A DNA stretch of 45,777 bases from a virus, in IMG/VR virus record IMGVR_UViG_3300020183_000138, positions 1 through 45,777 of that record. One strand, given 5' to 3'. The notes below the pieces were generated by a model. That model did no database searches and had not been told where the DNA came from. It saw only the letters and a list, made by a program, of their open reading frames with translations. A program made the translations under genes and the position numbers. Of the stretch, positions 1 through 45,777 are shown one piece after another. Positions within the stretch are counted from its first letter, which is position 1. Each line of letters begins with the position of its first letter.

Positions 1-22
1 AAGAGTCCAGGTTTAAAAGATA

Positions 23-292
23 TTAGAGTTTTCTTTTGAGCATCACACGCATTCTTGCAATGAATTCCATGGATGTGGGGCTTGCGGTTTTCTTTGGCTG
101 CCATTCCGTCTCCATCATCGATACCAGGGTTTCGTAGTCCTTCACGAGTTTCTCTAGCTTATCTATCTCCTGCAGGGAATCTTGATTAATTGAAATTACC
201 TTGGCCTCAATGACACCTTTGGGTAGTCCTTTGTAACCAGGCTCTGGCTTTATCCGATTGACATTCTTTTTCTTTGGCTTGGGTTTTGGCAT
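23..292 (-). CDS. Small basic coiled-coil protein, unknown function
   Basis: No family is recognised. The protein is about 89 residues, with a Lys/Pro-rich N-terminus (MPKPKPKKKN) followed by a heptad-like helix (LQEIDKLEKLVKDYETLVSM) and a basic C-terminus. The ATG at 290-292 is preferred over a TTG at 311-313 because an AGG lies about 7 nt upstream of it. It follows the gene at 331-615 in the same direction after a short gap. The basic, coiled-coil character would suit a nucleic-acid- or protein-binding accessory factor, but that is inference. Confidence 0.6.
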   Translation of the reverse strand: MPKPKPKKKNVNRIKPEPGYKGLPKGVIEAKVISINQDSLQEIDKLEKLVKDYETLVSMMETEWQPKKTASPTSMEFIARMRVMLKRKL

Positions 293-330
293 CTGATACC
301 TAGTTAAAAGCAAGCACTTATCTGCTTGTT

Positions 331-615
331 TTATTTTAAAGTCCTAGAGTAGTTGAGCGTGGAGTAGGGGCCCAAGTACTCTAAGATCGGTGGATTTGTT
401 ATGTCTATGCCAGCAGCGCTGGTAGACATGTGGTCAACGGCTCTTACGAGCCATCGCCAATCTGTGCTTTCTAGGATTAGCCGGTAAGAGTCCGGACCCA
501 TTTGTTCAATGTCAACGACGCTAGGCCAGGTAGGTTTGCCATCCTTATCCAGTTGTTTGGATGTGATAAAAACCGTCATTCTAAACGGCTTTTGTTTTTT
601 AGTTTTTACTTTCAT
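331..615 (-). CDS. Hypothetical protein, 94 aa
   Basis: No family is recognised. It is a soluble mixed alpha/beta protein with a basic N-terminus (MKVKTKKQKPFR) and no signal peptide or membrane segment. ATG at 613-615, TAA at 331. The start lies 2 nt downstream of the end of the tRNA-Leu gene, so the two are probably on one transcript and the message is released by tRNA 5'/3' processing. Function cannot be inferred. Confidence 0.6.
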   Translation of the reverse strand: MKVKTKKQKPFRMTVFITSKQLDKDGKPTWPSVVDIEQMGPDSYRLILESTDWRWLVRAVDHMSTSAAGIDITNPPILEYLGPYSTLNYSRTLK

Positions 616-617
616 AG

Positions 618-701
618 TGCCTCAGGTGGGACTCGAACCCACACGTTCTTTCGAACAACAGATTTTAAGTCCGGTGCGTCTGCCAATTTCGCCACAGAGG
701 C
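618..701 (-). tRNA. tRNA-Leu (UAA)
   Basis: A full cloverleaf can be drawn: acceptor GCCTCTG/CTGAGGC (one T-T mismatch), a D-arm, anticodon loop with TAA (ACTTAAAAT), a long variable arm as in type II tRNAs, and a T-arm with GGTTCGAGTCC. The CCA is not encoded. It is the first of a tRNA pair only 4 nt from tRNA-Lys. Confidence 0.93.
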
Positions 702-705
702 TTAG

Positions 706-778
706 TGCGCCCGCTGGGACTTGAACCCAGGACCAGCAGATTAAAAGTCCGCTGCTCTACCAACTGAGCTACGAGCGC
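706..778 (-). tRNA. tRNA-Lys (UUU)
   Basis: Complete cloverleaf with acceptor GCGCTCG/CGGGCGC, the D-arm GCTCAGTTGGTAGAGC, anticodon loop ACTTTTAAT (TTT) and T-arm GGTTCAAGTCC. No encoded CCA. It lies 9 nt from the stop codon of the gene at 788-1432, so it is probably cotranscribed with it. Confidence 0.95.
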
Positions 779-787
779 AAGATGTCA

Positions 788-1432
788 CTACTTTATCACC
801 AGTCTCACTACATCCGTATAGTGTCCGGGATCCAACACCTTGTCCTCGGTACGATACGTACGATAGCCAGTTTTGTGGTGATGTCTAGTGACAAAGTTCA
901 ATGCTGGGTTAAAAACTTGGTACCCAGCATCCATAGCCCTGCGAGCAATCACATGATCACAGCGAGGAACGCCCATGGAGAAGTCTGCGCCAGTAATACG
1001 ACACTTACCTTGCCACACCCAAGTATCCTGGGAAGACTTCATGTGTGGATCTAGCTCTGTGTCGTTCCAACGAGTCAGGCAAAAGAAAACCGTTGGCCGA
1101 ATGAACTTTGGGATATCAGCACAGCTTGGATGCTCAAATGAAATGTCGCTATTTGCCAAGATGTTTACATCCTTGGGTTGCGTCACTTGATTGACATGGT
1201 CAAAGACTTGCTGATATGTGATTCTGTTGTCTGCAAAGACAAAGCAGACTTTAGACTCAGGCAATCCCAGTTCTTGTACTGCAGCCTTGGCAGCTTTAGT
1301 GTCCCTACAGAACAGTAACAGCTGGTCAAGCCAAGCTGTATTGCCATTCTCTCTTAGACACTCTCTAAGCTCCAAAGCTCGGGCAGCGGACTGGCAGTCC
1401 TGAGCCCAAAAGTCTGTGATGAGTCGGTTCAT
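788..1432 (-). CDS. Glycosyltransferase-like protein
   Basis: 214 aa. The central segment has ILANSDISFE, then FFCLTRWN, SQDTWVWQG, and a C-terminal block DFSMGVPRCDHVIARRA ... NPALNFVTRHHHKTGYR. This order (an acidic LANSDI strand, a second acidic SQD, a 'GVPxCDxxIA' helix, then NPAL plus H-rich tail) is what I associate with a family of predicted GT-A-fold glycosyltransferases common in phages and metagenomes. The assignment rests on pattern recognition only. The N-terminal third is less recognisable. ATG overlaps the stop of the upstream gene (ATGA at 1429-1432), implying translational coupling. It could modify virion or host glycans. Confidence 0.55.
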   Translation of the reverse strand: MNRLITDFWAQDCQSAARALELRECLRENGNTAWLDQLLLFCRDTKAAKAAVQELGLPESKVCFVFADNRITYQQVFDHVNQVTQPKDVNILANSDISFEHPSCADIPKFIRPTVFFCLTRWNDTELDPHMKSSQDTWVWQGKCRITGADFSMGVPRCDHVIARRAMDAGYQVFNPALNFVTRHHHKTGYRTYRTEDKVLDPGHYTDVVRLVIK

Positions 1433-1770
1433 GGGGCGAAGACGATCTTAACGTGTTCGGAGTTTCGCAGGACGGTCTCCACCCATTTAGGAGCATTTTG
1501 CTCCTTACCATTCTCCACGGACAAGAAGATGACCTTGCCATACACCGCGTAGTCCACACCTCGAGTAATGAGCAGCAGTCTGCTTGCCAGCTCATTGTAG
1601 TTCTCCGGAGACACCTGTGGATCCTCCGAGATGTACATCACCAGTCCGTCGCCCATGGAAATGGGAATAGGCCATGAGTCCAGTTCTGTAGGAATGGCCA
1701 CAGGATTTAGTTCCCTACGAATGATCCCCGGATTACCGCCAGGGTACACCATCACCGCTTCCAGTTTCAT
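1429..1770 (-). CDS. Hypothetical protein, 113 aa
   Basis: No family is recognised. It starts at the ATG 1768-1770 (MKLEAVMVYPGG), which has an AGGA about 9 nt upstream. A longer frame reaching 1920 would run into a terminator hairpin, so it is rejected. The protein is soluble and mixed alpha/beta, with ISMGDGLVMYISED and VDYAVYGKVIFLSVE as the most strand-like parts. Its last codon overlaps the start of the glycosyltransferase-like gene (ATGA). Confidence 0.65.
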   Translation of the reverse strand: MKLEAVMVYPGGNPGIIRRELNPVAIPTELDSWPIPISMGDGLVMYISEDPQVSPENYNELASRLLLITRGVDYAVYGKVIFLSVENGKEQNAPKWVETVLRNSEHVKIVFAP

Positions 1771-1898
1771 CTGTGCTGTCCTATGAAGAGAGTGTCGAGA
1801 GACTTGTAATATGCAACCCAGAACAGCTTGGGTTGCATCCAACGTGGAGTGTGGTCTAGCCACCACTCCATCACTGCTTCGATTTTTCTTAGCATTTG

Positions 1899-1943
1899 AA
1901 GAAAAGAGGGGGCTGGCCATTTCCGACGAGGATGGCCAGCCCC
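1899..1943 (-). terminator. Intrinsic terminator after tRNA-Arg
   Basis: On the minus strand GGGGCTGGCCAT pairs perfectly with ATGGCCAGCCCC over an 11-nt loop and is followed by CCTCTTTTCTTC. It would end the exonuclease/tRNA-Arg transcript. Confidence 0.75.
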
Positions 1944-1959
1944 ATCACAAAAAGAGGAA

Positions 1960-2033
<74 letters not shown>

Positions 2034-2044
2034 ACACTCGTAGT

Positions 2045-2590
2045 TTAGCGAGTTGAACAGAGCTCGACAATAGGAGAGAGCACGCCCCAGCGCAATCTAC
2101 GCCGCAGGAACTTGTACAGCGCCAGAGTCACTCGGCAGTCCTGCATGCAGTAGGATGCTATCATAGGGTCCTGCTTGCTCCAATCTATCGGAGGCTTTGC
2201 CTTATGAACTCCAAGGCGATAGCCCCAAGCTTCAAGCGAGTTGGATTTCTTGCGCGCTGGATTCAGGATGCGACCCTCCCTAAACCCCTCAGGGAACATG
2301 GACTTGGCACGGCGATACGTGCAGAAAGTTCGAGTACCCATGTTCAGCTTGAGACCGGTCCACGTCTGGAGAACGTTAATGTCGAACTCGATGTTGTGTC
2401 CGATCAGCTCATCCGCCGTGTAAATAAGAAGCAGCCCAGCCTCCAGATTCTCTCCTTCGTAGGTGTACTCATGACCGGTATCTGCGTCAATGGCGCAGAC
2501 ACAGTGCAGATGAGTTAGAGAAGATCGATCCCCCTTGTTCCAATCTGAGAATTTGATGGCATTTGTTTCGCAGTCGATGATCAGCTTCAT
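2045..2590 (-). CDS. DnaQ/PolA-type 3'-5' exonuclease, stand-alone
   Basis: 181 aa from the ATG at 2588-2590, which has AAAGGA 6 nt upstream. It carries the three DEDD exonuclease motifs: Exo I IIDCETN (D6, E8), Exo II GHNIEFD (N66, D70) and Exo III YCMQD (Y147, D151). SLEAWGYRLG just before Exo III is typical of the proofreading domain of family A DNA polymerases. No polymerase domain follows, so this is the exonuclease alone, as seen where phages encode proofreading and polymerase separately. Likely roles are proofreading or DNA degradation/repair. It is cotranscribed with tRNA-Arg. Confidence 0.85.
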   Translation of the reverse strand: MKLIIDCETNAIKFSDWNKGDRSSLTHLHCVCAIDADTGHEYTYEGENLEAGLLLIYTADELIGHNIEFDINVLQTWTGLKLNMGTRTFCTYRRAKSMFPEGFREGRILNPARKKSNSLEAWGYRLGVHKAKPPIDWSKQDPMIASYCMQDCRVTLALYKFLRRRLRWGVLSPIVELCSTR

Positions 2591-2604
2591 TCGAATCCTT
2601 TCGC

Positions 2605-2895
2605 TTGAAGACAAAAAAAGAAGCCGAAGGTTCCAGTTCGGCAAACACTGACGACACGCCTTGTCGTGTCATTGCAGCCTGGGAATCTCCGGAGATCCGT
2701 CAGGTCTTATTTGAGCACACTACGCCGCTTACACTGGGACAACGGCTAGCAGAGGATCCGTTGCTTGTCAGTAGGCTACCCTTGCTTGCTGAGCTCAACA
2801 GCAGAGGGCGTGCAACCTCCAGGTTGATTTTCGTCTTGGAGCTCGTCGATTTAGCTACGGGTGCTAAAGATCAACTGCGGGATTTACGTATGTGA
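2605..2895 (+). CDS. Doubtful plus-strand ORF, 96 aa
   Basis: This plus-strand frame fills a gap that has no minus-strand gene. It starts at TTG and its first 13 codons lie inside a minus-strand terminator, which argues against that start. The rest (for example LTLGQRLAEDPLLVSRLPLLAELN) is leucine-rich and could be a real helical protein starting at an internal GTG. There is no ribosome-binding site, and its end overlaps the minus-strand gene at 2871. It may simply be chance. Confidence 0.2.
   Translation: MKTKKEAEGSSSANTDDTPCRVIAAWESPEIRQVLFEHTTPLTLGQRLAEDPLLVSRLPLLAELNSRGRATSRLIFVLELVDLATGAKDQLRDLRM
2612..2642 (-). terminator. Intrinsic terminator
   Basis: Minus-strand GCCGAA/TTCGGC stem with an 8-nt loop, followed by TTCTTTTTTTG. 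It lies between the gene at 2871-3266 and the exonuclease and would end transcription of the former. Confidence 0.65.
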
Positions 2896-3266
2896 AGCTC
2901 CTCCAACGAAGCGACCATGCGACCCAACTGCTTGAGCACGTAAGTTTGAGTTCTAAAGTGAATGGCGCTCATAGGGGCCGACATCGACGAATGCGACTTG
3001 TGCCACTCTGATTTGTACAGAGTGTAATCGCAGGAATGGTTGCAGTCGAATCCCACGATTCTTTTGTCACCGTCCAATTCATCGTACGTCACTCCCCCGT
3101 GGACGTCTAGATCGTACAAATCTATTCCGTCAGCGAGGCCCTTAGGAAGCTCAATGTATCCGCAGTAGTGCATGCCATTGGTGTTTAAAGCTATGCATGC
3201 ATTGATTCCCTCGGGGAACGAAGCACAGTTGATAACCACAGTTTGTACGGTGTTTTCTATCTTCAT
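2871..3266 (-). CDS. Conserved phage-type hypothetical protein
   Basis: 131 aa. The core GYIELPKGLADGIDL, VHGGVTYDE and VGFDCNHSCD resembles a widespread phage protein of unknown function that carries 'HGG-(I/V)-TY' and 'GFDC-x-H' motifs. The Cys and His residues could bind a metal, but this is inference. There is no membrane segment. The gene is downstream of a 420-bp gene-free stretch and is followed by a terminator. Confidence 0.65.
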   Translation of the reverse strand: MKIENTVQTVVINCASFPEGINACIALNTNGMHYCGYIELPKGLADGIDLYDLDVHGGVTYDELDGDKRIVGFDCNHSCDYTLYKSEWHKSHSSMSAPMSAIHFRTQTYVLKQLGRMVASLEELHIRKSRS

Positions 3267-3330
3267 TATTGGAGTATCCTGATGGCGAATGAACGCGACT
3301 AGTTATTTTAACTACATAACGACCCTTATT

Positions 3331-3606
3331 TAGCTATAAAACCCACATCAACTTTAAGGCTAAACGGAGGTTTATAGCTAAGAGAAAGACAGTTGTTGTC
3401 AGAGAGACCCCTTCTCTTAATTGGTGACGGTGACGGTGAGTGCTACACTACTAGACTATTATTAGTTTTAAACCCCAAACCGTCAAAGCAACCGTCACCG
3501 TCACTAGTCGCTGGGGGGGTCTCTTGGGCAACCCTGTCCGACAACCGTCACCGTCACTAGTCGCTGGGGGGGTCTCTTGGGCAACCCTGTCCTTCTCTTA
3601 GCTATA
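3331..3606. repeat. Inverted-repeat element in gene-free stretch
   Basis: The stretch 3267-3689 has no gene. It is built of repeats. The outer arms TATAGCTAAGAGAAAGACAG (3373-3392) and CTGTCCTTCTCTTAGCTATA (3587-3606) are complementary at 19 of 20 positions. Inside them, GGTGACGGTGACGGT (3423-3437) is complementary to ACCGTCACCGTCAC (3491-3504 and again about 3544-3557), and GAGAGACCCC (left) matches GGGGTCTC (right). A further TTAGCTATAAAACC copy near 3331 pairs with GGTTTATAGCTAA near 3369. The order of motifs is the same from both ends, giving an imperfect inverted repeat of about 65 bp per arm. Confidence 0.8.
3489..3592. repeat. 51-bp tandem direct repeat (2 copies)
   Basis: 3489-3539 and 3542-3592 are identical over 51 bp, with a period of 53 bp. 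Each copy holds ACCGTCACCGTCACTAG and CTGGGGGGGTCTCTTGGG. The tandem copy duplicates part of the right arm of the surrounding inverted-repeat element. Two copies without spacers exclude a CRISPR array. Confidence 0.9.
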
Positions 3607-3636
3607 AAAAAAATCCACCAATGATTAGTTGGTGGA
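3606..3636 (-). terminator. Intrinsic terminator of the virion-protein operon
   Basis: Minus-strand TCCACCAA/TTGGTGGA (8 perfect pairs, 7-nt loop) followed by eight T. It sits 54 nt beyond the stop of the last glycine-zipper gene and is the only clear terminator between there and 19 kb. Confidence 0.9.
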
Positions 3637-3689
3637 CTAAAAACTATCTGTAAAACAGACTTAATTTTTGCTATTTATTCCCTACCTGT

Positions 3690-4265
3690 TCAAAAAGGCC
3701 AAAAGCCACGATCGTCTAGACCGTGTGCTGCATCAATGGCGGCTCTCCAATGACGCACCTGCTCATCATTTTTGATAGCTTCGAGAATACTCATTGATGC
3801 AATCATCTTCATACCTTCCTCGTAGGCTTTTTGGTTTTCATCGCCTTTTACTACTTTAGGCTCACCAAAAGCTTTATCTTTGATGTAATTAGCCCAAGTG
3901 TCTTCCGTGCGAGCTTTGTAAGCCTCTAAAGCTTCTCTATCCCGTTCTTTGCCCTTAGCTTCTAGATAGCCGCTTCTTCCATACTCTCGAAGTAGACCTT
4001 GTGCATTTCCGGCTAAGACATCGGCCAATCCCTTTACACCGGCACCGGCACCGGCGCCAAGGCCGCCACCGATAAGAGCCCCCTTAAGCTTAGACTTACC
4101 ACGCAGTGCATTTACCAGAGCGCCGATACCCGCACCAGCAAGACCTCCGCCGCCTGCATAGACGCCGTAGTTAGCGAGCTGACTCTCAAACGGGCTAAAA
4201 CTGCCTACAGTAAGTAGAGCTCGCTTTTCTACCATGGATTTAACATTATTTGCTACTTTAATCAT
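3690..4265 (-). CDS. Glycine-zipper virion-type protein, MIKVANN tag
   Basis: 191 aa. It opens with MIKVANNVKSMVEKR, a tag shared with the genes at 20812 and 21562. Residues about 33-85 form glycine-zipper helices (YAGGGGLAGAGIGALVNALRG, then KLKGALIGGGLGAG) that are almost identical to those of the gene at 13298, so the two are paralogues. The C-terminal half is charged and helical. Start: ATG with GGAG about 9 nt upstream. Glycine zippers usually insert into or assemble in membranes, so an injected or internal virion protein is plausible. It is last in the operon. Confidence 0.7.
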   Translation of the reverse strand: MIKVANNVKSMVEKRALLTVGSFSPFESQLANYGVYAGGGGLAGAGIGALVNALRGKSKLKGALIGGGLGAGAGAGVKGLADVLAGNAQGLLREYGRSGYLEAKGKERDREALEAYKARTEDTWANYIKDKAFGEPKVVKGDENQKAYEEGMKMIASMSILEAIKNDEQVRHWRAAIDAAHGLDDRGFWPF

Positions 4266-4283
4266 CGCATACTCCTTCTTTAT

Positions 4284-4289
4284 ATTATA
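4284..4289 (-). promoter_or_regulatory. Possible -10 element (TATAAT)
   Basis: TATAAT on the minus strand, 19 nt before the start codon of the gene at 3690-4265, with an AAGGAG between. No clear -35 box is seen, so this is weak. Confidence 0.25.
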
Positions 4290-4296
4290 GTAAATG

Positions 4297-4983
4297 TTAA
4301 CTCTTAATAGCGTCTATTGCCGAGTTTATCGTATGCTTTTGCGCAAGCCCAGCTCCAGCACCAAGTAAGCCACCAGTACCGGCACCTAGCCCCAACCCAA
4401 TTAGCAAAGCTCTTTTATAATCCTTTTCCTTCTTGTCCCGGAAGTACTCTACCAAAGGGCCTACCCCAGCTCCTACCAACCCCCCAGTTAGTAATCCACC
4501 TGCCCCATAGGCATATGGCAAACTACCGCTGTAGTTACGAACTAGTCCTTCTAGAAACTCTAAAACCCCCGCTGTCTTTACTGCAGGGGTCTTTTCGGGC
4601 TTCTTGCCAACCTGATTGATCAGCTTATCCATGAGAAGATATCCACCGATGCCGCCACCCAATCCACCTAAACCCATTCCGGCCATACCATAACCTGCAA
4701 CGTCGTTAACGCGCTTTTTAATGTCTTCATCTTCGGTTACAGGACCGTATATAGCGTTTGCACCATACGCTCCTAAGCCACCGCCTGCAAAACCGCCAAG
4801 TAGCATGCCAAGGTCTGCACCTAAGCCCTTGGCTGCGCCGCGAAGTATTTCTCGCATAAGCGGTTCTTTATCGTCTGCTGCAGCTCCATGGATTAGAGCA
4901 CTCAGACCTGTGCCTATAAATGCTTGCTTGGATCTAGCAGATGCCTGCTTATACTGAGGAGAATGGTGTGCGTATGGGGTCAT
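4297..4983 (-). CDS. Glycine-zipper virion-type protein, PY-H-YKQA tag
   Basis: 228 aa. N-terminus MTPYAHHSPQYKQASARSKQA is the second tag type of this cluster. Two blocks of glycine-rich helices follow (about 55-110 and 145-220, for example LGMLLGGFAGGGLGAYG and AYGAGGLLTGGLVGAGVG), separated by a charged linker with KTAG. No enzymatic motif is seen. It resembles hydrophobic ejection or internal-core proteins in composition only. It sits in a tightly packed set of similar genes. Confidence 0.65.
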   Translation of the reverse strand: MTPYAHHSPQYKQASARSKQAFIGTGLSALIHGAAADDKEPLMREILRGAAKGLGADLGMLLGGFAGGGLGAYGANAIYGPVTEDEDIKKRVNDVAGYGMAGMGLGGLGGGIGGYLLMDKLINQVGKKPEKTPAVKTAGVLEFLEGLVRNYSGSLPYAYGAGGLLTGGLVGAGVGPLVEYFRDKKEKDYKRALLIGLGLGAGTGGLLGAGAGLAQKHTINSAIDAIKS

Positions 4984-5000
4984 GGATATCCTTGATATCC

Positions 5001-6107
5001 TTAAGATTTTGTAGGGGTAGTGGGTCTTGGGGCCTGACTCAAAGTACTAGAAGGAGGTTGGGATGGCGAAGGATAGGCAGTCGCTTTATTTAAAGTATTG
5101 AGTCCGTAGTGAGTAGTGATTGGTCCAAAGTCCTTGCCGTAATAATCTCGCATGCTTTGATAGAAACGAGAGTTGTCTAAAGTGTTGCGTGCACTTTCTA
5201 AGGTAGACATTTGCGCATTTGGTTGAGCTGTCTGGCGTTGAGCTTCCTGTAGAGCAGCCCTTGTAGCTCCAGGCATACTCTCTAATTGATTTAGGGCGCC
5301 ATAACCTACGGCTTTTACGCCAGCTCCTATAGGTCCAGATGCAGCTACACTTAATCCTTCTCTAGCGGCTGTAAATGCATCATGTGGGAGGGGATTTCCC
5401 ATCATGTCTACAAAAGTTCTATCAATGGGATTATCTCCACCTTGTCGGTAGATATAATGATAAGGGTTGCTCAAATATTCCTTGCCGGCATGCATAAGTC
5501 CGCCCCAACCCATTTTATGAGATAGGTTTGCAGCTTCAGCCGCGGAGTAGCCGGCATCAAGTAAACTTTGATATGCGTCTGCTTGATACTTATTTACGTT
5601 TTGCGCAGCAGGCACAGCAACATTTACAGCATCTCCAATTACTTTAGGAGCTGTAAGCCCTACTATAGGGCCTCCATAGGTTTTTAGAGCTTTACCTATA
5701 TTGGAGGCAGCACCCACAGCTTGTCTTGCTCTTGGTGCTGCTGTTAATATAGTTTTAGCTGTAGGTATAGCATAGGGGGCTGCAAGGACGCCGGCGGCTG
5801 CTCCTGCTGCAAGTCCGCTAACACCTAATGAAGCTGCAGCGGCATCCAACATTGGATCTTTATATTGAAGTTCGTATTGAGTTCTGCCTGGCAATGCGTT
5901 TAGCAATCGACGATTAGTGTCGATCCACATTGAATCTTCTGGGTAATCAGAACCGATTCTGCCGCCAGTCCAATAATGGGCAGCTCCGCTAAACGGCTCA
6001 GCAACTCCAGAAGCAAAAGACTTAATGCCAGCCCAAAGTGGACTATCCTGCGCAGTTTTGCTACGAAGGCTATAAAGCTTAGAAAGATTGGTTGCAAGCT
6101 TTATCAT
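5001..6107 (-). CDS. Putative virion protein, Ala/Gly-rich
   Basis: 368 aa. N-terminus MIKLATNLSKLYSLRSKTAQ is a divergent MIKVANN-type tag. Residues about 75-175 are Ala/Gly-rich helices preceded by YELQYKDPMLDAA. The protein at 16788 has FELQYNDPLLDYS at the equivalent place, so they are distant paralogues. The C-terminal 60 residues are Ser/Pro/Thr-rich. No ribosome-binding site is visible. The ATG overlaps a TAA (TAATG) that ends a duplicated fragment of the neighbouring gene's 3' end (6113-6136), suggesting rearrangement or coupling. Confidence 0.6.
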   Translation of the reverse strand: MIKLATNLSKLYSLRSKTAQDSPLWAGIKSFASGVAEPFSGAAHYWTGGRIGSDYPEDSMWIDTNRRLLNALPGRTQYELQYKDPMLDAAAASLGVSGLAAGAAAGVLAAPYAIPTAKTILTAAPRARQAVGAASNIGKALKTYGGPIVGLTAPKVIGDAVNVAVPAAQNVNKYQADAYQSLLDAGYSAAEAANLSHKMGWGGLMHAGKEYLSNPYHYIYRQGGDNPIDRTFVDMMGNPLPHDAFTAAREGLSVAASGPIGAGVKAVGYGALNQLESMPGATRAALQEAQRQTAQPNAQMSTLESARNTLDNSRFYQSMRDYYGKDFGPITTHYGLNTLNKATAYPSPSQPPSSTLSQAPRPTTPTKS

Positions 6108-6112
6108 TATTC

Positions 6113-6136
6113 AAACTTATCGTAGCGTTTAATACT
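6113..6136 (-). repeat. Duplicated 3'-end fragment (…KRYDKFE*)
   Basis: This segment matches the last codons of the gene at 6705-7349 (about 6706-6729) at all but one of its first 23 or so positions. It encodes IKRYDKFE and a stop. It is in frame with the gene at 6152-6682, directly after that gene's own TAA. It looks like the remains of an ancestral longer C-terminus or a recombination junction. Confidence 0.7.
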
Positions 6137-6151
6137 TTGGCACCCTAATCG

Positions 6152-6682
6152 TTATGCAACCGGCTGCTTGTACATATCTGGGTTAAGATACGGAAAGTTC
6201 AAACTCTGGCCTGCGCCTATTCCGGCGCCTATTAATCCGCCCAAGCCTAAACCTAATAGCGAGTTTCTATAGCCATTAGAGAGGCCCGACCCAACATCCA
6301 TACCGAGCCCGGCGACGCCACCAATGGGGGCACCTGTGAGGCCACCCTTAATAGCTCCAAGCAAAGCCCTACGAAGCATATTGGGCCCATCTTGTCTGGT
6401 AATCACATCCTCATTCTCGTAGCCTGAAAGAGCGTTATCTAACGCCCCTGTGCCTGCACCGAGTAGACCCCCTGCGCCGCCGCCTAACAGAGCGCCTATC
6501 AGGGTACTTGAGGCATCTGCGCCAGGGGCAGTCCCACCAAGGACGCCGCCGCCTAGGGCGCCAAGTGTAAGTCCAGAGAGGCCTCCTAAAAGGGCCCCTC
6601 TCTGTAGACGAGTTTTATAGTCTACGGAACGCTCGGCTTTTGCTTGCTTGTAATAAGGGGAATGATGAGAATATGGTTGCAT
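6152..6682 (-). CDS. Glycine-zipper virion-type protein, PYSHHSPYYKQA tag
   Basis: 176 aa. Tag MQPYSHHSPYYKQAKAERS, then two zipper blocks (about 28-85 and 110-165) flanking the motif YENEDVITRQDGPNMLRRAL. The gene at 13843 has YANEDIITRRSEPNRLRRAL in the same position and is a clear paralogue. The basic LRRAL junction between two hydrophobic glycine blocks recurs in the genes at 20344 and 21983. Probably a membrane-active virion component (inference). Confidence 0.68.
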   Translation of the reverse strand: MQPYSHHSPYYKQAKAERSVDYKTRLQRGALLGGLSGLTLGALGGGVLGGTAPGADASSTLIGALLGGGAGGLLGAGTGALDNALSGYENEDVITRQDGPNMLRRALLGAIKGGLTGAPIGGVAGLGMDVGSGLSNGYRNSLLGLGLGGLIGAGIGAGQSLNFPYLNPDMYKQPVA

Positions 6683-6704
6683 AGTTGTTCCTTAATAGTT
6701 TGCT

Positions 6705-7349
6705 TTATTCAAACTTATCGTAACGTTTAATTATATCTTTAAATCTTTTACTCTTCAAAGCTCGTTGCTTAGCTAAATGCTGGCCTAACAATAGACCCCC
6801 CAGCCCAGCAAGGCTAGCTGCAGCTCCGCCGGCTAATACAGGAGTAAGTACTTTACCGAATTGATCCTGGCCTGCTAAATAGCTGGTGCCGCCAGCCCCT
6901 AGTCCGGCAAGTATGGCAGCAGTGATGCCCCACTTGTTGCCAGAGCTAGTGATGTCTTCCAATAGCTTCTTTTCGCCTTTATTAAAGTATTTAAGAGCAG
7001 TATCTAAACGATCCTTCTCTTTAGAGAACAAGTGCAGCTGCCCCAATAGCTTGCCTGCGCCTAACCCAGCAAACATACCAGCTGGACCCCCAACAAGGGT
7101 GCCAATACCGGCTGCAGGTAAACCGTAGGCCCCCTGATACAGCGCTGAGTCGCCCAGCTCCCAAAGGCGTTGCTTATTCCATAGAGTGGGGCCAAAGAAT
7201 TGTTGCTTTAGATCCTCTGCACCTCTGAACGGAGTCTGCTCTGGACTGCCAGCTACAACCGTGGCTTTCTCAAGCACATCGCCAGGCAGATGAGACAGGT
7301 TGACTGCCTGCTCAATAGCTTTGCCAAGGTTGTTCTTTTGTTTAGCCAT
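6705..7349 (-). CDS. Glycine-zipper protein next to RNA polymerase gene
   Basis: 214 aa. Begins MAKQKNNLGKAIEQAVNLS, which is not one of the common tags. It has hydrophobic glycine-rich segments at about 72-98 (YGLPAAGIGTLVGGPAGMFAG) and 140-190, with a charged lysine-rich helix between, and ends KRFKDIIKRYDKFE. Its start lies 3 nt after the polymerase stop codon, so the two are co-translated. A role in packaging or delivery of the polymerase is possible but is based only on position. Confidence 0.62.
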   Translation of the reverse strand: MAKQKNNLGKAIEQAVNLSHLPGDVLEKATVVAGSPEQTPFRGAEDLKQQFFGPTLWNKQRLWELGDSALYQGAYGLPAAGIGTLVGGPAGMFAGLGAGKLLGQLHLFSKEKDRLDTALKYFNKGEKKLLEDITSSGNKWGITAAILAGLGAGGTSYLAGQDQFGKVLTPVLAGGAAASLAGLGGLLLGQHLAKQRALKSKRFKDIIKRYDKFE

Positions 7350-7352
7350 CGA

Positions 7353-10300
7353 TTACTTACCAAGAATCTTTACCGTATCAGTAGGGCTGAGTTCGCCGCG
7401 GTTGAACGCCTTAATGACATCGTCTTTAGTTTGGAATACCTTAACGTTGCTCTTATCTGGTGGGCGCTTGCTAGCTAAATAAAGGCCGTATAAAAACTCG
7501 TTCTTAATAAATGGCTGAGCCTGGAATGTTGCAGCAGACATGAGATTACGACTAGGCAACATGCGTTCGTAGGCTTCAGCTACAGCCTTCTGGGAGGAGG
7601 GAACGTGCAGACGCATCTGATCGCCGTCAAAGTCTGCATTAAATCCAACAACGACAGATGGCGACAATCTAAGGGTGCTACCTGTGGTCAGTCTTGGCTT
7701 GGCTGCCATGAAGTTGTACTTGTGCAGTACGGGCGCTCGGGTAATCATAACCGGACGCTTGTCCATTTCAGCGAGTAGGGCTCGCTTGGCAGTTGTTGTT
7801 CTATTTTCAACCTGCTTCATCGCCTCCAGAGGATTTGCCCCAGAAGCAACGAGAGATCGAACTACGTATGGGCGGAATACAGAGAATGCCATGTCCTCGG
7901 GTACCCCAACATGGTCCATGTCTAGTGAAGGATCTGGGGTAATAACGGCATTACCTACGCCTTCTACGGTAGAAGACAGCACCTTGCGCTGGAACATAGA
8001 GAACTTGGGATTGCTGCCAAGAATGTGTCTAATCAGGCCGTTTACATTCTTCTGCTTGAGCTTTGCACTAGCCGGGTCGGCAAGACCGACCGTAGCCTTG
8101 ATCATCTTATAAAGCGCAAGCTTTTCTTTGCCTGTGGCTTCATTGCCCAGCTCGCCTTGCAGTTCCTTCAAGTTACCGTTCATGCTGAACAGTTCTTTGT
8201 ACAGATAGTTCATGTCTGAGACCATCTGCATATTGCCGGTATCGGTAATGGGTCTGAAGCGAGGGGGCAGTACTGGCATGTCCTCCCAGAGGAAATCGCC
8301 AGGCTTGATCTTGCGCTTCTCCATGCCCTCTAAATACGAAAGTTTGGAAATAGCGTTGCTGCGCTTCTGCCCCTTGGATGCCGTGATTTCTCTACGGGTG
8401 GCCTCAATCTCTGCTGGGATATTCATGCCAACAAGTTTCTGCTCCAATCCTTCCATACCGCGAATGCCTTTGACTGTATCACCAGACACTACGGATTCAA
8501 AGTCTTTCTTGGTGAGTCCGGTAAGGGAGCGCACCACGTCCTCCATGACAGGATTGACCATCTTGGCGGCAAGAGGGAAATGGCCGAAAGATGATTGATT
8601 GACGCCAAAGATCTTCTCGTCAAAGAAACCGCCGTCATAGGCTTTGCCTGTCTTGAAGTCGATGTCTCGGAAGTCCTTGACCTCACCACCAGACAAACTC
8701 TTAACATCTTTGCCGGTCATGCCGTAAATGTTTACGGCGCCGCCTTGACGTTCTACGTTGACCCCAGCACCCTTGAGCTGAGCTACGAACTTATCCCATA
8801 CGAATGGAACATTGACGGAAGGCACTGGAGTACCCATCTTGATCGCACGCCAGTATTCGTCGTTCTTCTGGCCACGGACAAGTCGGGCATCTTTGAGTAC
8901 TTCGATAGCGCCGTGGGCAAGAATAGCATTCATATCAGAGATGGAGATACGCTTAGCGCCTTCATCTCCACCCTTGACTGGAGCTTCTTCAGTGCTGTAA
9001 CCACCGGTATCACGGGCGCTCAGCTTCTTCTCGGCCTGGTGGTGCAGGTTCATGAAGTAGCGATTGCCGGTAAATACATTATCTACGTTGCGATTAAGTC
9101 TTGGGTCGTAGATAGTCTCTGTATCTGTAAGGCCGTTTTTCTTTAGCTCTCGTTGAGCAAAGTCTATGAAGCTTTCGTCCAGGAACGCCGGAAGCTTGAC
9201 TGGCTGCCCAGTCTTAGTGGCAATTTTGCCCATTGCGGCCTCCACGGCCTGAACAGGATTAACACGAGTGACAAGAGCCAGGGGGTTGTAAATGACTTCA
9301 TATGAATTGCCGTCCTTATCCTTGGGCATATCTTCATCTGGAATGATGGTGGAGATGACACCTTTGTCGCCGTAACGACCGACCAGCTTATCGCCTACAG
9401 ACATTGGCTTGTAGGACTTGATCGCCACCTGGTATCCGCTGCGGGTCTTGGTGACGTTGGTGACAATGCCAGGCTGGCTGTGATCCCAGGTTTGGGCTCT
9501 GTTCGTATAGCTCGGTCTCGCCTTCTTCATCAGACCAAAAGTGTCGGACTTTCTTTCGCCTACACCAAGGATAATTGGATCACCTGGATTTAAAGTAGTG
9601 CCGGGTTTCACGACGCCTGTAGCAGAATTCAGATTAACCAACTGCTCTTTGTTGTACTGCCCTGGGAATAAAGATACAAACTTACTGAAGTTGGCCTCGT
9701 AGTCGTCCTTGCCGTCATAGCCAACGGTGTACATGTGCTCAGACGACATCTTCTTGGCAGCTGTCTCAGACATGACTACGCCGTCTTCGAAGTTAGACCC
9801 ACCCAGTTCAGGATCGCCCCAGACGGTATACGCCACCTTTAGATTACGACCCATGGCAAGTCTGCCCTGGTCATCAGAATAGTTAGACTTAGCCAATAGC
9901 TGACCAGGCTTGATCTGATCCCCCAGCTTAACCATTGGCGTATTATGAATATAAGTCTTGCGGTTAAACGGGAAGTTGTTGTACAGCTCGTAACGGCGCT
10001 TTTCCTTGCCGTGCTTTACCTCTACGTATTCTGGCGTAACCGCAGTGACGAGACCATTGCCAAGGTCAGCTTCGGCAGCTACTGCACCAAGGTGCGGTAC
10101 AAGCTGCTCTTCAAACGATCTACCCTCTGCGTCATTAGGATCTAATCCCTGTACCAGGGGCGCTTCGGCACCCTGGACAGGTAGCGCCTGAGTGAAGTAC
10201 TTGGAACCCATGAGCAGGCGTCCACCCTTGATGCCGGAAATGCCAGGCACAAGGTTGGAGTTGATGTTAAACATGTTGCTGTGGGCAGGCACTTCGTACT

Positions 10301-12272
10301 CGACCTCTGCAGGATCGACATAGGAGATGCGGCCACGCACCATCGCCCTGATTGGATCTCCAGTCTTCGCCGAGCGTGCAAGTTCCCCAGGGAACGCAAC
10401 AATCGAATCGGTCAGCGTACGAGCCGCCACAGGCTCCAGCTTGCCGGTCTTGATGCTACGCATCCTGGAGTATATCTGGCCATCTGAGCCCTTGTAGGAG
10501 CCTACGGTGAGTCGTAGGTCGATACCTACCTTGTCGGACTCAGGAGTACGAACTGGGTCTAGGAACCCAAGGTGAGATGGCTGGACTGAACGGCTGTCAA
10601 CAGGAATGCCGTGAGCGGCTGAACCAATACCGCCCTCACCAGTGCGGATTACACGCATATTCTGATCCAGGATCTCCATCGGATTTACTTCTTCGATGGG
10701 AGCGCCGAGACCAGAACCGATGAGTACACCATTGAGCACCGGTGTAAATACACCGTTGCGGAATGCATTTAAGTTGCCTTTATTGGTAGCCTTGAATAGA
10801 GCTGTTCTGACAGCTGCGCCGGCGTCCTTTTGAATTCTTTCGGAGAAGAAGTCCTCTGGGCCTAGGAACTTCTGATAGGCCAAGGAGTCACGATCATCCT
10901 GATCTTCAAGACCGCGTTGAGCATTAAGAATCTTTTGAGAGGCGCGCAGTAAAGTGCTGCCAGTTATTCTGCTTAAGTCTTCGTCGTTGAGCTGCATTTG
11001 CTCATACTCGAAGTCCTGCATGGTGGGCAAAGGGGCAGCTTCCTTCTCAGTCAGTAATTCATTTAAATTAGCAGCAACCTTTGTACCTACAGCTAGTCTA
11101 AAGCCACCACGAGGCTTGGCATCGAGTAGCAGGCTTCTACGAAGTTGCTCCAGCTCCGGGCACTCAATATCAATGCAGTATTCCCCGCCGTTGGGTGGCA
11201 GTACGCTGCGAATATTGTAGGTAAATCTACGGCCAGAACCGCAGGTGGTCTCAAAGTTCTTACGGAAGACTTTCTTTAGCTGCTTAAGCTCTTCTGCCGT
11301 AATAACGACAAGCTTGCCCTTGTCGGCAACGGGAGAGATAGCAGGAGCTTTGTCAGAATCCCTTAGCGCATAGAAAACGCTATCTACGAATCCTGCAGGT
11401 ACGGTAATGTAGCCTTCGCCTTCGATCTTTAGTGTACCCCGCAGCGGTACATCTGCTTGCTTCTTGATGACTCCGGCATAACTCAAAGTACGACGGGTAA
11501 CCTCTGGGTCTAGCTCAGTCTTATAAAGAGCATCTTTGATGCCTTGATAAATCGTGGCATCGTCTAGACCCTTGGAAGGATTATTGGTTAGTCGTTCATA
11601 GATACGAGCTGCGTCGTAAGCTGAACCAATCTTATTGGACCCCAGAAGCTCCTTGCCCCAGGTGCGCTCAAGAATAGAGTCGTCAATACCCATGGCCTTG
11701 AACATCGGATATGCAGGAGCAACGGACTGCCCAATCTCGGCAACAAACTTTCCAGTATCTGGCATAAAGGCCATGCGGAAACCACGACCCTTGCCCGGCA
11801 TGGTGTTGAAGTGCGCCTCAAACTCGCCAGACTTACGCTTACGAACGTATGGCCCTGCAAGCAGACGAGACTGATTGGCTACGGTGTATTCGCTGCCTGC
11901 GTTAATAAACGTGCCACGATCCGTAAGATATGGCACTCTGGCAAGAGTGACAGATCTATCGGTCTGATCCATGATCTCGCCGGTAGCGTTATCCTTCATT
12001 ACCAGGCGGCCACGCAAGGGAACATAAAGACTCTGATTCTGCATCAGAGCCTCTTGCTGTTCCTTCAGGCTGTAGGGTTCAGAGCGACCGTAATCTAAGT
12101 CCGAAAGCTCGACAGTGTATCGAGTGTTCTGCAGGGGAAACTTTGACAATACCGCATTCTTTACCCCGTCAAAGATATTCTTACGGGTGACACGGTAATC
12201 GTTAAAGCCCCTCAGCACCGGGGCAGGAGGGGCTACGAGTTGGTTTAAGTCGTCTGCACCGGGCGTAGGCAT
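7353..12272 (-). CDS. RNA polymerase beta fused to N-terminal half of beta'
   Basis: 1639 aa, DNA-directed RNA polymerase of the multisubunit type. Residues 1 to about 1185 are beta-like: GTFINAGSEYTVANQSRLLA (120-139), HLGFLDPVRTPESDKVG (about 563-580, like the HYGRxCPxETPEGxNIG region), VAYTVWGDPELGGSNFEDG, and GDKLVGRYGDKGVIS (about 960-974). Beta'-like sequence begins at about 1190 with FRDIDFKTGKAYDGGFFDEKIFG, then PVLPPRFRPI (about 1333), RAPVLHKYNFMA and the Mg-binding NADFDGD (1545-1551). The zinc-ribbon cysteines normally following the first beta' motif are absent. The protein ends 88 residues after NADFDGD, before the regions holding the bridge helix and trigger loop. Host enzymes have these as separate proteins, and phiKZ-type phages split them into four or more. 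The gene sits among putative virion genes, which suggests a packaged polymerase (inference). Confidence 0.93.
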   Translation of the reverse strand: MPTPGADDLNQLVAPPAPVLRGFNDYRVTRKNIFDGVKNAVLSKFPLQNTRYTVELSDLDYGRSEPYSLKEQQEALMQNQSLYVPLRGRLVMKDNATGEIMDQTDRSVTLARVPYLTDRGTFINAGSEYTVANQSRLLAGPYVRKRKSGEFEAHFNTMPGKGRGFRMAFMPDTGKFVAEIGQSVAPAYPMFKAMGIDDSILERTWGKELLGSNKIGSAYDAARIYERLTNNPSKGLDDATIYQGIKDALYKTELDPEVTRRTLSYAGVIKKQADVPLRGTLKIEGEGYITVPAGFVDSVFYALRDSDKAPAISPVADKGKLVVITAEELKQLKKVFRKNFETTCGSGRRFTYNIRSVLPPNGGEYCIDIECPELEQLRRSLLLDAKPRGGFRLAVGTKVAANLNELLTEKEAAPLPTMQDFEYEQMQLNDEDLSRITGSTLLRASQKILNAQRGLEDQDDRDSLAYQKFLGPEDFFSERIQKDAGAAVRTALFKATNKGNLNAFRNGVFTPVLNGVLIGSGLGAPIEEVNPMEILDQNMRVIRTGEGGIGSAAHGIPVDSRSVQPSHLGFLDPVRTPESDKVGIDLRLTVGSYKGSDGQIYSRMRSIKTGKLEPVAARTLTDSIVAFPGELARSAKTGDPIRAMVRGRISYVDPAEVEYEVPAHSNMFNINSNLVPGISGIKGGRLLMGSKYFTQALPVQGAEAPLVQGLDPNDAEGRSFEEQLVPHLGAVAAEADLGNGLVTAVTPEYVEVKHGKEKRRYELYNNFPFNRKTYIHNTPMVKLGDQIKPGQLLAKSNYSDDQGRLAMGRNLKVAYTVWGDPELGGSNFEDGVVMSETAAKKMSSEHMYTVGYDGKDDYEANFSKFVSLFPGQYNKEQLVNLNSATGVVKPGTTLNPGDPIILGVGERKSDTFGLMKKARPSYTNRAQTWDHSQPGIVTNVTKTRSGYQVAIKSYKPMSVGDKLVGRYGDKGVISTIIPDEDMPKDKDGNSYEVIYNPLALVTRVNPVQAVEAAMGKIATKTGQPVKLPAFLDESFIDFAQRELKKNGLTDTETIYDPRLNRNVDNVFTGNRYFMNLHHQAEKKLSARDTGGYSTEEAPVKGGDEGAKRISISDMNAILAHGAIEVLKDARLVRGQKNDEYWRAIKMGTPVPSVNVPFVWDKFVAQLKGAGVNVERQGGAVNIYGMTGKDVKSLSGGEVKDFRDIDFKTGKAYDGGFFDEKIFGVNQSSFGHFPLAAKMVNPVMEDVVRSLTGLTKKDFESVVSGDTVKGIRGMEGLEQKLVGMNIPAEIEATRREITASKGQKRSNAISKLSYLEGMEKRKIKPGDFLWEDMPVLPPRFRPITDTGNMQMVSDMNYLYKELFSMNGNLKELQGELGNEATGKEKLALYKMIKATVGLADPASAKLKQKNVNGLIRHILGSNPKFSMFQRKVLSSTVEGVGNAVITPDPSLDMDHVGVPEDMAFSVFRPYVVRSLVASGANPLEAMKQVENRTTTAKRALLAEMDKRPVMITRAPVLHKYNFMAAKPRLTTGSTLRLSPSVVVGFNADFDGDQMRLHVPSSQKAVAEAYERMLPSRNLMSAATFQAQPFIKNEFLYGLYLASKRPPDKSNVKVFQTKDDVIKAFNRGELSPTDTVKILGK

Positions 12273-12289
12273 GGAACTTGTACTCTAGC

Positions 12290-13294
12290 TTAAAGCTTGA
12301 ATTTAGGCTTACCTTCGTCAGTCTCTTCAAGATCAATACCCGATGCAAGAGCACCGGAAGCAATATCGCGCTTGAGCATGCTTTGCAGAGTCTTGAGCTT
12401 GGCCTTCTCAGGATCGTCCTTCATTTTATTCTGCATCATCATCCAGCCAAGCAAAGCACCTACGCCAGGAGCCAGACCTAGAGCGTAAGCAGCCCCTGGA
12501 ACACTGAATCCCAGGCCGTGCGGATCAGGGCTTCTCACAATCTTATCCTCAGGAATTGGATCAATAGCCTGTTTTACCAAACCATCGATCTGCACTTGAA
12601 GATCAGAGGATTGCTTTGAGAGAGCCTTTTCAAATTCTTTTTTGGCTTTCTCAACCTTAGACTCCATCTTCTGCTTACGACTCTGATCGATGAGTCTAGT
12701 GCCTAGCATAAAGGTAAGAATACCGGGAGCCAGCATTGCAGCTGGAGTAGCCATGCCGTACATCATTGGCTCTGTGAGGTATTCTCCTAATGTGTTAGAT
12801 ACCTTCTCGCCAGGCTCCTTGGGATTCTCCATGTCGTCTATGACTTCCTGAGAAAGATCTGAAGTAGTTTCGTCTGCTTTCTCTGGCAGCATATCTGCAG
12901 GGCTGGCTGTATCGCTAGGCAAATACTCCTGTAGTTTGTGGCTCTTTGGAATAGCAATACGCTTCTCCATACGCTTTGCACGACTCTCTTGGCCAGGAAA
13001 GCCAAACACGGATTCGTCGTGCAGGTACTTACCAAGACCATAGAGTCCCACGCCACCAAGGCCTACCCCTGCACTGATGGCAGCATAGTTAAGTAGTTGT
13101 TTTACGTTGGGATCCATGGATTCCTTTTTGCTTTCCGGTAGATCTTCATGCTTCGTCTTGGCAAAGTCACGCACATCTTTTTCAGACATGCTTGCCGCGG
13201 CTTCTTCGGCCTTACCAGAGCCAGTAGCCTTGCCCTCTTGGATGGCCTTGACTAAACCAAAAAAGCGTTGTTGCTGCTTGCTCTGAGCAGGCAT
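12290..13294 (-). CDS. DUF3008-like N-terminus with membrane segments
   Basis: 334 aa. The first ~60 residues (MPAQSKQQQRFFGLVKAIQ ... SMSEKDVRDFAKTKHEDLPE) closely resemble the small DUF3008 family, in which short proteins begin MPAxSxxQQRF and carry a 'SMSxKDxxDFAxTKH' motif. Here that unit is fused to hydrophobic segments at about 67-87, 175-200 and 270-290, with a coiled-coil stretch of lysine/glutamate at about 207-230. Start: ATG with GGAGG 7 nt upstream. It lies directly upstream of the RNA polymerase gene (17-nt gap). Its role is unknown; virion association is inferred from position. Confidence 0.65.
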   Translation of the reverse strand: MPAQSKQQQRFFGLVKAIQEGKATGSGKAEEAAASMSEKDVRDFAKTKHEDLPESKKESMDPNVKQLLNYAAISAGVGLGGVGLYGLGKYLHDESVFGFPGQESRAKRMEKRIAIPKSHKLQEYLPSDTASPADMLPEKADETTSDLSQEVIDDMENPKEPGEKVSNTLGEYLTEPMMYGMATPAAMLAPGILTFMLGTRLIDQSRKQKMESKVEKAKKEFEKALSKQSSDLQVQIDGLVKQAIDPIPEDKIVRSPDPHGLGFSVPGAAYALGLAPGVGALLGWMMMQNKMKDDPEKAKLKTLQSMLKRDIASGALASGIDLEETDEGKPKFKL

Positions 13295-13297
13295 GAA

Positions 13298-13837
13298 TTA
13301 ACCTCCAAAGCCAAGCATACCCTTGGCAGCATCCGTCTTCTTAGAGAGTGTGTCCTTGAGAGCGGCTAGAAGATCCTGTTGCTCGGATTCATTAATTCTA
13401 TTTACAAGTCGGCGCTCAAATTGAGCAGGCGTAGTACCTGTACCTAAACCTTCCAATGCGTCGGCAGTTTCAAGGACCCGAGCTAGAGCGCCGCCACCCA
13501 TACGCATGGGGTAGTTTGTTCGCAGAGCAGCTAAGTCCTCTTTATCCTTTTTAATCTGAGCGGCTTGATCGCTGAGAGCATAATTGCCAAGAGCCTTTGC
13601 ACCTGCGCCTAGGCCAGCACCAACGCCACCACCGATGAGAGCACCCTTAAGTTTAGACTCACCACGCAGTGCGTTTACCAGAGCGCCGATACCGGCACCA
13701 GCAAGTCCGCCACCACCTGCATAAAGAGCGTAGTCCTTTAAGAGACTGTCAGTGGGACTAAGGGCTGCAAGGGCATCCTGAACAGTGACATTAGATTTTT
13801 TAAGAGTTGGACGAAGATGAGAGTAGGTCATTAACAT
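13298..13837 (-). CDS. Glycine-zipper virion-type protein, paralogue of 3690 gene
   Basis: About 179 aa from the ATG at 13835-13837 (MLMTYSHLRPTLKK). An upstream GTG-like extension would overlap the preceding gene and is not used. The segment YALYAGGGGLAGAGIGALV ... LKGALIGGGVGAGLG matches the gene at 3690 nearly residue for residue. The C-terminal half is helical and charged and ends KGMLGFGG. The tag differs from that of its paralogue, so the N-terminal segment has been exchanged. Confidence 0.65.
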   Translation of the reverse strand: MLMTYSHLRPTLKKSNVTVQDALAALSPTDSLLKDYALYAGGGGLAGAGIGALVNALRGESKLKGALIGGGVGAGLGAGAKALGNYALSDQAAQIKKDKEDLAALRTNYPMRMGGGALARVLETADALEGLGTGTTPAQFERRLVNRINESEQQDLLAALKDTLSKKTDAAKGMLGFGG

Positions 13838-13842
13838 TATTC

Positions 13843-14481
13843 TTATTCTTTCATATAATTTTGCGAATAAACATCTTTGTTTGACCAAGGTTCGATTACA
13901 CCACCGGTAAGAGCGCCCAATCCGGCGCCTGCTAGAGCGCCTAAGCCAGGATATAAAATCTGTGCCTCGGTATCGGCATGGCGCGGCGTCACGACGTAGC
14001 CCTGTAGACCGCCAAGAGCACCTCCCGCTAGAGCCCCCGCCAGAGCTCTTCGAAGTCTGTTAGGTTCGGATCTTCTAGTTATGATGTCTTCGTTCGCATA
14101 ACCTAAAAACGCATTGGATCCGGCGCCAAGGCCGGCGCCAAGGCCGCCACCGATGAGTGCGCCGAGTAAGCCTTGGAAACCCCGACCTTTAGTGTGAAAT
14201 GCGTCGACCCCGCCATGGGCGCCAGCGGCTCCGGCTATAGCACCTAAGAGGGCTCCGGCACCACCCCCATACAGAGCACCTCTGCGGGCACGACCTGCGT
14301 AATCCACTTTTCTATCCTCTGCAGGAACGTCTTCTGCTTGTTCCTGCTTTCTTTTTTTACGCCTCACCTTATCGGCTGCAGCTTCGGCTTCATCATCATC
14401 AGCAAGCTTTTGCCTAAAGTCGTTTGATAACTTGACCCAGAGGTAGTCACGCAATAGAGAGTATTCTGCTGCCTTATTCAT
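13843..14481 (-). CDS. Glycine-zipper virion-type protein, LLRDYL tag
   Basis: 212 aa. N-terminus MNKAAEYSLLRDYLWVKLS is the third tag type (compare YALLRHYLMQKIA at 19919). A very charged linker (about 25-60, DDEAEAAADKVRRKKRKQ) leads into two zipper blocks separated by YANEDIITRRSEPNRLRRAL, the same arrangement as the gene at 6152. The start overlaps the end of the upstream gene by 8 nt. Confidence 0.66.
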   Translation of the reverse strand: MNKAAEYSLLRDYLWVKLSNDFRQKLADDDEAEAAADKVRRKKRKQEQAEDVPAEDRKVDYAGRARRGALYGGGAGALLGAIAGAAGAHGGVDAFHTKGRGFQGLLGALIGGGLGAGLGAGSNAFLGYANEDIITRRSEPNRLRRALAGALAGGALGGLQGYVVTPRHADTEAQILYPGLGALAGAGLGALTGGVIEPWSNKDVYSQNYMKE

Positions 14482-14881
14482 AGGAGGGTACCTGATTCTT
14501 ATTTGGGGTAATGCGCATTATATCCATTTCATAGAGATAAAGATGCATTTCTTCTGCCGGAATTTGCAGGAGGGCGTAATACTTAATCCAAGAGGTCCAA
14601 TTCTCTTTGGCCTCAACCCACTCTGTAACTTCCGTGAACTCGCACCAACCTCTATCTCTCCATTTTACCAGAACATCTACTAATTGGTTGTATTGGGCAA
14701 GTTCGCCCTCTTTCCAAAGGCAGAATTGTCTAGAATTAAAAAATGGAGTTTCTTGCGGTCGTTTATCTTGACCGTCGTTTTCTTTAACTATGGGCGACAC
14801 AGAGCCAAAGAATGGCGGATCGCTTAAGTTCTGGTGCTTAAAGCTAAAAAGAGGTACGTCAGCTGGAGATCCGGTGTTCAT
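14474..14881 (-). CDS. Hypothetical soluble protein, 135 aa
   Basis: No family is recognised. Unlike its neighbours it has no glycine zipper. It is soluble and rich in Trp and acidic residues (WRDRGWCEFTEVTEWVEAKE), with a Pro/Phe-rich N-terminus. Both ends overlap adjacent genes (ATGA at 14878-14881), so it is an integral part of the operon. It could be a minor structural or chaperone protein. Confidence 0.62.
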   Translation of the reverse strand: MNTGSPADVPLFSFKHQNLSDPPFFGSVSPIVKENDGQDKRPQETPFFNSRQFCLWKEGELAQYNQLVDVLVKWRDRGWCEFTEVTEWVEAKENWTSWIKYYALLQIPAEEMHLYLYEMDIMRITPNKNQVPSYE

Positions 14882-15177
14882 GGGTTAGATGGTAGCGACT
14901 CTAGCTGCTCTTGCACCTTTTTGCCAATCTCTTCTTTTTTCTTTAAAGCTTCAGCCAACATAGCTGCTCTAATCTCTTGATACTTGTTTGAACCCGCATA
15001 ACCCAATCCTCCGCCAGCTAGAGCTCCTAGAGCAGCAGAGCCTAATCCCAAACCAGTTGTTTGATTTTTCTTAGGAGTCAGCAGTTTATATAAGCCATAA
15101 CCCCCAGCGCCTCCGAGTCCGGCGCCAAGGAGAGCATATAAGGCATCTTGCGTATTAAGTTCAGAACGCTTGTACAT
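14878..15177 (-). CDS. Small glycine-zipper protein, 99 aa
   Basis: MYKRSELNTQDALYALLGAG leads straight into a glycine-rich hairpin of two hydrophobic helices (about 15-33 and 43-65, LGLGSAALGALAGGGLGYAG) and a charged C-terminal helix (ALKKKEEIGKKVQEQLE). No catalytic motif. The start codon overlaps the previous gene's stop (TAATG). Confidence 0.62.
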   Translation of the reverse strand: MYKRSELNTQDALYALLGAGLGGAGGYGLYKLLTPKKNQTTGLGLGSAALGALAGGGLGYAGSNKYQEIRAAMLAEALKKKEEIGKKVQEQLESLPSNP

Positions 15178-15548
15178 TAGGAAAGCCCAGACTCTACAAG
15201 CTTCTTAGCATTACGATACTTTGCAAGAAGATGTAGTTTCTTTGCCTCATCTACTGCACCATAGCTTGGCAGAATGGAGTCATCTGGATCTAGCTCAAAC
15301 TTAGCCTTGTTGTACAAGTAGTTACCTAGAGCGCCTGCGCCAAAACCACCTACAAGACCAAGAGATCCAAGGAGTAATCCCATCTGAAGCGTTTTGTTTG
15401 CAGCCTCGGCTGTATCCTTTGCTGTACCCGTTATCGGGTTTGCTTGTTTATACCCGCTGTAAGATAAAAGCTCAGAAGGCAGGATGCCTAGCTCTGCAGC
15501 CTTTTCGCAAAAGCCTTGACGAAATGCTTGTAATTCTTCGTTGGTCAT
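15177..15548 (-). CDS. Small membrane-associated virion-type protein
   Basis: 123 aa. The N-terminus (FRQGFCEKAAELGILPSEL) is amphipathic, then SGYKQANPITG recalls the YKQA tag in an internal position. One glycine-rich hydrophobic segment at about 52-75 (MGLLLGSLGLVGGFGAGALG) could span a membrane. The C-terminal third is charged. Function unknown. Confidence 0.6.
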   Translation of the reverse strand: MTNEELQAFRQGFCEKAAELGILPSELLSYSGYKQANPITGTAKDTAEAANKTLQMGLLLGSLGLVGGFGAGALGNYLYNKAKFELDPDDSILPSYGAVDEAKKLHLLAKYRNAKKLVESGLS

Positions 15549-15579
15549 AGTGTAATTTTACCGTAGAAAAGAAACTTAC

Positions 15580-16791
15580 TCAAAATGACAGTTTGCCCAA
15601 GTTGATTAAAGTACCAAGAGCAGCGCCAGTGCCTTGCATGACAGTCTGCTCCTTGGGGCTAAGATTCATGAACATGCCGATGCCTTTAGCGGCAGCAGTA
15701 CCAGCAACTGCACCTGCCCCGGCGCCAATAGCAGCATGGGCAATGTCTCGGACGGTGAACCAGGGCTTATTGGACTCCCGGCTGGCTCGTAGCATAAGAC
15801 CGGCAGCCTGACCATAGTCTACGTACCCAGAACGCATCTGCTCACTCACCACATCGGCAAGGTGAGTTTTGGCAATCTGTAGGTCCATTGGGATATAAGC
15901 ACCGCTCTTGGTCGGATCCTGGCCTCTTGCAATAAGAGCATTATCTCCAGTTGGGATAATACCTGAACGCACACGAGAACCTGCCTGCATCTTTTTCCAG
16001 TCAGCGTCTGTGTAGTCTTCGTTCTTAGGCAAGCTTAGTCTCGAGATATCTGCCATGGTGGAAGGGGCGTTGATAAGCCAGGGGGCGCTCATACCACCGA
16101 TGGCAGCAAGCGCCATTAAAGCTTTTTCTTTACCGGCAAAACGCTCAGGAAAAAAATACTTTAAAACAGGAATAGAAGCTACACCTAAACTGGTCAACCC
16201 TACGCCTGTGAGTAAGTTTCCAAATCGAGTCTGAGCAGATGGACTAAAAGTATCTTTGTCATACCAGAAGCCGGGGCTATAACCTAAGGACTTCGATAGG
16301 TCTGAAGTAAACGCTGCACGCTTATAGGGAAATGGAGTAGGAGTCATCTTTTTACGCATATACTCTGCAGTGGCTGGATATAGTTCCGATGCAGCCCCCG
16401 CTGAAGGCTTCTTAGCCTGCTCGCCGACTTCCTTGGTGGCCTTAGTAAGCTCAGACTTCATGTTGCCATATAGAGACGGCAGCTTCATATAGCTACCCTG
16501 ACCGCCACCGGTGATATTGGGCATTCCCGATCCAGCAGACATACCCTTGGCTGCTGCGGACTCCTTTTGAGGAGCATCGCTTAGTTGCAATCCGGAGATT
16601 ACGTTCTTTGGAACATGGATCTTAAAGTTAGTAGAGCTATGAGTAAGACCGACAATGCCGTCTTTTTCAGAGTCTACATAAAACTCTTTAGGAGCCTCTC
16701 TTACCAATTGATGGATAAGCTGATGCTTCTGACTGTACTGTTTGAAGTCAGAGTATTGCTTGGCTTTTTTAAGATCGCCTAGAGTGCTCAT
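15580..16791 (-). CDS. Putative virion protein, 403 aa
   Basis: No family is recognised. Polar N-terminal half (Gly/Ser-rich at about 95-115), hydrophobic helices at about 190-215 and 222-245, and a C-terminal glycine-zipper region (AAIGAGAGAVAGTAAAKGIG) near 345-385. Overlaps the gene at 16788 by 4 nt, so it is translationally coupled. Layout and context suit an internal or tail-associated virion protein. Confidence 0.58.
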   Translation of the reverse strand: MSTLGDLKKAKQYSDFKQYSQKHQLIHQLVREAPKEFYVDSEKDGIVGLTHSSTNFKIHVPKNVISGLQLSDAPQKESAAAKGMSAGSGMPNITGGGQGSYMKLPSLYGNMKSELTKATKEVGEQAKKPSAGAASELYPATAEYMRKKMTPTPFPYKRAAFTSDLSKSLGYSPGFWYDKDTFSPSAQTRFGNLLTGVGLTSLGVASIPVLKYFFPERFAGKEKALMALAAIGGMSAPWLINAPSTMADISRLSLPKNEDYTDADWKKMQAGSRVRSGIIPTGDNALIARGQDPTKSGAYIPMDLQIAKTHLADVVSEQMRSGYVDYGQAAGLMLRASRESNKPWFTVRDIAHAAIGAGAGAVAGTAAAKGIGMFMNLSPKEQTVMQGTGAALGTLINLGKLSF

Positions 16792-18590
16792 TGCGTCGCT
16801 CCTTGGGCTTGCTGCATTCCCTGCTGATATACCTGATCCATTACCGGCTGCAGTTGCAGCAAGGCATCTACTAAGGGAGTATTACCTGACTCCTGAACTT
16901 CCACTGGCAGCTGTTGAGCCTTGGCAAGATTATCAGCTTGTTGCGCAAGCTCTGCATAGCCTGGAGGCACCTGTCCAGTTTGCTGATAGGTGTAATACAT
17001 GTCAGACAGCGTTCTGTTAAGATCAGCCATCATTTTTGCAGCTGCAATAACGGTTTGAGGGCGTCCCCCTACTTGATTTGCTAGAGGAGATTGCATTAGA
17101 TACCTGCCAAGCTTACTGGAGTTAATAGACTCTGAGTTTTGAGCTGACTCATAAGCTAAAGCATCTAAATCCTCAAAGAACCTAGGAGCTAGCAAAAATG
17201 TATTTGGCAATCCTATTGAGCTTGTAGCAACATTAGCTGCAGTATCTTTATTTGCAGCCAGATCTTCAGCATAACTAGCCGCACCTAATGCTCTAAATGG
17301 ATTAAAAGTTACTGCGTTAGCTGCAGGGCTAACAAAAGAATTTTCACCTTTAGCAGCAATTTGTTTTCTCACTTCGGCATACTGTGCTGGATCACTTAAC
17401 ACCAAGGCTTGCTCCTCTGGTGACATTTGAGATATTTTTAACTCAGTAGCTCTGTCTATAGCTAATTGTTGTTGCTCATCAATAGAAGGTAAAAAAGTGC
17501 TTGCACCAATACCGGATCGATTTAAAGCAGTGGGATCAAAGGAGACGCCTCCGGCCAATAAAGATTCACCAAAACGCTTAAGAGATTCTGGAGTGCCAGC
17601 AACATTTGGATTTGCTGCATTAAACGCAGCTGTATCCCTGTAAGCATTAGCGTAGTTATTAGCTGCGCCTTGAGTTGCAAAGTGTGCACCTAATTGAGAA
17701 AAAAGTCTACCTGCCCCAGGAGATGTTTGCGCTGCACTCAGGAGTACCGGTACTGGATTAAGTCCCGATATGGCGTAGTTAGCAGAAGTAGGAATCGCCT
17801 CTCCTGCAAATCTGACTACAGGATTAGTTGCACCTTGAAATACGGGTTGAAATCCTCTTGCGGCGGTTTGACCTAGAGCCCTGAATGCACTGGGTGCTGC
17901 AGCACGAGCGGCCTGAGCCTCCGCCTGTGCTGCAACACTGCCGCCTCCGGTACCTGCTGCCATCAATAAACTCGGAGCAGCCTCCAAAGCATAACTAGAA
18001 TAATCTAATAGAGGATCGTTATACTGAAGCTCAAAGTTGCCACCATAGCGATTGGCTACGCGCTTTCCAGCGTCTGCCAACATGCTTCCGTACACAGCAT
18101 CGGATTGAGCCTTATCAGCTGTAGCTTGCTGTAAACCTTTAGTGCCAACATCGTAGGCATACATAAAGGGAGCAGTAGGCATAATCGGAGATCTAGCCAA
18201 GTCTCCAACAAATGCACTTGCAGCACTGGGGCTTGGCGCAACAGCTTGTGGATTACTTGGACTGATCCCCCTAGCTTGAGCCTCGTAGAGTCTAAACCTA
18301 TTCCTTAGGTCTATTTGTTCCTGATCCATTTGAGCACGCTGACCGCCTCGATAACCCCAACCTTTGGTGCTATAGGTGTAGTCTCCATATGGAAACTGAC
18401 GAGCGTAGTCTGCCTCTAATTGCTTGCCTTGTGCTGCAAGCTCAGGGTTAACGCCTGGGCGATCGTAGTATCTAGGTGCTTGAAAAGGTTTTGGAGTGCC
18501 TGTAGAAGTAAGGCCCGTCTCAGTAGCAGACGTATAGCTAGGCCTTGTAGGCTCTGCTGCTTGCTTGATGTAAGCGCTATAGGGAATCAT
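16788..18590 (-). CDS. Putative large virion protein, 600 aa
   Basis: Begins MIPYSAYIKQAAEPTRPSY, a variant of the PY...KQA tag. The first 120 residues are Gln/Tyr/Pro-rich. FELQYNDPLLDYS near 200 is followed by an Ala/Gly-rich hydrophobic stretch, a layout shared with the protein at 5001. The central part is Ala/Asn/Gln-rich and the C-terminus Gln-rich helix. No catalytic motif is visible. It could be an ejected inner protein, but this is inference from composition and neighbours. Confidence 0.58.
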   Translation of the reverse strand: MIPYSAYIKQAAEPTRPSYTSATETGLTSTGTPKPFQAPRYYDRPGVNPELAAQGKQLEADYARQFPYGDYTYSTKGWGYRGGQRAQMDQEQIDLRNRFRLYEAQARGISPSNPQAVAPSPSAASAFVGDLARSPIMPTAPFMYAYDVGTKGLQQATADKAQSDAVYGSMLADAGKRVANRYGGNFELQYNDPLLDYSSYALEAAPSLLMAAGTGGGSVAAQAEAQAARAAAPSAFRALGQTAARGFQPVFQGATNPVVRFAGEAIPTSANYAISGLNPVPVLLSAAQTSPGAGRLFSQLGAHFATQGAANNYANAYRDTAAFNAANPNVAGTPESLKRFGESLLAGGVSFDPTALNRSGIGASTFLPSIDEQQQLAIDRATELKISQMSPEEQALVLSDPAQYAEVRKQIAAKGENSFVSPAANAVTFNPFRALGAASYAEDLAANKDTAANVATSSIGLPNTFLLAPRFFEDLDALAYESAQNSESINSSKLGRYLMQSPLANQVGGRPQTVIAAAKMMADLNRTLSDMYYTYQQTGQVPPGYAELAQQADNLAKAQQLPVEVQESGNTPLVDALLQLQPVMDQVYQQGMQQAQGATQ

Positions 18591-19036
18591 ACAAGTGCAG
18601 TATCTCTAGGAATATCCTTAGGATTGAGAAGATCTGATGTAGTGGTGTGATCCGGAGCCTTATTGTCATTTAACTGCTCAGTTGAATCTTGCTTTACCGT
18701 ATCAACTTCAGTGTCTTTATTCTGAGGTAGAGAGTATCCTACATTTACCTCTACGTCTGCTAGATCCTTAGGATCAAACATAGGCACTGCCTTAGGAGCA
18801 TACTTTAGACCATAGCTAATTAAACTTTTTATTAATTTACGATCCGCAGACGTCTTCACTACTGTGATCTCGACAACCTTATCTGCAACCGGAGCTGCAT
18901 GCTCTAGTTCAGGCTTATCTAGATCAGACAGAATAGACTCTAGCTTTTCTTGTAGCAGATCGGAGGGATTTAAAGACCCCATGGCTTCACAACCGCCATA
19001 TGCGTATTTGACTAAATAAGATTGAAATAAATTCAT
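18587..19036 (-). CDS. Hypothetical acidic protein, 149 aa
   Basis: Starts at ATG 19034-19036 (MNLFQSYLVKYAYGG), a short hydrophobic tag-like N-terminus comparable to the LLRxYL tags. The remainder is soluble and acidic, with a possible strand-rich core (DKVVEITVVKTSADRKLI) and a Thr/Asp-rich C-terminal tail. It is the first gene after a terminator, so a promoter probably lies at 19040-19075; TATAAT occurs at 19061-19066. Confidence 0.6.
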   Translation of the reverse strand: MNLFQSYLVKYAYGGCEAMGSLNPSDLLQEKLESILSDLDKPELEHAAPVADKVVEITVVKTSADRKLIKSLISYGLKYAPKAVPMFDPKDLADVEVNVGYSLPQNKDTEVDTVKQDSTEQLNDNKAPDHTTTSDLLNPKDIPRDTALV

Positions 19037-19074
19037 AGTCTGCGCCCAAAGAATACAGAAATTATAGCTGAAAC

Positions 19075-19104
19075 AAAAATATGAGGCAGAAGAAAATACT
19101 GCCT
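19075..19104 (-). terminator. Intrinsic terminator after lysis pair
   Basis: Minus-strand AGGCAG/CTGCCT stem with a 9-nt loop followed by CATATTTTTG. It separates the holin/spanin-type genes from the large virion operon. Confidence 0.55.
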
Positions 19105-19148
19105 CTAAAATCATACATGACGTTGCTGATGTTAAACAGTTTTACTAT

Positions 19149-19451
19149 TTAGGTTTTTGGATCGCCGTCTACCTTGCTTTGAACCTTTAAGGAGTCCGGC
19201 TCCTGCTCAATGCAGTCAATTGGCTTTTTAACAAGATGGCGATAGCCCCAAAGAATGAGTAACGTTGCTAACGGGGCATACCAAAACAACCAACCGTAGC
19301 TAGGACTGTGTACCCCAGGATCGGCAATTCGATCCTTGAGTTCCATCATTACCACGTTGTCAGAGGTGATATCAGGAATGATCACTGGATCACTCGAACA
19401 GCCTGCCAGGCAAAGAAAAACCATTAAAATTGTAAGAGTTAAAAATCTCAT
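19149..19451 (-). CDS. Lipoprotein with C-terminal TM segment, spanin-like
   Basis: 100 aa from ATG 19449-19451, which has GGAG 8 nt upstream. An N-terminal signal with lipobox LAGC (Cys at about residue 17) is followed by a periplasmic stretch and a TM helix at about 51-68 (FWYAPLATLLILWGY), then a basic cytoplasmic tail. Outer-membrane lipid anchor plus inner-membrane helix in one small protein is the layout of a unimolecular spanin. It is next to a holin-like gene, which fits. There is no sequence-family match I can name. Confidence 0.55.
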   Translation of the reverse strand: MRFLTLTILMVFLCLAGCSSDPVIIPDITSDNVVMMELKDRIADPGVHSPSYGWLFWYAPLATLLILWGYRHLVKKPIDCIEQEPDSLKVQSKVDGDPKT

Positions 19452-19462
19452 AATGCTCTCCA

Positions 19463-19903
19463 TCAGTGCTTGTTAGGAGTTGCCGCAGCAGTACCGAAAT
19501 AGAAACCCACGATACTAAGCAGCACTTCTCGATTTTCAGAAGTCCAGAAGAAGCCATTGACCTCTACAAATGCTTTCTTTGCGGTGGCAGGAATTAAACC
19601 AAAGATGGCCTCTGGATTCTTTACATCAACTTCTACAAATGTAGGCACTCCAAAGAAGGGCAAAATAAATGGAGCTGCAAAAGCTCCAAACAAGACTGTA
19701 AGAACAATGATTTGCCTTACGACCCTACCGGCATCCAGGGGCACTCTAGTAGCTGCCTGGTTTTGGTTATCGGTAGTCTGCTTATTGGCCTGAATGAGCT
19801 GATTAAACATCTCCTTTTGATCAGCGCTCTTCTGAGCCATAAATTTAAAGAGGAAGCCTGTAAGGCCTCCTCCAACAAGACTTATAAGTTCTGGCGAGAA
19901 CAT
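19463..19903 (-). CDS. Holin-like membrane protein
   Basis: 146 aa. N-terminal MFSPELISLVGGGLTGFLF looks like a phage family of predicted holin/membrane proteins that start 'LVGGGxTGFLF'. Then a polar Gln-rich region, a strong TM helix at about 63-86 (RQIIVLTVLFGAFAAPFIL), and a C-terminal hydrophobic segment (LLSIVGFYFGTAAAT). The ATG lies 16 nt after the gene at 19919 and its stop overlaps an alternative start of the spanin-like gene. Together they form a small lysis cassette (inference). Confidence 0.6.
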   Translation of the reverse strand: MFSPELISLVGGGLTGFLFKFMAQKSADQKEMFNQLIQANKQTTDNQNQAATRVPLDAGRVVRQIIVLTVLFGAFAAPFILPFFGVPTFVEVDVKNPEAIFGLIPATAKKAFVEVNGFFWTSENREVLLSIVGFYFGTAAATPNKH

Positions 19904-19918
19904 GTGTTTACTTTCTTT

Positions 19919-20281
19919 TTAGCAGCTGCAGTCCCACTTACGCAGCGCCTTGTTAATGCGAGAGTCCGGATCTCGTGAGGTCTCAGAGCTAGTGCGCTTA
20001 GCCTTCATACCGCACATGCGTGAGCAGAAGCTGCTACGGCGCTTGGCCTTAGCAGGGCTCTTATCAGCCGCCGCAGAGCTCACTGGAGCCTTTAGATTGC
20101 CTCCAGTAGCCTTGTTGTAGCTAGCTCGGCCCTTGGCATTGAGACCGCCCTCTGGGTTCTTACCCTCAGAGCGAGTCCATGCCTCAGAGGCAGCCTTGCA
20201 CTCTTCGCAAGCAGCGCACTCCTCTGCAATCTTTTGCATGAGGTAGTGGCGTAATAAAGCGTATTGAGCTTGTTTGGTCAT
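19919..20281 (-). CDS. DUF6321-like Cys-rich protein with LLRHYL tag
   Basis: 120 aa. N-terminal tag MTKQAQYALLRHYLMQKIA, then a CAACEEC cluster. Residues about 40-95 (GGLNAKGRASYNKATGGNLK ... KAKRRSSFCSRMCGM) match a short conserved phage/marine domain that I associate with DUF6321 (GLxAKGRxxYNxATGxNLKxP ... KSFCxRMxGM). The protein ends CSC. Cys clusters could bind zinc or form disulfides. The function of the domain is unknown to me. Confidence 0.7.
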   Translation of the reverse strand: MTKQAQYALLRHYLMQKIAEECAACEECKAASEAWTRSEGKNPEGGLNAKGRASYNKATGGNLKAPVSSAAADKSPAKAKRRSSFCSRMCGMKAKRTSSETSRDPDSRINKALRKWDCSC

Positions 20282-20290
20282 AGATTATCC

Positions 20291-20329
20291 TTATTCAAAC
20301 TTTACACTGTTGTTTGCTACTTTAATCAT
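20291..20329 (-). other. Orphan MIKVANN tag mini-ORF (12 aa)
   Basis: ATG 20327-20329 opens MIKVANNSVKFE and then stops at 20291. The first seven residues equal the tag of three nearby genes, and KFE* equals the end of the gene at 6705. It sits 10 nt before the start of the gene at 19919. It is either a recombination remnant or a very short translated leader. Confidence 0.5.
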
Positions 20330-20343
20330 TTTGTACCATTAGT

Positions 20344-20769
20344 TTAATTTTGCTCTAATAGTTTTGGATCAACATAGAACTCAGGTTGACTCACAAAGGG
20401 AGGCAGATTCTTTACCTTAACTGCGTTAAGAGCATCAACAATAGTCTGCAGCATTTTGACATTAGCTTTTGCCCCAGACTCCTCTAGAGCCGTCTGTATG
20501 CCTTTGCCCACATTGCTAGCACCTACACCTGCGCCAAGACCAGCACCGGTAAGCCCGCCTATACTCATGCCCTGTAGAGCTCTACGTAAGTATTGAGCCT
20601 CTTCAGGCTTGGCAAAGAAGGCCTCTCTCAACAGGCCGCCACCAGCACCTAATCCAGCGCCAAGTAAACCGCCAGCTCCGGCACCAACCAAAGCCCTGAG
20701 GCCTTGGAGTCCATCAGAGTTAGCGCCTTCAAACAAGGCTGCTTGCTTGTAATGCTGGTAAGGTCGCAT
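20344..20769 (-). CDS. Glycine-zipper virion-type protein, PYQHYKQAALF tag
   Basis: 141 aa from ATG 20767-20769. Tag MRPYQHYKQAALFEGA, then two glycine-rich helices separated by KPEEAQYLRRALQGMSIGG; the gene at 21983 has DPNEAQYLRKALQGAGLGA at the same point. A charged C-terminal half follows. Clearly part of the same paralogue family as the genes at 6152 and 13843. Confidence 0.65.
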   Translation of the reverse strand: MRPYQHYKQAALFEGANSDGLQGLRALVGAGAGGLLGAGLGAGGGLLREAFFAKPEEAQYLRRALQGMSIGGLTGAGLGAGVGASNVGKGIQTALEESGAKANVKMLQTIVDALNAVKVKNLPPFVSQPEFYVDPKLLEQN

Positions 20770-20811
20770 AATAAAGATGAGTATAAGGCTTAATTCAGAA
20801 AATAGCAATCA

Positions 20812-21486
20812 TCAATAATCGTCCAGATCACCACCACCCGATCCACTAGGAATACCCTTAGGTTTAGTAGCTACAGGTTTAACAGGCGCAGGTGCTGGCT
20901 TAGCGGGCATAGGAGCTGGAGGTTTTACCGGTGCTGGCTTAGCGGGCATACGAACTGGAGGTTTTACCGGTGCTGGCATAACAGGCATAGGAGCTGGAGG
21001 TTTTACCGGTGCTGGCATAACAGGCATAGGAGCTGGAGGTTTTGCTGGTGCTGCCGGAACAGGCATACGAACTGGAGGTTTTGCTGGTGCTGCCGGAGGC
21101 GCCCCTGTAACCCCCTGGCCGCCTTGATAACCTGGTTGTCCGGTCGTACGGAGCGGGGCAGTGCTAGTCAAAAACTTATCTAAGGCAACTTGTTCTGCGG
21201 GATCTATTGCTGTTTTACCATCTGGATGAACGGCGATTCCAGGTTTATTGCCGAAGGCACCTACAAAATTAACGAAGCCTTTAAGGCCTAGTCTCTGCAT
21301 GATTTTCTCTTGTGCCTCAAGGCGCTCGTCCTCTTCCCCCTCTTGCTGCGAATCATAATTATCATCATCGTAGCTTGCCTCAAATGCAATCTTCTGCATG
21401 AGGTATTGGCGTAATGAGCGGCATTGATTATATTCCCAAGCCTGCTTCTCAAGCATACGTTGAAGATTATTGGCTACTTTAATCAT
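20812..21486 (-). CDS. Tagged protein with Pro/Ala/Met repeat domain
   Basis: 224 aa. Two tags occur in series: MIKVANNLQRMLEKQ and then SLRQYLMQKIAFEA. An acidic linker (YDDDNYDSQQEGEEDER) precedes a small folded-looking part (LGLKGFVNFVGAFGNKPG), and residues about 130-210 are imperfect repeats of KPPAPMPVMPAPV / KPPVRMPAKPAPV. The DNA of that region is repetitive too. Pro/Ala-rich rods often form extended linkers. No enzymatic motif. Its first 15 codons and leader are duplicated in the next gene upstream. Confidence 0.6.
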   Translation of the reverse strand: MIKVANNLQRMLEKQAWEYNQCRSLRQYLMQKIAFEASYDDDNYDSQQEGEEDERLEAQEKIMQRLGLKGFVNFVGAFGNKPGIAVHPDGKTAIDPAEQVALDKFLTSTAPLRTTGQPGYQGGQGVTGAPPAAPAKPPVRMPVPAAPAKPPAPMPVMPAPVKPPAPMPVMPAPVKPPVRMPAKPAPVKPPAPMPAKPAPAPVKPVATKPKGIPSGSGGGDLDDY

Positions 21487-21534
21487 TGTTCATACAAATA
21501 AAGCTGCTTGTTTGTGATGCTGATAAGGTTGTAT
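21443..21534 (-). repeat. 92-bp repeat, copy 1 (leader plus tag codons)
   Basis: Nearly identical to 21872-21963 (about five mismatches). It covers the first 15 codons of the gene at 20812 and the leader before it. In this copy the mini-ORF's start codon has become ATA. Confidence 0.85.
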
Positions 21535-21561
21535 AACCAGTATTAAAGATGAGTGTAGGGC

Positions 21562-21915
21562 TTAGTTCAAAAACCGGGGAGCGGCGTGCTCTGCCCGATT
21601 CGCTCTGGAACGTTCAATATCTTGTCTGGCGGCCTGACGCTCTGCTCTCAACCTCTCTACGCTATTGGCGAAGTCTTGCTCAGGATCGTACGGAACTGAG
21701 GCAACCCCTGCTCTTTGAGGTTTCCCTGCAACTGAACCAAGACCTGACACAAACGGATAGTAAGAATCTAACGTTGGGTCTTCGCTCTGATTAACCCCTG
21801 ATTGAGGCAGGTATTGCTGCAACGCTTGCATCCCTCTTGGTAGAAAGCGGCTTGGGAAGTTAGCTATACTTTGCTTCTCAAGCATACGTTGAAGGTTGTT
21901 TGCTACTTTAATCAT
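21562..21915 (-). CDS. Tagged hypothetical protein, 117 aa
   Basis: MIKVANNLQRMLEKQ is identical to the tag of the gene at 20812. The rest is unrelated: a polar Pro/Gln/Ser-rich segment and an Arg-rich helix (VERLRAERQAARQDIERSRAN). No glycine zipper and no catalytic motif. That an identical N-terminus heads an unrelated body shows that the tag behaves as an exchangeable module. Confidence 0.55.
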   Translation of the reverse strand: MIKVANNLQRMLEKQSIANFPSRFLPRGMQALQQYLPQSGVNQSEDPTLDSYYPFVSGLGSVAGKPQRAGVASVPYDPEQDFANSVERLRAERQAARQDIERSRANRAEHAAPRFLN

Positions 21916-21963
21916 TGTTCATACAAATAAAGCTGCTTGTTTGTGATGCTGATAAGGTTGCAT
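21872..21963 (-). repeat. 92-bp repeat, copy 2
   Basis: Second copy of the 92-bp unit, covering the tag codons of the gene at 21562 and its leader. It retains an intact mini-ORF (21919-21963). Confidence 0.85.
21919..21963 (-). other. Orphan PY-H-KQA tag mini-ORF (14 aa)
   Basis: Reads MQPYQHHKQAALFV and stops 3 nt before the ATG of the gene at 21562. It equals the N-terminus of the full-length protein at 20344 (MRPYQHYKQAALF). No good ribosome-binding site is seen (CCCCC precedes it). Remnant or translated leader. Confidence 0.5.
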
Positions 21964-21982
21964 GGGGGAATTATATCAACCT

Positions 21983-22378
21983 CTAGCGCTGTGGGGTCGT
22001 TGAAGGAGAATGGATTAACTCGCTGTCTTGCGCGAGATTATCATAAAAATTGCCAGTGGACTTGCGGTCTTGCAAGAGACCACCTATGGGACGTATAGGG
22101 ATACCAAAGTCAGAACTGCGCTGACCATTAGTATTTAAAGCGAAGATACCCCCTGCTCCACCTCCAACAAGTGCCCCTAGCCCCGCACCTTGTAAAGCTT
22201 TACGCAGGTATTGAGCCTCATTAGGATCTTTTAAAGACTCTAGTAGCAAGGCAGAGATAAGCCCTGCACCCGCACCTAACCCAGAGCCTGCAGTTGTGTA
22301 TTTAAGAGCACGGAGGACTTCATCGTCATCAAATGCTTGCTTTGTTGAAGTTGAGCAGTAATGAGAATATGGCTTCAT
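21983..22378 (-). CDS. Glycine-zipper virion-type protein, PYSHY tag
   Basis: 131 aa. Tag MKPYSHYCSTSTKQAFDDDE, hydrophobic glycine-rich helix (GSGLGAGAGLISALLLES), basic junction DPNEAQYLRKALQ, second zipper (GLGALVGGGAGGIFAL), then a polar tail. It is the first gene of the virion-protein run in the direction of transcription. A TATAAT lies so close upstream that the transcript might be leaderless. Confidence 0.62.
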   Translation of the reverse strand: MKPYSHYCSTSTKQAFDDDEVLRALKYTTAGSGLGAGAGLISALLLESLKDPNEAQYLRKALQGAGLGALVGGGAGGIFALNTNGQRSSDFGIPIRPIGGLLQDRKSTGNFYDNLAQDSELIHSPSTTPQR

Positions 22379-22385
22379 AGTGGTA

Positions 22386-22391
22386 ATTATA
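22386..22391 (-). promoter_or_regulatory. Possible extended -10 (TGCTATAAT)
   Basis: TTTTGCTATAATTACCACTATG on the minus strand is read here in two parts: TGCTATAAT, an extended -10, and the ATG beginning 7 nt after it. If used, transcription would start at or next to the start codon of the gene at 21983. No convincing -35. Confidence 0.35.
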
Positions 22392-22416
22392 GCAAAAGAT
22401 TAATACCTGGCTCCAA

Positions 22417-22530
22417 AAAATCGGTAGTGACGTTTGCTATGTTAGAGTAACACTCAATAAAAGTACATACCATTAGATAAGCATATTAAACAGAGCGCAA
22501 TATTACATAGCAAACGTCACTACCGATTTT
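22417..22530. repeat. Perfect 26-bp inverted repeat, 62-bp spacer
   Basis: The arms are 22417-22442 (centre GGTAGTGACGTTTGCTATGT) and 22505-22530, perfectly complementary. A second, 9-bp inverted pair (GTAACACTC at 22447-22455, GAGTGTTAC at 22564-22572) interleaves with it. The stretch 22379-22908 holds no full gene: this repeat, two terminators and a short PEP-CTERM-like frame are all I see. Confidence 0.9.
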
Positions 22531-22642
22531 GAAGAGCAGGGTTTACAACATTTAAAGAATATAGAGTGTTACAGTATTCCCACTTAGCAACGTCATGCAT
22601 GATTTCGCAAGGAGTTGCATAGCCTCGCAAAACTATTGAAAT

Positions 22643-22676
22643 AAAACAACCCCTGAGGGTTTAGCTCAGGGGTTGC
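22643..22676 (-). terminator. Intrinsic terminator
   Basis: Minus-strand CAACCCCTGA/TCAGGGGTTG (10 perfect pairs, 9-nt loop) followed by TTTTATTTC. It closes the short segment that contains the PEP-CTERM-like frame. Confidence 0.8.
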
Positions 22677-22721
22677 GCAAACGGAGCACCCACGAGGTGC
22701 TACGGAAAGTTCTCCGAGATA

Positions 22722-22808
22722 TTAGCGTCTACGGCGAGTACCTACAAGTCCAGCCATACCCATAAGAGCAATTGCTGCAGGGCTCGGAGCTAACTTAAAC
22801 GTTAATAT
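22722..22808 (-). pseudogene. PEP-CTERM-like C-terminal fragment (28 codons)
   Basis: An open frame between TAG and TAA reads ILTFKL, then APSPAAIALMGMAGL, then VGTRRRR and stop. A Pro-Ser-Pro motif, a glycine/alanine-rich hydrophobic helix and a terminal run of arginines is the layout of PEP-CTERM sorting signals as found in Planctomycetota and relatives. No start codon or ribosome-binding site is present. It lies between two terminators. Best read as a captured 3' end of a host gene with its terminator; chance cannot be excluded. Confidence 0.4.
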
Positions 22809-22810
22809 CT

Positions 22811-22844
22811 AAAAAAAAAGACAGGAGGGCTGGTGGCCCTCCTG
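22811..22844 (-). terminator. Strong intrinsic terminator
   Basis: Minus-strand CAGGAGGG/CCCTCCTG (8 perfect pairs, 7-nt loop) followed by TCTTTTTTTTT. It ends the gene at 22909; a further hairpin (ACCCCGA...TCGGGGT, 22853-22902) lies between. Confidence 0.9.
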
Positions 22845-22908
22845 CTTTGTCACCCCGAGGTAGAACCCGTTAAAGAACTACTACCGGGGTAGTCGGGGTG
22901 TGACGATC

Positions 22909-23457
22909 TCATGGGGTGCAGATGAGATCGCCATCTACGGTGATCTTCTTGCGCTCCTGGAGAATGCGCAAGACTTGACCGACTGCGCTCGGGCTGAGCC
23001 TCTGGCGCTTGGCCCAGCGCCGAACGTCGGTTCGGGCGATGCGCCCGTTAGCCGAGTGGCTCTTGATGATCTCCAGCACCACGTCCGTCGCCGTAATGGG
23101 CGACGTGCTTGGCCGAGTCTTGTCCGTTCTGGGCGTCACAGACTTGATTTTCATCTTGGCCAGCAGCGACTTGTAGCCGTTGACGCTTATGCCCACGGCG
23201 TCCGCACACCACGCTGTGCTGCGAATCGGGTGTTGGCTCCGGATCCATGCAGCCTGCTCCGGAGAGCAGACATACCCGGTCCTGCCCTTTCGGCGAAGAG
23301 ATCCGGGAAACCTTGAAGAAACGGACTGCTTGGGCTGGGGCTTGTCCTGGCTAGGACTAGGCTCCAGGAGGGTACGCAGGCACAGACCTGCGCTCCGACA
23401 TCTCGAGTCGAGGTTCTCGATGTCGGAGAGCAACAAACGAAGGGTTTTGATTGTCAT
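22909..23457 (-). CDS. Putative DNA-binding (HTH) protein
   Basis: About 182 aa from ATG 23455-23457 (MTIKTLRLLLSDIENLD). The middle has a helix-turn-helix-like stretch (SPEQAAWIRSQHPIRSTAWC ... GISVNGYKSLLAKM). The C-terminus (VVLEIIKSHSANGRIARTDV ... LSPSAVGQVLRILQERKKI) reads like a winged-helix domain. The sequence is basic overall. A five-codon frame (ATGAACCCGTTATGA) with an AAAGGA upstream overlaps the start and may couple translation. Likely a regulator; the target is unknown. G+C is clearly higher than in the virion operon. Confidence 0.55.
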   Translation of the reverse strand: MTIKTLRLLLSDIENLDSRCRSAGLCLRTLLEPSPSQDKPQPKQSVSSRFPGSLRRKGRTGYVCSPEQAAWIRSQHPIRSTAWCADAVGISVNGYKSLLAKMKIKSVTPRTDKTRPSTSPITATDVVLEIIKSHSANGRIARTDVRRWAKRQRLSPSAVGQVLRILQERKKITVDGDLICTP

Positions 23458-23593
23458 AACGGGTTCATTCCTTTGAGCAAAACTTTTAAATACTGCATAC
23501 ACGCGTATGCTGTATTCCCTACTGTTGCTCATCAGCAGGCGAAGAGGACGACAAACCTCTCGGCTTGCCGCCCCCGTGGAAACAAATGCACCG

Positions 23594-23998
23594 TCAGGCC
23601 GCCGGTCTAGGCTTACGCCCGGTCGGGTCGTCCTCCCCATAAGGGGATTCCCCCGTCAACTTAGGGTCAACGGGGGTGTTTGGTGTGTTGAAGGGGGTTG
23701 CCTCACCCAGCCCCATTATCTGGTCTAGCGAGAGCTGGCTAATGTCCAGCTCTGCCAGGAACTTGGGCTTGAATCTCTGTTGCACCTTTCTCATCATTTC
23801 GTGTGCAACGGCGTAGGACGTCTTTCGCCATACCCCCATACGGTCCTTGAGCAGGCCTCTGCCCTGCTCACAGTCCAGGATGACTATCGCGGTATCGACC
23901 ATCGCATCATCCATGTTGTCACTATCCATGGTCTCCCAGCTTTGGAGGTCATACCGGAAAGCGAGGGTGACGAACTTAGGTAGCCCTGTTAGGCTCAT
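23594..23998 (-). CDS. Hypothetical protein, 134 aa
   Basis: No family is recognised. N-terminal strand/helix part with an acidic segment (ETMDSDNMDDAMVDTAIVIL), a helix (YAVAHEMMRKVQQRFKPKFL), and a Pro-rich, probably disordered C-terminus (NTPNTPVDPKLTGESPYGED). ATG overlaps the TGA of the lysozyme-like gene, so they are translationally coupled. Confidence 0.6.
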   Translation of the reverse strand: MSLTGLPKFVTLAFRYDLQSWETMDSDNMDDAMVDTAIVILDCEQGRGLLKDRMGVWRKTSYAVAHEMMRKVQQRFKPKFLAELDISQLSLDQIMGLGEATPFNTPNTPVDPKLTGESPYGEDDPTGRKPRPAA

Positions 23999-24405
23999 TG
24001 GAGCTCCTTCCTAACCTTAGCCCAGTAGGCCTTGGTTGCTGCCTTCTTGTAGCCCTTGGGTCCACCGTTGTGGATCCTGGCTAGATCCTCCCAGGTGGCG
24101 TTCTTGGGGGCGTAGCGGGCCATATAGGCCTTGATGATCTCTCGGGCATAGGCGGGGTCCTTGACCGCCTTGTAGCCCCTAGCCTTGAGCTCGGGGCGAT
24201 GCTCGACAGCGTCCGCCCAGTAATCATACCAAATCTGGTATGCACCCAGGGCCTTACCGTTGTCGCCAACAGCGTTGTTAGGGTCCTTAAACGACCCCGA
24301 CTCCACCTGCTGGATTGCATCCAGGAAGGTGTCCCAGGTTTGAGCCTGGGCAGGAACGGCGATATACAACATCATCGCCACGACTATTCCGATAACAGGC
24401 TTCAT
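23995..24405 (-). CDS. Secreted lysozyme/transglycosylase-like endolysin
   Basis: 136 aa. N-terminal signal peptide (MKPVIGIVVAMMLYIAVPAQA, cleavage after AQA) precedes a lysozyme-fold core: IQQVESGSF places a candidate catalytic Glu at 35, NAVGDNGKALGAYQI follows (lysozyme-type 'GAYQI'), and ARIHNGGPKGY closes the fold. The pattern matches destabilase/SLT-like muramidases. It would cleave peptidoglycan in the periplasm after Sec export, possibly without needing a holin. ATG has AGGAG about 9 nt upstream. The next gene upstream encodes a membrane protein. Confidence 0.75.
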   Translation of the reverse strand: MKPVIGIVVAMMLYIAVPAQAQTWDTFLDAIQQVESGSFKDPNNAVGDNGKALGAYQIWYDYWADAVEHRPELKARGYKAVKDPAYAREIIKAYMARYAPKNATWEDLARIHNGGPKGYKKAATKAYWAKVRKELQ

Positions 24406-24642
24406 TGCATTTGTCTCCTGTAACGAGGGAATACCTGAGGGAACGTCCCGCAGGTGAAAGCCTAAACCCCGAACTGCTAAGGGTTTAGGCTGAAGGGCAA
24501 AGTGAAGACAGCCTCCGGAGTTTAGCCCGGAGACCGCCTATGGGAAAAAGACCCACGGCCCCACCCGGGACCGCAGGCCTAAAGGTGTATTAAAACCCTC
24601 CGCCTGGATCGTTAGATCAACAGGCGGGGGCGTTCCGGGGGA
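24406..24642 (-). other. Structured intergenic spacer
   Basis: No gene is seen. On the minus strand there are three hairpins in order: CGCCTG/CAGGCG with GGGTTTTAAT after it (terminator-like, near 24600-24635), CTCCGG/CCGGAG (near 24515-24535), and AGCCTAAACCC/GGGTTTAGGCT (24459-24491, 11 perfect pairs). The last lies about 55 nt before the lysozyme-like start and may affect its translation. Confidence 0.55.
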
Positions 24643-25065
24643 CTAGCGCTTGCCGGCTTCCAGGATCGGCAACCCTGCTTCTGTGGGAACATATATCACA
24701 CTGTTCCCGCCTTTGTCCAGGTTCTCAATCCAAAGCCAACGCAAGTAGCTTTCATTGCCCTTCAGGCTGTCGCCAATAATCTTATTGGCCTCCGCCACGC
24801 CACGTGCCCTCTCGACCTCTGCGGCAGCGAGGCTCTTTGCAGCCTCAAGCTTTGCCTCTGCCTCCAAAATGGAGATGCGGCGATTCTGCTCTGCCTGAGC
24901 ATACTCTGCCTCACCCGCCATCGTAGCGGAGTAGACCTTGTATTTGGGGTAGGTATAGCCGCAGGCACCCACCAGGGCACCAACGCCTACAATGACCGTT
25001 GCGGTCATCCAAATGCGGCTCTTCATGCTGACGGGTTGACGCTTTTCTTCGTAGTAACTCAACAT
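24643..25065 (-). CDS. Membrane protein with SPFH/prohibitin-like tail
   Basis: 140 aa. A TM segment at about 19-35 (MTATVIVGVGALVGACG) includes a possible lipobox (VGAC). Then a long Ala/Glu-rich helix (AEYAQAEQNRRISILEAEAK ... VERARGVAEANKIIGDSLKG) and a C-terminal YLRWLWIENL ... SVIYVPTEAGLPILEA. The helix plus 'LRWLWI...VIYVPT' resembles the end of SPFH (stomatin/prohibitin) proteins, but the SPFH domain itself is absent. ATG with AAAAGGA 5-6 nt upstream. Perhaps modulates host membrane proteases. Confidence 0.6.
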   Translation of the reverse strand: MLSYYEEKRQPVSMKSRIWMTATVIVGVGALVGACGYTYPKYKVYSATMAGEAEYAQAEQNRRISILEAEAKLEAAKSLAAAEVERARGVAEANKIIGDSLKGNESYLRWLWIENLDKGGNSVIYVPTEAGLPILEAGKR

Positions 25066-25094
25066 TGTTTCCTTTTCTTAAGTGTCAAACGGGA

Positions 25095-25168
25095 TGGGCC
25101 GGGTGGGATTCGAACCCACGTCGGATCGATTATGAGTCGATGGCTCTAGGCCGCTGAGCTACCAGCCC
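25095..25168 (-). tRNA. tRNA with CAU anticodon (Met or Ile2)
   Basis: Cloverleaf with acceptor GGGCTGG/CCGGCCC, anticodon loop ACTCATAAT (CAT), T-arm GGTTCGAATCC and discriminator A. CCA is not encoded. CAU may be elongator Met or, after lysidine modification, Ile(AUA); the sequence alone does not decide. No initiator-type features are evident. Confidence 0.92.
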
Positions 25169-25174
25169 AAATGA

Positions 25175-25459
25175 TTGACCAAGATTCCTGGTTTTGAGAC
25201 TTGGTCTTCCTACACACTTTCTCTAAGAGAGTCCCTAGAGACGGTAGACTTTGTTGCGCTTCAATGGGTACCAACCGACCTCGACGTCGAGGTGCAACAG
25301 GATTTAACAGACTTGGCAGAGTATCGTAGCAGCGCTACGGTACAACGCCTACTCCACTCCCATGGGCCTATCACCACGGGAGAAGCTGAACTCGGCCTCA
25401 ACGAGCTGGGGCCTATAGCTCCCCAGCTCTCAGCTTTGCTCAGACGGTTTTACATGTAA
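25175..25459 (+). CDS. Doubtful plus-strand ORF, 94 aa
   Basis: Fills a 487-bp stretch (25169-25655) where I see no minus-strand gene. TTG start with no ribosome-binding site. The product (for example LTDLAEYRSSATVQRLLHSH) is soluble and unrecognised. A plus-strand gene here would oppose all neighbours. The remainder, 25460-25655, shows nothing I can name. Either a real antisense gene or a non-coding spacer. Confidence 0.22.
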   Translation: MTKIPGFETWSSYTLSLRESLETVDFVALQWVPTDLDVEVQQDLTDLAEYRSSATVQRLLHSHGPITTGEAELGLNELGPIAPQLSALLRRFYM

Positions 25460-25655
25460 CTGGGAGCCCGTAACTCCAAGCCAGCTAGGTTGAACGGCCT
25501 AGCCCGTGCTGCCATTTGCCCGAGGCTGCTTACGGGTCGTCATTAACGTATGACAGGCAGACAAGCCGTCCACCAACGGAGAATCCAGGTGCACCTGACC
25601 CTCAAGGTATGCCTTGCAGTACAAGACAAGCCTTGAGAGCCAGGCCCATACTCTC

Positions 25656-25988
25656 TCATCTCGTGCTCGTTGCCTCCTCCAGATCTAGGATGTCCTGCAG
25701 CCTGTTATTCAACATCTGCAGGCTGTGCTGGATCGTGGCTCCGAGCGCCTCCCTCTCGGAATCGGGCATGTCTACCCATGCCTTGACGATCTCCCGGCTT
25801 CCATAAGAAGCCTGTGGCAGGGTGTATTGAACCACATCGACGATGTCTCCCAGATACTCCCAGTTATAGGAGTCCAGGCTGCGCTTAGCCTGGAAGAGAT
25901 TGCCCTCCAGGACGGCCCTGAGGCCCGACCCTGGGATGATTCCGTGCTTGACGTAGCGCATCAACGCTTCAATTGTTGTTGACCTCAT
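25656..25988 (-). CDS. Conserved phage-type protein ('HGIxPGxxLxAVL')
   Basis: 110 aa. YVKHGIIPGSGLRAVLEGNL, then DIVDVVQYTLPQASYGSREI and a short acidic tail match a small protein seen in very many phages, with consensus 'YxxHGIxPGxFLxAVLxNDL ... LPxxSxGSxExVxAW'. Its biochemical role is not known to me. ATG with AAAGGAAACAA upstream. Confidence 0.72.
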   Translation of the reverse strand: MRSTTIEALMRYVKHGIIPGSGLRAVLEGNLFQAKRSLDSYNWEYLGDIVDVVQYTLPQASYGSREIVKAWVDMPDSEREALGATIQHSLQMLNNRLQDILDLEEATSTR

Positions 25989-26245
25989 TTGTTTCCTTTC
26001 TGTGAGGATCGTAGGGAGTCCAGAGTTGCATTCTGGGCTCCGTGGCGAACCACACCGATGGGTTTCGACCTACGCAGGTGCCTAATACCACCTGCAGTAG
26101 ATTCCTTTGTCGGAGGAATCTACCCGGACCGTAGCTGGTCCAATGCTATAAGGCCTGCCACTTTGCGGTGAAACAGGCCTTATAAGCGGTCCTCTGAAGG
26201 CTACTAGAGAGGAGTATGTCATGTTACCCCATATATGAGGGTATT

Positions 26246-26440
26246 TTAGTCACCATCATCCTCTTCAAAATCGTCCATATCGACCTCTACCAGCTCATCC
26301 ACATTGAAGTTAGCGGCAGGATTTATTCCAATATTATTTGAATACTGGAGTTGCGCTCGTTGGTAGTCGTGGTTTTTGACGTAAGTAGATATGACAATGT
26401 CAGTGTAAGGGAAACAATTTTCCTTTTTTCGTCTGCCCAT
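26246..26440 (-). CDS. Small acidic-tailed protein, 64 aa
   Basis: No family is recognised. Basic start (MGRRKKENCF), Tyr/Asn-rich middle, and a strongly acidic end (VDMDDFEEDDGD). AGG about 10 nt before the ATG. The stop is followed by a hairpin (TACCC/GGGGTA). Confidence 0.55.
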   Translation of the reverse strand: MGRRKKENCFPYTDIVISTYVKNHDYQRAQLQYSNNIGINPAANFNVDELVEVDMDDFEEDDGD

Positions 26441-26506
26441 TAGTGCATACCTAACTTGAAAGCTCTGATGAACTCTTTATAAATCATGTTAACCTGCTTA
26501 TTGCTT

Positions 26507-27187
26507 TTATTTAGCTCGTGCATTTCCACCTAAATCCATCGTTTCAACGAACGGATCGCCGTCAATCACGACGCCGCAGGCAACAATTGGCTTCTTAAGG
26601 AACGCAGCACCGTACTGCATGCTCCAGTGATTGCGGTCAACTCCGCAACCAACGTTCATACCCCAGATCTTTGCAGTAGGCCCAGCCTGGTACCAGATGC
26701 CACAGGCGCTATGGTAGTGGCCTATGACGGTAGGCTGCATGCGCATCTTGGCAGCACTGAAGGCAGGATGCTGACCGCCACAGCCTTCTCCATGGTAGTA
26801 GTAGACTCCATCTACTTCAATCTGCTCCACCCACTTCCAGGCATCGGTGGCGTATAGATCATTGAACTCCTTGAGGTACATTTTGGGGATGCCCATCTTG
26901 GCATTCAAGCGCAATACGCGCATATCGTGGTTGCCTACTGTAATAACAGCATTTGGGAACTCCTTGTAGAGCTTCTGCACCTGGTTGTAGGCCTGCAGAT
27001 ATTCTTCCTTTGCCCCGGGGTTGTCAGGATGCTTGTCGTGGAAGCTGATGCAGTGGTGATCCACTACATCGCCTACATGTACCACCTTATCCGTCTTCCA
27101 TTTCTTAGCTACATTCTTCAGGAACTGCACATAGCCCTTATGCATGGCCGGTACGTGCGTGTCGCCGATAACCAGAACTCTGCTCAT
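26507..27187 (-). CDS. Calcineurin-like metallophosphoesterase
   Basis: 226 aa from ATG 27185-27187, with AGGAG about 7 nt upstream. The five metal-ligand motifs are in order: GDTH (8-11), GDVVDH (39-44), GNHD (85-88), HGE (132-134) and GHYH (156-159). This is the dinuclear-metal phosphoesterase fold that hydrolyses phosphomonoesters, phosphodiesters or nucleotides. The substrate cannot be told. No signal peptide, so cytoplasmic. In phages, such enzymes have been linked to RNA/DNA end repair or nucleotide turnover, which is inference here. Confidence 0.88.
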   Translation of the reverse strand: MSRVLVIGDTHVPAMHKGYVQFLKNVAKKWKTDKVVHVGDVVDHHCISFHDKHPDNPGAKEEYLQAYNQVQKLYKEFPNAVITVGNHDMRVLRLNAKMGIPKMYLKEFNDLYATDAWKWVEQIEVDGVYYYHGEGCGGQHPAFSAAKMRMQPTVIGHYHSACGIWYQAGPTAKIWGMNVGCGVDRNHWSMQYGAAFLKKPIVACGVVIDGDPFVETMDLGGNARAK

Positions 27188-27263
27188 GGATTCTCCTGTG
27201 GCTGCAGTATGCAGCGTCGGGAGCATAAGCATGATGCTTGAGGCTTGTCAACTCCTGATACCT

Positions 27264-27300
27264 AAAAAAAGCCAGGGTGCAATTAAGCACCCAAGTTGGC
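27264..27300 (-). terminator. Intrinsic terminator
   Basis: Minus strand: GCCA...GGGTGC-TTAATT-GCACCC...GGC followed by seven T. It ends the 27334-27525 cassette. A sibling of this hairpin without the T-run occurs near 28906-28925. Confidence 0.85.
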
Positions 27301-27333
27301 TTGAGCCGGTTAACGTCCTGCTCAGGACGCGTA

Positions 27334-27525
27334 CTATGCGTTGCTCAGGGCGGCTCTCGCCGCCTCCCAGTAGCCCTTAAAGGCTACCCCCTGCACGAGC
27401 CGCACGTCTGGCCGCTGTTGGCCAAACGGCAGCCAGCCGTAGCGTACGAATACCGTTGGCAGGCAGCCTGGCTGCGTGATCTTGACAGCGGCATGACCGC
27501 CTAAGTAGATGTGCTCTACCGTCAT
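27334..27525 (-). CDS. Small cassette protein, 63 aa
   Basis: No family is recognised. MTVEHIYLGGHAAVKITQPG ... FKGYWEAARAALSNA looks like a small alpha/beta protein without membrane segments. GGAGG lies 5-6 nt before the ATG. It is a complete cassette: promoter, hairpin leader, gene, terminator. Confidence 0.7.
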   Translation of the reverse strand: MTVEHIYLGGHAAVKITQPGCLPTVFVRYGWLPFGQQRPDVRLVQGVAFKGYWEAARAALSNA

Positions 27526-27541
27526 AACATCCTCCTTTCAA

Positions 27542-27594
27542 GGATCTATATTGTTTTGGCGGTCCAGCAGAATTGCTGGAATACCTATAGACCC
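27542..27594 (-). promoter_or_regulatory. Conserved hairpin leader RNA, copy 1
   Basis: 5' UTR of the 63-aa gene. Outer stem GGGTCTATA/TATAGATCC, inner hairpin TCCAGCA-ATTC-TGCTGGA (7 bp). Same architecture as three other leaders. The outer stem starts almost at the predicted +1. Confidence 0.75.
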
Positions 27595-27633
27595 TCTATG
27601 TATATATACCTCAAAATACCCTTATTTTTAACT
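27594..27633 (-). promoter_or_regulatory. Phage-type promoter, copy 1
   Basis: Minus strand: TAAAAATA, 14 nt, TATATATACATAGAGG. Directly upstream of leader copy 1. Confidence 0.75.
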
Positions 27634-27663
27634 CTTGTTTAGGCACAGCTAAATTAGGTAATA

Positions 27664-27702
27664 CCTAAAAGAAAGCTAGGGTGTTAGTCCCTAGCTTTCT
27701 TT
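27664..27702 (-). terminator. Intrinsic terminator
   Basis: Minus-strand AAAGAAAGCTAGGG/CCCTAGCTTTCTTT, 14 perfect pairs, then TTAGG. Ends the 242-aa gene's cassette. Distal to it (27637-27670) is a sequence also found at 31026-31066. Confidence 0.85.
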
Positions 27703-27728
27703 CTATGCTGTACTGCCACTGCGCTGCG

Positions 27729-28457
27729 TTATCCCTCTTCGTAGTTCCTGATAGCCCAGTACACACGACCCGCCGCATTCGTGAGCCACAGGGCACTGCG
27801 ACGCACAGCCTGCTCGTGCATGGGTAGCTGGCCAATCAGCTCGCTCTGCCGCATGCTGACGTAGGCATCACTCGACAGAACGCTCTCCGAGATTGTGCTG
27901 ATCATCGCCTCAAGCCGCTCTTGCGCCACCGCAAGGCAGTCTGCGTAAACGCCGACTCGTTGCAGGAAACGCTCGATCTGCTCAAGCACCTGCCGTACCT
28001 CGATGGCTTCGACCGGTTGATCACCATCGATCAGCCAGCTCACGCCAACCGCGGCCCTTGCGAGCGCATCGATGCGATCGACTGTCTGAATCACCGGATC
28101 AGGATCCTCGAGTCCCGGCAATTCATCGGTCGACACAAATGCCTGGAGATGCGCATCAAACGCTCTCTGGCAAGCTTCGTATTCCTTCATCAACTCGGGC
28201 ACTAGCGCGTTGGCCTCCAGCTCACAAATGTCTGGAGATGGGCGCTCGGTCGGGAGGCTGCTGAAGACTTCCTTCCAGGCTGGGCTCTTGAGCAAGTTCG
28301 GGTCGGTTCGGGCTCGTAATCCCAGCCAACTTGCCTGATGCAGTGTCTGCAGCGATGGGGGTTTCGATCCAACCGAATCTTGAAACGACTCTAGCTGCGC
28401 GGATGCATCTAACCACCACGAGATGATTAGGTTCGTCTCAGGGGCCGAGATATCCAT
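27729..28457 (-). CDS. Cassette protein, 242 aa, helical, unknown
   Basis: No family is recognised. Mostly helical and acidic, no signal or TM segment; the C-terminal half contains long amphipathic helices (VLEQIERFLQRVGVYADCLA). The first ATG is 28455-28457, but its ribosome-binding site (GAGGAAAACAAA) lies about 30 nt upstream. The codon at the usual distance is ATC (28476-28478), in frame, so translation may begin there or the site may have drifted. Confidence 0.65.
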   Translation of the reverse strand: MDISAPETNLIISWWLDASAQLESFQDSVGSKPPSLQTLHQASWLGLRARTDPNLLKSPAWKEVFSSLPTERPSPDICELEANALVPELMKEYEACQRAFDAHLQAFVSTDELPGLEDPDPVIQTVDRIDALARAAVGVSWLIDGDQPVEAIEVRQVLEQIERFLQRVGVYADCLAVAQERLEAMISTISESVLSSDAYVSMRQSELIGQLPMHEQAVRRSALWLTNAAGRVYWAIRNYEEG

Positions 28458-28496
28458 GCGTTCGGGTAATGGATTGATTTTGTTTTCCTCTTTCGT

Positions 28497-28549
28497 GGAT
28501 CTATATTGATTTGGCGGTCCAGCAGAGTTGCTGGAATACCTATAGATCC
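28497..28549 (-). promoter_or_regulatory. Conserved hairpin leader RNA, copy 2
   Basis: GGATCTATA/TATAGATCC outer stem (9 perfect pairs) and TCCAGCA-ACTC-TGCTGGA inner hairpin. 5' UTR of the 242-aa gene. Confidence 0.75.
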
Positions 28550-28590
28550 TCTGTACATATATTTATCACAAATAGAGCCTGTATTTAGGG
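28550..28590 (-). promoter_or_regulatory. Phage-type promoter, copy 2 (degenerate)
   Basis: CTAAATACAGG ... ATTTGTGATAAATATATGTACAGAGG. The upstream box is shortened and the TATA box altered, but position before the leader is conserved. Confidence 0.5.
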
Positions 28591-28598
28591 GGATACCT

Positions 28599-28630
28599 AA
28601 AAAGAAAATCCCCCCCTTGATGGGGGGATT
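28599..28630 (-). terminator. Intrinsic terminator
   Basis: Minus-strand AATCCCCCC/GGGGGGATT followed by TTCTTTTTAGG. Ends the 74-codon gene. Confidence 0.8.
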
Positions 28631-28646
28631 AGATGCCTTTAGCGGG

Positions 28647-28868
28647 TCACTTCGCACACGCCCTCAGGGCGTTGAAGACTGTCAAAACATCCCCGGGTAA
28701 CAGCTCCAGGTTTTCCTCCTCCGCCCTATAAGCCCCTTCAAGGAGCTCACTCAGCCAAGGTTGGAACCCTGCCGCTGCCACTGGTCCGGAGACCCGACGG
28801 ATCTCCAACACCTCCACTAACGTGCGCTCGTACTCCGCCATCAACATCTTAGCAATTGGGTTATTCAT
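28647..28868 (-). CDS. Small cassette protein, 73 aa
   Basis: Starts at ATG 28866-28868 with AAAGGGG about 7 nt upstream. The sequence (MNNPIAKMLMAEYERTLVEV ... ENLELLPGDVLTVFNALRA) is a helical soluble protein of no recognised family. It is preceded by a 340-nt structured spacer and followed by a terminator. A longer upstream frame exists but overlaps the structured spacer and lacks a ribosome-binding site. Confidence 0.62.
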   Translation of the reverse strand: MNNPIAKMLMAEYERTLVEVLEIRRVSGPVAAAGFQPWLSELLEGAYRAEEENLELLPGDVLTVFNALRACAK

Positions 28869-29207
28869 GCCCAACCCCTTTCTGCCCCTGTGGGGCAAAG
28901 CCAGCCAGGGTGCAATTAAGCACTCAAGGCGGCGAGCCCGAAGGCTCAAAAGGACAAACTTTAAGCAGTTTAAGGACCTGCTTAGGTCCGGTGGGGACGG
29001 AGGGCTACTGCCACTCCACCTGTGCAACGGTTGCTTAGCACTAAACCCGAAGCTTTGTCGGGAAGGCTGTCCCAGCACCACCAAATGTTTAAGCAGTTTT
29101 TTACTGACATGCTTAGGTCAGCGGATCGTAGGCCGTAGCCCGGAACTGATCCAAGTAATGGGGAGTCGGAGTTTTCACTCCGATCCCCCGGGGGAGGAGG
29201 CCGGGAA
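28869..29207 (-). ncRNA. Structured RNA region with two pseudoknot motifs
   Basis: No gene is credible here. On the minus strand two copies of a motif occur: GGACC-TAAGCA-GGTCC then TTAAAC-TGCTTAA (28961-28989) and TGACC-TAAGCAT-GTCA then ...ACTGCTTAAAC (29089-29120). In each, the hairpin loop TAAGCA is complementary to the TGCTTA that follows, an H-type pseudoknot. The stems differ by compensating changes (GGAC/GTCC against TGAC/GTCA). Other hairpins: CGGAG/CTCCG, CCCGA/TCGGG. It could be a long 5' UTR or a separate RNA. Confidence 0.55.
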
Positions 29208-29444
29208 TCAGGCGGGGGTGTAACCCCTCGCCCAGGATCCCACCGACACCCTCCAACGCGGCTGTCGAATGACAGCCACCCCGTGGGTGTCTTCTACCAG
29301 GGCCTCGAAGTTATCGAGGTCCTCAGCGGTGCGGATCTGGCGAACCAGATCCACAACGCTCTCGGCGACATCAGCCGAGAGGTTAGAGGCGAGAGATACC
29401 ATGGCCCCGTTCACCGTGGCCATACGATAGGTATTTAGTCCCAT
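29208..29444 (-). CDS. Small cassette protein, probably leaderless, 78 aa
   Basis: MGLNTYRMATVNGAMVSLAS ... VIRQPRWRVSVGSWARGYTPA. No family is recognised; helical, soluble. The ATG (29442-29444) is embedded in the promoter's TATACATATATATGGG, at the place where transcripts of the sibling promoters should start, and no ribosome-binding site precedes it or the next ATG. Hence a leaderless mRNA is proposed. Confidence 0.6.
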   Translation of the reverse strand: MGLNTYRMATVNGAMVSLASNLSADVAESVVDLVRQIRTAEDLDNFEALVEDTHGVAVIRQPRWRVSVGSWARGYTPA

Positions 29445-29481
29445 ATATATGTATAGCACGAATAGGCCCTATTTTTAGCCC
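29440..29481 (-). promoter_or_regulatory. Phage-type promoter, copy 7 (leaderless variant)
   Basis: TAAAAATA, 14 nt, TATACATATATATGGG. The final ATG is the start codon of the gene at 29208. Confidence 0.75.
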
Positions 29482-29506
29482 TTAAAGACAGGGGGGCCTA
29501 TTAGCT

Positions 29507-29539
29507 AAAAAGAAGTGCACCCCGAAGGGTGGCACTTCT
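29507..29539 (-). terminator. Intrinsic terminator
   Basis: Minus-strand AGAAGTGC-C-ACCC-TTCG-GGGT-GCACTTCT followed by TTTTAGC, with a UUCG tetraloop. Ends the 29710-30126 transcript. Confidence 0.9.
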
Positions 29540-29621
29540 AGTACTTCCGACCAAGGGCTAGCTTATGCCCTCCCCCGGTTAGGGGTATCGGAGTCTTTGG
29601 CCGTAGCCGTGCTAGGCGTAC

Positions 29622-29696
29622 TTACCTAGCAACCCAACGCTCCATCCTGATCACTACGGGTTTCGGGGTTTGCGAAAATTCCCCGTAGCGCCTCAT
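29622..29696 (-). CDS. Possible 24-aa ORF
   Basis: MRRYGEFSQTPKPVVIRMER and four more residues. It starts 13 nt after the stop of the 138-aa gene, with AGGGGAA about 8 nt before the ATG. Basic peptide, unrecognised. The remaining spacer to the terminator (29540-29621) holds nothing I can name. Confidence 0.35.
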   Translation of the reverse strand: MRRYGEFSQTPKPVVIRMERWVAR

Positions 29697-29709
29697 CAGC
29701 AAATTCCCC

Positions 29710-30126
29710 TTACTGGCAGAACTTGCTGTTAGAGATGGCTTTGGTCTCTCGATTAACGACGAAGATCGTCGCAACCTTTGAAAACTTAGCCATCTCCCCC
29801 GACGCCTGCAGGCCTTGCAGTGTCGGGAAGGGAACCAGAATAACATCAACGTTGACGCTATTCTGCAAGAGGTACAACTCACGGAGGATTTCCTCCGTCA
29901 TTGTGAACCTCTTGGTGACCAGTTCCACGACTTTGCCGTTAGGCAAGGTCCTGGACTTGGTCACGTCATCTGACCCCATGGAGAGAGCTCTAGACCGCTC
30001 CGGAGAGCAGCCTGAGAGGATCTCCCCGGACTCAAAGTTGAACGGATGAGGTGAACTGAAGTTCACCACGTTCAACCCCGAGCTCAGGGTCACGGACGGA
30101 GCGCTCTCAATGGTGAGAGTGTCCAT
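29710..30126 (-). CDS. Cassette protein, probably leaderless, 138 aa
   Basis: MDTLTIESAPSVTLSSGLNV ... LVPFPTLQGLQASGEMAKFS. No family is recognised; strand-rich N-terminus and a helix/strand C-terminus, soluble. The ATG (30124-30126) lies inside the promoter sequence TATACATATATATGGAC and no ribosome-binding site can precede it on the transcript, as for the gene at 29208. Confidence 0.65.
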   Translation of the reverse strand: MDTLTIESAPSVTLSSGLNVVNFSSPHPFNFESGEILSGCSPERSRALSMGSDDVTKSRTLPNGKVVELVTKRFTMTEEILRELYLLQNSVNVDVILVPFPTLQGLQASGEMAKFSKVATIFVVNRETKAISNSKFCQ

Positions 30127-30163
30127 ATATATGTATACCGCAAAGGGGGGCCTATTTTAGACC
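30122..30163 (-). promoter_or_regulatory. Phage-type promoter, copy 8 (leaderless variant)
   Basis: CTAAAATAGG ... TTTGCGGTATACATATATATGG read in two halves: CTAAAATA upstream box and TATACATATATATGGA. Same total spacing as the others. Contains the start codon of the gene at 29710. Confidence 0.75.
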
Positions 30164-30184
30164 TTACCACAAGCCTAAATTATT

Positions 30185-30922
30185 CTAATCTGCTTTTTCA
30201 AGGATTAAGAATATCCAGGGGGCAATTTGGTTTATTTTTGTAGCAGAGTTGTCGTATAGGGTTCCTCTGATAATGCAAAGCGAAGATACGACTGCGACTA
30301 GCTCATTATTTTGGTTTAGAACTGGGCCCCCAGAATCGCCGTACCATATAGTTCCGTTATAGCAAAGCATTTTAATGTAGAACGGATCTTCTTTTAAGGT
30401 GCCGTAGTAGCAGAAAGTATTAGCGTCACTTTTCTTTCTATACCTGCCTCCGTGCCCTACAACTGTAAGGGGCTCTCCTCTAACTAGGGCATCCGTACAA
30501 ATCGGTATAGGCTCCTCTAAACAGGGCTCATATAGCCTAGCGACAGCAATATCGATAATGTAGCTGGAGCCTATTTTAAACAATGTAGGGAATGTGACCT
30601 CATCGATGCAGTAGCGCACTCCATTAGTTTCAAACCAATAGGCTTCTGAGCTCTCTACTACGTGCCCTGCTGTAAGTACGTGGTAGGAGTCTATGAGAGT
30701 TGCAGTTCCAATTAAGTCCCCAGCATAGTTGGTAATGCGCCCTACCGCAGGCATTTCGTTATCTGCAATTAATGTAAACCCTCTTAGATAAAAGGGTTGT
30801 GACTCTGGTGTTTCTACAGAAACTACAGCGGGCTTTTGAGTAGTGCATCCTGCCCAAAGCATAATACAAATAGTGAGTATGCATATGCTTAGCTGGACTA
30901 ACCTTTTGTGTGGCGTCTTCAT
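30185..30922 (-). CDS. Trypsin-like serine protease lipoprotein
   Basis: 245 aa. Signal sequence with lipobox WAGC (Cys 26) indicates lipid anchoring outside the inner membrane. The chymotrypsin-fold triad is complete: LTAGHVV (His 87), DIAVARL (Asp 124) and GDSGGPV (Ser 197). Three or four further cysteines could form disulfides. A secreted trypsin-like protease is rare in phages; it may process envelope or virion proteins or alter infected-cell surfaces. No copy of the AT-rich promoter precedes it; TATAAT-like GTATAATTATATGG near 30990-31005 may serve. Confidence 0.88.
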   Translation of the reverse strand: MKTPHKRLVQLSICILTICIMLWAGCTTQKPAVVSVETPESQPFYLRGFTLIADNEMPAVGRITNYAGDLIGTATLIDSYHVLTAGHVVESSEAYWFETNGVRYCIDEVTFPTLFKIGSSYIIDIAVARLYEPCLEEPIPICTDALVRGEPLTVVGHGGRYRKKSDANTFCYYGTLKEDPFYIKMLCYNGTIWYGDSGGPVLNQNNELVAVVSSLCIIRGTLYDNSATKINQIAPWIFLILEKAD

Positions 30923-31066
30923 GATATAAACATCCTATATCTCTGATCTGCACGCAAAAATAAATTTAAACTATCTTAAAAATCTAAGCCATATAATTAT
31001 ACTACTAATGTAGGGCTGGCAGCAGTGTTTGGGCATAGCTAAATTAAGTAATACCTAAAAAAAAGA

Positions 31067-31099
31067 ACCCCCATACGCTTTTGGCGTATAGGGGTTCTT
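31067..31099 (-). terminator. Strong intrinsic terminator
   Basis: Minus-strand AAGAACCCCTATACGC/GCGTATGGGGGTTCTT followed by TTTTTT. Ends the 232-aa gene. Confidence 0.92.
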
Positions 31100-31118
31100 G
31101 TGGCAGCGGAATCAGCTA

Positions 31119-31817
31119 TTAGCTGTTCCACCACCACTTGAGGCTTTGCCAGAAGCTGGGGTTAGCCAGCTTCTCGATGCTCGCCTCGTCGGCGAGGCGC
31201 TCCTTCTGGATAGTTTCCAGCACCGCCTCGTTGCGCGGAGCTTGGTTCAACAGCGCCGTGTACTCAGGCACGTGCAACGTGTCCTGCCCCAGCACGGCCC
31301 GGGTGTGGGCCTCTTGGAGACGGTTGATAACCGCCACCTTCACCCGGGAGGCCTCCCCGTTTTCCGCCTCGGCCATGTTCAGGCCGGTGGCAAGAGTCTT
31401 GCCAAAGCCTGAGGGCTTTTCAACTTCATTACCGGCGTACACCGGCACGAGGTCAGAGAATTGCTCCTTGGCCACCCGGACGTAGGTCCGGGTGTCCTTC
31501 TCAGGCTTGGCCTCTGGCTTGGCCTCTGGCTTGGCCTCGGTCTTGGCCTCTGGCTTGGCGGGCTTCAACGCCGCCATGATCTCAGTCAAGCGGCTTTCCG
31601 CCTGAACGAGGGCGACCTTCTCCGTCAAAAGCCGGGCCTCAGCCCGAGCCTTCACAACCAAGGCGAGCTCTTCGCTCGCCTTGAGAAGCAGCTGTGCTTG
31701 CTGCTGCTCCTGGGGCTTGGCGACATCCTCAGCATTGCAGCTGCGGACGGTGACGAACATGCCGCTAAACGTCAGGATGGCGGCACAGATGACGAGAAGG
31801 CTATTCTTGAAATTCAT
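31119..31817 (-). CDS. Exported/membrane-anchored protein with KPEA repeats
   Basis: 232 aa. An N-terminal hydrophobic segment (LLVICAAILTFSGMFVTV) may be a signal or anchor. Then an Ala/Glu-rich helix, a run of (K-P-E-A) repeats at about 88-107, a globular part and a C-terminal aromatic end SLKWWWNS. The repeat looks like a periplasmic spacer. Function unknown. GAGGAAACA directly before the ATG. Complete cassette with promoter, leader and terminator. Confidence 0.7.
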   Translation of the reverse strand: MNFKNSLLVICAAILTFSGMFVTVRSCNAEDVAKPQEQQQAQLLLKASEELALVVKARAEARLLTEKVALVQAESRLTEIMAALKPAKPEAKTEAKPEAKPEAKPEKDTRTYVRVAKEQFSDLVPVYAGNEVEKPSGFGKTLATGLNMAEAENGEASRVKVAVINRLQEAHTRAVLGQDTLHVPEYTALLNQAPRNEAVLETIQKERLADEASIEKLANPSFWQSLKWWWNS

Positions 31818-31833
31818 TGTTTCCTCTTTTCGG

Positions 31834-31886
31834 GGATCTATATTGTTTTGGTGGTCTAGCAGAGTTGCTGGAATACCTATAGAACC
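31834..31886 (-). promoter_or_regulatory. Conserved hairpin leader RNA, copy 3
   Basis: GGTTCTATA/TATAGATCC outer stem (one T-T mismatch) and TCCAGCA-ACTC-TGCTAGA inner hairpin (one mismatch). 5' UTR of the 232-aa gene. Confidence 0.72.
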
Positions 31887-31925
31887 TCTAGATATATATA
31901 CCTTAAAACACCCCTATTTTTAGAC
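31885..31925 (-). promoter_or_regulatory. Phage-type promoter, copy 3
   Basis: CTAAAAATAGG, then TATATATATCTAGAGG after the 14-nt spacing. Confidence 0.75.
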
Positions 31926-31940
31926 ATATACCGGATAGCT

Positions 31941-31977
31941 AAAAAAAGCCCCCTACACCGTGATGGTGGTAGGGGGT
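31941..31977 (-). terminator. Intrinsic terminator
   Basis: Minus-strand CCCCCTAC ... GTAGGGGG with an inner CC/GG part, followed by CTTTTTTTAGC. Ends the 157-aa gene. Confidence 0.88.
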
Positions 31978-32047
31978 GGGGGATGCCGGTCAGAGGCATT
32001 AGTTCCCTCATTACCCCACCGCGGGGGGTCTGACCAACTTTCGTGTG

Positions 32048-32521
32048 TCAGGCCGTGGCCGTAGCCACGGCCTGTCCCGCCAAGGCGGGATCCCGTTCAT
32101 CCTCAGGAGAGGACGAACGGCTGGTCGTCGGCTCCGGCACCGAAGGCTCCTTCTGCGGCGGGGTGTGGGTAGCAGCCGGCGCCTGCTCTATGAACTTAGC
32201 CTTGACCTCGGCCTTGCTCACCCAGCCTTGCCGGATAGCCATGACCAGCAAGGTCAGGCCGATGCCAGCCACCATGGCGCCCACCAGAGCCATGATCTGA
32301 GTGTAGCTGACCGACGCCTGCAGACTCTTGTTGGCCTGCAGGGTTGCGTGAGACGCCGACTCGTCGAGGGCCCAGCTGATGGGGTTCCACCAGCGCTCTC
32401 CCGTCTCGACGATGGGGGCCACCTGGCTCGGCACCGACATCGAGAACTGAGCCACGAGGCTCAGAACCACCATGGCGAGGACGGGGATGGTGATAAACCC
32501 AATGATCTTCAAAGTCTTCAT
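32048..32521 (-). CDS. Two-TM membrane protein of cassette
   Basis: 157 aa. TM1 at about 5-28 (KIIGFITIPVLAMVVLSLVA), a periplasmic loop with RWWNPISW, TM2 at about 73-92 (IMALVGAMVAGIGLTLLVM), then a Pro/Ser/Glu-rich cytoplasmic tail. The aromatic WWN motif recalls WWWN in the 232-aa cassette protein. GAGGAAACA before the ATG. Function unknown; host-envelope modification is plausible. Confidence 0.7.
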   Translation of the reverse strand: MKTLKIIGFITIPVLAMVVLSLVAQFSMSVPSQVAPIVETGERWWNPISWALDESASHATLQANKSLQASVSYTQIMALVGAMVAGIGLTLLVMAIRQGWVSKAEVKAKFIEQAPAATHTPPQKEPSVPEPTTSRSSSPEDERDPALAGQAVATATA

Positions 32522-32535
32522 TGTTTCCTCTTTTC

Positions 32536-32592
32536 GGAGGCTTGTATTGTTTTGGTTGTCCAGCAGAGTTGCTGGAATACCTACAAGGCCTC
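32536..32592 (-). promoter_or_regulatory. Conserved hairpin leader RNA, copy 4
   Basis: Outer stem GAGGC-C-TTGTA/TACAA-GCCTC differs from the other copies at several paired positions but keeps pairing; inner hairpin TCCAGCA-ACTC-TGCTGGA is unchanged. This is covariation evidence for the structure. Confidence 0.78.
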
Positions 32593-32631
32593 TATGTATC
32601 TATACCGCAATACAGGCCTATTTTTATACCT
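32588..32631 (-). promoter_or_regulatory. Phage-type promoter, copy 4
   Basis: TAAAAATA, 14 nt, TATAGATACATAGAGG. Confidence 0.75.
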
Positions 32632-32649
32632 ATAAAAGGCAGTACAACG

Positions 32650-32690
32650 CTGTAAGTATATATAACGCAAAAGGGGGGTATTTTTAGCCC
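32650..32690 (-). promoter_or_regulatory. Phage-type promoter, copy 5 (tandem)
   Basis: TAAAAATA, 14 nt, TATATATACTTACAGC. Lies about 60 bp upstream of copy 4, so the membrane-protein gene has two promoters in tandem. Confidence 0.65.
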
Positions 32691-32714
32691 CCTTTTAGGG
32701 GGTCTTTATTAGCT

Positions 32715-32750
32715 AAAAAAAGAAGATTGGTTGTGTACACCCAACCTTCT
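32715..32750 (-). terminator. Intrinsic terminator of RNA cassette
   Basis: Minus-strand AGAAGGTTGGGTGT / ACACAACCAATCTTCT (minor bulges) then TTTTTAGC. Marks the 3' end of the cassette that lacks a gene. Confidence 0.8.
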
Positions 32751-32948
32751 TTTGGACATTTGCGGGAGTCCACCCTTACCCATTTCGGGATGCCTGCCTC
32801 GGGGCCGTTCCCGTACCGGTGGTATTCCGGCATTCCTCAACAATAAGTGTCCGCTACCCATAGGCAGATACGGGTAGTAGGAAAGGGCCCAATGCATCAA
32901 GAGGATGCATTTACCTTTCTGGGCTTGTTCAAGACCTACAAGGCCTCT
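32715..32948 (-). ncRNA. Candidate non-coding RNA, about 234 nt
   Basis: Bounded by promoter copy 6 and a terminator. Predicted hairpins in order: GGC-TTGT/ACAA-GCC at the 5' end, AATGCAT/ATGCATT, CTACCC/GGGTAG, a GGACA/TGTCC closing stem enclosing ATGCC/GGCAT and CCC/GGG. The only frame of size (63 codons, ATG 32895-32897) lacks a ribosome-binding site and runs into the terminator's T-tract; an 18-codon frame (MHPLDALGPF...) follows AAAGG. A regulatory or structural RNA is more likely than a protein. Confidence 0.55.
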
Positions 32949-32985
32949 ATGTATATATATCTCAAATAGGGCCTATTTTTAGCCC
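32943..32985 (-). promoter_or_regulatory. Phage-type promoter, copy 6
   Basis: CTAAAAATAGG, TATATATACATAGAGG with 14-nt spacing; closest to the consensus. Drives the candidate RNA. Confidence 0.78.
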
Positions 32986-32987
32986 TA

Positions 32988-33353
32988 TTATGCCCACTGC
33001 TTTAGGTAGGTATCTAAAGGCTCTTCCAGCTTTACCCACCCTGTATCTGGGATGGCTATAACTGCCTGCTTAGGGGTATACAGCTTACTCCTGCTTATAC
33101 GCCAGCCCCCAGGTATACAAGCATTCATAGCAGCCGTGGTAGTAACGGTTTTCCAGTTGCAGTAGTTGATCCAAAAGGTGTCATAGCCGTTTTCATCAAT
33201 AGTTCTTTTAACTATTGCACTTTTAAACAGTATGCCTTGAATAACTGTGGTAAGTCCATCTTCCGTAATTGTCACCCCTCTATTGTCTGCCCGAGACATG
33301 TACTCTTTGCCTGCAATAAAGTGATCTCGTAATCGGCGATTGCGTTGATTCAT
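32988..33353 (-). CDS. Hypothetical protein, 121 aa
   Basis: Starts at ATG 33351-33353 (MNQRNRRLRDHFIAGKEYMS) with AAAGGA about 7 nt upstream; a longer frame into the portal gene is a shadow. Strand-rich soluble protein (TEDGLTTVIQGILFKSAIVK, NYCNWKTVTTTAAMNACI). No family recognised. It lies just after the portal gene, behind a terminator-like hairpin. Confidence 0.62.
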   Translation of the reverse strand: MNQRNRRLRDHFIAGKEYMSRADNRGVTITEDGLTTVIQGILFKSAIVKRTIDENGYDTFWINYCNWKTVTTTAAMNACIPGGWRISRSKLYTPKQAVIAIPDTGWVKLEEPLDTYLKQWA

Positions 33354-33370
33354 ATGTATTCCTTTAAATG

Positions 33371-33396
33371 CAAACAACCCGGATTGCTCCGGGTTG
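33371..33396 (-). terminator. Terminator-like hairpin after portal gene
   Basis: Minus-strand CAACCCGG/CCGGGTTG (8 perfect pairs, 6-nt loop) followed by TTTGCATTT. Possibly a partial terminator. Confidence 0.6.
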
Positions 33397-33420
33397 CTGT
33401 GTTTGAGTTTTATTTGATTA

Positions 33421-35280
33421 TTACTGCGGAGGAGGCATCGGCTGGCGTAGTTGCTCTTTGCCTTGATTAGCTGCCTGCTGGGTAATACCGTCCAGCATGC
33501 TCTTGACCACGGCATGTAGGTTTGGATCCTGGCCCTTGATCTGATCCAGGATCTGTCTACGCTGCGGAGAGCCAAGCGGGGCTGTAGCCATGATCTCGTT
33601 GACTCGAGCCTGGGCATCCGCAAAGAAGCTGTCCAGATCCTTGCTTGGGCCTGCTGCCATTGGCCCTGCAACGCCGTTGACGGGCATAGGAGGGGCCATT
33701 GGCGGACCGCCAAGGTTGGGCCCACCTGGCATGCCACCGGCTCCCATTGGAGCCCCTGGGCCTGCGATCATTGCGCCAGGAGGGGCAGCCATGATCTGCT
33801 CGTTCTCTTCCGCCTTGCGCATCTTGTCCATGTACTCCTTCTCGGCCCGCATCTTGAACTCCTGCTCTGCCTGGCGCTTCTTGAAGGTATCCTTCCAGTC
33901 GAGGCCAAAGAGAGTGAGTACATCCTGCTCTGCAGCAACGCCTTGCATCATCATCTGCAGCATGAGCATGCGGCGTTCGATGTCGTCGGCATGGGTAGGC
34001 TTCGTGAGGTTGACTTCACAAGGCGCCCAGTTAAGAATTGCGCTGACTCTGTCCACAATCCAAGTAAGAGTTGTCTGCAAGCCGTGCAGGAAGTGCGTCT
34101 CACCAGCCTCAAAGAGTCGAGCTGCAAAGGGAGCAGTCTGGGCACTTAGAGTCTTTCGATACAGCTCTACCGGAACACCCATGCCGTTGAGGAAGTCTGC
34201 TTGAGCTTGCTCTAGGAGTTCAGGTACGACAAAAGCCTTACCCTCGCCGCCAAGCAACTGATAGTTAACCGGGATAGGCATCCACTGCCAGCCTGTAGGG
34301 TCTCTACGAGCTCGCTCCACTGACCTCAACACGGACTGTCCAAAGCTGCCAATATTGACTGACTTCATAAAGTCACCGCCTGCTCCGACAGAGGCGGGGG
34401 TTACGAAGCGAATTGGCAACATATGGTCTAAAGCAATGCTTTCGTTATTGCGCTTGAGGATCTGGGCAAGATAGGCATCTCGGAAACCGGCAATAACCGG
34501 AGGCAGACCCCATACGCCCATCTTAATATCGCTTAGATTGCCTAAAGAGAAGTGGTGCACCATGTTGTCGCTGAACTGAAACAGGGTTCCAGATCGGACA
34601 GACTGCACCAGGGCCCAAGGCACACTCTCCAGGTACTTCTTATTGCCGCTCTGGATCTGCTGTATGTCCTGCGGAGGCACTTCATAGAAGTAGTCAGGCT
34701 TTCCACCATATTGGTGAGCTACAATGCGCATTTGCTTGATGGGCCAGCGCTTGATGTAGATTTCGTTTTCCTGCAAAGTAGGACGATCGTCTGGATTCAA
34801 GCAAGTAGCGTGCTTATTGCAGCTGCTGCAGGTAAAACTGAACCCGTGATTCAGCGTAAACTTGTAATCAACGCTTTGAATTGGTCTGCTGGCTCCGCAT
34901 TTATCACAAGTCAGAAAGCGCTTGAATGGGGCCAGTACGGAAATGCAGCTATTGCCGTATACCTTTACATCCCGGCCAATCATGAACAGCAAAGACTTAA
35001 GATCCAGCTTTTCAATCAGAAACTTCTTGTACTGATTAGCCTTTTCCTCGTCGTCAGCCAATAGATTGATGTCCGTGCCGGTGAAGTACGAAACCACGTA
35101 CTCAGTAGCTTGGGCAAACGTTCTATTGCTGTAGTACATCGTCTCCGCAATTTCAAACGCTTCGTTGAGATTGGTAGGAAGGTGCAGCGAAGCGTAGTCC
35201 AGGAACGGACTTGGGACGTGCTCTGCGTGCGACAGAGACCGTCGAGCTGGCATCTGCGGATTGGACGAAAAGTCAGGCAT
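33421..35280 (-). CDS. Portal protein with zinc-ribbon-like insert
   Basis: 619 aa. Helical N-terminus (EAFEIAETMYYSNRTFAQAT), then a core with IYIKRWPIKQMRIV, MVHHFSLGNLSDI, GLPPVIAGFRDAYLAQIL and a long C-terminal helical part: the order and length typical of portal proteins of large phages. A CxxC pair (C125, C128) and a second CxxC (C151, C154) plus C160 form a likely zinc site, unusual for a portal. Residues about 500-560 are a Gly/Pro/Met-rich linker. AGAGGAA before the ATG. The portal forms the dodecameric DNA gate of the capsid. Confidence 0.75.
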   Translation of the reverse strand: MPDFSSNPQMPARRSLSHAEHVPSPFLDYASLHLPTNLNEAFEIAETMYYSNRTFAQATEYVVSYFTGTDINLLADDEEKANQYKKFLIEKLDLKSLLFMIGRDVKVYGNSCISVLAPFKRFLTCDKCGASRPIQSVDYKFTLNHGFSFTCSSCNKHATCLNPDDRPTLQENEIYIKRWPIKQMRIVAHQYGGKPDYFYEVPPQDIQQIQSGNKKYLESVPWALVQSVRSGTLFQFSDNMVHHFSLGNLSDIKMGVWGLPPVIAGFRDAYLAQILKRNNESIALDHMLPIRFVTPASVGAGGDFMKSVNIGSFGQSVLRSVERARRDPTGWQWMPIPVNYQLLGGEGKAFVVPELLEQAQADFLNGMGVPVELYRKTLSAQTAPFAARLFEAGETHFLHGLQTTLTWIVDRVSAILNWAPCEVNLTKPTHADDIERRMLMLQMMMQGVAAEQDVLTLFGLDWKDTFKKRQAEQEFKMRAEKEYMDKMRKAEENEQIMAAPPGAMIAGPGAPMGAGGMPGGPNLGGPPMAPPMPVNGVAGPMAAGPSKDLDSFFADAQARVNEIMATAPLGSPQRRQILDQIKGQDPNLHAVVKSMLDGITQQAANQGKEQLRQPMPPPQ

Positions 35281-35281
35281 A

Positions 35282-35614
35282 TTATTCCTCTGTATCCATT
35301 ACCTTGATCAGCAGGCTTCTGCTGAATTCATTGCCGCCAAGTACCGCCCAGTCGTGTGCGTTAAGTCCGTCTTCGTCTTCTACGTTGGGATCAATGATCG
35401 GATTGGCAATGACGTAAAAGGATACCAGGTAGTTCATTATGGTGGGATCGCTGAGATATGCCGCCATCATGAGCAGCGTACGACCCCTCTTATCTCTAAG
35501 CTCAGCCAGCTTGGGAAACTTGTCTAACAGCGCATTTACCGTAGGAAGATTCCCGTTAACTACCGCCATGACTAGTACAGGAATGGCTTCCTGAATGCTA
35601 TTTACTTTGTTCAT
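35282..35614 (-). CDS. Ankyrin-repeat protein
   Basis: 110 aa. Three ankyrin-like units: AVVNGNLPTVNALLDKFPKL, RDKRGRTLLMMAAYLSDPTI and DEDGLNAHDWAVLGGNEFSR, each with the G-x-T/N-x-L/H-x-A consensus core. Ankyrin repeats bind other proteins; no enzyme domain is attached. It ends 1 nt before the portal's start region and overlaps the small gene upstream. Perhaps a portal or capsid-assembly partner, by position. Confidence 0.72.
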   Translation of the reverse strand: MNKVNSIQEAIPVLVMAVVNGNLPTVNALLDKFPKLAELRDKRGRTLLMMAAYLSDPTIMNYLVSFYVIANPIIDPNVEDEDGLNAHDWAVLGGNEFSRSLLIKVMDTEE

Positions 35615-35768
35615 TACGGTTCTCCTGTTGCCTTGTTTTACCGTTACAACGACAAGTGGGGGAGCAAGCCTTTACTTTTTCAAAGACTTCGTCAGAGGCA
35701 GTCTTTACAGGCTGCGCTTCTGTCTCCTGCTCAACCACACCTTTTTTGATGAACTCTGGATCTGACAT
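35598..35768 (-). CDS. Small Cys-containing protein, 56 aa
   Basis: ATG 35766-35768, TAG 35598-35600. MSDPEFIKKGVVEQETEAQP, then VKTASDEVFEKVKACSPTCR, CNGKTRQQENRNEQSK. C-terminal C-x3-C-x-C could bind metal. No clear ribosome-binding site, but reading frame, composition and the 17-nt overlap with the ankyrin gene fit an operon member. Confidence 0.55.
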   Translation of the reverse strand: MSDPEFIKKGVVEQETEAQPVKTASDEVFEKVKACSPTCRCNGKTRQQENRNEQSK

Positions 35769-35847
35769 AGTATTTAAAAAAAGTTATTTGAAGTTTTAAT
35801 ACTATTTGCTGATTTACAACTTACAATTTTTTAGCAGATAATATTGT

Positions 35848-36510
35848 TTATTCTACTATCCTGAACACTACCACGTACTTCTTGCTAGCCTCGTCAAACA
35901 GCTCTATGTTCAGTATCTGGCATCGTAGGGCAATGCCATCTACCTTACATTTGAATTCTGGTACGGATATTCTACCATCTTCCTGCAGTTCTGCGATAGG
36001 CGGAATCCATGGTGGATTGCCTGTTTTTTCGTCTAAAGGCATTTCCAACATTAACCAACTTTGATTGCCTCGACCGGTATTTGCAGGCTGGTAAATGGCA
36101 TTGAGGCAGCTCAGAGAAAGCTTTGCCCCGTACCAATCAAGTTCAACGGTAGTCATTTTTGCAGGCTTCGGAGTTTCTTTAGCCTGAGGGGTAAAAGAAA
36201 GGCCTTGGGGGGTGGAGTTCCCCCCAAGGCTCTTTGCAGGTTGTTCGACCTTTGGCTTTTCCTTTGGCTCCTCATCAGGTGTAGCAGCGGTAGGGACAAC
36301 GCCCCCATTGACCAGTACCGGGCCAAGCCCTAATGGTCTTTTAAAGCTGCGACTTTCTGCTGCGGGAGGTACAGGAATATTTGCAACCGCTGCCCAACCG
36401 TCAGTGTTGTCGGTTACCTTTACTACGGCTTTACTGGCTGCAGGTCCAGGTGCGGCCTTCATGCCAAGTGGTGCATTAGTATTTGGTCTTGGGCTGTTGC
36501 TCTTGCTCAT
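35848..36510 (-). CDS. Hypothetical protein with disordered N-terminus
   Basis: 220 aa. Residues 1-115 are Pro/Lys/Ala-rich and low-complexity (probably disordered); 115-220 form a strand-rich domain (KMTTVELDWYGAKLSLSCLN ... KKYVVVFRIVE). No family recognised. The gap 35769-35847 contains only AT-rich sequence. Confidence 0.6.
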   Translation of the reverse strand: MSKSNSPRPNTNAPLGMKAAPGPAASKAVVKVTDNTDGWAAVANIPVPPAAESRSFKRPLGLGPVLVNGGVVPTAATPDEEPKEKPKVEQPAKSLGGNSTPQGLSFTPQAKETPKPAKMTTVELDWYGAKLSLSCLNAIYQPANTGRGNQSWLMLEMPLDEKTGNPPWIPPIAELQEDGRISVPEFKCKVDGIALRCQILNIELFDEASKKYVVVFRIVE

Positions 36511-36525
36511 AGGTCGTTAGTTGGA

Positions 36526-37986
36526 TTATACTTCCTCGTCTCCGCACTTAATCGCCACCAGCAAATCTTCTGGCTCTATCTTGGCCAGCTCGTCGTTGAC
36601 ATCCCTGGTAGTGGACTTCGTAATACCGTACTTTGCTAGAGTTGCATAAACTGCGGTATTAGCCGACTCCACAGGAAGGCAGCATACGACATTTCTGCTC
36701 ATTCGCAACTGAACCTTTTCGGGATTATCCTTGAGGTGCTGCTCATTATGCGAAATAGGTCCCAGGATTTTCTCTAAGTTTTCCAATGAGATAAGCCCTG
36801 TGCTGTACATAAGCAGCAGAGATTGCTCAGATCGACGGCGCTGCAGATAGTCCGGATCCATCTCAAGATAGATGGTTTGCGGATTGTCATGCAGAGCGCC
36901 ATTGATTGGGATGAACTTATCAAACTTTCCAGAGGCATCAAACTTTGGCAAAACCCCCAGAGCCAAAGCCGCCTTAATCGGGAACATCTCTGGAACCAGC
37001 TTCTTAGATGCATAACGACCAGTGGGCCACTCAAAGTCATTGATCATGGAGCTGTACTGCCCCATGGCAGATGAGTGGGTCTTCAAGATCTCTGGCAGAT
37101 TCATGAAGAAGTTCTCCAGGATCTTTCTGCAAACCTCCAATGCCCGGATATGCAGGAAGATTGGCAGATTCAGCATCAGCTGATCCCGGTTGTTGCGCCC
37201 TTCTCCACGACCCATGAGCGAGGCCATTGTGTGGTGAGCCATTGCCACTGGAGATTCCTGGCAGCAGAACCAGTGGTGATCTAAGGTATACGGCCACTTG
37301 CTGTTCTTACTGGGCTTGCGCCACTTTACCACACACTCTTCGTCAGGGGCTAGCACAGTACGTATAATGCCGTGAGAAATCCTGGTGCCAATGCTGCGAT
37401 TAGTCCAATGGCTTCTCTCGTTATTATTAAAATATTTCACCAACTCGGCACAGACAGTTGCAATATTATTGCGCTTATCCGAAACCAAAGTGTGGATGTT
37501 GTAGTCATTCTGAGTCAGAATCTCCATGAAGCCTCTGTCGTCTGGGAAATCAAAATACCCAAAAGTCAGACACTTAATGACTTCCTCGGCTCGGCACTTG
37601 AAACCACGACCGTGATGGGGGTAATCGACCTCAAACACTTTGTTGTTTGCTCGCAGAGTCTTGAGCATCTTAATGCTCTGCGGGGATAGTTTGACACCTG
37701 CTTCCTTGAGAGCCTCCGGATTATTGATGATCTTGTGCTCGGTGTCTCCAAGTTCCAGATTGTTGGCAATCTTGGCCTTCAGAAAACCTACAATGCCGCC
37801 TGCTCCATTAGCCGCCGAGTTGTTGAGCCCAACGGTCACAGGATAATACAGAGTGCCGCCTAGGAAAAACGCGCTAGGACTAGTGCTCGTCAAACCAGCC
37901 GGCAGGGATATGCCGCTATTCGTGATGTTCTGCTTGAAGGTGCGAATGTCTACGAAGTTTTGTTCTAGTGTTACGTAATATTGCAT
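36526..37986 (-). CDS. Hypothetical protein, 486 aa
   Basis: No family is recognised. From ATG 37984-37986 (MQYYVTLEQNFVDIRTFKQN); an alternative ATG at 38035-38037 has AGGA almost touching it and would add a Gly/Pro-rich 17-residue extension. Mixed alpha/beta, no signal. Feature: DYPHHGRGFKCRAEEVIKCL, ALDHHWFCCQ-like His/Cys stretches (LDHHWFCCQE) and a C-terminal acidic end. Large size and position between portal and MoxR genes suggest a core function. Confidence 0.6.
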   Translation of the reverse strand: MQYYVTLEQNFVDIRTFKQNITNSGISLPAGLTSTSPSAFFLGGTLYYPVTVGLNNSAANGAGGIVGFLKAKIANNLELGDTEHKIINNPEALKEAGVKLSPQSIKMLKTLRANNKVFEVDYPHHGRGFKCRAEEVIKCLTFGYFDFPDDRGFMEILTQNDYNIHTLVSDKRNNIATVCAELVKYFNNNERSHWTNRSIGTRISHGIIRTVLAPDEECVVKWRKPSKNSKWPYTLDHHWFCCQESPVAMAHHTMASLMGRGEGRNNRDQLMLNLPIFLHIRALEVCRKILENFFMNLPEILKTHSSAMGQYSSMINDFEWPTGRYASKKLVPEMFPIKAALALGVLPKFDASGKFDKFIPINGALHDNPQTIYLEMDPDYLQRRRSEQSLLLMYSTGLISLENLEKILGPISHNEQHLKDNPEKVQLRMSRNVVCCLPVESANTAVYATLAKYGITKSTTRDVNDELAKIEPEDLLVAIKCGDEEV

Positions 37987-38046
37987 GGGGTGGGGTTGAA
38001 GGCAGGGGGTGCTAACAGCCCTCCCCCCTACCTTCATTCCTTTTTA

Positions 38047-39276
38047 TCAGGAGTTGATACGGATGGTCTTGCCGTAGGGGGGTTGGACCGAACTATTGAC
38101 TACCCAAATGACATCAAACCCGGGATCATTGCCGAATTCACCATAGCCGTCAGTGAAGTAGACGAGTACGTCCACGTCGGGCTTATTCTGCTTTAGATGA
38201 TCCATCACCGGCACAAACGAAGTACCGCCGCCACCCTTGAGTGAAGGGATTTGCTCATTTGGCTGTACCCACTTTGCACGATGGACTGTGTAATCTGCCT
38301 CCAACAGGTAGACAGGTACTTTGTACATCTTGCGAATGGCATCCATCTCCGCAATACCCTTGGCTATGTCGTCACCGGACATAGATCCAGAAGTGTCGAT
38401 GGAGAATGCGATGCTGGGTTTCTTCTTGCCAATTCGACTGGTCATGATCACGTCTTGATACAGATACCGTCGATTCGGCGGAGTGAACGTGTGCCGGTTC
38501 TTGCTCTTCATGCAGAACTTATTCCGCAGGTAGTAGGCTAGCACCTCGTTCCAGGCAATCTCTGGATTCAACAGCTTGTCGATCTGCCGCTCCATGAATG
38601 CCGGGCAGTTGCCAGCCATGCGACTGCGAGTAGCAGCCTCAAGTCCAGCGTCTGCCCATTCCTTGGCATTCTGAGGGGTATCCTCAGAAGCCGTCCGGAT
38701 ATCCTGACCAGATGGTCCGTCTCCTGGCTCAAAGTCTGCCAAGTCGTTGCCGTCCTGGATACCGCTCTCGCCTTCACCACGACCCTTTGCTTTCATCTTG
38801 GGGCTGTTCTTGATGATAAGCTCGTAGATCTCCTCAGTCGTCATCGTGTTGTGATCAATGTCAAAATTAAAACTCTGACAACTGATGTACGATGACAGGT
38901 CTAGCCGTGTGCCTTTCTGCGAGAAGTGGTCCTGCAGCATCTCGTTGATAAGCACATCGCCGGCCACGTTCCACAGGTAGGCTTGACGCCCACCCACTCG
39001 GCTGTGGTGATCCAACAGCATATGCATGACCTCATGGGCCAGCACAAAATGCACCATGTTGTCGGACAGCGAGGTGAAGAACTCCCGGTTGAAGAAGATG
39101 TTGCCGTTGCGGTCAACGCAAGCGGTAAGCACTCTCTTGTCTTCGGTCAGCTTGACGTTGCACTTCTCGATCAGAAATGCCCAGAAAGGAAAGTCCTGGA
39201 ACATCCTGAACATGGATTTGTCCAGTCGCTTCTTGGCAACCTGGATAAGCGTTGGGTCAATTTCGGTCGACATCAT
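38047..39276 (-). CDS. VWA/zincin-like protein, partner of MoxR ATPase
   Basis: 409 aa. N-terminal half has a zinc-peptidase-like helix HEVMHMLLDHH (81-91) as in the DUF2201 (VWA-like metallopeptidase) family. C-terminal half is a von Willebrand A domain with MIDAS motif DTSGS (294-298), the GGGGTSF loop (about 348-354) and FTDG (374-377). In cellular genomes such proteins pair with MoxR ATPases in chaperone-like or cofactor-insertion roles. It overlaps the ATPase gene by 4 nt. Confidence 0.85.
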   Translation of the reverse strand: MMSTEIDPTLIQVAKKRLDKSMFRMFQDFPFWAFLIEKCNVKLTEDKRVLTACVDRNGNIFFNREFFTSLSDNMVHFVLAHEVMHMLLDHHSRVGGRQAYLWNVAGDVLINEMLQDHFSQKGTRLDLSSYISCQSFNFDIDHNTMTTEEIYELIIKNSPKMKAKGRGEGESGIQDGNDLADFEPGDGPSGQDIRTASEDTPQNAKEWADAGLEAATRSRMAGNCPAFMERQIDKLLNPEIAWNEVLAYYLRNKFCMKSKNRHTFTPPNRRYLYQDVIMTSRIGKKKPSIAFSIDTSGSMSGDDIAKGIAEMDAIRKMYKVPVYLLEADYTVHRAKWVQPNEQIPSLKGGGGTSFVPVMDHLKQNKPDVDVLVYFTDGYGEFGNDPGFDVIWVVNSSVQPPYGKTIRINS

Positions 39277-40298
39277 TCCACCTCGAATGGCACCAGGAGG
39301 CTGCGGTGCTTGGAAAGCCAGTTCTTTGCATTTTGAGACTTCATAACAGCCAGCATAAACTTCTCATTCCTCTGCTGCAGCAGACCGCCGAAGTATAGGC
39401 TGCTGATCTCAGGACGAATACCCATCATTACATTTGCGCCCTTATCAATCATGTTGATATTGCGCAGAGCTCGGTACAGAATGTTGCTGACGACCGCATA
39501 GGTCACAGACAGCTTGTTGGGGCCATCCTGATACGTAGCCTTGCCCTCCAGCAGATCGTCAATGTTCGGCATCACCTTGATCTCGTTGCAGTACTGGATG
39601 AACCAGTTGGCTGCACCCTTGCCGATGGCGCCCTCAATGGCTTCACGCTCAGTGATATTGCTCTTGAGGAGGCGAGAAACCATGGTCCAGCCGCGAGGAG
39701 TCGGGAAGTTGCCATACTCGTCCTGCGGATCGGAGTACAGGTGCTGGCCGCTGGTGCTGCTCATGAAGCCAAGCACGTTCTCGTGGATGTAGTTGTTCAT
39801 CGCCCAGTTGCGCCACTGGTTGAAGTCTGGCTGCATCTCCAGGATCACAAAGCGATTGCGGAGAGGAGCAGAGAGCGGATTGACGTGGGCTTTGTGCGAC
39901 GACTTGTTGCCGCAGGCCACGATCCACCAGCCGTCACCAAGCTTATGCGGACCACAGCGGCGATCCAGGATGAACTGCAGAGCAGCATTCTGAACGCTAG
40001 GGTCGGCAGTATTCAGCTCGTCAAAGAGGATGATGCCCTTGCCACTGGTCGGCAGGAAGTCGGGCTTTGCCCACTCCACGCTGAACTCGGTGCCGTCACC
40101 CTTGCGGTTGACGACCGGCATGCCGCGCATGTCCACCGGCTCCAACATGGAAAGACGAACGTCCTTGACCTCGTCACCGTCAGCTGCAGCCTTGCAGATC
40201 TCGGACTTACCGATACCGGGGCCGCCAAAGATGAGGAGAGGAACGTTAGCGCTGCGATACTGCTTGAGCTTGTCGACGTAGTTGATTGATGCTGCCAT
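39273..40298 (-). CDS. MoxR-family AAA+ ATPase
   Basis: 341 aa. Walker A GGPGIGKS (25-32), Walker B IILFDELN (89-96), a sensor-1-like WWIVACGN and an arginine finger region (SAPLRNRF). The order and 'FDELNxADPxVQNAxLQxI' are typical MoxR. Probably acts with the VWA protein encoded next to it to remodel a substrate, perhaps during capsid assembly or host takeover. AGGA about 11 nt before the ATG. Confidence 0.9.
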   Translation of the reverse strand: MAASINYVDKLKQYRSANVPLLIFGGPGIGKSEICKAAADGDEVKDVRLSMLEPVDMRGMPVVNRKGDGTEFSVEWAKPDFLPTSGKGIILFDELNTADPSVQNAALQFILDRRCGPHKLGDGWWIVACGNKSSHKAHVNPLSAPLRNRFVILEMQPDFNQWRNWAMNNYIHENVLGFMSSTSGQHLYSDPQDEYGNFPTPRGWTMVSRLLKSNITEREAIEGAIGKGAANWFIQYCNEIKVMPNIDDLLEGKATYQDGPNKLSVTYAVVSNILYRALRNINMIDKGANVMMGIRPEISSLYFGGLLQQRNEKFMLAVMKSQNAKNWLSKHRSLLVPFEVE

Positions 40299-40318
40299 TT
40301 GTTTTTAATCCTGTTTTC

Positions 40319-40576
40319 TTATGCGTGATAAACGAATTCGTTAGCAGAGACCCACTCTACGGTAGGAACGATAGAGCCTTCGATTAACAGAAAGTAGTGC
40401 GTAGCCAAGTCGTCTTTTTTGACCTTGTTCTGATACTCCGATACCTGAACCTGCGCCATCTCCCGAGACTCAACCGGAATGGCCTCAATAGAAGATTCTG
40501 TCTCCCAGTGATATGGAATCTTTAGCAGTATGAGTCCTGCCTTTTTAGCTGTTTTCTGATTCGGTGCCGTCGTCAT
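40319..40576 (-). CDS. Hypothetical protein, 85 aa
   Basis: No family is recognised. Basic N-terminus, then a strand-rich part (AGLILLKIPYHW, HYFLLIEGSIVPTVEWVS). Overlaps the end of the gene at 40545 by 32 nt in another frame. Confidence 0.6.
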   Translation of the reverse strand: MTTAPNQKTAKKAGLILLKIPYHWETESSIEAIPVESREMAQVQVSEYQNKVKKDDLATHYFLLIEGSIVPTVEWVSANEFVYHA

Positions 40577-40988
40577 CAGATGCTCCAGTGTCCTTAATAA
40601 TTGAAATTAGGTTGTCGCAAGTGTCAAGAAAGTAAGAGCACTCCTTCGTGTAATTCAAGGTCGTGATTGGAGTCTTGGGATTCGACGTGAATACCCCCGC
40701 GATGTTGATAAGTGTCTGCTCGTCCTTCTCCAGGCCTTCCCAGGTCTTGTACTGAGAGCCGCTGGATACGAAGGACTCCTTGACAAAGACCGCCTGAAAC
40801 ATGCCCATGCCGAAGAAGTCGACGATTCGATTAGCATGCTCAATGGTGATGTTTCGACCGTCACTACCCTGGATGATCTGATCGTAGGTGCAAACGTCCA
40901 GTCCAGTGATCTTGCGAATCTGATCGGCGGGTAGTACTTGAGCTCTGTCCAAGGCTCTGATTACGTGAGCAATGTAGTCTGAAAGCAT
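40545..40988 (-). CDS. Hypothetical protein, 147 aa
   Basis: The N-terminal 60 residues (VIRALDRAQVLPADQIRKIT ... ITIEHANRIVDFFGM) look like a helix-turn-helix or death-like helical bundle, but no family is recognised. C-terminal tail is acidic (DDDGTESENS). ATG with AAAGGA upstream. A regulatory DNA-binding role is possible. Confidence 0.58.
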   Translation of the reverse strand: MLSDYIAHVIRALDRAQVLPADQIRKITGLDVCTYDQIIQGSDGRNITIEHANRIVDFFGMGMFQAVFVKESFVSSGSQYKTWEGLEKDEQTLINIAGVFTSNPKTPITTLNYTKECSYFLDTCDNLISIIKDTGASDDDGTESENS

Positions 40989-41033
40989 GTTATCCTTTAA
41001 TTGCTAAATGCAAGGCAGTGCCTGCGATTGGGA

Positions 41034-41081
41034 AACAAAACCTGCCCCGGCACCACATGTAATCAGCATGTGGTGCCGGGG
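41034..41081 (-). terminator. Very strong intrinsic terminator
   Basis: Minus-strand CCCCGGCACCACATG/CATGTGGTGCCGGGG, 15 perfect pairs with a 7-nt loop, then CAGGTTTTGTTT. Ends the gene at 41107. Confidence 0.88.
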
Positions 41082-41106
41082 AGGTAGGGGGTGTCAGGAG
41101 TGTGGA

Positions 41107-42171
41107 TTAGGATTCGCTGGGCTCCAGCTCTGCAGCAGAGGGCTTCACCTCCACCACTGCTGGGGCCTTCTGCTTCGGAGTCTCGGCAGAACGCGTCTGC
41201 TGCCGAAGCTCCTCAATGTTTGGAATCTCAAAACCCAATTGCCGAGCAGCGATGTAGCTCTTGTGCTGCGTCTGGAACGTGTCCATGCGCCGGCCCATGA
41301 GGAAACAGTCTTTGTGCTGCGGCACTTCGTACTCATCCTGGTCCATGACAAACCAGGGAACACAGTCCTTGAACTCCTTGATCTGTGCCGGACTCAGCAG
41401 CAGAGGCAGATTCCTCTGATTGACTCCGAGCATCTCGATCGGTTGATCGATAACGTCGGAAACAATCTTGATCAACATGCCAAGCATGCCCGGCTTCTTG
41501 CCGAAGTCGGACATCATGGTTTGTGGATCACACCCAGCATTCAAATACATTTGCCAGGGAGTGACCGCATAGCTTTGCACCAACTCCTTAGTGCGCAGGT
41601 ATGCTGGACTCATCAGGCCGCCCATTCCCGAACAGATGAAACTCAGGAATTGCTCGACCATGTTTGAGGCCACGTCGATCTTGCCGCACGTCCTCGGCAC
41701 CATCAGGATTGGCTCATTCACCAAAACCCTAGGATGCCCAAAAGCCTCATTGATTAGGTGAGACTTGTAAGCCAGGCAGGCAAGTGCCGGGAGTCCCGAC
41801 ACCACCATTCTGGCACGCTGAGCCGCTTCTTCGTTGCTGGTTTTAGCCAGCTCCTCCAGCTCGACCTGCTCTCCGTCGAAGAGCCATTTGGGTGTATCCA
41901 ATTTTCCCAAATTAACGGAGAATGCCACGCTAGTGGAGAAGTTCAGATGCCTACCTTCACCCTCAGTCCAGTGATGGAAGAGGCAGTAGGCTTCTGAGAT
42001 ACCGTTGGGCATGCGCATGATTAGCGCACATACCGTGGTATCAGCGGATCCAACGAACAGGGCGTTTCGATGCCGGAACCTCTCGGCATATGAAAGACCC
42101 CATTCATTGACATAACCGTATGCCTTTGTGACAGACAACGGCTTGACGACTGCTTCCTTGCAGTGTCTCAT
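41107..42171 (-). CDS. Hypothetical protein, 354 aa
   Basis: No family is recognised. The first half has strand-like stretches (NALFVGSADTTVCALIMRMP, EAYCLFHHWTEGEGRHLNFS); the second half is helical, and the last 40 residues are Ala/Pro/Glu-rich. No catalytic motif is clear. GGGG about 8 nt before the ATG; terminators on both sides make this a single-gene unit. Confidence 0.62.
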   Translation of the reverse strand: MRHCKEAVVKPLSVTKAYGYVNEWGLSYAERFRHRNALFVGSADTTVCALIMRMPNGISEAYCLFHHWTEGEGRHLNFSTSVAFSVNLGKLDTPKWLFDGEQVELEELAKTSNEEAAQRARMVVSGLPALACLAYKSHLINEAFGHPRVLVNEPILMVPRTCGKIDVASNMVEQFLSFICSGMGGLMSPAYLRTKELVQSYAVTPWQMYLNAGCDPQTMMSDFGKKPGMLGMLIKIVSDVIDQPIEMLGVNQRNLPLLLSPAQIKEFKDCVPWFVMDQDEYEVPQHKDCFLMGRRMDTFQTQHKSYIAARQLGFEIPNIEELRQQTRSAETPKQKAPAVVEVKPSAAELEPSES

Positions 42172-42189
42172 TCGTACACCCCTTTAAGT

Positions 42190-42215
42190 AAAAACCGCCG
42201 ACTGCAGATCGGCGG
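42190..42215 (-). terminator. Intrinsic terminator
   Basis: Minus-strand CCGCCGA/TCGGCGG (7 perfect pairs, 7-nt loop) then TTTTTACTT. Ends the gene run 45.6-42.3 kb. Confidence 0.85.
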
Positions 42216-42290
42216 AGGTTCCATGGCTCTAGTACACCATGACCGGTTCATGGCGAAACATGGCCAAGTTATTTTAACTCATTTAGGTGG

Positions 42291-42551
42291 CTATTTGAGC
42301 GCAGGTAAATCCACGTCAAGCTTGCGTCTTTCGCCCAGATCCTCAAGTACAAGCTTGCCTGTATCAGTTACCTTGAGGCGGTATCTGTACAGCCATTTGC
42401 CTGTATTACTGGTGGAGGTGAGGACGCACACCATGGCGTTCTTGGACTTACCGTAGAACGATGGCTCGACAACCATGGCAATGCCTTTGTTGTCCTTTGG
42501 AAAGGATGCCTCGGCTTCCATAGGGTCTGTTTCGTGGAAGTTAATCTTCAA
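42291..42551 (-). CDS. Hypothetical protein, 86 aa
   Basis: Starts at TTG 42549-42551 (MKINFHETDPMEAEASF), overlapping the stop of the gene at 42548, so it is coupled. Strand-rich; no family recognised. Confidence 0.55.
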   Translation of the reverse strand: MKINFHETDPMEAEASFPKDNKGIAMVVEPSFYGKSKNAMVCVLTSTSNTGKWLYRYRLKVTDTGKLVLEDLGERRKLDVDLPALK

Positions 42552-43195
42552 AGCACTTCTCTCAATTTCTTAAATAGGGCTGCTGCTTCTCCTGCTCCTG
42601 GTCCATTCCGGTTGACGTATATGCAATTGAACGGGGGGCCGTTCTTGGTGTTGAGATATAGCTTACCGGATAGATTAGACGGCATGAAAAAGGTGATGGG
42701 TACAAATTCCTTTATACCCACCACCTGCAGTGTTTGCAGCTTTACTGGATCTCGGACCTCGACATCTTCGGCCTCGCAGCTATATAGAACTTTTTCGCCT
42801 GCAGCGTTTTGGGCAAGCCATTTAGCATTGCTCAACCAGTTCTTAAAGTGAGGCCAATCCTCTTTTGGCATTCCGTGCAAGTATCTGCTCCAGCCGGCTT
42901 CAGGCGCGGCAAACCCTGCAGGGGCAGCAACGTCTTCAACAAGTAGAGGACCAGGCAATACAAAGTGCATGATCTTTAACTGCTTGTTGAACTCCTTGGC
43001 GTATAGCTCAAAGAGGCTGACCGGAATGCGCAGATACATGTGCAGAGTGTTGACGAAGAACAGGCTGTAGTCCTTGGTCCAACTCTGTAGTTCATCCTGG
43101 GGCGCAACCGCATCCTCCTGGACCAATTCGGTACTCAAGGGGGAGGATGCGGCCTTTGCCGGAGTGAATACTCTGTTGGTAGGATCTACAGACAT
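42548..43195 (-). CDS. Hypothetical protein, 215 aa
   Basis: No family is recognised. Low-complexity start, then a mixed alpha/beta body (LFFVNTLHMYLRIPVSLFEL ... FVPITFFMPSNLSGKLYLNT). It follows the gene at 43201 by 5 nt. Confidence 0.62.
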   Translation of the reverse strand: MSVDPTNRVFTPAKAASSPLSTELVQEDAVAPQDELQSWTKDYSLFFVNTLHMYLRIPVSLFELYAKEFNKQLKIMHFVLPGPLLVEDVAAPAGFAAPEAGWSRYLHGMPKEDWPHFKNWLSNAKWLAQNAAGEKVLYSCEAEDVEVRDPVKLQTLQVVGIKEFVPITFFMPSNLSGKLYLNTKNGPPFNCIYVNRNGPGAGEAAALFKKLREVL

Positions 43196-43200
43196 GCTCT

Positions 43201-43527
43201 TTACTCCGCGGCTTTGATTACACTAAGAGACGGAGCGTCATCGGTCTTTGCCGGCTCAGGGGTCTTTTCGGCTTCTTGCTGGGCTCGCATGAGCATCAGC
43301 TGCAGATTATTGTGAATCACTCGTAGTGATCCAAGAGTGTCCGCTGCATCTTGGCCGTTGAGCATAAAGCTCTGGGTGGTGTCATGCATGACGCCCAGTT
43401 GAGTGCGCACCTTGGTGGTGACCTTTACTTCCAGCAGTTCGCCTTCGCCCTCTGGATTAGGGATACGGGTAAAGCAGGTGCTTTCATTCAGTAGTGATAC
43501 TTGCTTGTTATTCGCAGTTTCTGCCAT
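43201..43527 (-). CDS. Hypothetical protein, 108 aa
   Basis: No family is recognised. Strand-rich N-terminal half (GELLEVKVTTKVRTQLGVMH), helical middle and a Pro/Glu-rich tail. Overlaps the resolvase gene by 20 nt. Confidence 0.6.
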   Translation of the reverse strand: MAETANNKQVSLLNESTCFTRIPNPEGEGELLEVKVTTKVRTQLGVMHDTTQSFMLNGQDAADTLGSLRVIHNNLQLMLMRAQQEAEKTPEPAKTDDAPSLSVIKAAE

Positions 43528-44098
43528 TCTTCAGTTCCTTGTAAGCATTGGTTGTTCTAGCTGCCATATACACTGACAGCGCATCGTACACGTGCTCGTT
43601 CTTTCCTTCCAGTACTTGTCCTCGTTTTCCCTTTACCCATCCGTTAAAGTTTGGAAATAATGTCTTTACGGAAGTCTTGACGTCTCCTTTGGAAGCCGAC
43701 GTGCTGCCGGTAGCTGCACGCTTGGCCTCAAATGGAGTCACCAGGGTAACAGGAATCTTAAAGCCGTCCACAACAGCGCAAGCCGCGCCTCTGGCAATAG
43801 CCATGCTTTTGGCTGCCTGAGCGCTCTTTGATCCGCCTGTTGGGCACTCTATGAATATATGACACGGTAGATGCTCCATGAGAACCTTCTCTAGGGATCG
43901 CACCAATTCCGTGGTTCTGCGCCACTCATCATCTGACACTCGCATCTTGGCTCTTTTTAGTTCTGCCTTATCCGTCTTTTCCGTGTGGATGGTGTCCACA
44001 TGGAGCAGCTCGTCCTTGGCAGGACTAATAGAAAGAACCGCTACGCCAGTATTGGCGAGGGCTAGATCGAGGCAGACGATGAGAGGTGAGTTATTCAT
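43508..44098 (-). CDS. RuvC-like Holliday-junction resolvase
   Basis: 196 aa, RNase H fold. The acidic motifs are in order: VCLDLALANTGVAVL (Asp 11), IFIECPTGGSKS (Glu 84) and NEHVYDALSVYMA (His 169, Asp 172). This is the phage/poxvirus RuvC layout. The enzyme would resolve branched DNA before or during packaging. It sits in a set of co-translated genes. ATG overlaps the next gene's stop. Confidence 0.82.
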   Translation of the reverse strand: MNNSPLIVCLDLALANTGVAVLSISPAKDELLHVDTIHTEKTDKAELKRAKMRVSDDEWRRTTELVRSLEKVLMEHLPCHIFIECPTGGSKSAQAAKSMAIARGAACAVVDGFKIPVTLVTPFEAKRAATGSTSASKGDVKTSVKTLFPNFNGWVKGKRGQVLEGKNEHVYDALSVYMAARTTNAYKELKNGRNCE

Positions 44099-44565
44099 CC
44101 TTCGTCATCATCGCCAGAACCGTCACCGTTGTCAACTTCGAAGTCGTTTGATTCCGGCATCTTTTGGTTGTTCAGTTTCCACTTAGATGGATCTGACAAA
44201 TTCATGTAGATGTTCTTGAAGATGTTGTCTCCATTCATACCGTCGATAGAATCAAAGGCCACAAATGGAAAGGAGTTTACATCAGAGCCCTGGATCTTTG
44301 TTACCGAGACTCCTGGGCTCTCCGGCGAACCTTTGCCTGGAAAAAGCGGCTTGGGCGGAGCGATCTGCATGACAATTTCCATCAAAGACGAAGGATCGAC
44401 TTTGACGTCAAACACCATGATCGGTTTGATAGTAAGCCAGATAGGGTTATCTGTAATCGGAATGCCCGAGTACACCACCTGGTCCCCAAGCACTTGCTTC
44501 TCTACGATGTAGCCTAGAGCCTTTTGCTCATTAACAGCAAACTTACCGATAAGGTTGTCGCTCAT
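44095..44565 (-). CDS. Hypothetical protein, acidic tail, 156 aa
   Basis: No family is recognised. Strand-rich (YIVEKQVLGDQVVYSGIPIT, IKPIMVFDVKVDP) with an Asp/Gly-rich C-terminus (NGDGSGDDDEG), a feature of single-stranded-DNA-binding proteins, though no other SSB evidence is seen. 4-nt overlaps at both ends. Confidence 0.58.
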   Translation of the reverse strand: MSDNLIGKFAVNEQKALGYIVEKQVLGDQVVYSGIPITDNPIWLTIKPIMVFDVKVDPSSLMEIVMQIAPPKPLFPGKGSPESPGVSVTKIQGSDVNSFPFVAFDSIDGMNGDNIFKNIYMNLSDPSKWKLNNQKMPESNDFEVDNGDGSGDDDEG

Positions 44566-45068
44566 TCTAATCCTCGGTTAAAGCTCTTCAGTACGTTTTC
44601 TGCGGCATTGTTGACCGGAGAATCCATGTACTGCTTGAAGTCGTTGACTCGGGCTACGGCAGCCTGATGCCACATACGAACAATGATGTCGCCTAGGTTC
44701 TTCAGAACCCAGGTGCGAGCCTGCCAGGACAGCTTGGTAAAGCCCGAGGCAAGGTACGCTTCTTCAGGAGTAGCGTGGCTGATACCTCCACGAGAGAGGA
44801 TGTAGCGCATGGCCAGGACAGCCTTCTCCATCTCCTCTTCGGAGATCTGCAGGGTCTGGGTAGAGGTGTAGGTATCTACATGCTGAATCAGATTGCACAT
44901 ACCGACAAACGCACCGGGCACGCAGTTGATTATGTCGTGCTGAGGTACGTAGCTTTCATTAGCCGACATGACGCCACGAGGACTAACCGACAACATATGG
45001 TTCGTGTTGAACGGCAGGGCCATGTTGACCGGGATGTCTAGGCTTCTTCGGAAATCTTCTTCTGACAT
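44562..45068 (-). CDS. Hypothetical protein, 168 aa
   Basis: No family is recognised. Soluble, mostly helical C-terminal half (EEEMEKAVLAMRYILSRGG ... WVLKNLGDIIVRMWHQAAVA). Followed closely by the gene at 44095 (ATGA-type overlap). Confidence 0.6.
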   Translation of the reverse strand: MSEEDFRRSLDIPVNMALPFNTNHMLSVSPRGVMSANESYVPQHDIINCVPGAFVGMCNLIQHVDTYTSTQTLQISEEEMEKAVLAMRYILSRGGISHATPEEAYLASGFTKLSWQARTWVLKNLGDIIVRMWHQAAVARVNDFKQYMDSPVNNAAENVLKSFNRGLE

Positions 45069-45117
45069 ATGTTCTTTCTTTTTTAAGATTAACTCTATTC
45101 GATTGTGATTTTCCTGT

Positions 45118-45615
45118 TCACTTTACCTCCACCCCATCCACATAGACGGGAAAATCCATGCAATCACGGTTCGACTTGATTTTTTTGTTCTTGATGCGAT
45201 CAACTCCATCGGAGAACTTCCGCATCGCAGACAATGAATCCATGTGAACCGAAAGGCTCACATAGTTGTCACCTTGCATTCCCTGCTCGGTGTAATCGAT
45301 CTTGCCAGCCATCCAAGCCAAGGATGGGAACTGCTTTGCAAACTGCTTTCTAAAATCCTTGATCCACAGGCTGTCGGTGTAGATCAGCCCGTGCTTGTCG
45401 GTATCCCAAGACCGCTTGGGGAAGTACACTTTGATGTGAACAGACAGAAATATAGTGCATCGATACAGACACGCATCGATTTCCCCAACTTCCATTTCGA
45501 TCTTGGTGGTCGCCACGGCGCGAGTGGCAGGTGACCAAAGCCCGTCCCCCTTGGTTTCACAGATCATGGGGGTCTTGAGGGGCATGGTGATTGTGCAGTT
45601 ATCATCTAATGGCAT
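45118..45615 (-). CDS. Hypothetical protein, 165 aa, tandem paralogue
   Basis: No family is recognised. MPLDDNCTITMPLKTPMICE ... KFSDGVDRIKNKKIKSNRDC and ends FPVYVDGVEVK. Strand-rich. AAAGGAGAA before the ATG. The partial gene at 45664 is a paralogue with near-identical ending. Confidence 0.65.
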   Translation of the reverse strand: MPLDDNCTITMPLKTPMICETKGDGLWSPATRAVATTKIEMEVGEIDACLYRCTIFLSVHIKVYFPKRSWDTDKHGLIYTDSLWIKDFRKQFAKQFPSLAWMAGKIDYTEQGMQGDNYVSLSVHMDSLSAMRKFSDGVDRIKNKKIKSNRDCMDFPVYVDGVEVK

Positions 45616-45663
45616 TTTGATTCTCCTTTTGGTTTGGTTTAGTAGTGGGGTCAGTCCGCAAGT

Positions 45664-45777
45664 TTAGCCACCCATTCCGGTTCCTTCCACCCCATCCACA
45701 TAGACGGGAAGATCCATGCATTCATCGTACCTCCAGATCTTCTTGTTCTTGATGCGATCAACTCCATCGGAGAACTT
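45664..45777 (-). CDS. Partial gene, paralogue of 45118 gene
   Basis: Runs off the right edge. The visible 37 codons read KFSDGVDRIKNKKIWRYDEC then MDLPVYVDGVEGTGMGG and stop. The first 14 residues and VYVDGVE equal the C-terminus of the protein at 45118, so this is a tandem duplicate. Confidence 0.8.
   Translation of the reverse strand, partial: KFSDGVDRIKNKKIWRYDECMDLPVYVDGVEGTGMGG

Follow-up and report, generated by a model that had tools for sequence, protein, structure and literature searches.

N-terminal tags ending in K-x-A as probable interchangeable capsid-targeting propeptides in a viral genome

Three short N-terminal tags, A, B and C, head 13 of the 21 genes other than the RNA polymerase (RNAP) gene between positions 3690 and 22378 of the viral DNA analysed here, a 45.8-kb stretch that we call the window, and these tags are very probably interchangeable, T4-like capsid-targeting propeptides that a K-x-A-specific prohead protease removes. 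The tags and their exchange between bodies, the duplication of a tag cassette, the enrichment and avoidance of K-x-A and the head-operon motif are apparent in the sequences themselves. Cutting at K-x-A by the phage prohead protease is strongly suggested because the tags end in K-x-A/S, their bodies avoid K-x-A, this motif ranks first in the head operon and recurs at a site in the protease propeptide, and the protease has a predicted gp21 fold; targeting to the head is suggested by analogy, and the tagged bodies are likely to be present in the virion. An earlier note on this DNA had proposed an address or processing signal: prohead-protease cleavage is strongly supported by the sequences, and the packaging part is argued from context and from the analogy with T4 and P1.

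The recurrence of short N-termini described in that note was borne out on the genes it named and extended to further ones, all on the minus strand. Tag A (MIK[VIL]ANN..LxKQA) gave four exact matches to the degenerate MIKVANN pattern in the window against none for the reversed control pattern. It is matched exactly in genes 3690-4265 (MIKVANNVKSMVEKRA, 4218-4265, with a K-x-A end), 20812-21486 (MIKVANNLQRMLEKQA, 21439-21486) and 21562-21915 (MIKVANNLQRMLEKQS, 21868-21915), and a variant, MIKLATN...RSKTA, heads gene 5001-6107 (MIKLATNLSKLYSLRSKTA, 6051-6107). The pattern of tag B (MxPYxH..YKQA) is found in genes 4297-4983 (MTPYAHHSPQYKQA, 4942-4983, with a second KQA at residues 19-21), 6152-6682 (MQPYSHHSPYYKQA, 6641-6682), 16788-18590 (MIPYSAYIKQA, 18558-18590), 20344-20769 (MRPYQHYKQA, the shortest form, 20740-20769) and 21983-22378 (MKPYSHYCSTSTKQA, 22334-22378), and a variant heads gene 13298-13831 (MTYSHLRPTLKKS, 13793-13831), which likely starts at the ATG at 13831 rather than at the TTG at 13888. 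Tag C (LLRxYLMQKIA) heads genes 13843-14481 (MNKAAEYSLLRDYLWVKLSNDFRQKLA, 14401-14481) and, by the tag pattern, 19919-20281 (MTKQAQYALLRHYLMQKIA, 20225-20281), and follows tag A in gene 20812 (SLRQYLMQKIA, 21385-21417), where 31 bp of its DNA are 93.5% identical to 20225-20255; a C-like form opens gene 18587, which starts at 19036 (MNLFQSYLVKYA, 19001-19036; MNLFKAYLVKYA in the orthologue of the relative G001). Two mini-ORFs consist of a tag only, namely tag B at 21919-21963 and tag A at 20291-20329 (MIKVANNSVKFE and a stop), the latter matching the tag at 21895-21916 without a difference over 22 bp. Eight genes of the region carry none of the three tags, among them 12290-13294, which has a DUF3008-like N-terminal module scoring below the gathering score. 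Gene 15177-15548 opens with another N-terminus with a K-x-A end (...FCEKAAELGILPSELLSYSGYKQA, 15441-15548).

The bodies behind the tags are as diverse as had been claimed: the majority are Gly-zipper-like, that of gene 20812 is Pro-rich and that of gene 19919 is a Cys/Lys/Arg-rich DUF6321 protein. PHROG and Pfam searches with the tagged proteins returned almost no matches except DUF6321 and weak Gly-zipper hits. The paralogues 3690 and 13298, said to differ in their tags, share 110 bp at 87% and carry A and B, respectively, and gene 20812 does have two tags in series, A and then C. Such exchange is seen in six families of homologous bodies: the body of C-tagged 13843 is homologous to that of B-tagged 6152, the orthologue of B-tagged 4297 (G001_29319) has tag A, and a domain of about 108 aa is common to gene 5001, with its tag A variant, and B-tagged proteins of the 16788 type. 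In relatives the tags sit on at least 15 unrelated bodies. Neither of the two outcomes that the earlier note named as refuting its proposal was seen: the tagged bodies are not all homologous, although several are, and in the genomes read, whose annotation is sparse, no gene with an identifiable role in replication or metabolism had tag A or tag B.

The feature common to all three tags is an end in K-x-A or K-x-S. In its loose form (K-x-A/S or K-A/S), it falls within residues 7-22 of 21/21 tag-A and 16/16 tag-B forms; the strict K-x-A is present in 15/21 and 11/16, and a minority of tag-A members have no clean K-x-A end (KLS, THS, HQT). Over the first 30 residues of the 21 non-RNAP genes, K-x-A occurs 21 times against 5.4 expected (about 4-fold; 0/1000 shuffles), and from residue 31 onwards 13 times against 30.4 expected (0/1000 local shuffles), with counts of 21-32 for K..A at other spacings in the same bodies. 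Avoidance is equally strong in the eight untagged genes (4 in bodies against 12.1 expected), so it marks the neighbourhood and not only the tagged proteins. The bodies of the relatives G001, G002 and G003 are depleted as well; depletion was not seen in those of G009, nor in tail and replication genes.

The same motif leads in the head operon. Among some 1420-1500 gapped pairs, K-x-A ranked first in the syntenic head operons of G001 (z 7.5) and of two distant relatives, Salmonella phage Arash (z 5.9) and Vibrio phage D181 (z 7.3), and was not raised in the rest of these three genomes; among 80 loci with the same head protease, it came first in 44 and in the top five in 68. The gp21 cleavage site in T4 is (I/L)xE, and in a positive control with the T4 core proteins the statistic placed IxE first and LxE second. 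With the propeptide regions of phage SPN3US, ES was first and AxE fourth; the whole-protein statistic did not recover A-x-E for this phage. Neither a T4-type (I/L)xE nor an SPN3US-type AxE was among the top motifs of the G001 head operon.

Neither the protease gene nor the capsid gene is within the window, and both were taken from close relatives, such as the L008/L134 contig, whose RNAP is 93% identical. In relatives, the protease is encoded in a head operon with the scaffold and capsid genes (protease at 154802 and capsid at 151178 in G001; gp222 and gp226 in Arash). The best solved match to its predicted structure is T4 gp21 (5JBL; Z 10.3, 129 residues, rmsd 3.4), followed by herpesvirus assemblins (Z 7-10); a Foldseek search of the model limited to the PDB had no significant hit, whereas closer alignment of the same candidates yielded one, as did a viral library. 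The head protease thus models as a T4 gp21 relative with the gp21/assemblin fold. His60 and Ser111 are invariant across 44 protease sequences. In all 41 sequences that could be aligned, K-x-A occupies the same position of the propeptide, and 59 of 61 distinct proteases have it within residues 9-60, against 15.9 expected. The N-arm of the capsid protein retains K-x-A/S too (IKVA, IKVS, VKEA, TKEA).

The arrangement resembles known capsid targeting sequences. In T4, about 10 N-terminal residues suffice for the entry of internal proteins into the head (PMC9026906), and IPII and IPIII have MKTYQEFIAE in common ahead of different bodies. As in the T4 system (IPII/IPIII, gp21), a short common N-terminus stands on differing bodies and its end would be cut by a gp21-fold protease, the cutting here being read from sequence; tag B in the form MRPYQHYKQA equals the T4 sequence in length and has an aromatic residue at each of positions 4 and 7, a likeness that may be chance. 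The resemblance is one of arrangement rather than of demonstrated sequence homology. The motif is K-x-A here and (L/I)-x-E in T4, and a single genome here has at least three unrelated tag sequences, which can follow one another on one gene, form mini-ORFs or replace each other on homologous bodies. That three different tags would serve one task counts against our explanation. The N-terminal 30 residues of phage P1 DarB send a reporter into the capsid, and no consensus is reported among the Dar N-termini (PMC9024508), whereas here the sharing of tags is obvious; cleavage of the P1 capsid protein is after E120. In SPN3US, a phage of the phiKZ type, the prohead protease gp245 (A-x-E) strips N-terminal propeptides, some with several cut sites, from capsid and ejection proteins (PMC10052503), but the cut motif differs and those propeptides, mostly of 111-254 residues, are not a shared set of swappable tags.

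The whole of the cleavage evidence would fit equally well if the K-x-A ends were protease sites, the tag fronts did not target and the bodies entered the head by their own contacts. The tags would then be inhibitory or folding propeptides that keep membrane-active Gly-zipper bodies inert until head maturation, and masking would be sensible for the Gly-zipper-like majority. We nevertheless consider processing alone unlikely, as the fronts MIKVANN and PYxH are conserved beyond the cut site with varying codons, stand also on the Pro-rich and DUF6321 bodies and are swapped whole, and comparable N-termini of T4 and P1 suffice for packaging.

Most of the tagged genes flank an untagged gene for a single-chain RNAP of the multisubunit type with beta and beta' domains (7353-12272; Pfam RNA_pol_Rpb2_6, E 4e-43; Rpb1_2, E 8e-26), which, with the many Gly-zipper-like bodies, might suggest that the tags are export signals or dock to a partner other than the capsid, such as this RNAP or the membrane of the host. 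This is quite improbable: the recurrence of the tags in the region is real, but tag A is not limited to it, since in relatives it also heads a protein of the head operon, at a distance from the RNAP gene; the motif of the head protease is the one in which the tags end, K-x-A; and the tags have no hydrophobic core of a signal peptide.

The tags are also copied as DNA. An 89-bp duplication, 96.6% identical, links 21443-21531, a dead tag-B remnant (ATA for ATG) with tag A, to 21872-21960, the tag-B mini-ORF MQPYQHHKQAALFV (with its stop) with tag A, and its end coincides with the tag end, which shows the tags to be mobile as 5' cassettes. Despite this copying, and the remnants and mini-ORFs among the copies, it is very hard to credit that the repeats are there as conserved promoters or translation starts at the 5' end, with a common peptide as by-product, since the tag-A peptide is kept while its codons vary, neither length nor codons are constant in tags B and C, and both the terminal K-x-A and the avoidance of this motif in the bodies belong to the protein level.

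Under the capsid-targeting reading, each tag of about 10-35 residues would be an N-terminal propeptide with a variable front (MIKVANN, PYxH or LLRxYL) for docking to the core of the prohead; its final residues (K-x-A, sometimes K-x-S) would form the cut site of the prohead protease, a putative serine protease of the gp21/assemblin fold whose gene neighbours the capsid gene in relatives. This enzyme would cut itself and the scaffold or core proteins at many K-x-A sites, and probably the N-arm of the major capsid protein; the freed bodies, mostly Gly-zipper and some Pro-rich or Cys/Arg-rich, would remain in the mature head and probably be ejected together with the DNA. New cargo would be gained by copying of a tag 5' cassette onto another gene.

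Homologues of the protease occur in Arash, Vibrio phages D69, D148 and D181, Bacillus phage G (gp19) and the mycobacteriophage Bxz1 group, and among head-protein motifs K-x-A is at the top in Arash, D181 and, weakly, in phage G. The phage G capsid protein has no K-x-A, and in ErnieJ, of the Bxz1 group, the motif ranks only 11th, a borderline value, so the code is not in all relatives. Tags A-C were searched for in Arash and D181 and not found, which makes them clade-specific, whereas K-x-A is shared. In G013, a second K-x-A phage, two different bodies carry a tag particular to it, MIKTAxQIAxxTLxKxA; in a blind scan of other K-x-A phages for common N-termini, pair counts were barely above the null, and readable clusters appeared only in G001 (tags A and B) and G013 (one pair). 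A literature search, largely without subscription journals, found neither a published K-x-A prohead-protease motif nor a paper on phage Arash.

Taken as a lineage, these phages, large in number, mostly uncultured and including Arash, marine Vibrio phages and, weakly, phage G, probably have a common K-x-A head-protease code, and at least one clade would have evolved plug-in capsid-entry tags, spread as 5' DNA cassettes, that recruit arbitrary proteins as ejected cargo. If so, this would be a further case beside the capsid targeting sequences of T4 and P1, with tag exchange between bodies, and the short tags (10-16 residues) could be used to bring cargo into the heads of phages. The statistic by which the T4 cleavage site was blindly recovered would be applicable to any phage head operon. 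Packaged and ejected proteins have long been a blind spot because they evolve fast and are unannotated; in a broad lineage of large phages, the sequence would be enough to list them, as proteins with an N-terminal tag that ends in K-x-A ahead of a body that avoids K-x-A.

Three recurrent protein N-termini, tag A (MIK[VIL]ANN..LxKQA), tag B (MxPYxH..YKQA) and tag C (LLRxYLMQKIA), head genes of this IMG/VR virus record of 45,777 bases, all on the minus strand. The pattern for tag A gave four exact matches in the window and none when reversed as a control. A pattern scan placed A on genes 3690, 5001, 20812 and 21562 (named by their lower coordinates). The broader patterns for B and C, regular expressions tuned, like that for A, on the window, found B on 4297, 6152, 13298, 16788, 20344 and 21983, and C on 13843, 18587 (a variant), 19919 and 20812. 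The earlier note had proposed the recurrent tags, and the scan bears them out at the coordinates it gave; with 13 of the 21 non-RNAP genes of the tag region tagged, they exceed its list. The two serial tags that it reported on 20812 were also confirmed, in the order A, then C. Our gene calls are heuristic, and the likely start of 13298 is 13831. Gene 20812 also contains a tandem repeat of roughly 39 bp (20891-21097) encoding a Pro-rich repeat.

The landmark of the window is a single-chain RNA polymerase of 1,639 aa with beta and beta' domains (7353-12272), whose nearest named relatives are those of Salmonella phage Arash and Vibrio phages D69, D148 and D181 (~31% identity); near relatives (78-93%) lie on seven IMG/VR contigs. 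The window contig itself is without capsid and protease genes, both known from relatives, and G003, whose polymerase is 93% identical, has tagged genes plus the protease. The relatives read nearly whole were G001 (a 174.6-kb contig), G002 (129 kb), G003 (69 kb), others, Arash and D181. The polymerase relative in G002 (locus L011) spans ~6.1 kb, predicted 2,045 aa, and the extra length suggests an insertion, e.g., an intein. Next to the window polymerase, residues 1-58 of 12290-13294 match DUF3008, with a score under the Pfam threshold, as well as portions of several PHROGs that differ greatly in length; this N-terminal module is another one moving among phage proteins.

Compared after removal of the first 28 residues, the protein bodies behind tag A fall, across the clade, into at least 15 unrelated clusters, and in six families of related bodies the tag differs from copy to copy: 4297 (B) and G001_29319 (A), with bodies 54% identical; 5001 (A) and the 16788 type (B); 13298 (B) and G001_104979 (A); 13843 (C) and 6152 (B); 20812 (A and C), G003_22445 (C) and G002_97883 (A); and the head-operon protein G001_159544 (A) and G002_102181 (B). 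The tag-A peptide is kept across differing codons, hence selection is on the peptide. Two DNA copies of 89 bp, 21443-21531 and 21872-21960 (96.6% identical), consist of a tag-B remnant and a complete tag A; one remnant keeps its ATG (mini-ORF MQPYQHHKQAALFV*) and the other has ATA. Since the copied segment ends where tag A ends, the serial tags of 20812 are best read as a tag-A cassette inserted ahead of a gene already with tag C. A distant K-x-A phage, G013, has a tag of its own, MIKTAxQIAxxTLxKxA, on two different bodies (154000-154890 and 166103-167149).

The end that the tags share is K-x-A. Among the 21 window genes, residues 1-30 contain this motif 21 times against an expectation of 5.4. 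From residue 31 onward it is found 13 times against 30.4 expected; none of 1000 shuffles within blocks of 20 residues gave so low a count, and K paired with A at other distances is found 21-32 times there. Tagged bodies were likewise depleted in G001 (6 vs. 13.3 expected), G002 (0 vs. 5.0) and G003 (3 vs. 6.3), not in G009 (8 vs. 6.3), and avoidance was absent from the tail and replication genes of G001. Frequent in front and avoided behind, K-x-A has the pattern of a cut site. Untagged neighbour genes avoid it too, therefore avoidance alone cannot tell which proteins are tag-packaged. K-x-G is also depleted, both in window residues 31+ (8 vs. about 20 at most other spacings) and in the G001 tag region (7 vs. 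16), and from this the protease may accept Gly besides Ala/Ser at the cut. Residues 3-5 of tags A and C form a further K-x-A (MIKVA, MNKQA), and six window genes have N-termini with two K-x-A/S (0.45 expected).

The candidate protease, G001_154802, is homologous to Arash gp222, and both match PHROG head maturation proteases weakly (E 4.6e-5 and 2.1e-6). An AlphaFold2 model from 44 homologues, its catalytic domain mostly at pLDDT >90, predicts a gp21-type fold: the best solved match was T4 gp21 (5JBL; Z 10.3 over 129 residues), with herpesvirus assemblins next (Z 10 to 7) and then unrelated MCE-domain chains (~6). Viral library matches were prohead proteases and phage G gp19. Ahead of the catalytic domain lies an otherwise variable stretch in which every one of the 41 protease sequences that can be aligned there shows K followed two positions later by A. 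T4 gp21 similarly has, near its N-terminus, a site fitting its own logo (PMC9026906). Mycobacteriophage ErnieJ gp93 (L111:14995-19104; 1,369 aa, annotated hypothetical) is probably the prohead protease of its phage group, because its N-terminal part is homologous to this family.

Across the whole syntenic head operon, from the Arash gp218 homologue through the capsid gene and with no selection of genes by motif, K-x-A ranked first by over-representation among ~1,420-1,500 gapped pairs of residues: G001 had 66 vs. 27.3 expected, Arash 46 vs. 20.9 and D181 51 vs. 22.6. Outside the operon, K-x-A was not enriched (ranks 256, 1514 and 1239 of 1600). Its context in Arash and D181 is [LMFI]-x-K-x-A-[SA], in a partly motif-selected gene set. 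Around the protease gene, K-x-A ranked first in 44 and within the top five in 68 of 80 IMG/VR loci, which are related, some near-duplicates, and not independent. In G001, G008, Arash and D181 the N-arm of the capsid protein bears K-x-A or else K-x-S, in almost matching positions. Away from the main head operon, a second tag-A gene cluster is adjoined by a protein of 448-490 aa that has as many as ~15 K-x-A sites (G001 101673-103019, L019; G002 96403-97875); it is likely either a core protein or an ejection protein. As controls, the statistic ranked IxE first and LxE second in T4 core proteins gp67, gp68, gp21 and gp22, the known gp21 specificity, and E-S first and A-x-E fourth in SPN3US N-terminal propeptide regions, in agreement with the published A-x-E/S site (PMC10052503); K-x-A was unremarkable in both sets. 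It fails on full-length SPN3US proteins, therefore a missing signal means little.

We infer, with good support, that the head protease cuts after K-x-A. Analogy with T4 and P1 suggests that each tag's front part would carry the protein into the prohead core; to guess from composition, Gly-zipper bodies might then insert in or cross the membrane as DNA enters, and the other bodies might act in the newly infected cell. The tag system, visible in sequence as shared, swapped and copied tags ending in a motif that bodies avoid and that recurs in head proteins and the putative protease propeptide, is real with good support, and by analogy it belongs to a known class, the capsid targeting propeptides. 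What is new is the use of several interchangeable tags, together with a K-x-A protease code common to a wide phage lineage, for which the literature library searched gave no earlier report.

What the first reader, a model, noticed from the sequence alone, without database searches (positions are those of the whole stretch)
7353..12272. Beta/beta'-N fusion RNA polymerase missing the rest of beta'
One chain holds the whole beta subunit and beta' up to 88 residues after NADFDGD. The beta' zinc ribbon is gone and the bridge-helix/trigger-loop half is absent from this window. phiKZ-type phages split the same subunits into several pieces; here the first pieces are joined instead. If the missing half is encoded elsewhere this is a distinct architecture; if not, the enzyme would be very minimal.
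Basis: partly seen in the sequence, partly recalled or inferred. Interest (0 to 1): 0.88.

Follow-up and report, generated by a model that had tools for sequence, protein, structure and literature searches.

The report
Two-chain phage RNA polymerase, half outside window
A large phage encodes its own RNA polymerase in an unusual layout, with all of beta and the front of beta' joined in one chain and the rest of beta' made by a separate gene that the 46-kb fragment does not reach; many related phages share this layout, including isolated Salmonella and Vibrio phages.

Summary
The 1639-aa ORF (7353-12272, minus) holds complete beta (1-1174) joined to beta' N (1175-1639), ending exactly 88 aa after NADFDGD, with the beta' zinc ribbon cleanly deleted. 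The window is a linear 45.8-kb virus contig. A relative 91% identical in this protein, with a terminally redundant 174.6-kb contig, encodes the remaining beta' (bridge helix, trigger loop; about 620 aa) 40.6 kb downstream; the window stops short of it. The fused ORF plus separate beta'C recurs in dozens of IMG/VR contigs (up to 208 kb) and in isolated phages: Salmonella phage Arash (gp206 + gp216) and Vibrio phage D69. Published Arash virion proteomics ranks gp206 first and gp216 fifth by spectral counts and detects a sigma factor (gp10). The family encodes a small sigma70-like protein, no detectable alpha or omega, and one RNAP per genome. The window's clade also lost the second beta' zinc site. 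The tree puts the fusion as ancestral, with one later re-split. Best reading: a complete, bacterial-like, two-chain, probably virion-carried RNAP, distinct from phiKZ-type enzymes. The layout exists in deposited phages, but I found no paper describing it as a fusion: a new variant of a known kind.

The parts
7353..12272 (-). beta/beta'N fusion, 1639 aa, catalytic chain 1 of the phage RNA polymerase
   Evidence: ORF and Pfam; NCBIfam; tblastn to Arash gp206, 89% of query covered at 30.5% identity, E 7e-173; purifying selection, dN/dS about 0.04
8751..12272 (-). beta part (residues 1-1174), including the DPBB lysines
   Evidence: NF001616 (rpoB) 30-1174 to 36-1093 of 1096; alignment to E. coli beta 1-1342
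9363..9389 (-). beta catalytic lysines K962 and K970 in GDKLVGRYGDKG (E. coli K1065, K1073)
   Evidence: alignment
7356..8750 (-). beta' N-terminal part (residues 1175-1639) joined to the beta C-terminus
   Evidence: alignment starts at about E. coli beta' residue 15; Rpb1_1 and Rpb1_2
8592..8606 (-). site where the beta' zinc ribbon (about E. coli 62-100) is deleted (..EKIFG|VNQS..)
   Evidence: alignment
7620..7640 (-). NADFDGD catalytic motif (residues 1545-1551); chain ends 88 residues later
   Evidence: sequence
33421..35280 (-). portal protein homologue (Arash gp204), context: a tailed-phage structural gene
   Evidence: phmmer with Arash gp204, E 4e-52; also the D69 homologue, E 5.5e-55

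Best explanation
The ORF is the larger of two catalytic chains of a complete phage multisubunit RNA polymerase. Chain 1 is all of beta tethered to beta' up to just past the Mg-binding double-psi barrel. Chain 2 is beta'C (bridge helix, trigger loop, jaw and C-terminal region, about 620 aa), encoded about 34-41 kb downstream on the same strand, beyond the window's left end. Most likely the two chains assemble without alpha or omega, with the beta-beta' tether helping to replace the alpha scaffold; they bind a small phage sigma70-like factor, are packaged in the virion, and transcribe early phage genes after injection. Shown here: the fusion, the loss of the zinc ribbon, the separate beta'C and sigma-like genes in relatives, absence of detectable alpha and omega, one RNAP per genome. 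Shown in a relative by others: both chains and sigma are in Arash virions. Inferred: that the window's own genome carries beta'C and sigma, that the enzyme is active, that it is injected, and that the tether replaces alpha.
For: beta'C in two close relatives: G007 163563-165410 and G002 56189-58033, collinear with the window and placed on G007's 533-bp terminally redundant map. beta'C in 18 of 20 further family records. The rpoC model is tiled by chain 1 (ends 534) and chain 2 (starts 549). Catalytic Asp triad, two beta lysines and trigger-loop His kept. beta'C model mean pLDDT 81, best PDB matches are bacterial beta', TM (query) about 0.69. Sigma70_r3 protein in 14 of 16 genomes, 10 over the cut-off, with a profile match to solved sigma factors, E 2.7e-9, and in G007 placed beside homologues of Arash gp12/gp13. 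No PF01000 or PF01192 while controls ring. One beta' DPBB locus per genome. Arash virion MS: gp206 3516 spectra (highest), gp216 1210, gp10 467 (PMC10585845). beta'C sits among homologues of Arash virion-protein genes in the same order.
Against: The window's own genome is not held, so its beta'C and sigma are inferred from relatives 91-93% identical in chain 1. Virion presence rests on one relative at about 30% identity, and its authors note that abundant infection proteins could carry over. Sigma in G007 is below the Pfam cut-off (E 2.9e-5). The AlphaFold model of chain 1 was too poor to use (pLDDT 60). No activity data exist, and trigger-loop R933 is not conserved.
Confidence: 0.8

Rival explanations
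1. It is the same two-chain RNAP but made and used after infection (non-virion), with virion detection in Arash a carry-over.
For: The Arash authors raise this possibility. There is one RNAP per genome, so the same enzyme may have to serve middle or late genes too.
Against: Chain 1 has the highest spectral count of any Arash virion protein, above the major capsid protein. beta'C and sigma sit in blocks of virion-protein genes.
Confidence: 0.15
2. The fused chain is a minimal polymerase that works alone without beta'C.
For: beta'C is absent from this window.
Against: beta'C is in both close relatives with long enough contigs and in 18 of 20 other records. The chain alone lacks the bridge helix and trigger loop.
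Confidence: 0.02
3. Frameshift or assembly break at 7353, with an ordinary full-length beta' in reality.
For: None found.
Against: No beta'C sequence follows in any frame. The same end point recurs in independent contigs and isolates. The downstream gene 6705-7349 is intact.
Confidence: 0.01
4. The protein is a catalytically dead structural or packaging protein derived from RNAP.
For: Very abundant in Arash virions; some trigger-loop residues changed.
Against: All catalytic Asp and Lys residues kept, dN/dS about 0.04; a dedicated sigma-like gene and beta'C are co-conserved.
Confidence: 0.03

Closest known systems
Salmonella phage Arash RNAP (gp206, gp216, sigma gp10; OQ632216, PMC10585845)
   Same: Same fusion end point, separate beta'C, small sigma, no alpha detected, comparable genome size (180.8 kb); all three proteins detected in virions.
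   Different: About 30% identity. Arash keeps the second beta' zinc-site cysteines, which the window's relatives lost. Its beta'C lies 4.7 kb downstream instead of 34-41 kb. The paper names gp206 'beta' and gp216 'beta'' and does not mention a fusion.
phiKZ/AR9-type jumbo phage virion and non-virion RNAPs (PMC7598289)
   Same: Phage multisubunit RNAP without alpha or omega; beta' split after its DPBB; one of the two forms is virion-packaged.
   Different: phiKZ types have at least 5 (virion) or 4 (non-virion) chains with beta split, two RNAPs per genome and no sigma. Here beta is whole and fused to beta'N, with one RNAP per genome and a sigma-like factor.
mReC Caudovirales RNAP (PMC7481178)
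   Same: Deep-branching phage beta/beta' found in IMG/VR contigs.
   Different: Described as beta and beta' subunits with no mention of a beta-beta'N fusion or split beta'; overlap of the contig sets could not be checked.
Helicobacter/Wolinella fused rpoBC (PMC9696931)
   Same: beta and beta' joined in one polypeptide.
   Different: There beta' is complete and cellular with alpha, omega and zinc sites; here beta' is cut after the DPBB.
Cyanobacterial gamma/beta' split (rpoC1/rpoC2)
   Same: beta' cut into an N part with the DPBB and a C part with bridge helix and trigger loop.
   Different: The phage N part ends at about 549-557 of the 619-626-residue gamma models, so the cut lies earlier; no beta fusion in cyanobacteria.

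Membership tests
Multisubunit (two-barrel) RNA polymerase | NADFDGD Mg-binding motif in the beta' DPBB | tested here: met
   residues 1545-1551
Multisubunit (two-barrel) RNA polymerase | two catalytic lysines in the beta DPBB | tested here: met
   K962, K970
Multisubunit (two-barrel) RNA polymerase | bridge helix and trigger loop | tested here: inconclusive
   not in the window; present in beta'C of close relatives
Arash-type fused phage RNAP | beta fused to beta'N ending 87-90 aa after the DGD motif | tested here: met
Arash-type fused phage RNAP | separate beta'C gene in the same genome | tested here: inconclusive
   window is a fragment; met in G002 and G007
Arash-type fused phage RNAP | small sigma70-like factor in the genome | tested here: inconclusive
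   none in the window; G007 has one, E 2.9e-5
Arash-type fused phage RNAP | chains packaged in the virion | not testable with these tools
   published for Arash only
phiKZ/AR9-type phage RNAP | beta split into two or more chains | tested here: not met
   beta is whole, one profile stretch 30-1174
phiKZ/AR9-type phage RNAP | two RNAP sets per genome | tested here: not met
   one beta' DPBB locus per genome in 17 relatives
phiKZ/AR9-type phage RNAP | no sigma factor encoded | tested here: not met
   sigma-like protein in 14 of 16 family genomes
phiKZ/AR9-type phage RNAP | no alpha subunit | tested here: met
   no PF01000 match in 16 records
Fused rpoBC (Helicobacter type) | full-length beta' in the fused chain | tested here: not met
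   chain stops at rpoC model position 534 of 1147; 309 bits against a cut-off of 5372 for NF007172
mReC RNAP | clade separate from bacterial RNAP | tested here: met
   family separate from 8 bacterial RNAPs; no mReC sequences were available to place with it

The most novel reading that the evidence does not exclude
A widespread, essentially undescribed class of two-chain phage holoenzyme: tethered beta-beta'N plus beta'C plus a small sigma, with no alpha, no omega and, in the window's clade, neither structural zinc site, packaged in the virion. The tether would replace the alpha scaffold, giving perhaps the simplest bacterial-like multisubunit RNAP that still uses a sigma factor.
Probability: 0.5. 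Interest if true: 0.72.

Novelty: new variant of a known kind. Interest (0 to 1): 0.55.

Why it matters
Known phage multisubunit RNAPs are treated mostly as phiKZ-type, fragmented and sigma-free. This family shows a second solution: join beta to beta'N, cut beta' after the barrel, keep a sigma, drop alpha, omega and, in one clade, both zinc sites. It makes testable how a bacterial-type RNAP assembles without alpha and what the beta' zinc ribbon and zinc site 2 are needed for, and isolated phages such as Arash are available for it. It also shows that split and fused layouts change within one lineage, which bears on using subunit splits as evidence of deep ancestry.

Tried and rejected
beta'C or frameshift inside the window: none. 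Same cut as the cyanobacterial gamma/beta' split: near but earlier by the gamma models. A contig of the same length as the window (45,777 bp, L122) as the window's own missing piece: the fetched 7.9 kb shares no DNA with the window and is a near-identical copy of the G007 phage. AlphaFold of chain 1 residues 470-1639: pLDDT 60, pTM 0.34, not used and not searched. Over-represented promoter 7-mers upstream of genes in G007 and the window: none recurred six times or more, so no promoter proposal. Alpha and omega genes: none detected. Several 'phage' database hits are contaminating bacterial rpoBC and were used only as an outgroup. Split inteins as the reason for the distant beta pieces in G037: no intein halves seen at that break.

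Full report
Observation. The minus-strand ORF 7353-12272 encodes 1639 aa. Pfam places Rpb2_3 and Rpb2_6 (beta) and Rpb1_1 (C-terminal part) and Rpb1_2 (beta') in the one chain. NCBIfam rpoB covers residues 30-1174 in one stretch, and rpoC covers 1263-1637, ending at model position 534 of 1147. NADFDGD is at 1545-1551 and exactly 88 residues follow. Aligned to E. coli RpoB+RpoC, beta ends at residue 1174, beta' starts near E. coli residue 15, and the zinc-ribbon segment (about 62-100) is absent while its flanks align. The catalytic Asp triad and both beta lysines are kept.

The missing half. The window is a linear 45,777-bp virus record with no beta'C by Pfam or by the Arash protein. Seven relatives came from IMG/VR on the first scan, six of them 90-93% identical in their best segment (the seventh 78%). 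One of these, G007, is 174,569 bp with a 533-bp, 99% terminal overlap, so it is close to a complete map; the window is collinear with its 25.8-67.3 kb. Its fusion lies at 32.0-36.9 kb and its beta'C at 163,563-165,410, both minus strand, 40.6 kb apart across the joint. In G002 the two are 33.7 kb apart. The window ends 7.4 kb past the fusion, so beta'C would lie outside it. beta'C of G007 begins at rpoC model position 549, so the two chains tile beta' almost without gap. It has the bridge helix (GARGN) and trigger loop; its AlphaFold model (mean pLDDT 81) matches bacterial beta' chains, TM about 0.69 on the query.

Not an artefact. dN/dS against G002 and G007 is about 0.04; nothing like beta'C follows the stop in any frame; the fused ORF ends 87-90 aa after the DGD motif in members down to about 30% identity.

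Known relatives. tblastn in the phage collection finds Salmonella phage Arash (gp206, 89% of the query) and Vibrio phages D69, D181 and D148. Arash gp216 and its Vibrio counterpart are the beta'C. The Arash paper reports gp206 as the most-detected virion protein (3516 spectra), gp216 1210 and sigma gp10 467, and notes that these may be needed early or be carry-over (PMC10585845). It calls them beta and beta' without noting the fusion. A family-wide scan gives 34 loci and further contigs up to 207,857 bp; beta'C is found in 18 of 20 family records tested.

Partners. A protein of about 240 aa matching Sigma70_r3 is in 14 of 16 family genomes, 10 over the curated cut-off; the aligned set matches solved sigma factors at E 2.7e-9. 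In G007 it lies beside homologues of Arash gp12 and gp13, as in Arash. No alpha or omega is detectable, while the controls ring. Each of 17 genomes has one beta' DPBB locus, unlike the two sets of phiKZ-type phages (PMC7598289).

Zinc. Arash and D69 keep the cysteines of the second beta' zinc site; G007, G002 and two other members of the window's clade have lost them. With the zinc ribbon gone, this clade seems to have no beta' zinc site. This is a sequence inference.

Evolution. A tree of beta plus beta'N (quick method) separates the family from eight bacterial RNAPs and from YerA41/Cobetia phage RNAPs, with three deep clades. One clade (L057, L060, L063, L064, L065, L068) has beta and most of beta'N in separate ORFs, but its 'beta' ORF still carries the first part of beta', and it nests as sister to the Arash/D69 clade. 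The fusion is therefore most simply ancestral, followed by a re-split at a new site. Four branches are long and the tree is a short search, so deep order is tentative.

How it most likely works. Inference: two chains form a bacterial-like core whose beta-beta' tether helps to replace the alpha dimer, a small sigma gives promoter specificity, and the complex enters with the DNA to start early transcription. By alignment the rifampicin pocket differs at Q513, D516, H526 and S531, so insensitivity to rifampicin is predicted.

Novelty. The layout is present in deposited and published phages, but I found no paper that describes a beta-beta'N fusion with separate beta'C; only open-licence papers were searchable. 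Fused rpoBC in Helicobacter (PMC9696931) and the cyanobacterial beta' split are precedents for the two halves of the design. I rate it a new variant of a known kind.

Noticed in passing
L008:9983-16120, L048, L059, L071: Inserts in the fused gene: L008 has an in-frame insert of about 400 aa with intein-splicing and LAGLIDADG domains after FPFNRK (L048 has a similar-sized insert at the same place); L059 and L071 carry LAGLIDADG domains, and L071 also has an insert directly after the DFDGD motif.
   Followed up: partly
L002:9218-14732 (Vibrio phage D181): The fused gene is interrupted by a homing endonuclease gene that splits it into two annotated ORFs, while the related D69 has it whole.
   Followed up: no
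G037:C1:27519-44804; G039:C1:85891-116579: beta split into pieces 11-22 kb apart; in G037 the second ORF also has a large insert after DFDGD.
   Followed up: partly
G038:C1:27607-31551; G043:C1:117209-121255: Stop codons inside the matched fused-gene stretch (4 TAA; 1 TGA and 2 TAA), possibly introns or short gaps between ORFs.
   Followed up: no
L025:7425-8105 (Arash gp7) and L094, L098: A small virion protein (226 aa in Arash) resembling the beta' zinc-site-2/trigger-loop N segment; a possible RNAP-derived structural protein.
   Followed up: partly
L180 (RXKB01000001.1, 226,528 bp): A contig in a MAG labelled Candidatus Dependentiae carries a split member of this family with beta'C shortly downstream; probably a misbinned large phage.
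   Followed up: partly
window 3690-4265, 6705-7349, 12290-13294, 13298-13888: Several glycine-rich or Gly-zipper-like proteins flank the fusion (weak, sub-threshold Pfam matches); candidates for virion membrane or ejection proteins.
   Followed up: no
L122 (IMGVR_UViG_3300043775_003039): Contig of exactly the window's length (45,777 bp) from the G007 phage; the fetched 7.9 kb shares no DNA with the window, so the equal length looks like coincidence.
   Followed up: yes

Follow-up and report, generated by a model that had tools for sequence, protein, structure and literature searches.

The window analysed here, i.e., the whole stretch of 45,777 nucleotides, derives from a freshwater phage that encodes an RNA polymerase of its own and carries an island of small units at 27-33 kb (Table 1). 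At least eight of these units appear to start from one common promoter sequence, which is unlike the promoters of its hosts. The G+C content of most kilobases of the island is 0.53-0.56, higher than that of most of the window. The cassettes resemble morons in that they are single-gene units, each with its own promoter and terminator, which lie between core genes and have an atypical composition; moreover, their modular content varies between phage lineages. Classical morons use host sigma70 promoters, whereas here a phage-specific promoter and a common structured leader are repeated cassette after cassette. The promoters are proposed to drive exchangeable single-gene cassettes, each composed of a promoter, usually the shared hairpin leader, an ORF or a structured RNA, and a terminator, the moron-like array being putatively inserted beside the portal gene.

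Table 1. Predicted features of the cassette island and related elements elsewhere in the window
Feature	Position	Strand	Remarks
Fused β-β'N RNA polymerase, 1639 aa	7353..12272	-	candidate reader; with catalytic NADFDGD and a clamp-helix region
Related second-class motif CTAAATA-N14-GTTAAAATAACTAG	3293..3334	-	others near 42300 and 26250
Sigma70-type promoter TTGACA-N18-TATGCT (contrast)	27222..27251	-	before metallophosphoesterase gene
Promoter copy 1, exact boxes	32944..32981	-	inferred start A32948; would drive ~230-nt non-coding RNA
Candidate structured non-coding RNA, hairpin and T-run at end	32716..32948	-	relatives in three further lineages (L024, L050, L065)
Promoter copy 2, upstream tandem member	32649..32686	-	
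Promoter copy 3, downstream tandem member	32589..32626	-	
Structured leader R1, TTGTA/TACAA variant of stem P1, then Shine-Dalgarno	32519..32593	-	
ORF 157 aa, N-terminal part hydrophobic, without family match	32048..32521	-	
Promoter copy 4	31885..31922	-	inferred start A31889
Structured leader RNA	31815..31889	-	
ORF 232 aa, hydrophobic N-terminal stretch	31119..31817	-	terminator hairpin 31099-31063
Promoter copy 5, diverged	30122..30159	-	start codon at inferred start base 30126
ORF 138 aa, predicted leaderless	29710..30126	-	L065 homologue starts in same register
Promoter copy 6, box 2 diverged	29440..29477	-	start codon at inferred start base 29444
ORF 78 aa, predicted leaderless	29208..29444	-	
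Promoter copy 7, most diverged of eight	28550..28587	-	
Structured leader RNA	28478..28552	-	
ORF 242 aa, without family match	27729..28457	-	
Promoter copy 8, exact boxes	27593..27630	-	inferred start A27597
Structured leader RNA	27523..27597	-	
ORF 63 aa	27334..27525	-	

A preliminary description had reported eight minus-strand copies of a two-box motif at fixed spacing. All eight were found within 1 nt of the positions given, and the distance between the boxes (22 nt, start to start) is identical in every copy. The literal pattern TAAAAATA-N14-TATATATACATAGAGG holds exactly for two copies (27593 and 32944) but not for the other six: three differ from it by 1-3 mismatches, and those at 28550, 29440, and 30122 are more diverged. 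Nor does the 14-nt segment vary freely, as had been claimed, since TTTTGNGG within it is conserved as strongly as the boxes. The full element spans 40 nt and consists of three blocks, CTAAAAATA-N7-TTTTGNGG-TATATATAYATA-GAGG. Matches to the literal pattern are absent from 100 shuffled versions of the window, and the eight copies score 42.8-61.2 bits with a position weight matrix (PWM), whereas no place in 60 Markov-generated counterparts of the window exceeds 6.2. In leave-one-out analysis, the omitted site is always the top remaining place in the window. Occurrence at random positions genome-wide, which would have spoken against the motif, was not seen in a 174-kb relative, where the only high-scoring sites are four within one 1-kb island (scores 46-58; next best place 5). 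In total, about 34 distinct sites were collected from several phage lineages; the three blocks are in fixed register, and all sites lie within islands adjoining the portal gene. The tandem pair, whose members are 60 nt apart here, recurs in relatives at 54-60 nt.

Position 12 of box 2 is a purine (A or G) in every site and is the predicted transcription start, 11 nt past the T that opens TATATATA. The block TATATATACAT ends 1 nt before this base, which is the A of an AUG in three genes (two here and one in a relative). ORFs begin at 0, about 72-95, or about 131 nt from position 12, the last distance belonging to the upstream members of tandem pairs; these distances come from direct ORF reading, as the custom gene caller misses several island ORFs and the distances derived from it are unreliable. 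The leader RNA begins 1-3 nt past position 12, and its fold is upheld by compensatory changes in 9 of 17 pairs, which none of 500 shuffles reaches. Among 1.08 Mb searched, the leader occurs in these islands only. One copy (L044:2414-2487) has no motif upstream, so leader and promoter are separable. In Rfam 15, neither the leader nor the non-coding RNA reaches the gathering score of any family, permissive thresholds giving sub-threshold matches only. A T-run precedes most sites, with terminators just upstream of the promoters, and the relative G004 has two plus-strand copies in an inverted segment, each ahead of a plus-strand unit. Given the fixed start-codon distances, the covarying leader at the predicted start, the terminators upstream, and the strand agreement in the inverted segment, it is nearly certain that the motif is a promoter; that the eight copies belong to one promoter family is likewise strongly supported by sequence. 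The two leader-free cassettes would be translated as leaderless mRNAs.

Relative to this start, TAAAAATA would occupy about -33 to -26, TTTTGNGG about -19 to -12, and TATATATACAT -11 to -1, a layout expected of a sigma-type -35/extended -10 promoter of different sequence. The earlier view that the copies are not of the sigma70 type was borne out by sequence comparison: none of seven sigma70-like matches in 22300-33800 falls on a copy, and the copies lack the TTGACA and TATAAT hexamers with 16-18 nt spacing used by host sigma70. Their geometry is nonetheless sigma-like, with about 17 nt between the -35-like and -10-like hexamers. Sigma70-type promoters are present in the same phage, which indicates that the host polymerase is also used.

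Several known promoter classes were considered. The motif resembles sigma28-type promoters (TAAA, gap, GCCGATAA) in the TAAA box and rough spacing only; the -10 element GCCGATAA is replaced by the consensus GNGGTATATATA. T4-type late promoters consist of a lone TATAAATA box with no -35 element, whereas here TAAAAATA, 22 nt upstream, is conserved as box 2 is. An N4-like hairpin promoter was suggested by an inverted repeat around TAAAAATA, which is striking in a few sites, absent from many, and weak overall (within-site vs cross-site 9.7 vs 8.3, about 0.0075); it does not define the element.

As in early promoters of phage virion RNA polymerases, a conserved AT-rich block lies near -10 in register with the putative start site, and the phage encodes a multisubunit-type polymerase. 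In Thermus phage P23-45, AT-rich pre-early promoters are read by a virion RNA polymerase, and their motif is missing from relatives that lack this enzyme (PMC10770324). The present phage is similar in having its own two-barrel polymerase and an AT-rich motif ahead of a small gene set only. However, each P23-45 polymerase is a single, highly diverged chain, whereas the enzyme found here is close to bacterial β/β' and is accompanied by a sigma-like protein, and the motif has three blocks with a separate -35-like box. Jumbo phages of the phiKZ/AR9 type likewise have a conserved AT-rich stretch of ~10 nt centred near -10, ahead of a subset of genes, together with multisubunit polymerases, and their early promoter sequence was found by sequence alone (PMC7598289). 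Their β and β' genes are split, and in the characterised non-virion enzyme the subunit that recognises promoters does not resemble sigma (PMC7598289). In contrast, β is here fused to half of β', the candidate factor is sigma70-like, and a -35-like box is present.

The fused polymerase contains Pfam Rpb2/Rpb1 domains; NADFDGD and the clamp-helix region can be aligned, and the catalytic motif is intact. A β'C homologue occurs in relatives (Rpb1_5, 2e-21), and β'C and sigma70-family genes are both present in the 174-kb relative. The sigma gene lies outside the window, which is a fragment; co-occurrence of motif and polymerase was assessed in longer records, as several motif-bearing contigs stop before the polymerase gene. 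Profile and predicted structure together assign sigma regions 2, 3, and 4 to the phage protein. In particular, Sigma70_r3 scores 27.6 bits in G006 (cut-off 25.3) and 22.8, below the cut-off, in G004; region 4 gives a weak profile match; and sigma factors are the best structural matches to a model of mean pLDDT 63, in which residues 5-99 match region 2 and residues 178-247 match region 4 at Z 9-10.

In Salmonella phage Arash, a distant relative, homologues of the fused polymerase, β'C, and the sigma-like protein are all virion proteins, and the fused polymerase yields the most spectra of any (PMC10585845). Arash gp206 is 31% identical to the fused polymerase over 1287 aa. The Arash genome (OQ632216) has a two-box promoter family of its own (TYCAATAA, gap, TGGTATAAGTAA), none with TTGAC; 40 of 41 sites are on the strand carrying replication and metabolism genes, 5' ends are expected a few nt after TATAAGTAA, and no common leader RNA was detected in this family. 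The polymerase family, the sigma homologue, and a two-box promoter lacking TTGAC are common to the two phages; however, both box sequences differ, and the Arash sites are scattered genome-wide rather than gathered in one island. The class-1 PWM found no sites in Arash or in part of D69. This absence from Arash and the sigma70-type promoters in the phage itself speak against reading by a phage polymerase. The position of the sigma gene outside the window, the mean pLDDT of only 63 for its model, and the leader copy without a motif also weigh against the overall explanation.

Outside the island, a second motif class (CTAAATA-N14-GTTAAMATAAYTW) emerged only from sub-threshold matches of the class-1 PWM. 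Its counts against a Markov null are 7 vs 0.7 in the window, 12 vs 1.8 in G006, 16 vs 10 in G004, and 11 vs 6.4 in G001; the excess is modest and these sequences also served to fit the matrix, which makes this class a lead. Searching de novo for k-mers ahead of genes in G006 and G004 brought out no clear signal. It also counts against a phage polymerase that only this weaker, related class is seen elsewhere, as such an enzyme should transcribe more of the genome than a single island.

The copies are probably promoters of a phage-encoded, sigma-dependent polymerase (fused β-β'N, β'C, and a sigma70-family protein) that expresses the moron-like cassettes. The intact enzyme, the co-encoded sigma-like protein, and the virion homologues in the cultured relative make the fused polymerase a plausible reader. 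As the Arash homologues are virion proteins, the polymerase may be injected and serve early genes.

It is also conceivable, albeit unlikely, that a phage factor, either the sigma-like protein or an activator, redirects the host RNA polymerase to these sites in the manner of T4 late transcription. Such redirection would suit the predicted region 2, 3, and 4 folds of the sigma-like protein, the sigma-like geometry of the motif, and the transcription of part of the phage by the host enzyme, to which its sigma70-type promoters point; however, the phage encodes its own polymerase, catalytically intact as judged from its sequence, and in Arash the sigma homologue is found in the virion together with the polymerase. 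It is improbable that the copies are promoters of a host sigma factor (sigma70 acting through an AT-rich -10 element, or an alternative sigma) and the cassettes morons borrowed from host DNA. Although the cassettes have an elevated G+C content and their own terminators, and TATATA is close to a -10 hexamer, no sigma70 match falls on any copy, an element of ~40 nt is kept across phage lineages, and 84,980 bacterial and archaeal genomes (257 Gb) contain only 4 scattered matches to the exact pattern, although genuine host promoters would be expected to vary more than this pattern allows. Binding or recombination sites for replication, packaging, or cassette exchange, which could account for the position of the motif exactly between modular cassettes and for the inverted repeat in some copies, are very improbable given the orientation towards the downstream unit on both strands, the fixed register of AUG, the leader that begins at the motif end, and the weakness of the repeat.

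Beyond reading by the phage polymerase, a broader proposal is offered tentatively, as a little short of evenly balanced: the phage may possess a complete bacterial-type transcription system (the β-β'N fusion, β'C, and a genuine member of the sigma70 family, all perhaps virion-borne) and a sigma-type promoter code of its own, of which one class would be reserved for an island of exchangeable cassettes with a common folded 5' leader or with leaderless mRNAs.

Promoter recognition is understood for only a handful of multisubunit-type phage polymerases, and the non-virion holoenzymes characterised in phiKZ/AR9 depend on factors that bear no relation to sigma. The present phages provide the enzyme, a candidate sigma factor, and about 34 natural promoters, each with a predicted start base; together with the cultured relative Arash, this makes the recognition question testable in vitro. 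A further puzzle, at the level of translation, comes from the common leader RNA and the cassettes predicted to be leaderless. The system thus offers a direct way to test how bacterial-type phage polymerases find their genes.

All eight copies named in the preliminary description lie where it had placed them (27593-32981) to within 1 nt, on the minus strand, which carries the predicted genes of the window, and one register is common to 8/8 copies. The two-box string, said to recur eight times, is exact in only two of the eight; what holds is the constant register. Likewise, the middle 14 nt keeps its length but is not freely variable, as a third conserved block, TTTTGNGG, sits inside it. A weight matrix built from the eight window sites scored them at 42.8-61.2, compared with a maximum of 6.2 across 60 Markov versions of the window, and in leave-one-out runs every omitted site was the top remaining place in the window.

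Related records were retrieved from IMG/VR by two routes, the polymerase and the motif; G006 (174 kb) and G004 (129 kb) were read whole, and others in part. Window and relatives together hold approx. 34 distinct sites, grouped in every record in a single island adjoining a portal-like gene. The whole-genome scan proposed earlier, carried out on G006, returned four sites scoring 46-58, all inside 54.1-55.3 kb, and a next best place scoring 5. A tandem pair of copies, spaced 54-60 nt, is repeated among lineages. G004 contains an inverted segment with two plus-strand copies, each ahead of a unit on that strand; at G004:C1:50240-50380, a tandem array of GGGCCTAAAA-type units is flanked by two divergent promoter copies. 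In the bacterial and archaeal genomes searched (84,980), the window motif occurs at four scattered places only. A second motif outside the island, related to the island motif and weaker, possibly serves these phages as their general promoter.

At position 12 of box 2, the inferred start, most sites have A and the remainder G. In units 5 and 6 of the window and the homologous unit of the related record L065, this A opens the start codon, which leaves no space for a Shine-Dalgarno sequence. The 138-aa proteins of the window and L065 (MDTLTIESAPS... and MSTLTVENAPS...) are clearly homologous; thus, the start codon of this unit is real. In most other units, the ORF has a Shine-Dalgarno sequence and begins about 72 nt downstream of position 12. 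Most sites have a terminator-like T-run a few tens of nt upstream, usually with TAGSTA after it.

The leader between the inferred start and the ORF forms a stem that carries a bulge rich in A and has a hairpin at its apex. Compensatory changes occur in 9/17 of its pairs, a count equalled by 0/500 shuffles, and the covariation signal is lost when partners are slid. Its 5' end lies 1-3 nt past the inferred start. A covariance model matches in these islands only (1.08 Mb searched), and the 75-nt leader has no match in Rfam. One copy in the relative L044 (2414-2487) is located downstream of a different, sigma70-looking promoter; thus, the leader is a separate module. The unit 7 leader (window 28440-28490, minus strand) ends in ...GAGGAAAACAAAATC, where other units have ATG or GTG; this unit starts either at ATC or at an ATG about 24 nt downstream. 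Given the position-12 purine, the AUG register, the leader, the upstream T-runs, and the strand agreement in G004, the copies are almost certainly promoters, and we infer that position 12 is the start base.

The non-coding RNA of the window (32716-32948) has no match in Rfam; relatives in L024, L050 (1745-2235), and L065 (3338-3535), which make four lineages counting the window, share the core CCGGAAUNCCACCGGUACGGGA...AAAUGGG at lengths of about 200-470 nt. Other window copies drive ORFs of 157, 232, 138, 78, 242, and 63 aa, most of which had no match in a family search. The cargo differs in relatives, e.g., repeat proteins in G003, where RCC1-like repeat ORFs (L042:11190-12900) occupy island cassettes with the same promoter and leader upstream. 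The 3' region of the 138-aa unit (window 29520-29700; L065 about 1440-1620; both minus) displays RNA-like conservation, GCACGGCTACGGCCAAAG, in two lineages and is a candidate for another structured RNA. G+C is mostly 0.53-0.56 in the island region versus 0.45-0.52 for most of the window. The island is an array of moron-like cassettes. Elsewhere in the window, a long inverted repeat with about 25-bp arms, AAATCGGTAGTGACGTTTGCTATGT, lies at 22410-22537 (minus), directly followed by an extended -10 promoter-like TGCTATAAT and an ATG.

Features of the window and its relatives
Feature	Location	Strand	Remark
Fused beta-beta' RNA polymerase, 1639 aa	window 7353-12272		predicted gene
beta'C-like polymerase subunit	G006:C1:163560-165419		Rpb1_5, 2e-21
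sigma70-like protein	G006:C1:123875-124633		Sigma70_r3 above cut-off
Portal-like gene	window 33421-35280		assigned through its Arash homologue
Conserved leader RNA, 75 nt	window 27523-27597, 28478-28552, 31815-31889, 32519-32593	minus	covariation support
Predicted leaderless phage mRNAs	window 29710-30126, 29208-29444; L065 about 2040	minus	start codon exactly on inferred transcription start
Candidate structured non-coding RNA, about 230 nt	window 32948-32716	minus	driven by copy 1
VWA/metallopeptidase-like (DUF2201) and AAA ATPase gene pair	window 38047-40298	minus	adjoins structural genes

The fused polymerase retains NADFDGD and the clamp-helix region, which binds sigma in bacteria, and lacks the C-terminal half of beta'. 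In G006, the beta'C-like and sigma70-like genes lie far from the fused polymerase gene; the sigma-like protein (249 aa) is also encoded in G004, and its predicted structure best matches sigma factors, in regions 2 and 4. The window has no sigma or beta'C gene because it is a fragment (45.8 kb, from IMG/VR). The closest cultured relative found is the Salmonella phage Arash (polymerase 31%, terminase 29%, capsid 30%), whose gp10 is homologous to the sigma-like protein (probability 95, E 3.6e-8). In spectra of Arash virions, gp206 (the fused polymerase) tops all proteins, and gp216 (beta'C) and gp10 (sigma) are also present (PMC10585845). A two-box promoter family of Arash's own (TYCAATAA, gap, TGGTATAAGTAA) lies ahead of non-structural genes, with 40/41 sites on the strand of the replication and metabolism genes (minus) and TTGAC in none. 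Promoters are unmentioned in the Arash paper (PMC10585845), and the family is apparently undescribed so far. Five near-identical MITE-like elements with inverted termini, GGTTACAACGTTTG, are found in Arash (OQ632216) near 26700, 66450, 100210, 138550, and 173330.

As to the reader, we infer that the motif copies are probably promoters of a phage-encoded, sigma-dependent polymerase. The main rival is host polymerase acting with a phage factor; a sigma70-type promoter is found in the same phage at 27251, ahead of another gene.

Phages with their own polymerases, P23-45 and phiKZ/AR9, have AT-rich promoters ahead of gene subsets (PMC10770324, PMC7598289); thus, this kind of promoter is already known. 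An earlier description of the present system was not found in the literature searched. What is new is the motif sequence and its restriction to an island of cassettes, the pairing of a sigma-type two-box layout with a beta-type polymerase and a sigma70-family protein, the covarying leader that units share, and the units predicted to be leaderless.

Follow-up and report, generated by a model that had tools for sequence, protein, structure and literature searches.

On the minus strand of the window, by which we mean the whole 45.8-kb IMG/VR phage record analysed here, lies a cassette that appears to encode a structured non-coding RNA (ncRNA) of ~235 nt. As judged from aligned relatives, the putative RNA has a covarying secondary structure including at least one supported pseudoknot. 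The original prediction of a new ncRNA at this site is supported by the lack of a conserved reading frame, by the covariation, by the recovery of relatives on which our covariance model had not been trained, and by the lack of an Rfam match. On balance, we favour the reading that this is a stand-alone ncRNA cassette of a large phage with its own multisubunit-type RNA polymerase, and that its product would be a stable, trans-acting structural RNA of ~235 nt, most likely a scaffold or decoy.

Cassette anatomy and coding potential

The window is a fragment of a large, lake-type phage, the portal protein of which is ~24-26% identical to those of 181-188-kb Salmonella and Vibrio phages. The portal gene is followed downstream by a run of short cassettes, several of which have their own promoters. 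The features relevant to the ncRNA are listed below.

33421-35280, minus strand: portal gene
32983-32946, minus strand: promoter of the ncRNA cassette, CTAAAAATA-N-TTTGA-GATATATATACATAGAGG, comprising the upstream CTAAAAATA element and a GATATATATACATAGA box
32713-32950, minus strand: structured ncRNA of ~235 nt (5' end approximate), with promoter and terminator and with homologues at the same place
32750-32713, minus strand: intrinsic terminator, AGAAGGTTGG..CCAATCTTCT followed by TTTTTTT
30126-29500, minus strand: coding cassette with a promoter of the same class, specifying a 138-aa protein and an extremely structured RNA (z -15.0)
25092-25169: the nearest tRNA, a single tRNA-Met
7353-12272, minus strand: RNA polymerase gene, one 1639-aa protein with beta and beta' domains (a beta/beta'-like fusion)

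The promoter and terminator that had been claimed to bound ~234 nt were both found, with ~235 nt between them. The window contains eight copies of the promoter, which lie between 27.6 and 33.0 kb, without exception on the minus strand, and share the layout CTAAAAATA - ~12 nt - GGTATATATACATAGAGG. The copy of the ncRNA cassette scored highest among the eight; its 23-mer had three matches, as opposed to none in 100 shuffles, and a simple sigma-70 promoter scan did not recognise it. We infer that the eight promoters are used by the phage polymerase, which shares 30% identity with a protein of Salmonella phage Arash. A search for a T7-type RNA polymerase in a 174-kb contig of a relative gave no match, as did the same search in the control genomes. 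The mRNA leaders at 32602-32521, 31898-31817 and 28540-28460 (minus strand) have in common a 5' closing helix and a hairpin, CCAGCAACUCUGCUGG, preceding the ribosome-binding site, which suggests a 5' leader structure common to them.

As first described, the cassette has the format of nearby protein genes, and the adjacent cassettes do make proteins with ribosome-binding sites. The frame enclosed here (63 aa, TTG start, 32900-32709) has no such site and stops in the terminator tail, again as described. A short protein gene, in which this frame or one with an upstream start is translated, is hardly credible and has been largely refuted: one frame does stay open over the entire transcript in the window, but 1- and 2-nt indels and stops disrupt the frames between the window and the homologous loci L003, L022 and L024 (as well as in L025), and the substitutions preserve helices, not codons. 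No conserved reading frame was found across the window, L003, L022 and L024 alleles, every frame being broken by indels, and the homologues thus hold no conserved protein of the kind that the original prediction had named as its refutation. We also consider it very improbable that the RNA acts in cis on the next gene, as a leader or attenuator. The next cassette does lie directly downstream, but its protein gene has its own pair of promoters past the terminator (32666 and 32606), and both are retained in phages without the RNA.

The coding cassette at 30126-29500 apparently specifies a leaderless protein. Its homologue in L024 (11456-12060) encodes a 70% identical protein and is equally structured (z -15.5), and the fold is kept there with 24 double compensatory pairs versus 4-8 in slid controls; this cassette is apparently dual, being both coding and a putative structural RNA. 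Elsewhere in the window, strong RNA structure is predicted at 43858-44097 (minus strand, z -9.3), within a RuvC-like coding sequence.

Secondary structure and covariation

The folding energy of the transcript (MFE -81.7 versus -69.8 +/- 4.6 in shuffles, z -2.6) is unremarkable alone, because 240-nt windows of the minus strand average z -1.5 (s.d. 2.0). RNAs of the relatives gave z values from -2.8 to -5.8. As the MFE is only mildly low against the strand background, the case for structure rests on comparison. In a plain MAFFT alignment of four alleles (window, L003, L022 and L024), 91% of the cells in the proposed helices are paired, versus 34-45% in slid controls. Six pairs changed on both sides, versus 2.8 +/- 1.2 in shuffles, of which 4 out of 500 reached six; the covariance check in relatives was thus passed, and these compensatory changes argue that selection acts on the structure of the ncRNA. 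At least five nested hairpins had been predicted. The hairpins are present, albeit mostly side by side, with pseudoknots, so that the nesting did not hold. The elements of the proposed fold are as follows.

32922-32944, minus strand: 5'-terminal hairpin GGCCUUGU/ACAAGCC, recognised from sequence
32881-32919, minus strand: helix H1, GAAAGG/CCUUUC with inner AUGCAUC/GAUGCAU, compensatory changes in L022
32854-32877, minus strand: helix H2, CUACCC/GGGUAG, compensatory changes in L022 and L024
32862-32867, minus strand: H2 loop CUGCCU, 5' strand of a pseudoknot with AGGCAG at 32799-32794
32815-32831, minus strand: core hairpin GCCGG-AAUACCA-CCGGU, pairs covarying over ten sequences
32800-32813, minus strand: hairpin H5, CGGG-AACGGC-CCCG, GC-flipped in L025 (GGGG/CCCC) and absent in L066
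32776-32786, minus strand: conserved strand GAAAUGGGUAA, the UGG of which pairs with CCA of the core hairpin loop

The 5'-terminal hairpin is present again in L025 and L066 with different sequence, and neighbouring mRNAs use another form of it as their 5' end. At one position of the core hairpin, the ten sequences compared have CG, UA or GC pairs, and the adjacent position has GU, AU, CG or GC; the only mismatch is in L087/L089, at the outer of these two covarying positions. Downstream, AAAUGGGU is the pairing partner of the core loop, AAUNCCA. In L022 both sides of this pseudoknot are altered (CCUA with UAGG), and we favour it over a local CCC/GGG hairpin because the L022 change breaks a CCC/GGG pair. 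The second pseudoknot, CUGCCU/AGGCAG, pairs fully in the window, L022 and L024, which do not differ there, and lacks one pair in L003; covariation therefore speaks neither for nor against it.

Alleles in close relatives and a core in unrelated phages

Homologous loci were obtained via the portal protein, and the collection includes only six close allele types, the window's and five further ones. In all five, a homologous RNA of ~180-460 nt occupies the corresponding position on the downstream side of the portal gene. The ncRNA aligns with those of L003-L006 (83%, one haplotype), L022 (78%) and L024, while the L026 and L027 alleles are identical. A covariance model (R1) built from four alleles of the window's group only, with L025 and L066 left out of the training, recovered both the L025 (E 9e-8) and the L066 allele (E 7e-4), the latter a reduced form of ~190 nt without H5. 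The portal of L025 is ~98% identical to that of the window over the segment compared, yet the RNA there is ~460 nt long, and its overlap with the window allele is confined to the core, the final ~45 nt and the terminator. The terminator is near-identical in L022 and L025, and L024 has a different one.

At the corresponding site in L007 and L010, the portals of which are 90-92% identical, we found only promoters and protein genes, and R1 had no match in these contigs; L007-L011 are fragments, so that a copy of the RNA elsewhere in those genomes is possible. The ncRNA thus seems to behave like an exchangeable accessory cassette, an "RNA moron", because such portal relatives have no RNA at the site and a ~98% relative has a radically different allele. 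The same distribution bears on a packaging or portal-associated function like that of phi29 pRNA. In the window's phage group the RNA is always just downstream of the portal gene, but it does not accompany every closely related portal (being missing at the site beside the 90-92% identical ones, on fragmentary contigs), its size ranges widely from ~180 to 460 nt, and it is present elsewhere in unrelated phages. We regard a packaging role as improbable.

Searches of annotated phages, plasmids and GTDB genomes gave no meaningful match. Rfam, at gathering and permissive thresholds (E up to 10), returned no family for the window, L024 or L025 RNAs; the ncRNA is absent from Rfam release 15, and automated annotation would therefore miss it. 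Two pattern matches, in L083 and L084, are portal coding sequence and were dismissed as chance. Another contig, L064, has an ORF-less, strongly structured cassette of 495 nt (9511-10005, plus strand, z -7.7) without an Rfam match (E up to 5); it was rejected as a relative, since the model finds no homology.

Searching for the core pattern yielded further contigs of 34-69 kb (L085, L086, L087 and L088/L089), and the proteins tested from them matched no Pfam or PHROG family. In four unrelated contigs the core reads CGGAAUNCCACCG...AAAUGGGURAGCC and is part of RNA regions of ~0.8 kb, a Pistol ribozyme following shortly downstream; Rfam places Pistol ~60 nt or less downstream of the core in L085, L086, L087 and L089 (four of four, 48-65 bits against a threshold of 34.5). 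R1 matches L085 (E 7e-5) and L086 (E 2e-4) weakly and does not match L087 or L088, the link of which therefore rests on the core pattern. The core-bearing region of L086 has z -7.4.

The Pistol-bearing regions (6080-8080 in L086, and those in L085, L087 and L089) are long, structured and noncoding, and the one in L086 has two T-arm-like GGGGUUCGAAUCCCC hairpins. The L085-L089 regions also have a small H-type pseudoknot, N3-4-C-URAGCA-N-N3-4'-...-AAAC-UGCUYA, of which the window has two copies (29090-29116 and 28962-28985). Both fall in a predicted transcript of ~840 nt (28600-29445, minus strand, z -9.6), the 5' end of which carries an 83-aa frame. In L003 (12148-12175 and 12617-12645) and L025 (3850-3880 and 4317-4345) the module is intergenic, just before ribosome-binding sites, and one copy is followed by a run of U; there it is possibly an mRNA processing or stability element.

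We tentatively suggest, with somewhat less than even confidence, that the core (hairpin CGG-AAUNCCA-CCG, its loop pairing with AAAUGGGURAG) may be a portable RNA domain of unrelated phages, which receives its 3' end from an intrinsic terminator in the small cassettes of one group, and in another group sits in ornate ~0.8-kb RNAs trimmed by Pistol. If this is the case, it would give initial access to a class of modular phage RNAs that has not been described before. Modular exchange, the swapping of alleles and the Pistol neighbour in distant phages would also fit a remnant or mobile RNA element that is passed among phages in parts (core, ribozyme, pseudoknots) and does not benefit them. We consider this unlikely to a high degree, as the compensatory changes show selection on structure and the promoter and terminator are kept.

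Putative function and comparison with known systems

In the reading that we favour, the phage polymerase would transcribe the cassette during infection into a stable RNA of ~235 nt, which would have a structural role in trans, most likely by binding a protein or ribonucleoprotein as a scaffold or decoy; the 3' core may be the common functional domain, and the 5' domain, swapped between near-identical phages, may set specificity. An antisense or Hfq-type small RNA, regulating phage or host mRNAs via base pairing, would fit in size and in having its own promoter and terminator. Antisense targets were sought within the window, and the longest complementary stretch there, of 17 nt, is only repeated promoter/leader sequence; in addition, helices or pseudoknots hold most of the conserved bases. 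We thus view antisense regulation as possible but rather unlikely. We prefer a trans-acting scaffold or decoy to a packaging RNA or antisense regulator because of the compact pseudoknotted fold, the lack of an antisense target in the window and the modular exchange, which resembles that of host- or defence-facing genes.

GOLLD and ROOL are structured phage RNAs with pseudoknots and of unknown function, and in GOLLD the 3' part is conserved and the 5' part variable (PMC12286853). The window ncRNA is likewise an ornate phage RNA with pseudoknots, a variable 5' part and a function still unknown. However, it is ~235 nt long (~180-460 nt in relatives), in contrast to about 600-800+ nt, and the nearest tRNA is 7.5 kb away, whereas GOLLD and ROOL occur near tRNA islands. 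A homo-oligomeric RNA particle is a further hallmark of GOLLD and ROOL. The GOLLD and ROOL models of Rfam matched neither the window, L024 and L025 RNAs (E up to 10) nor L064 (E up to 5) nor L085-L089 (E up to 1). As the tests of sequence, size and tRNA neighbourhood failed, we do not file the ncRNA under GOLLD/ROOL.

Pistol (RF02679) adjoins the same core, downstream, in L085, L086, L087 and L089; in contrast, the Rfam search found no Pistol consensus in the window RNA, in which the place after the core is taken by an intrinsic terminator. The phi29 pRNA is a small phage packaging RNA. The ncRNA is also small and encoded beside the portal gene, but its sporadic occurrence and widely varying size argue against packaging. 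Phage morons are accessory cassettes with their own promoter and terminator. The ncRNA cassette resembles them in having both, in sitting between conserved genes and in being sporadic in close relatives (L007 and L010 have none at the site, and L025 has a replacement); it differs in putatively encoding a structured RNA, whereas morons usually encode proteins. Although GOLLD, ROOL and other large phage RNAs are common, no function is known for them. An RNA of similar kind that is small and modular, with its 5' domain exchangeable, its core common and one natural form flanked by a ribozyme, offers a workable way into the questions of which partners such RNAs bind and for what reason phages keep exchanging them.
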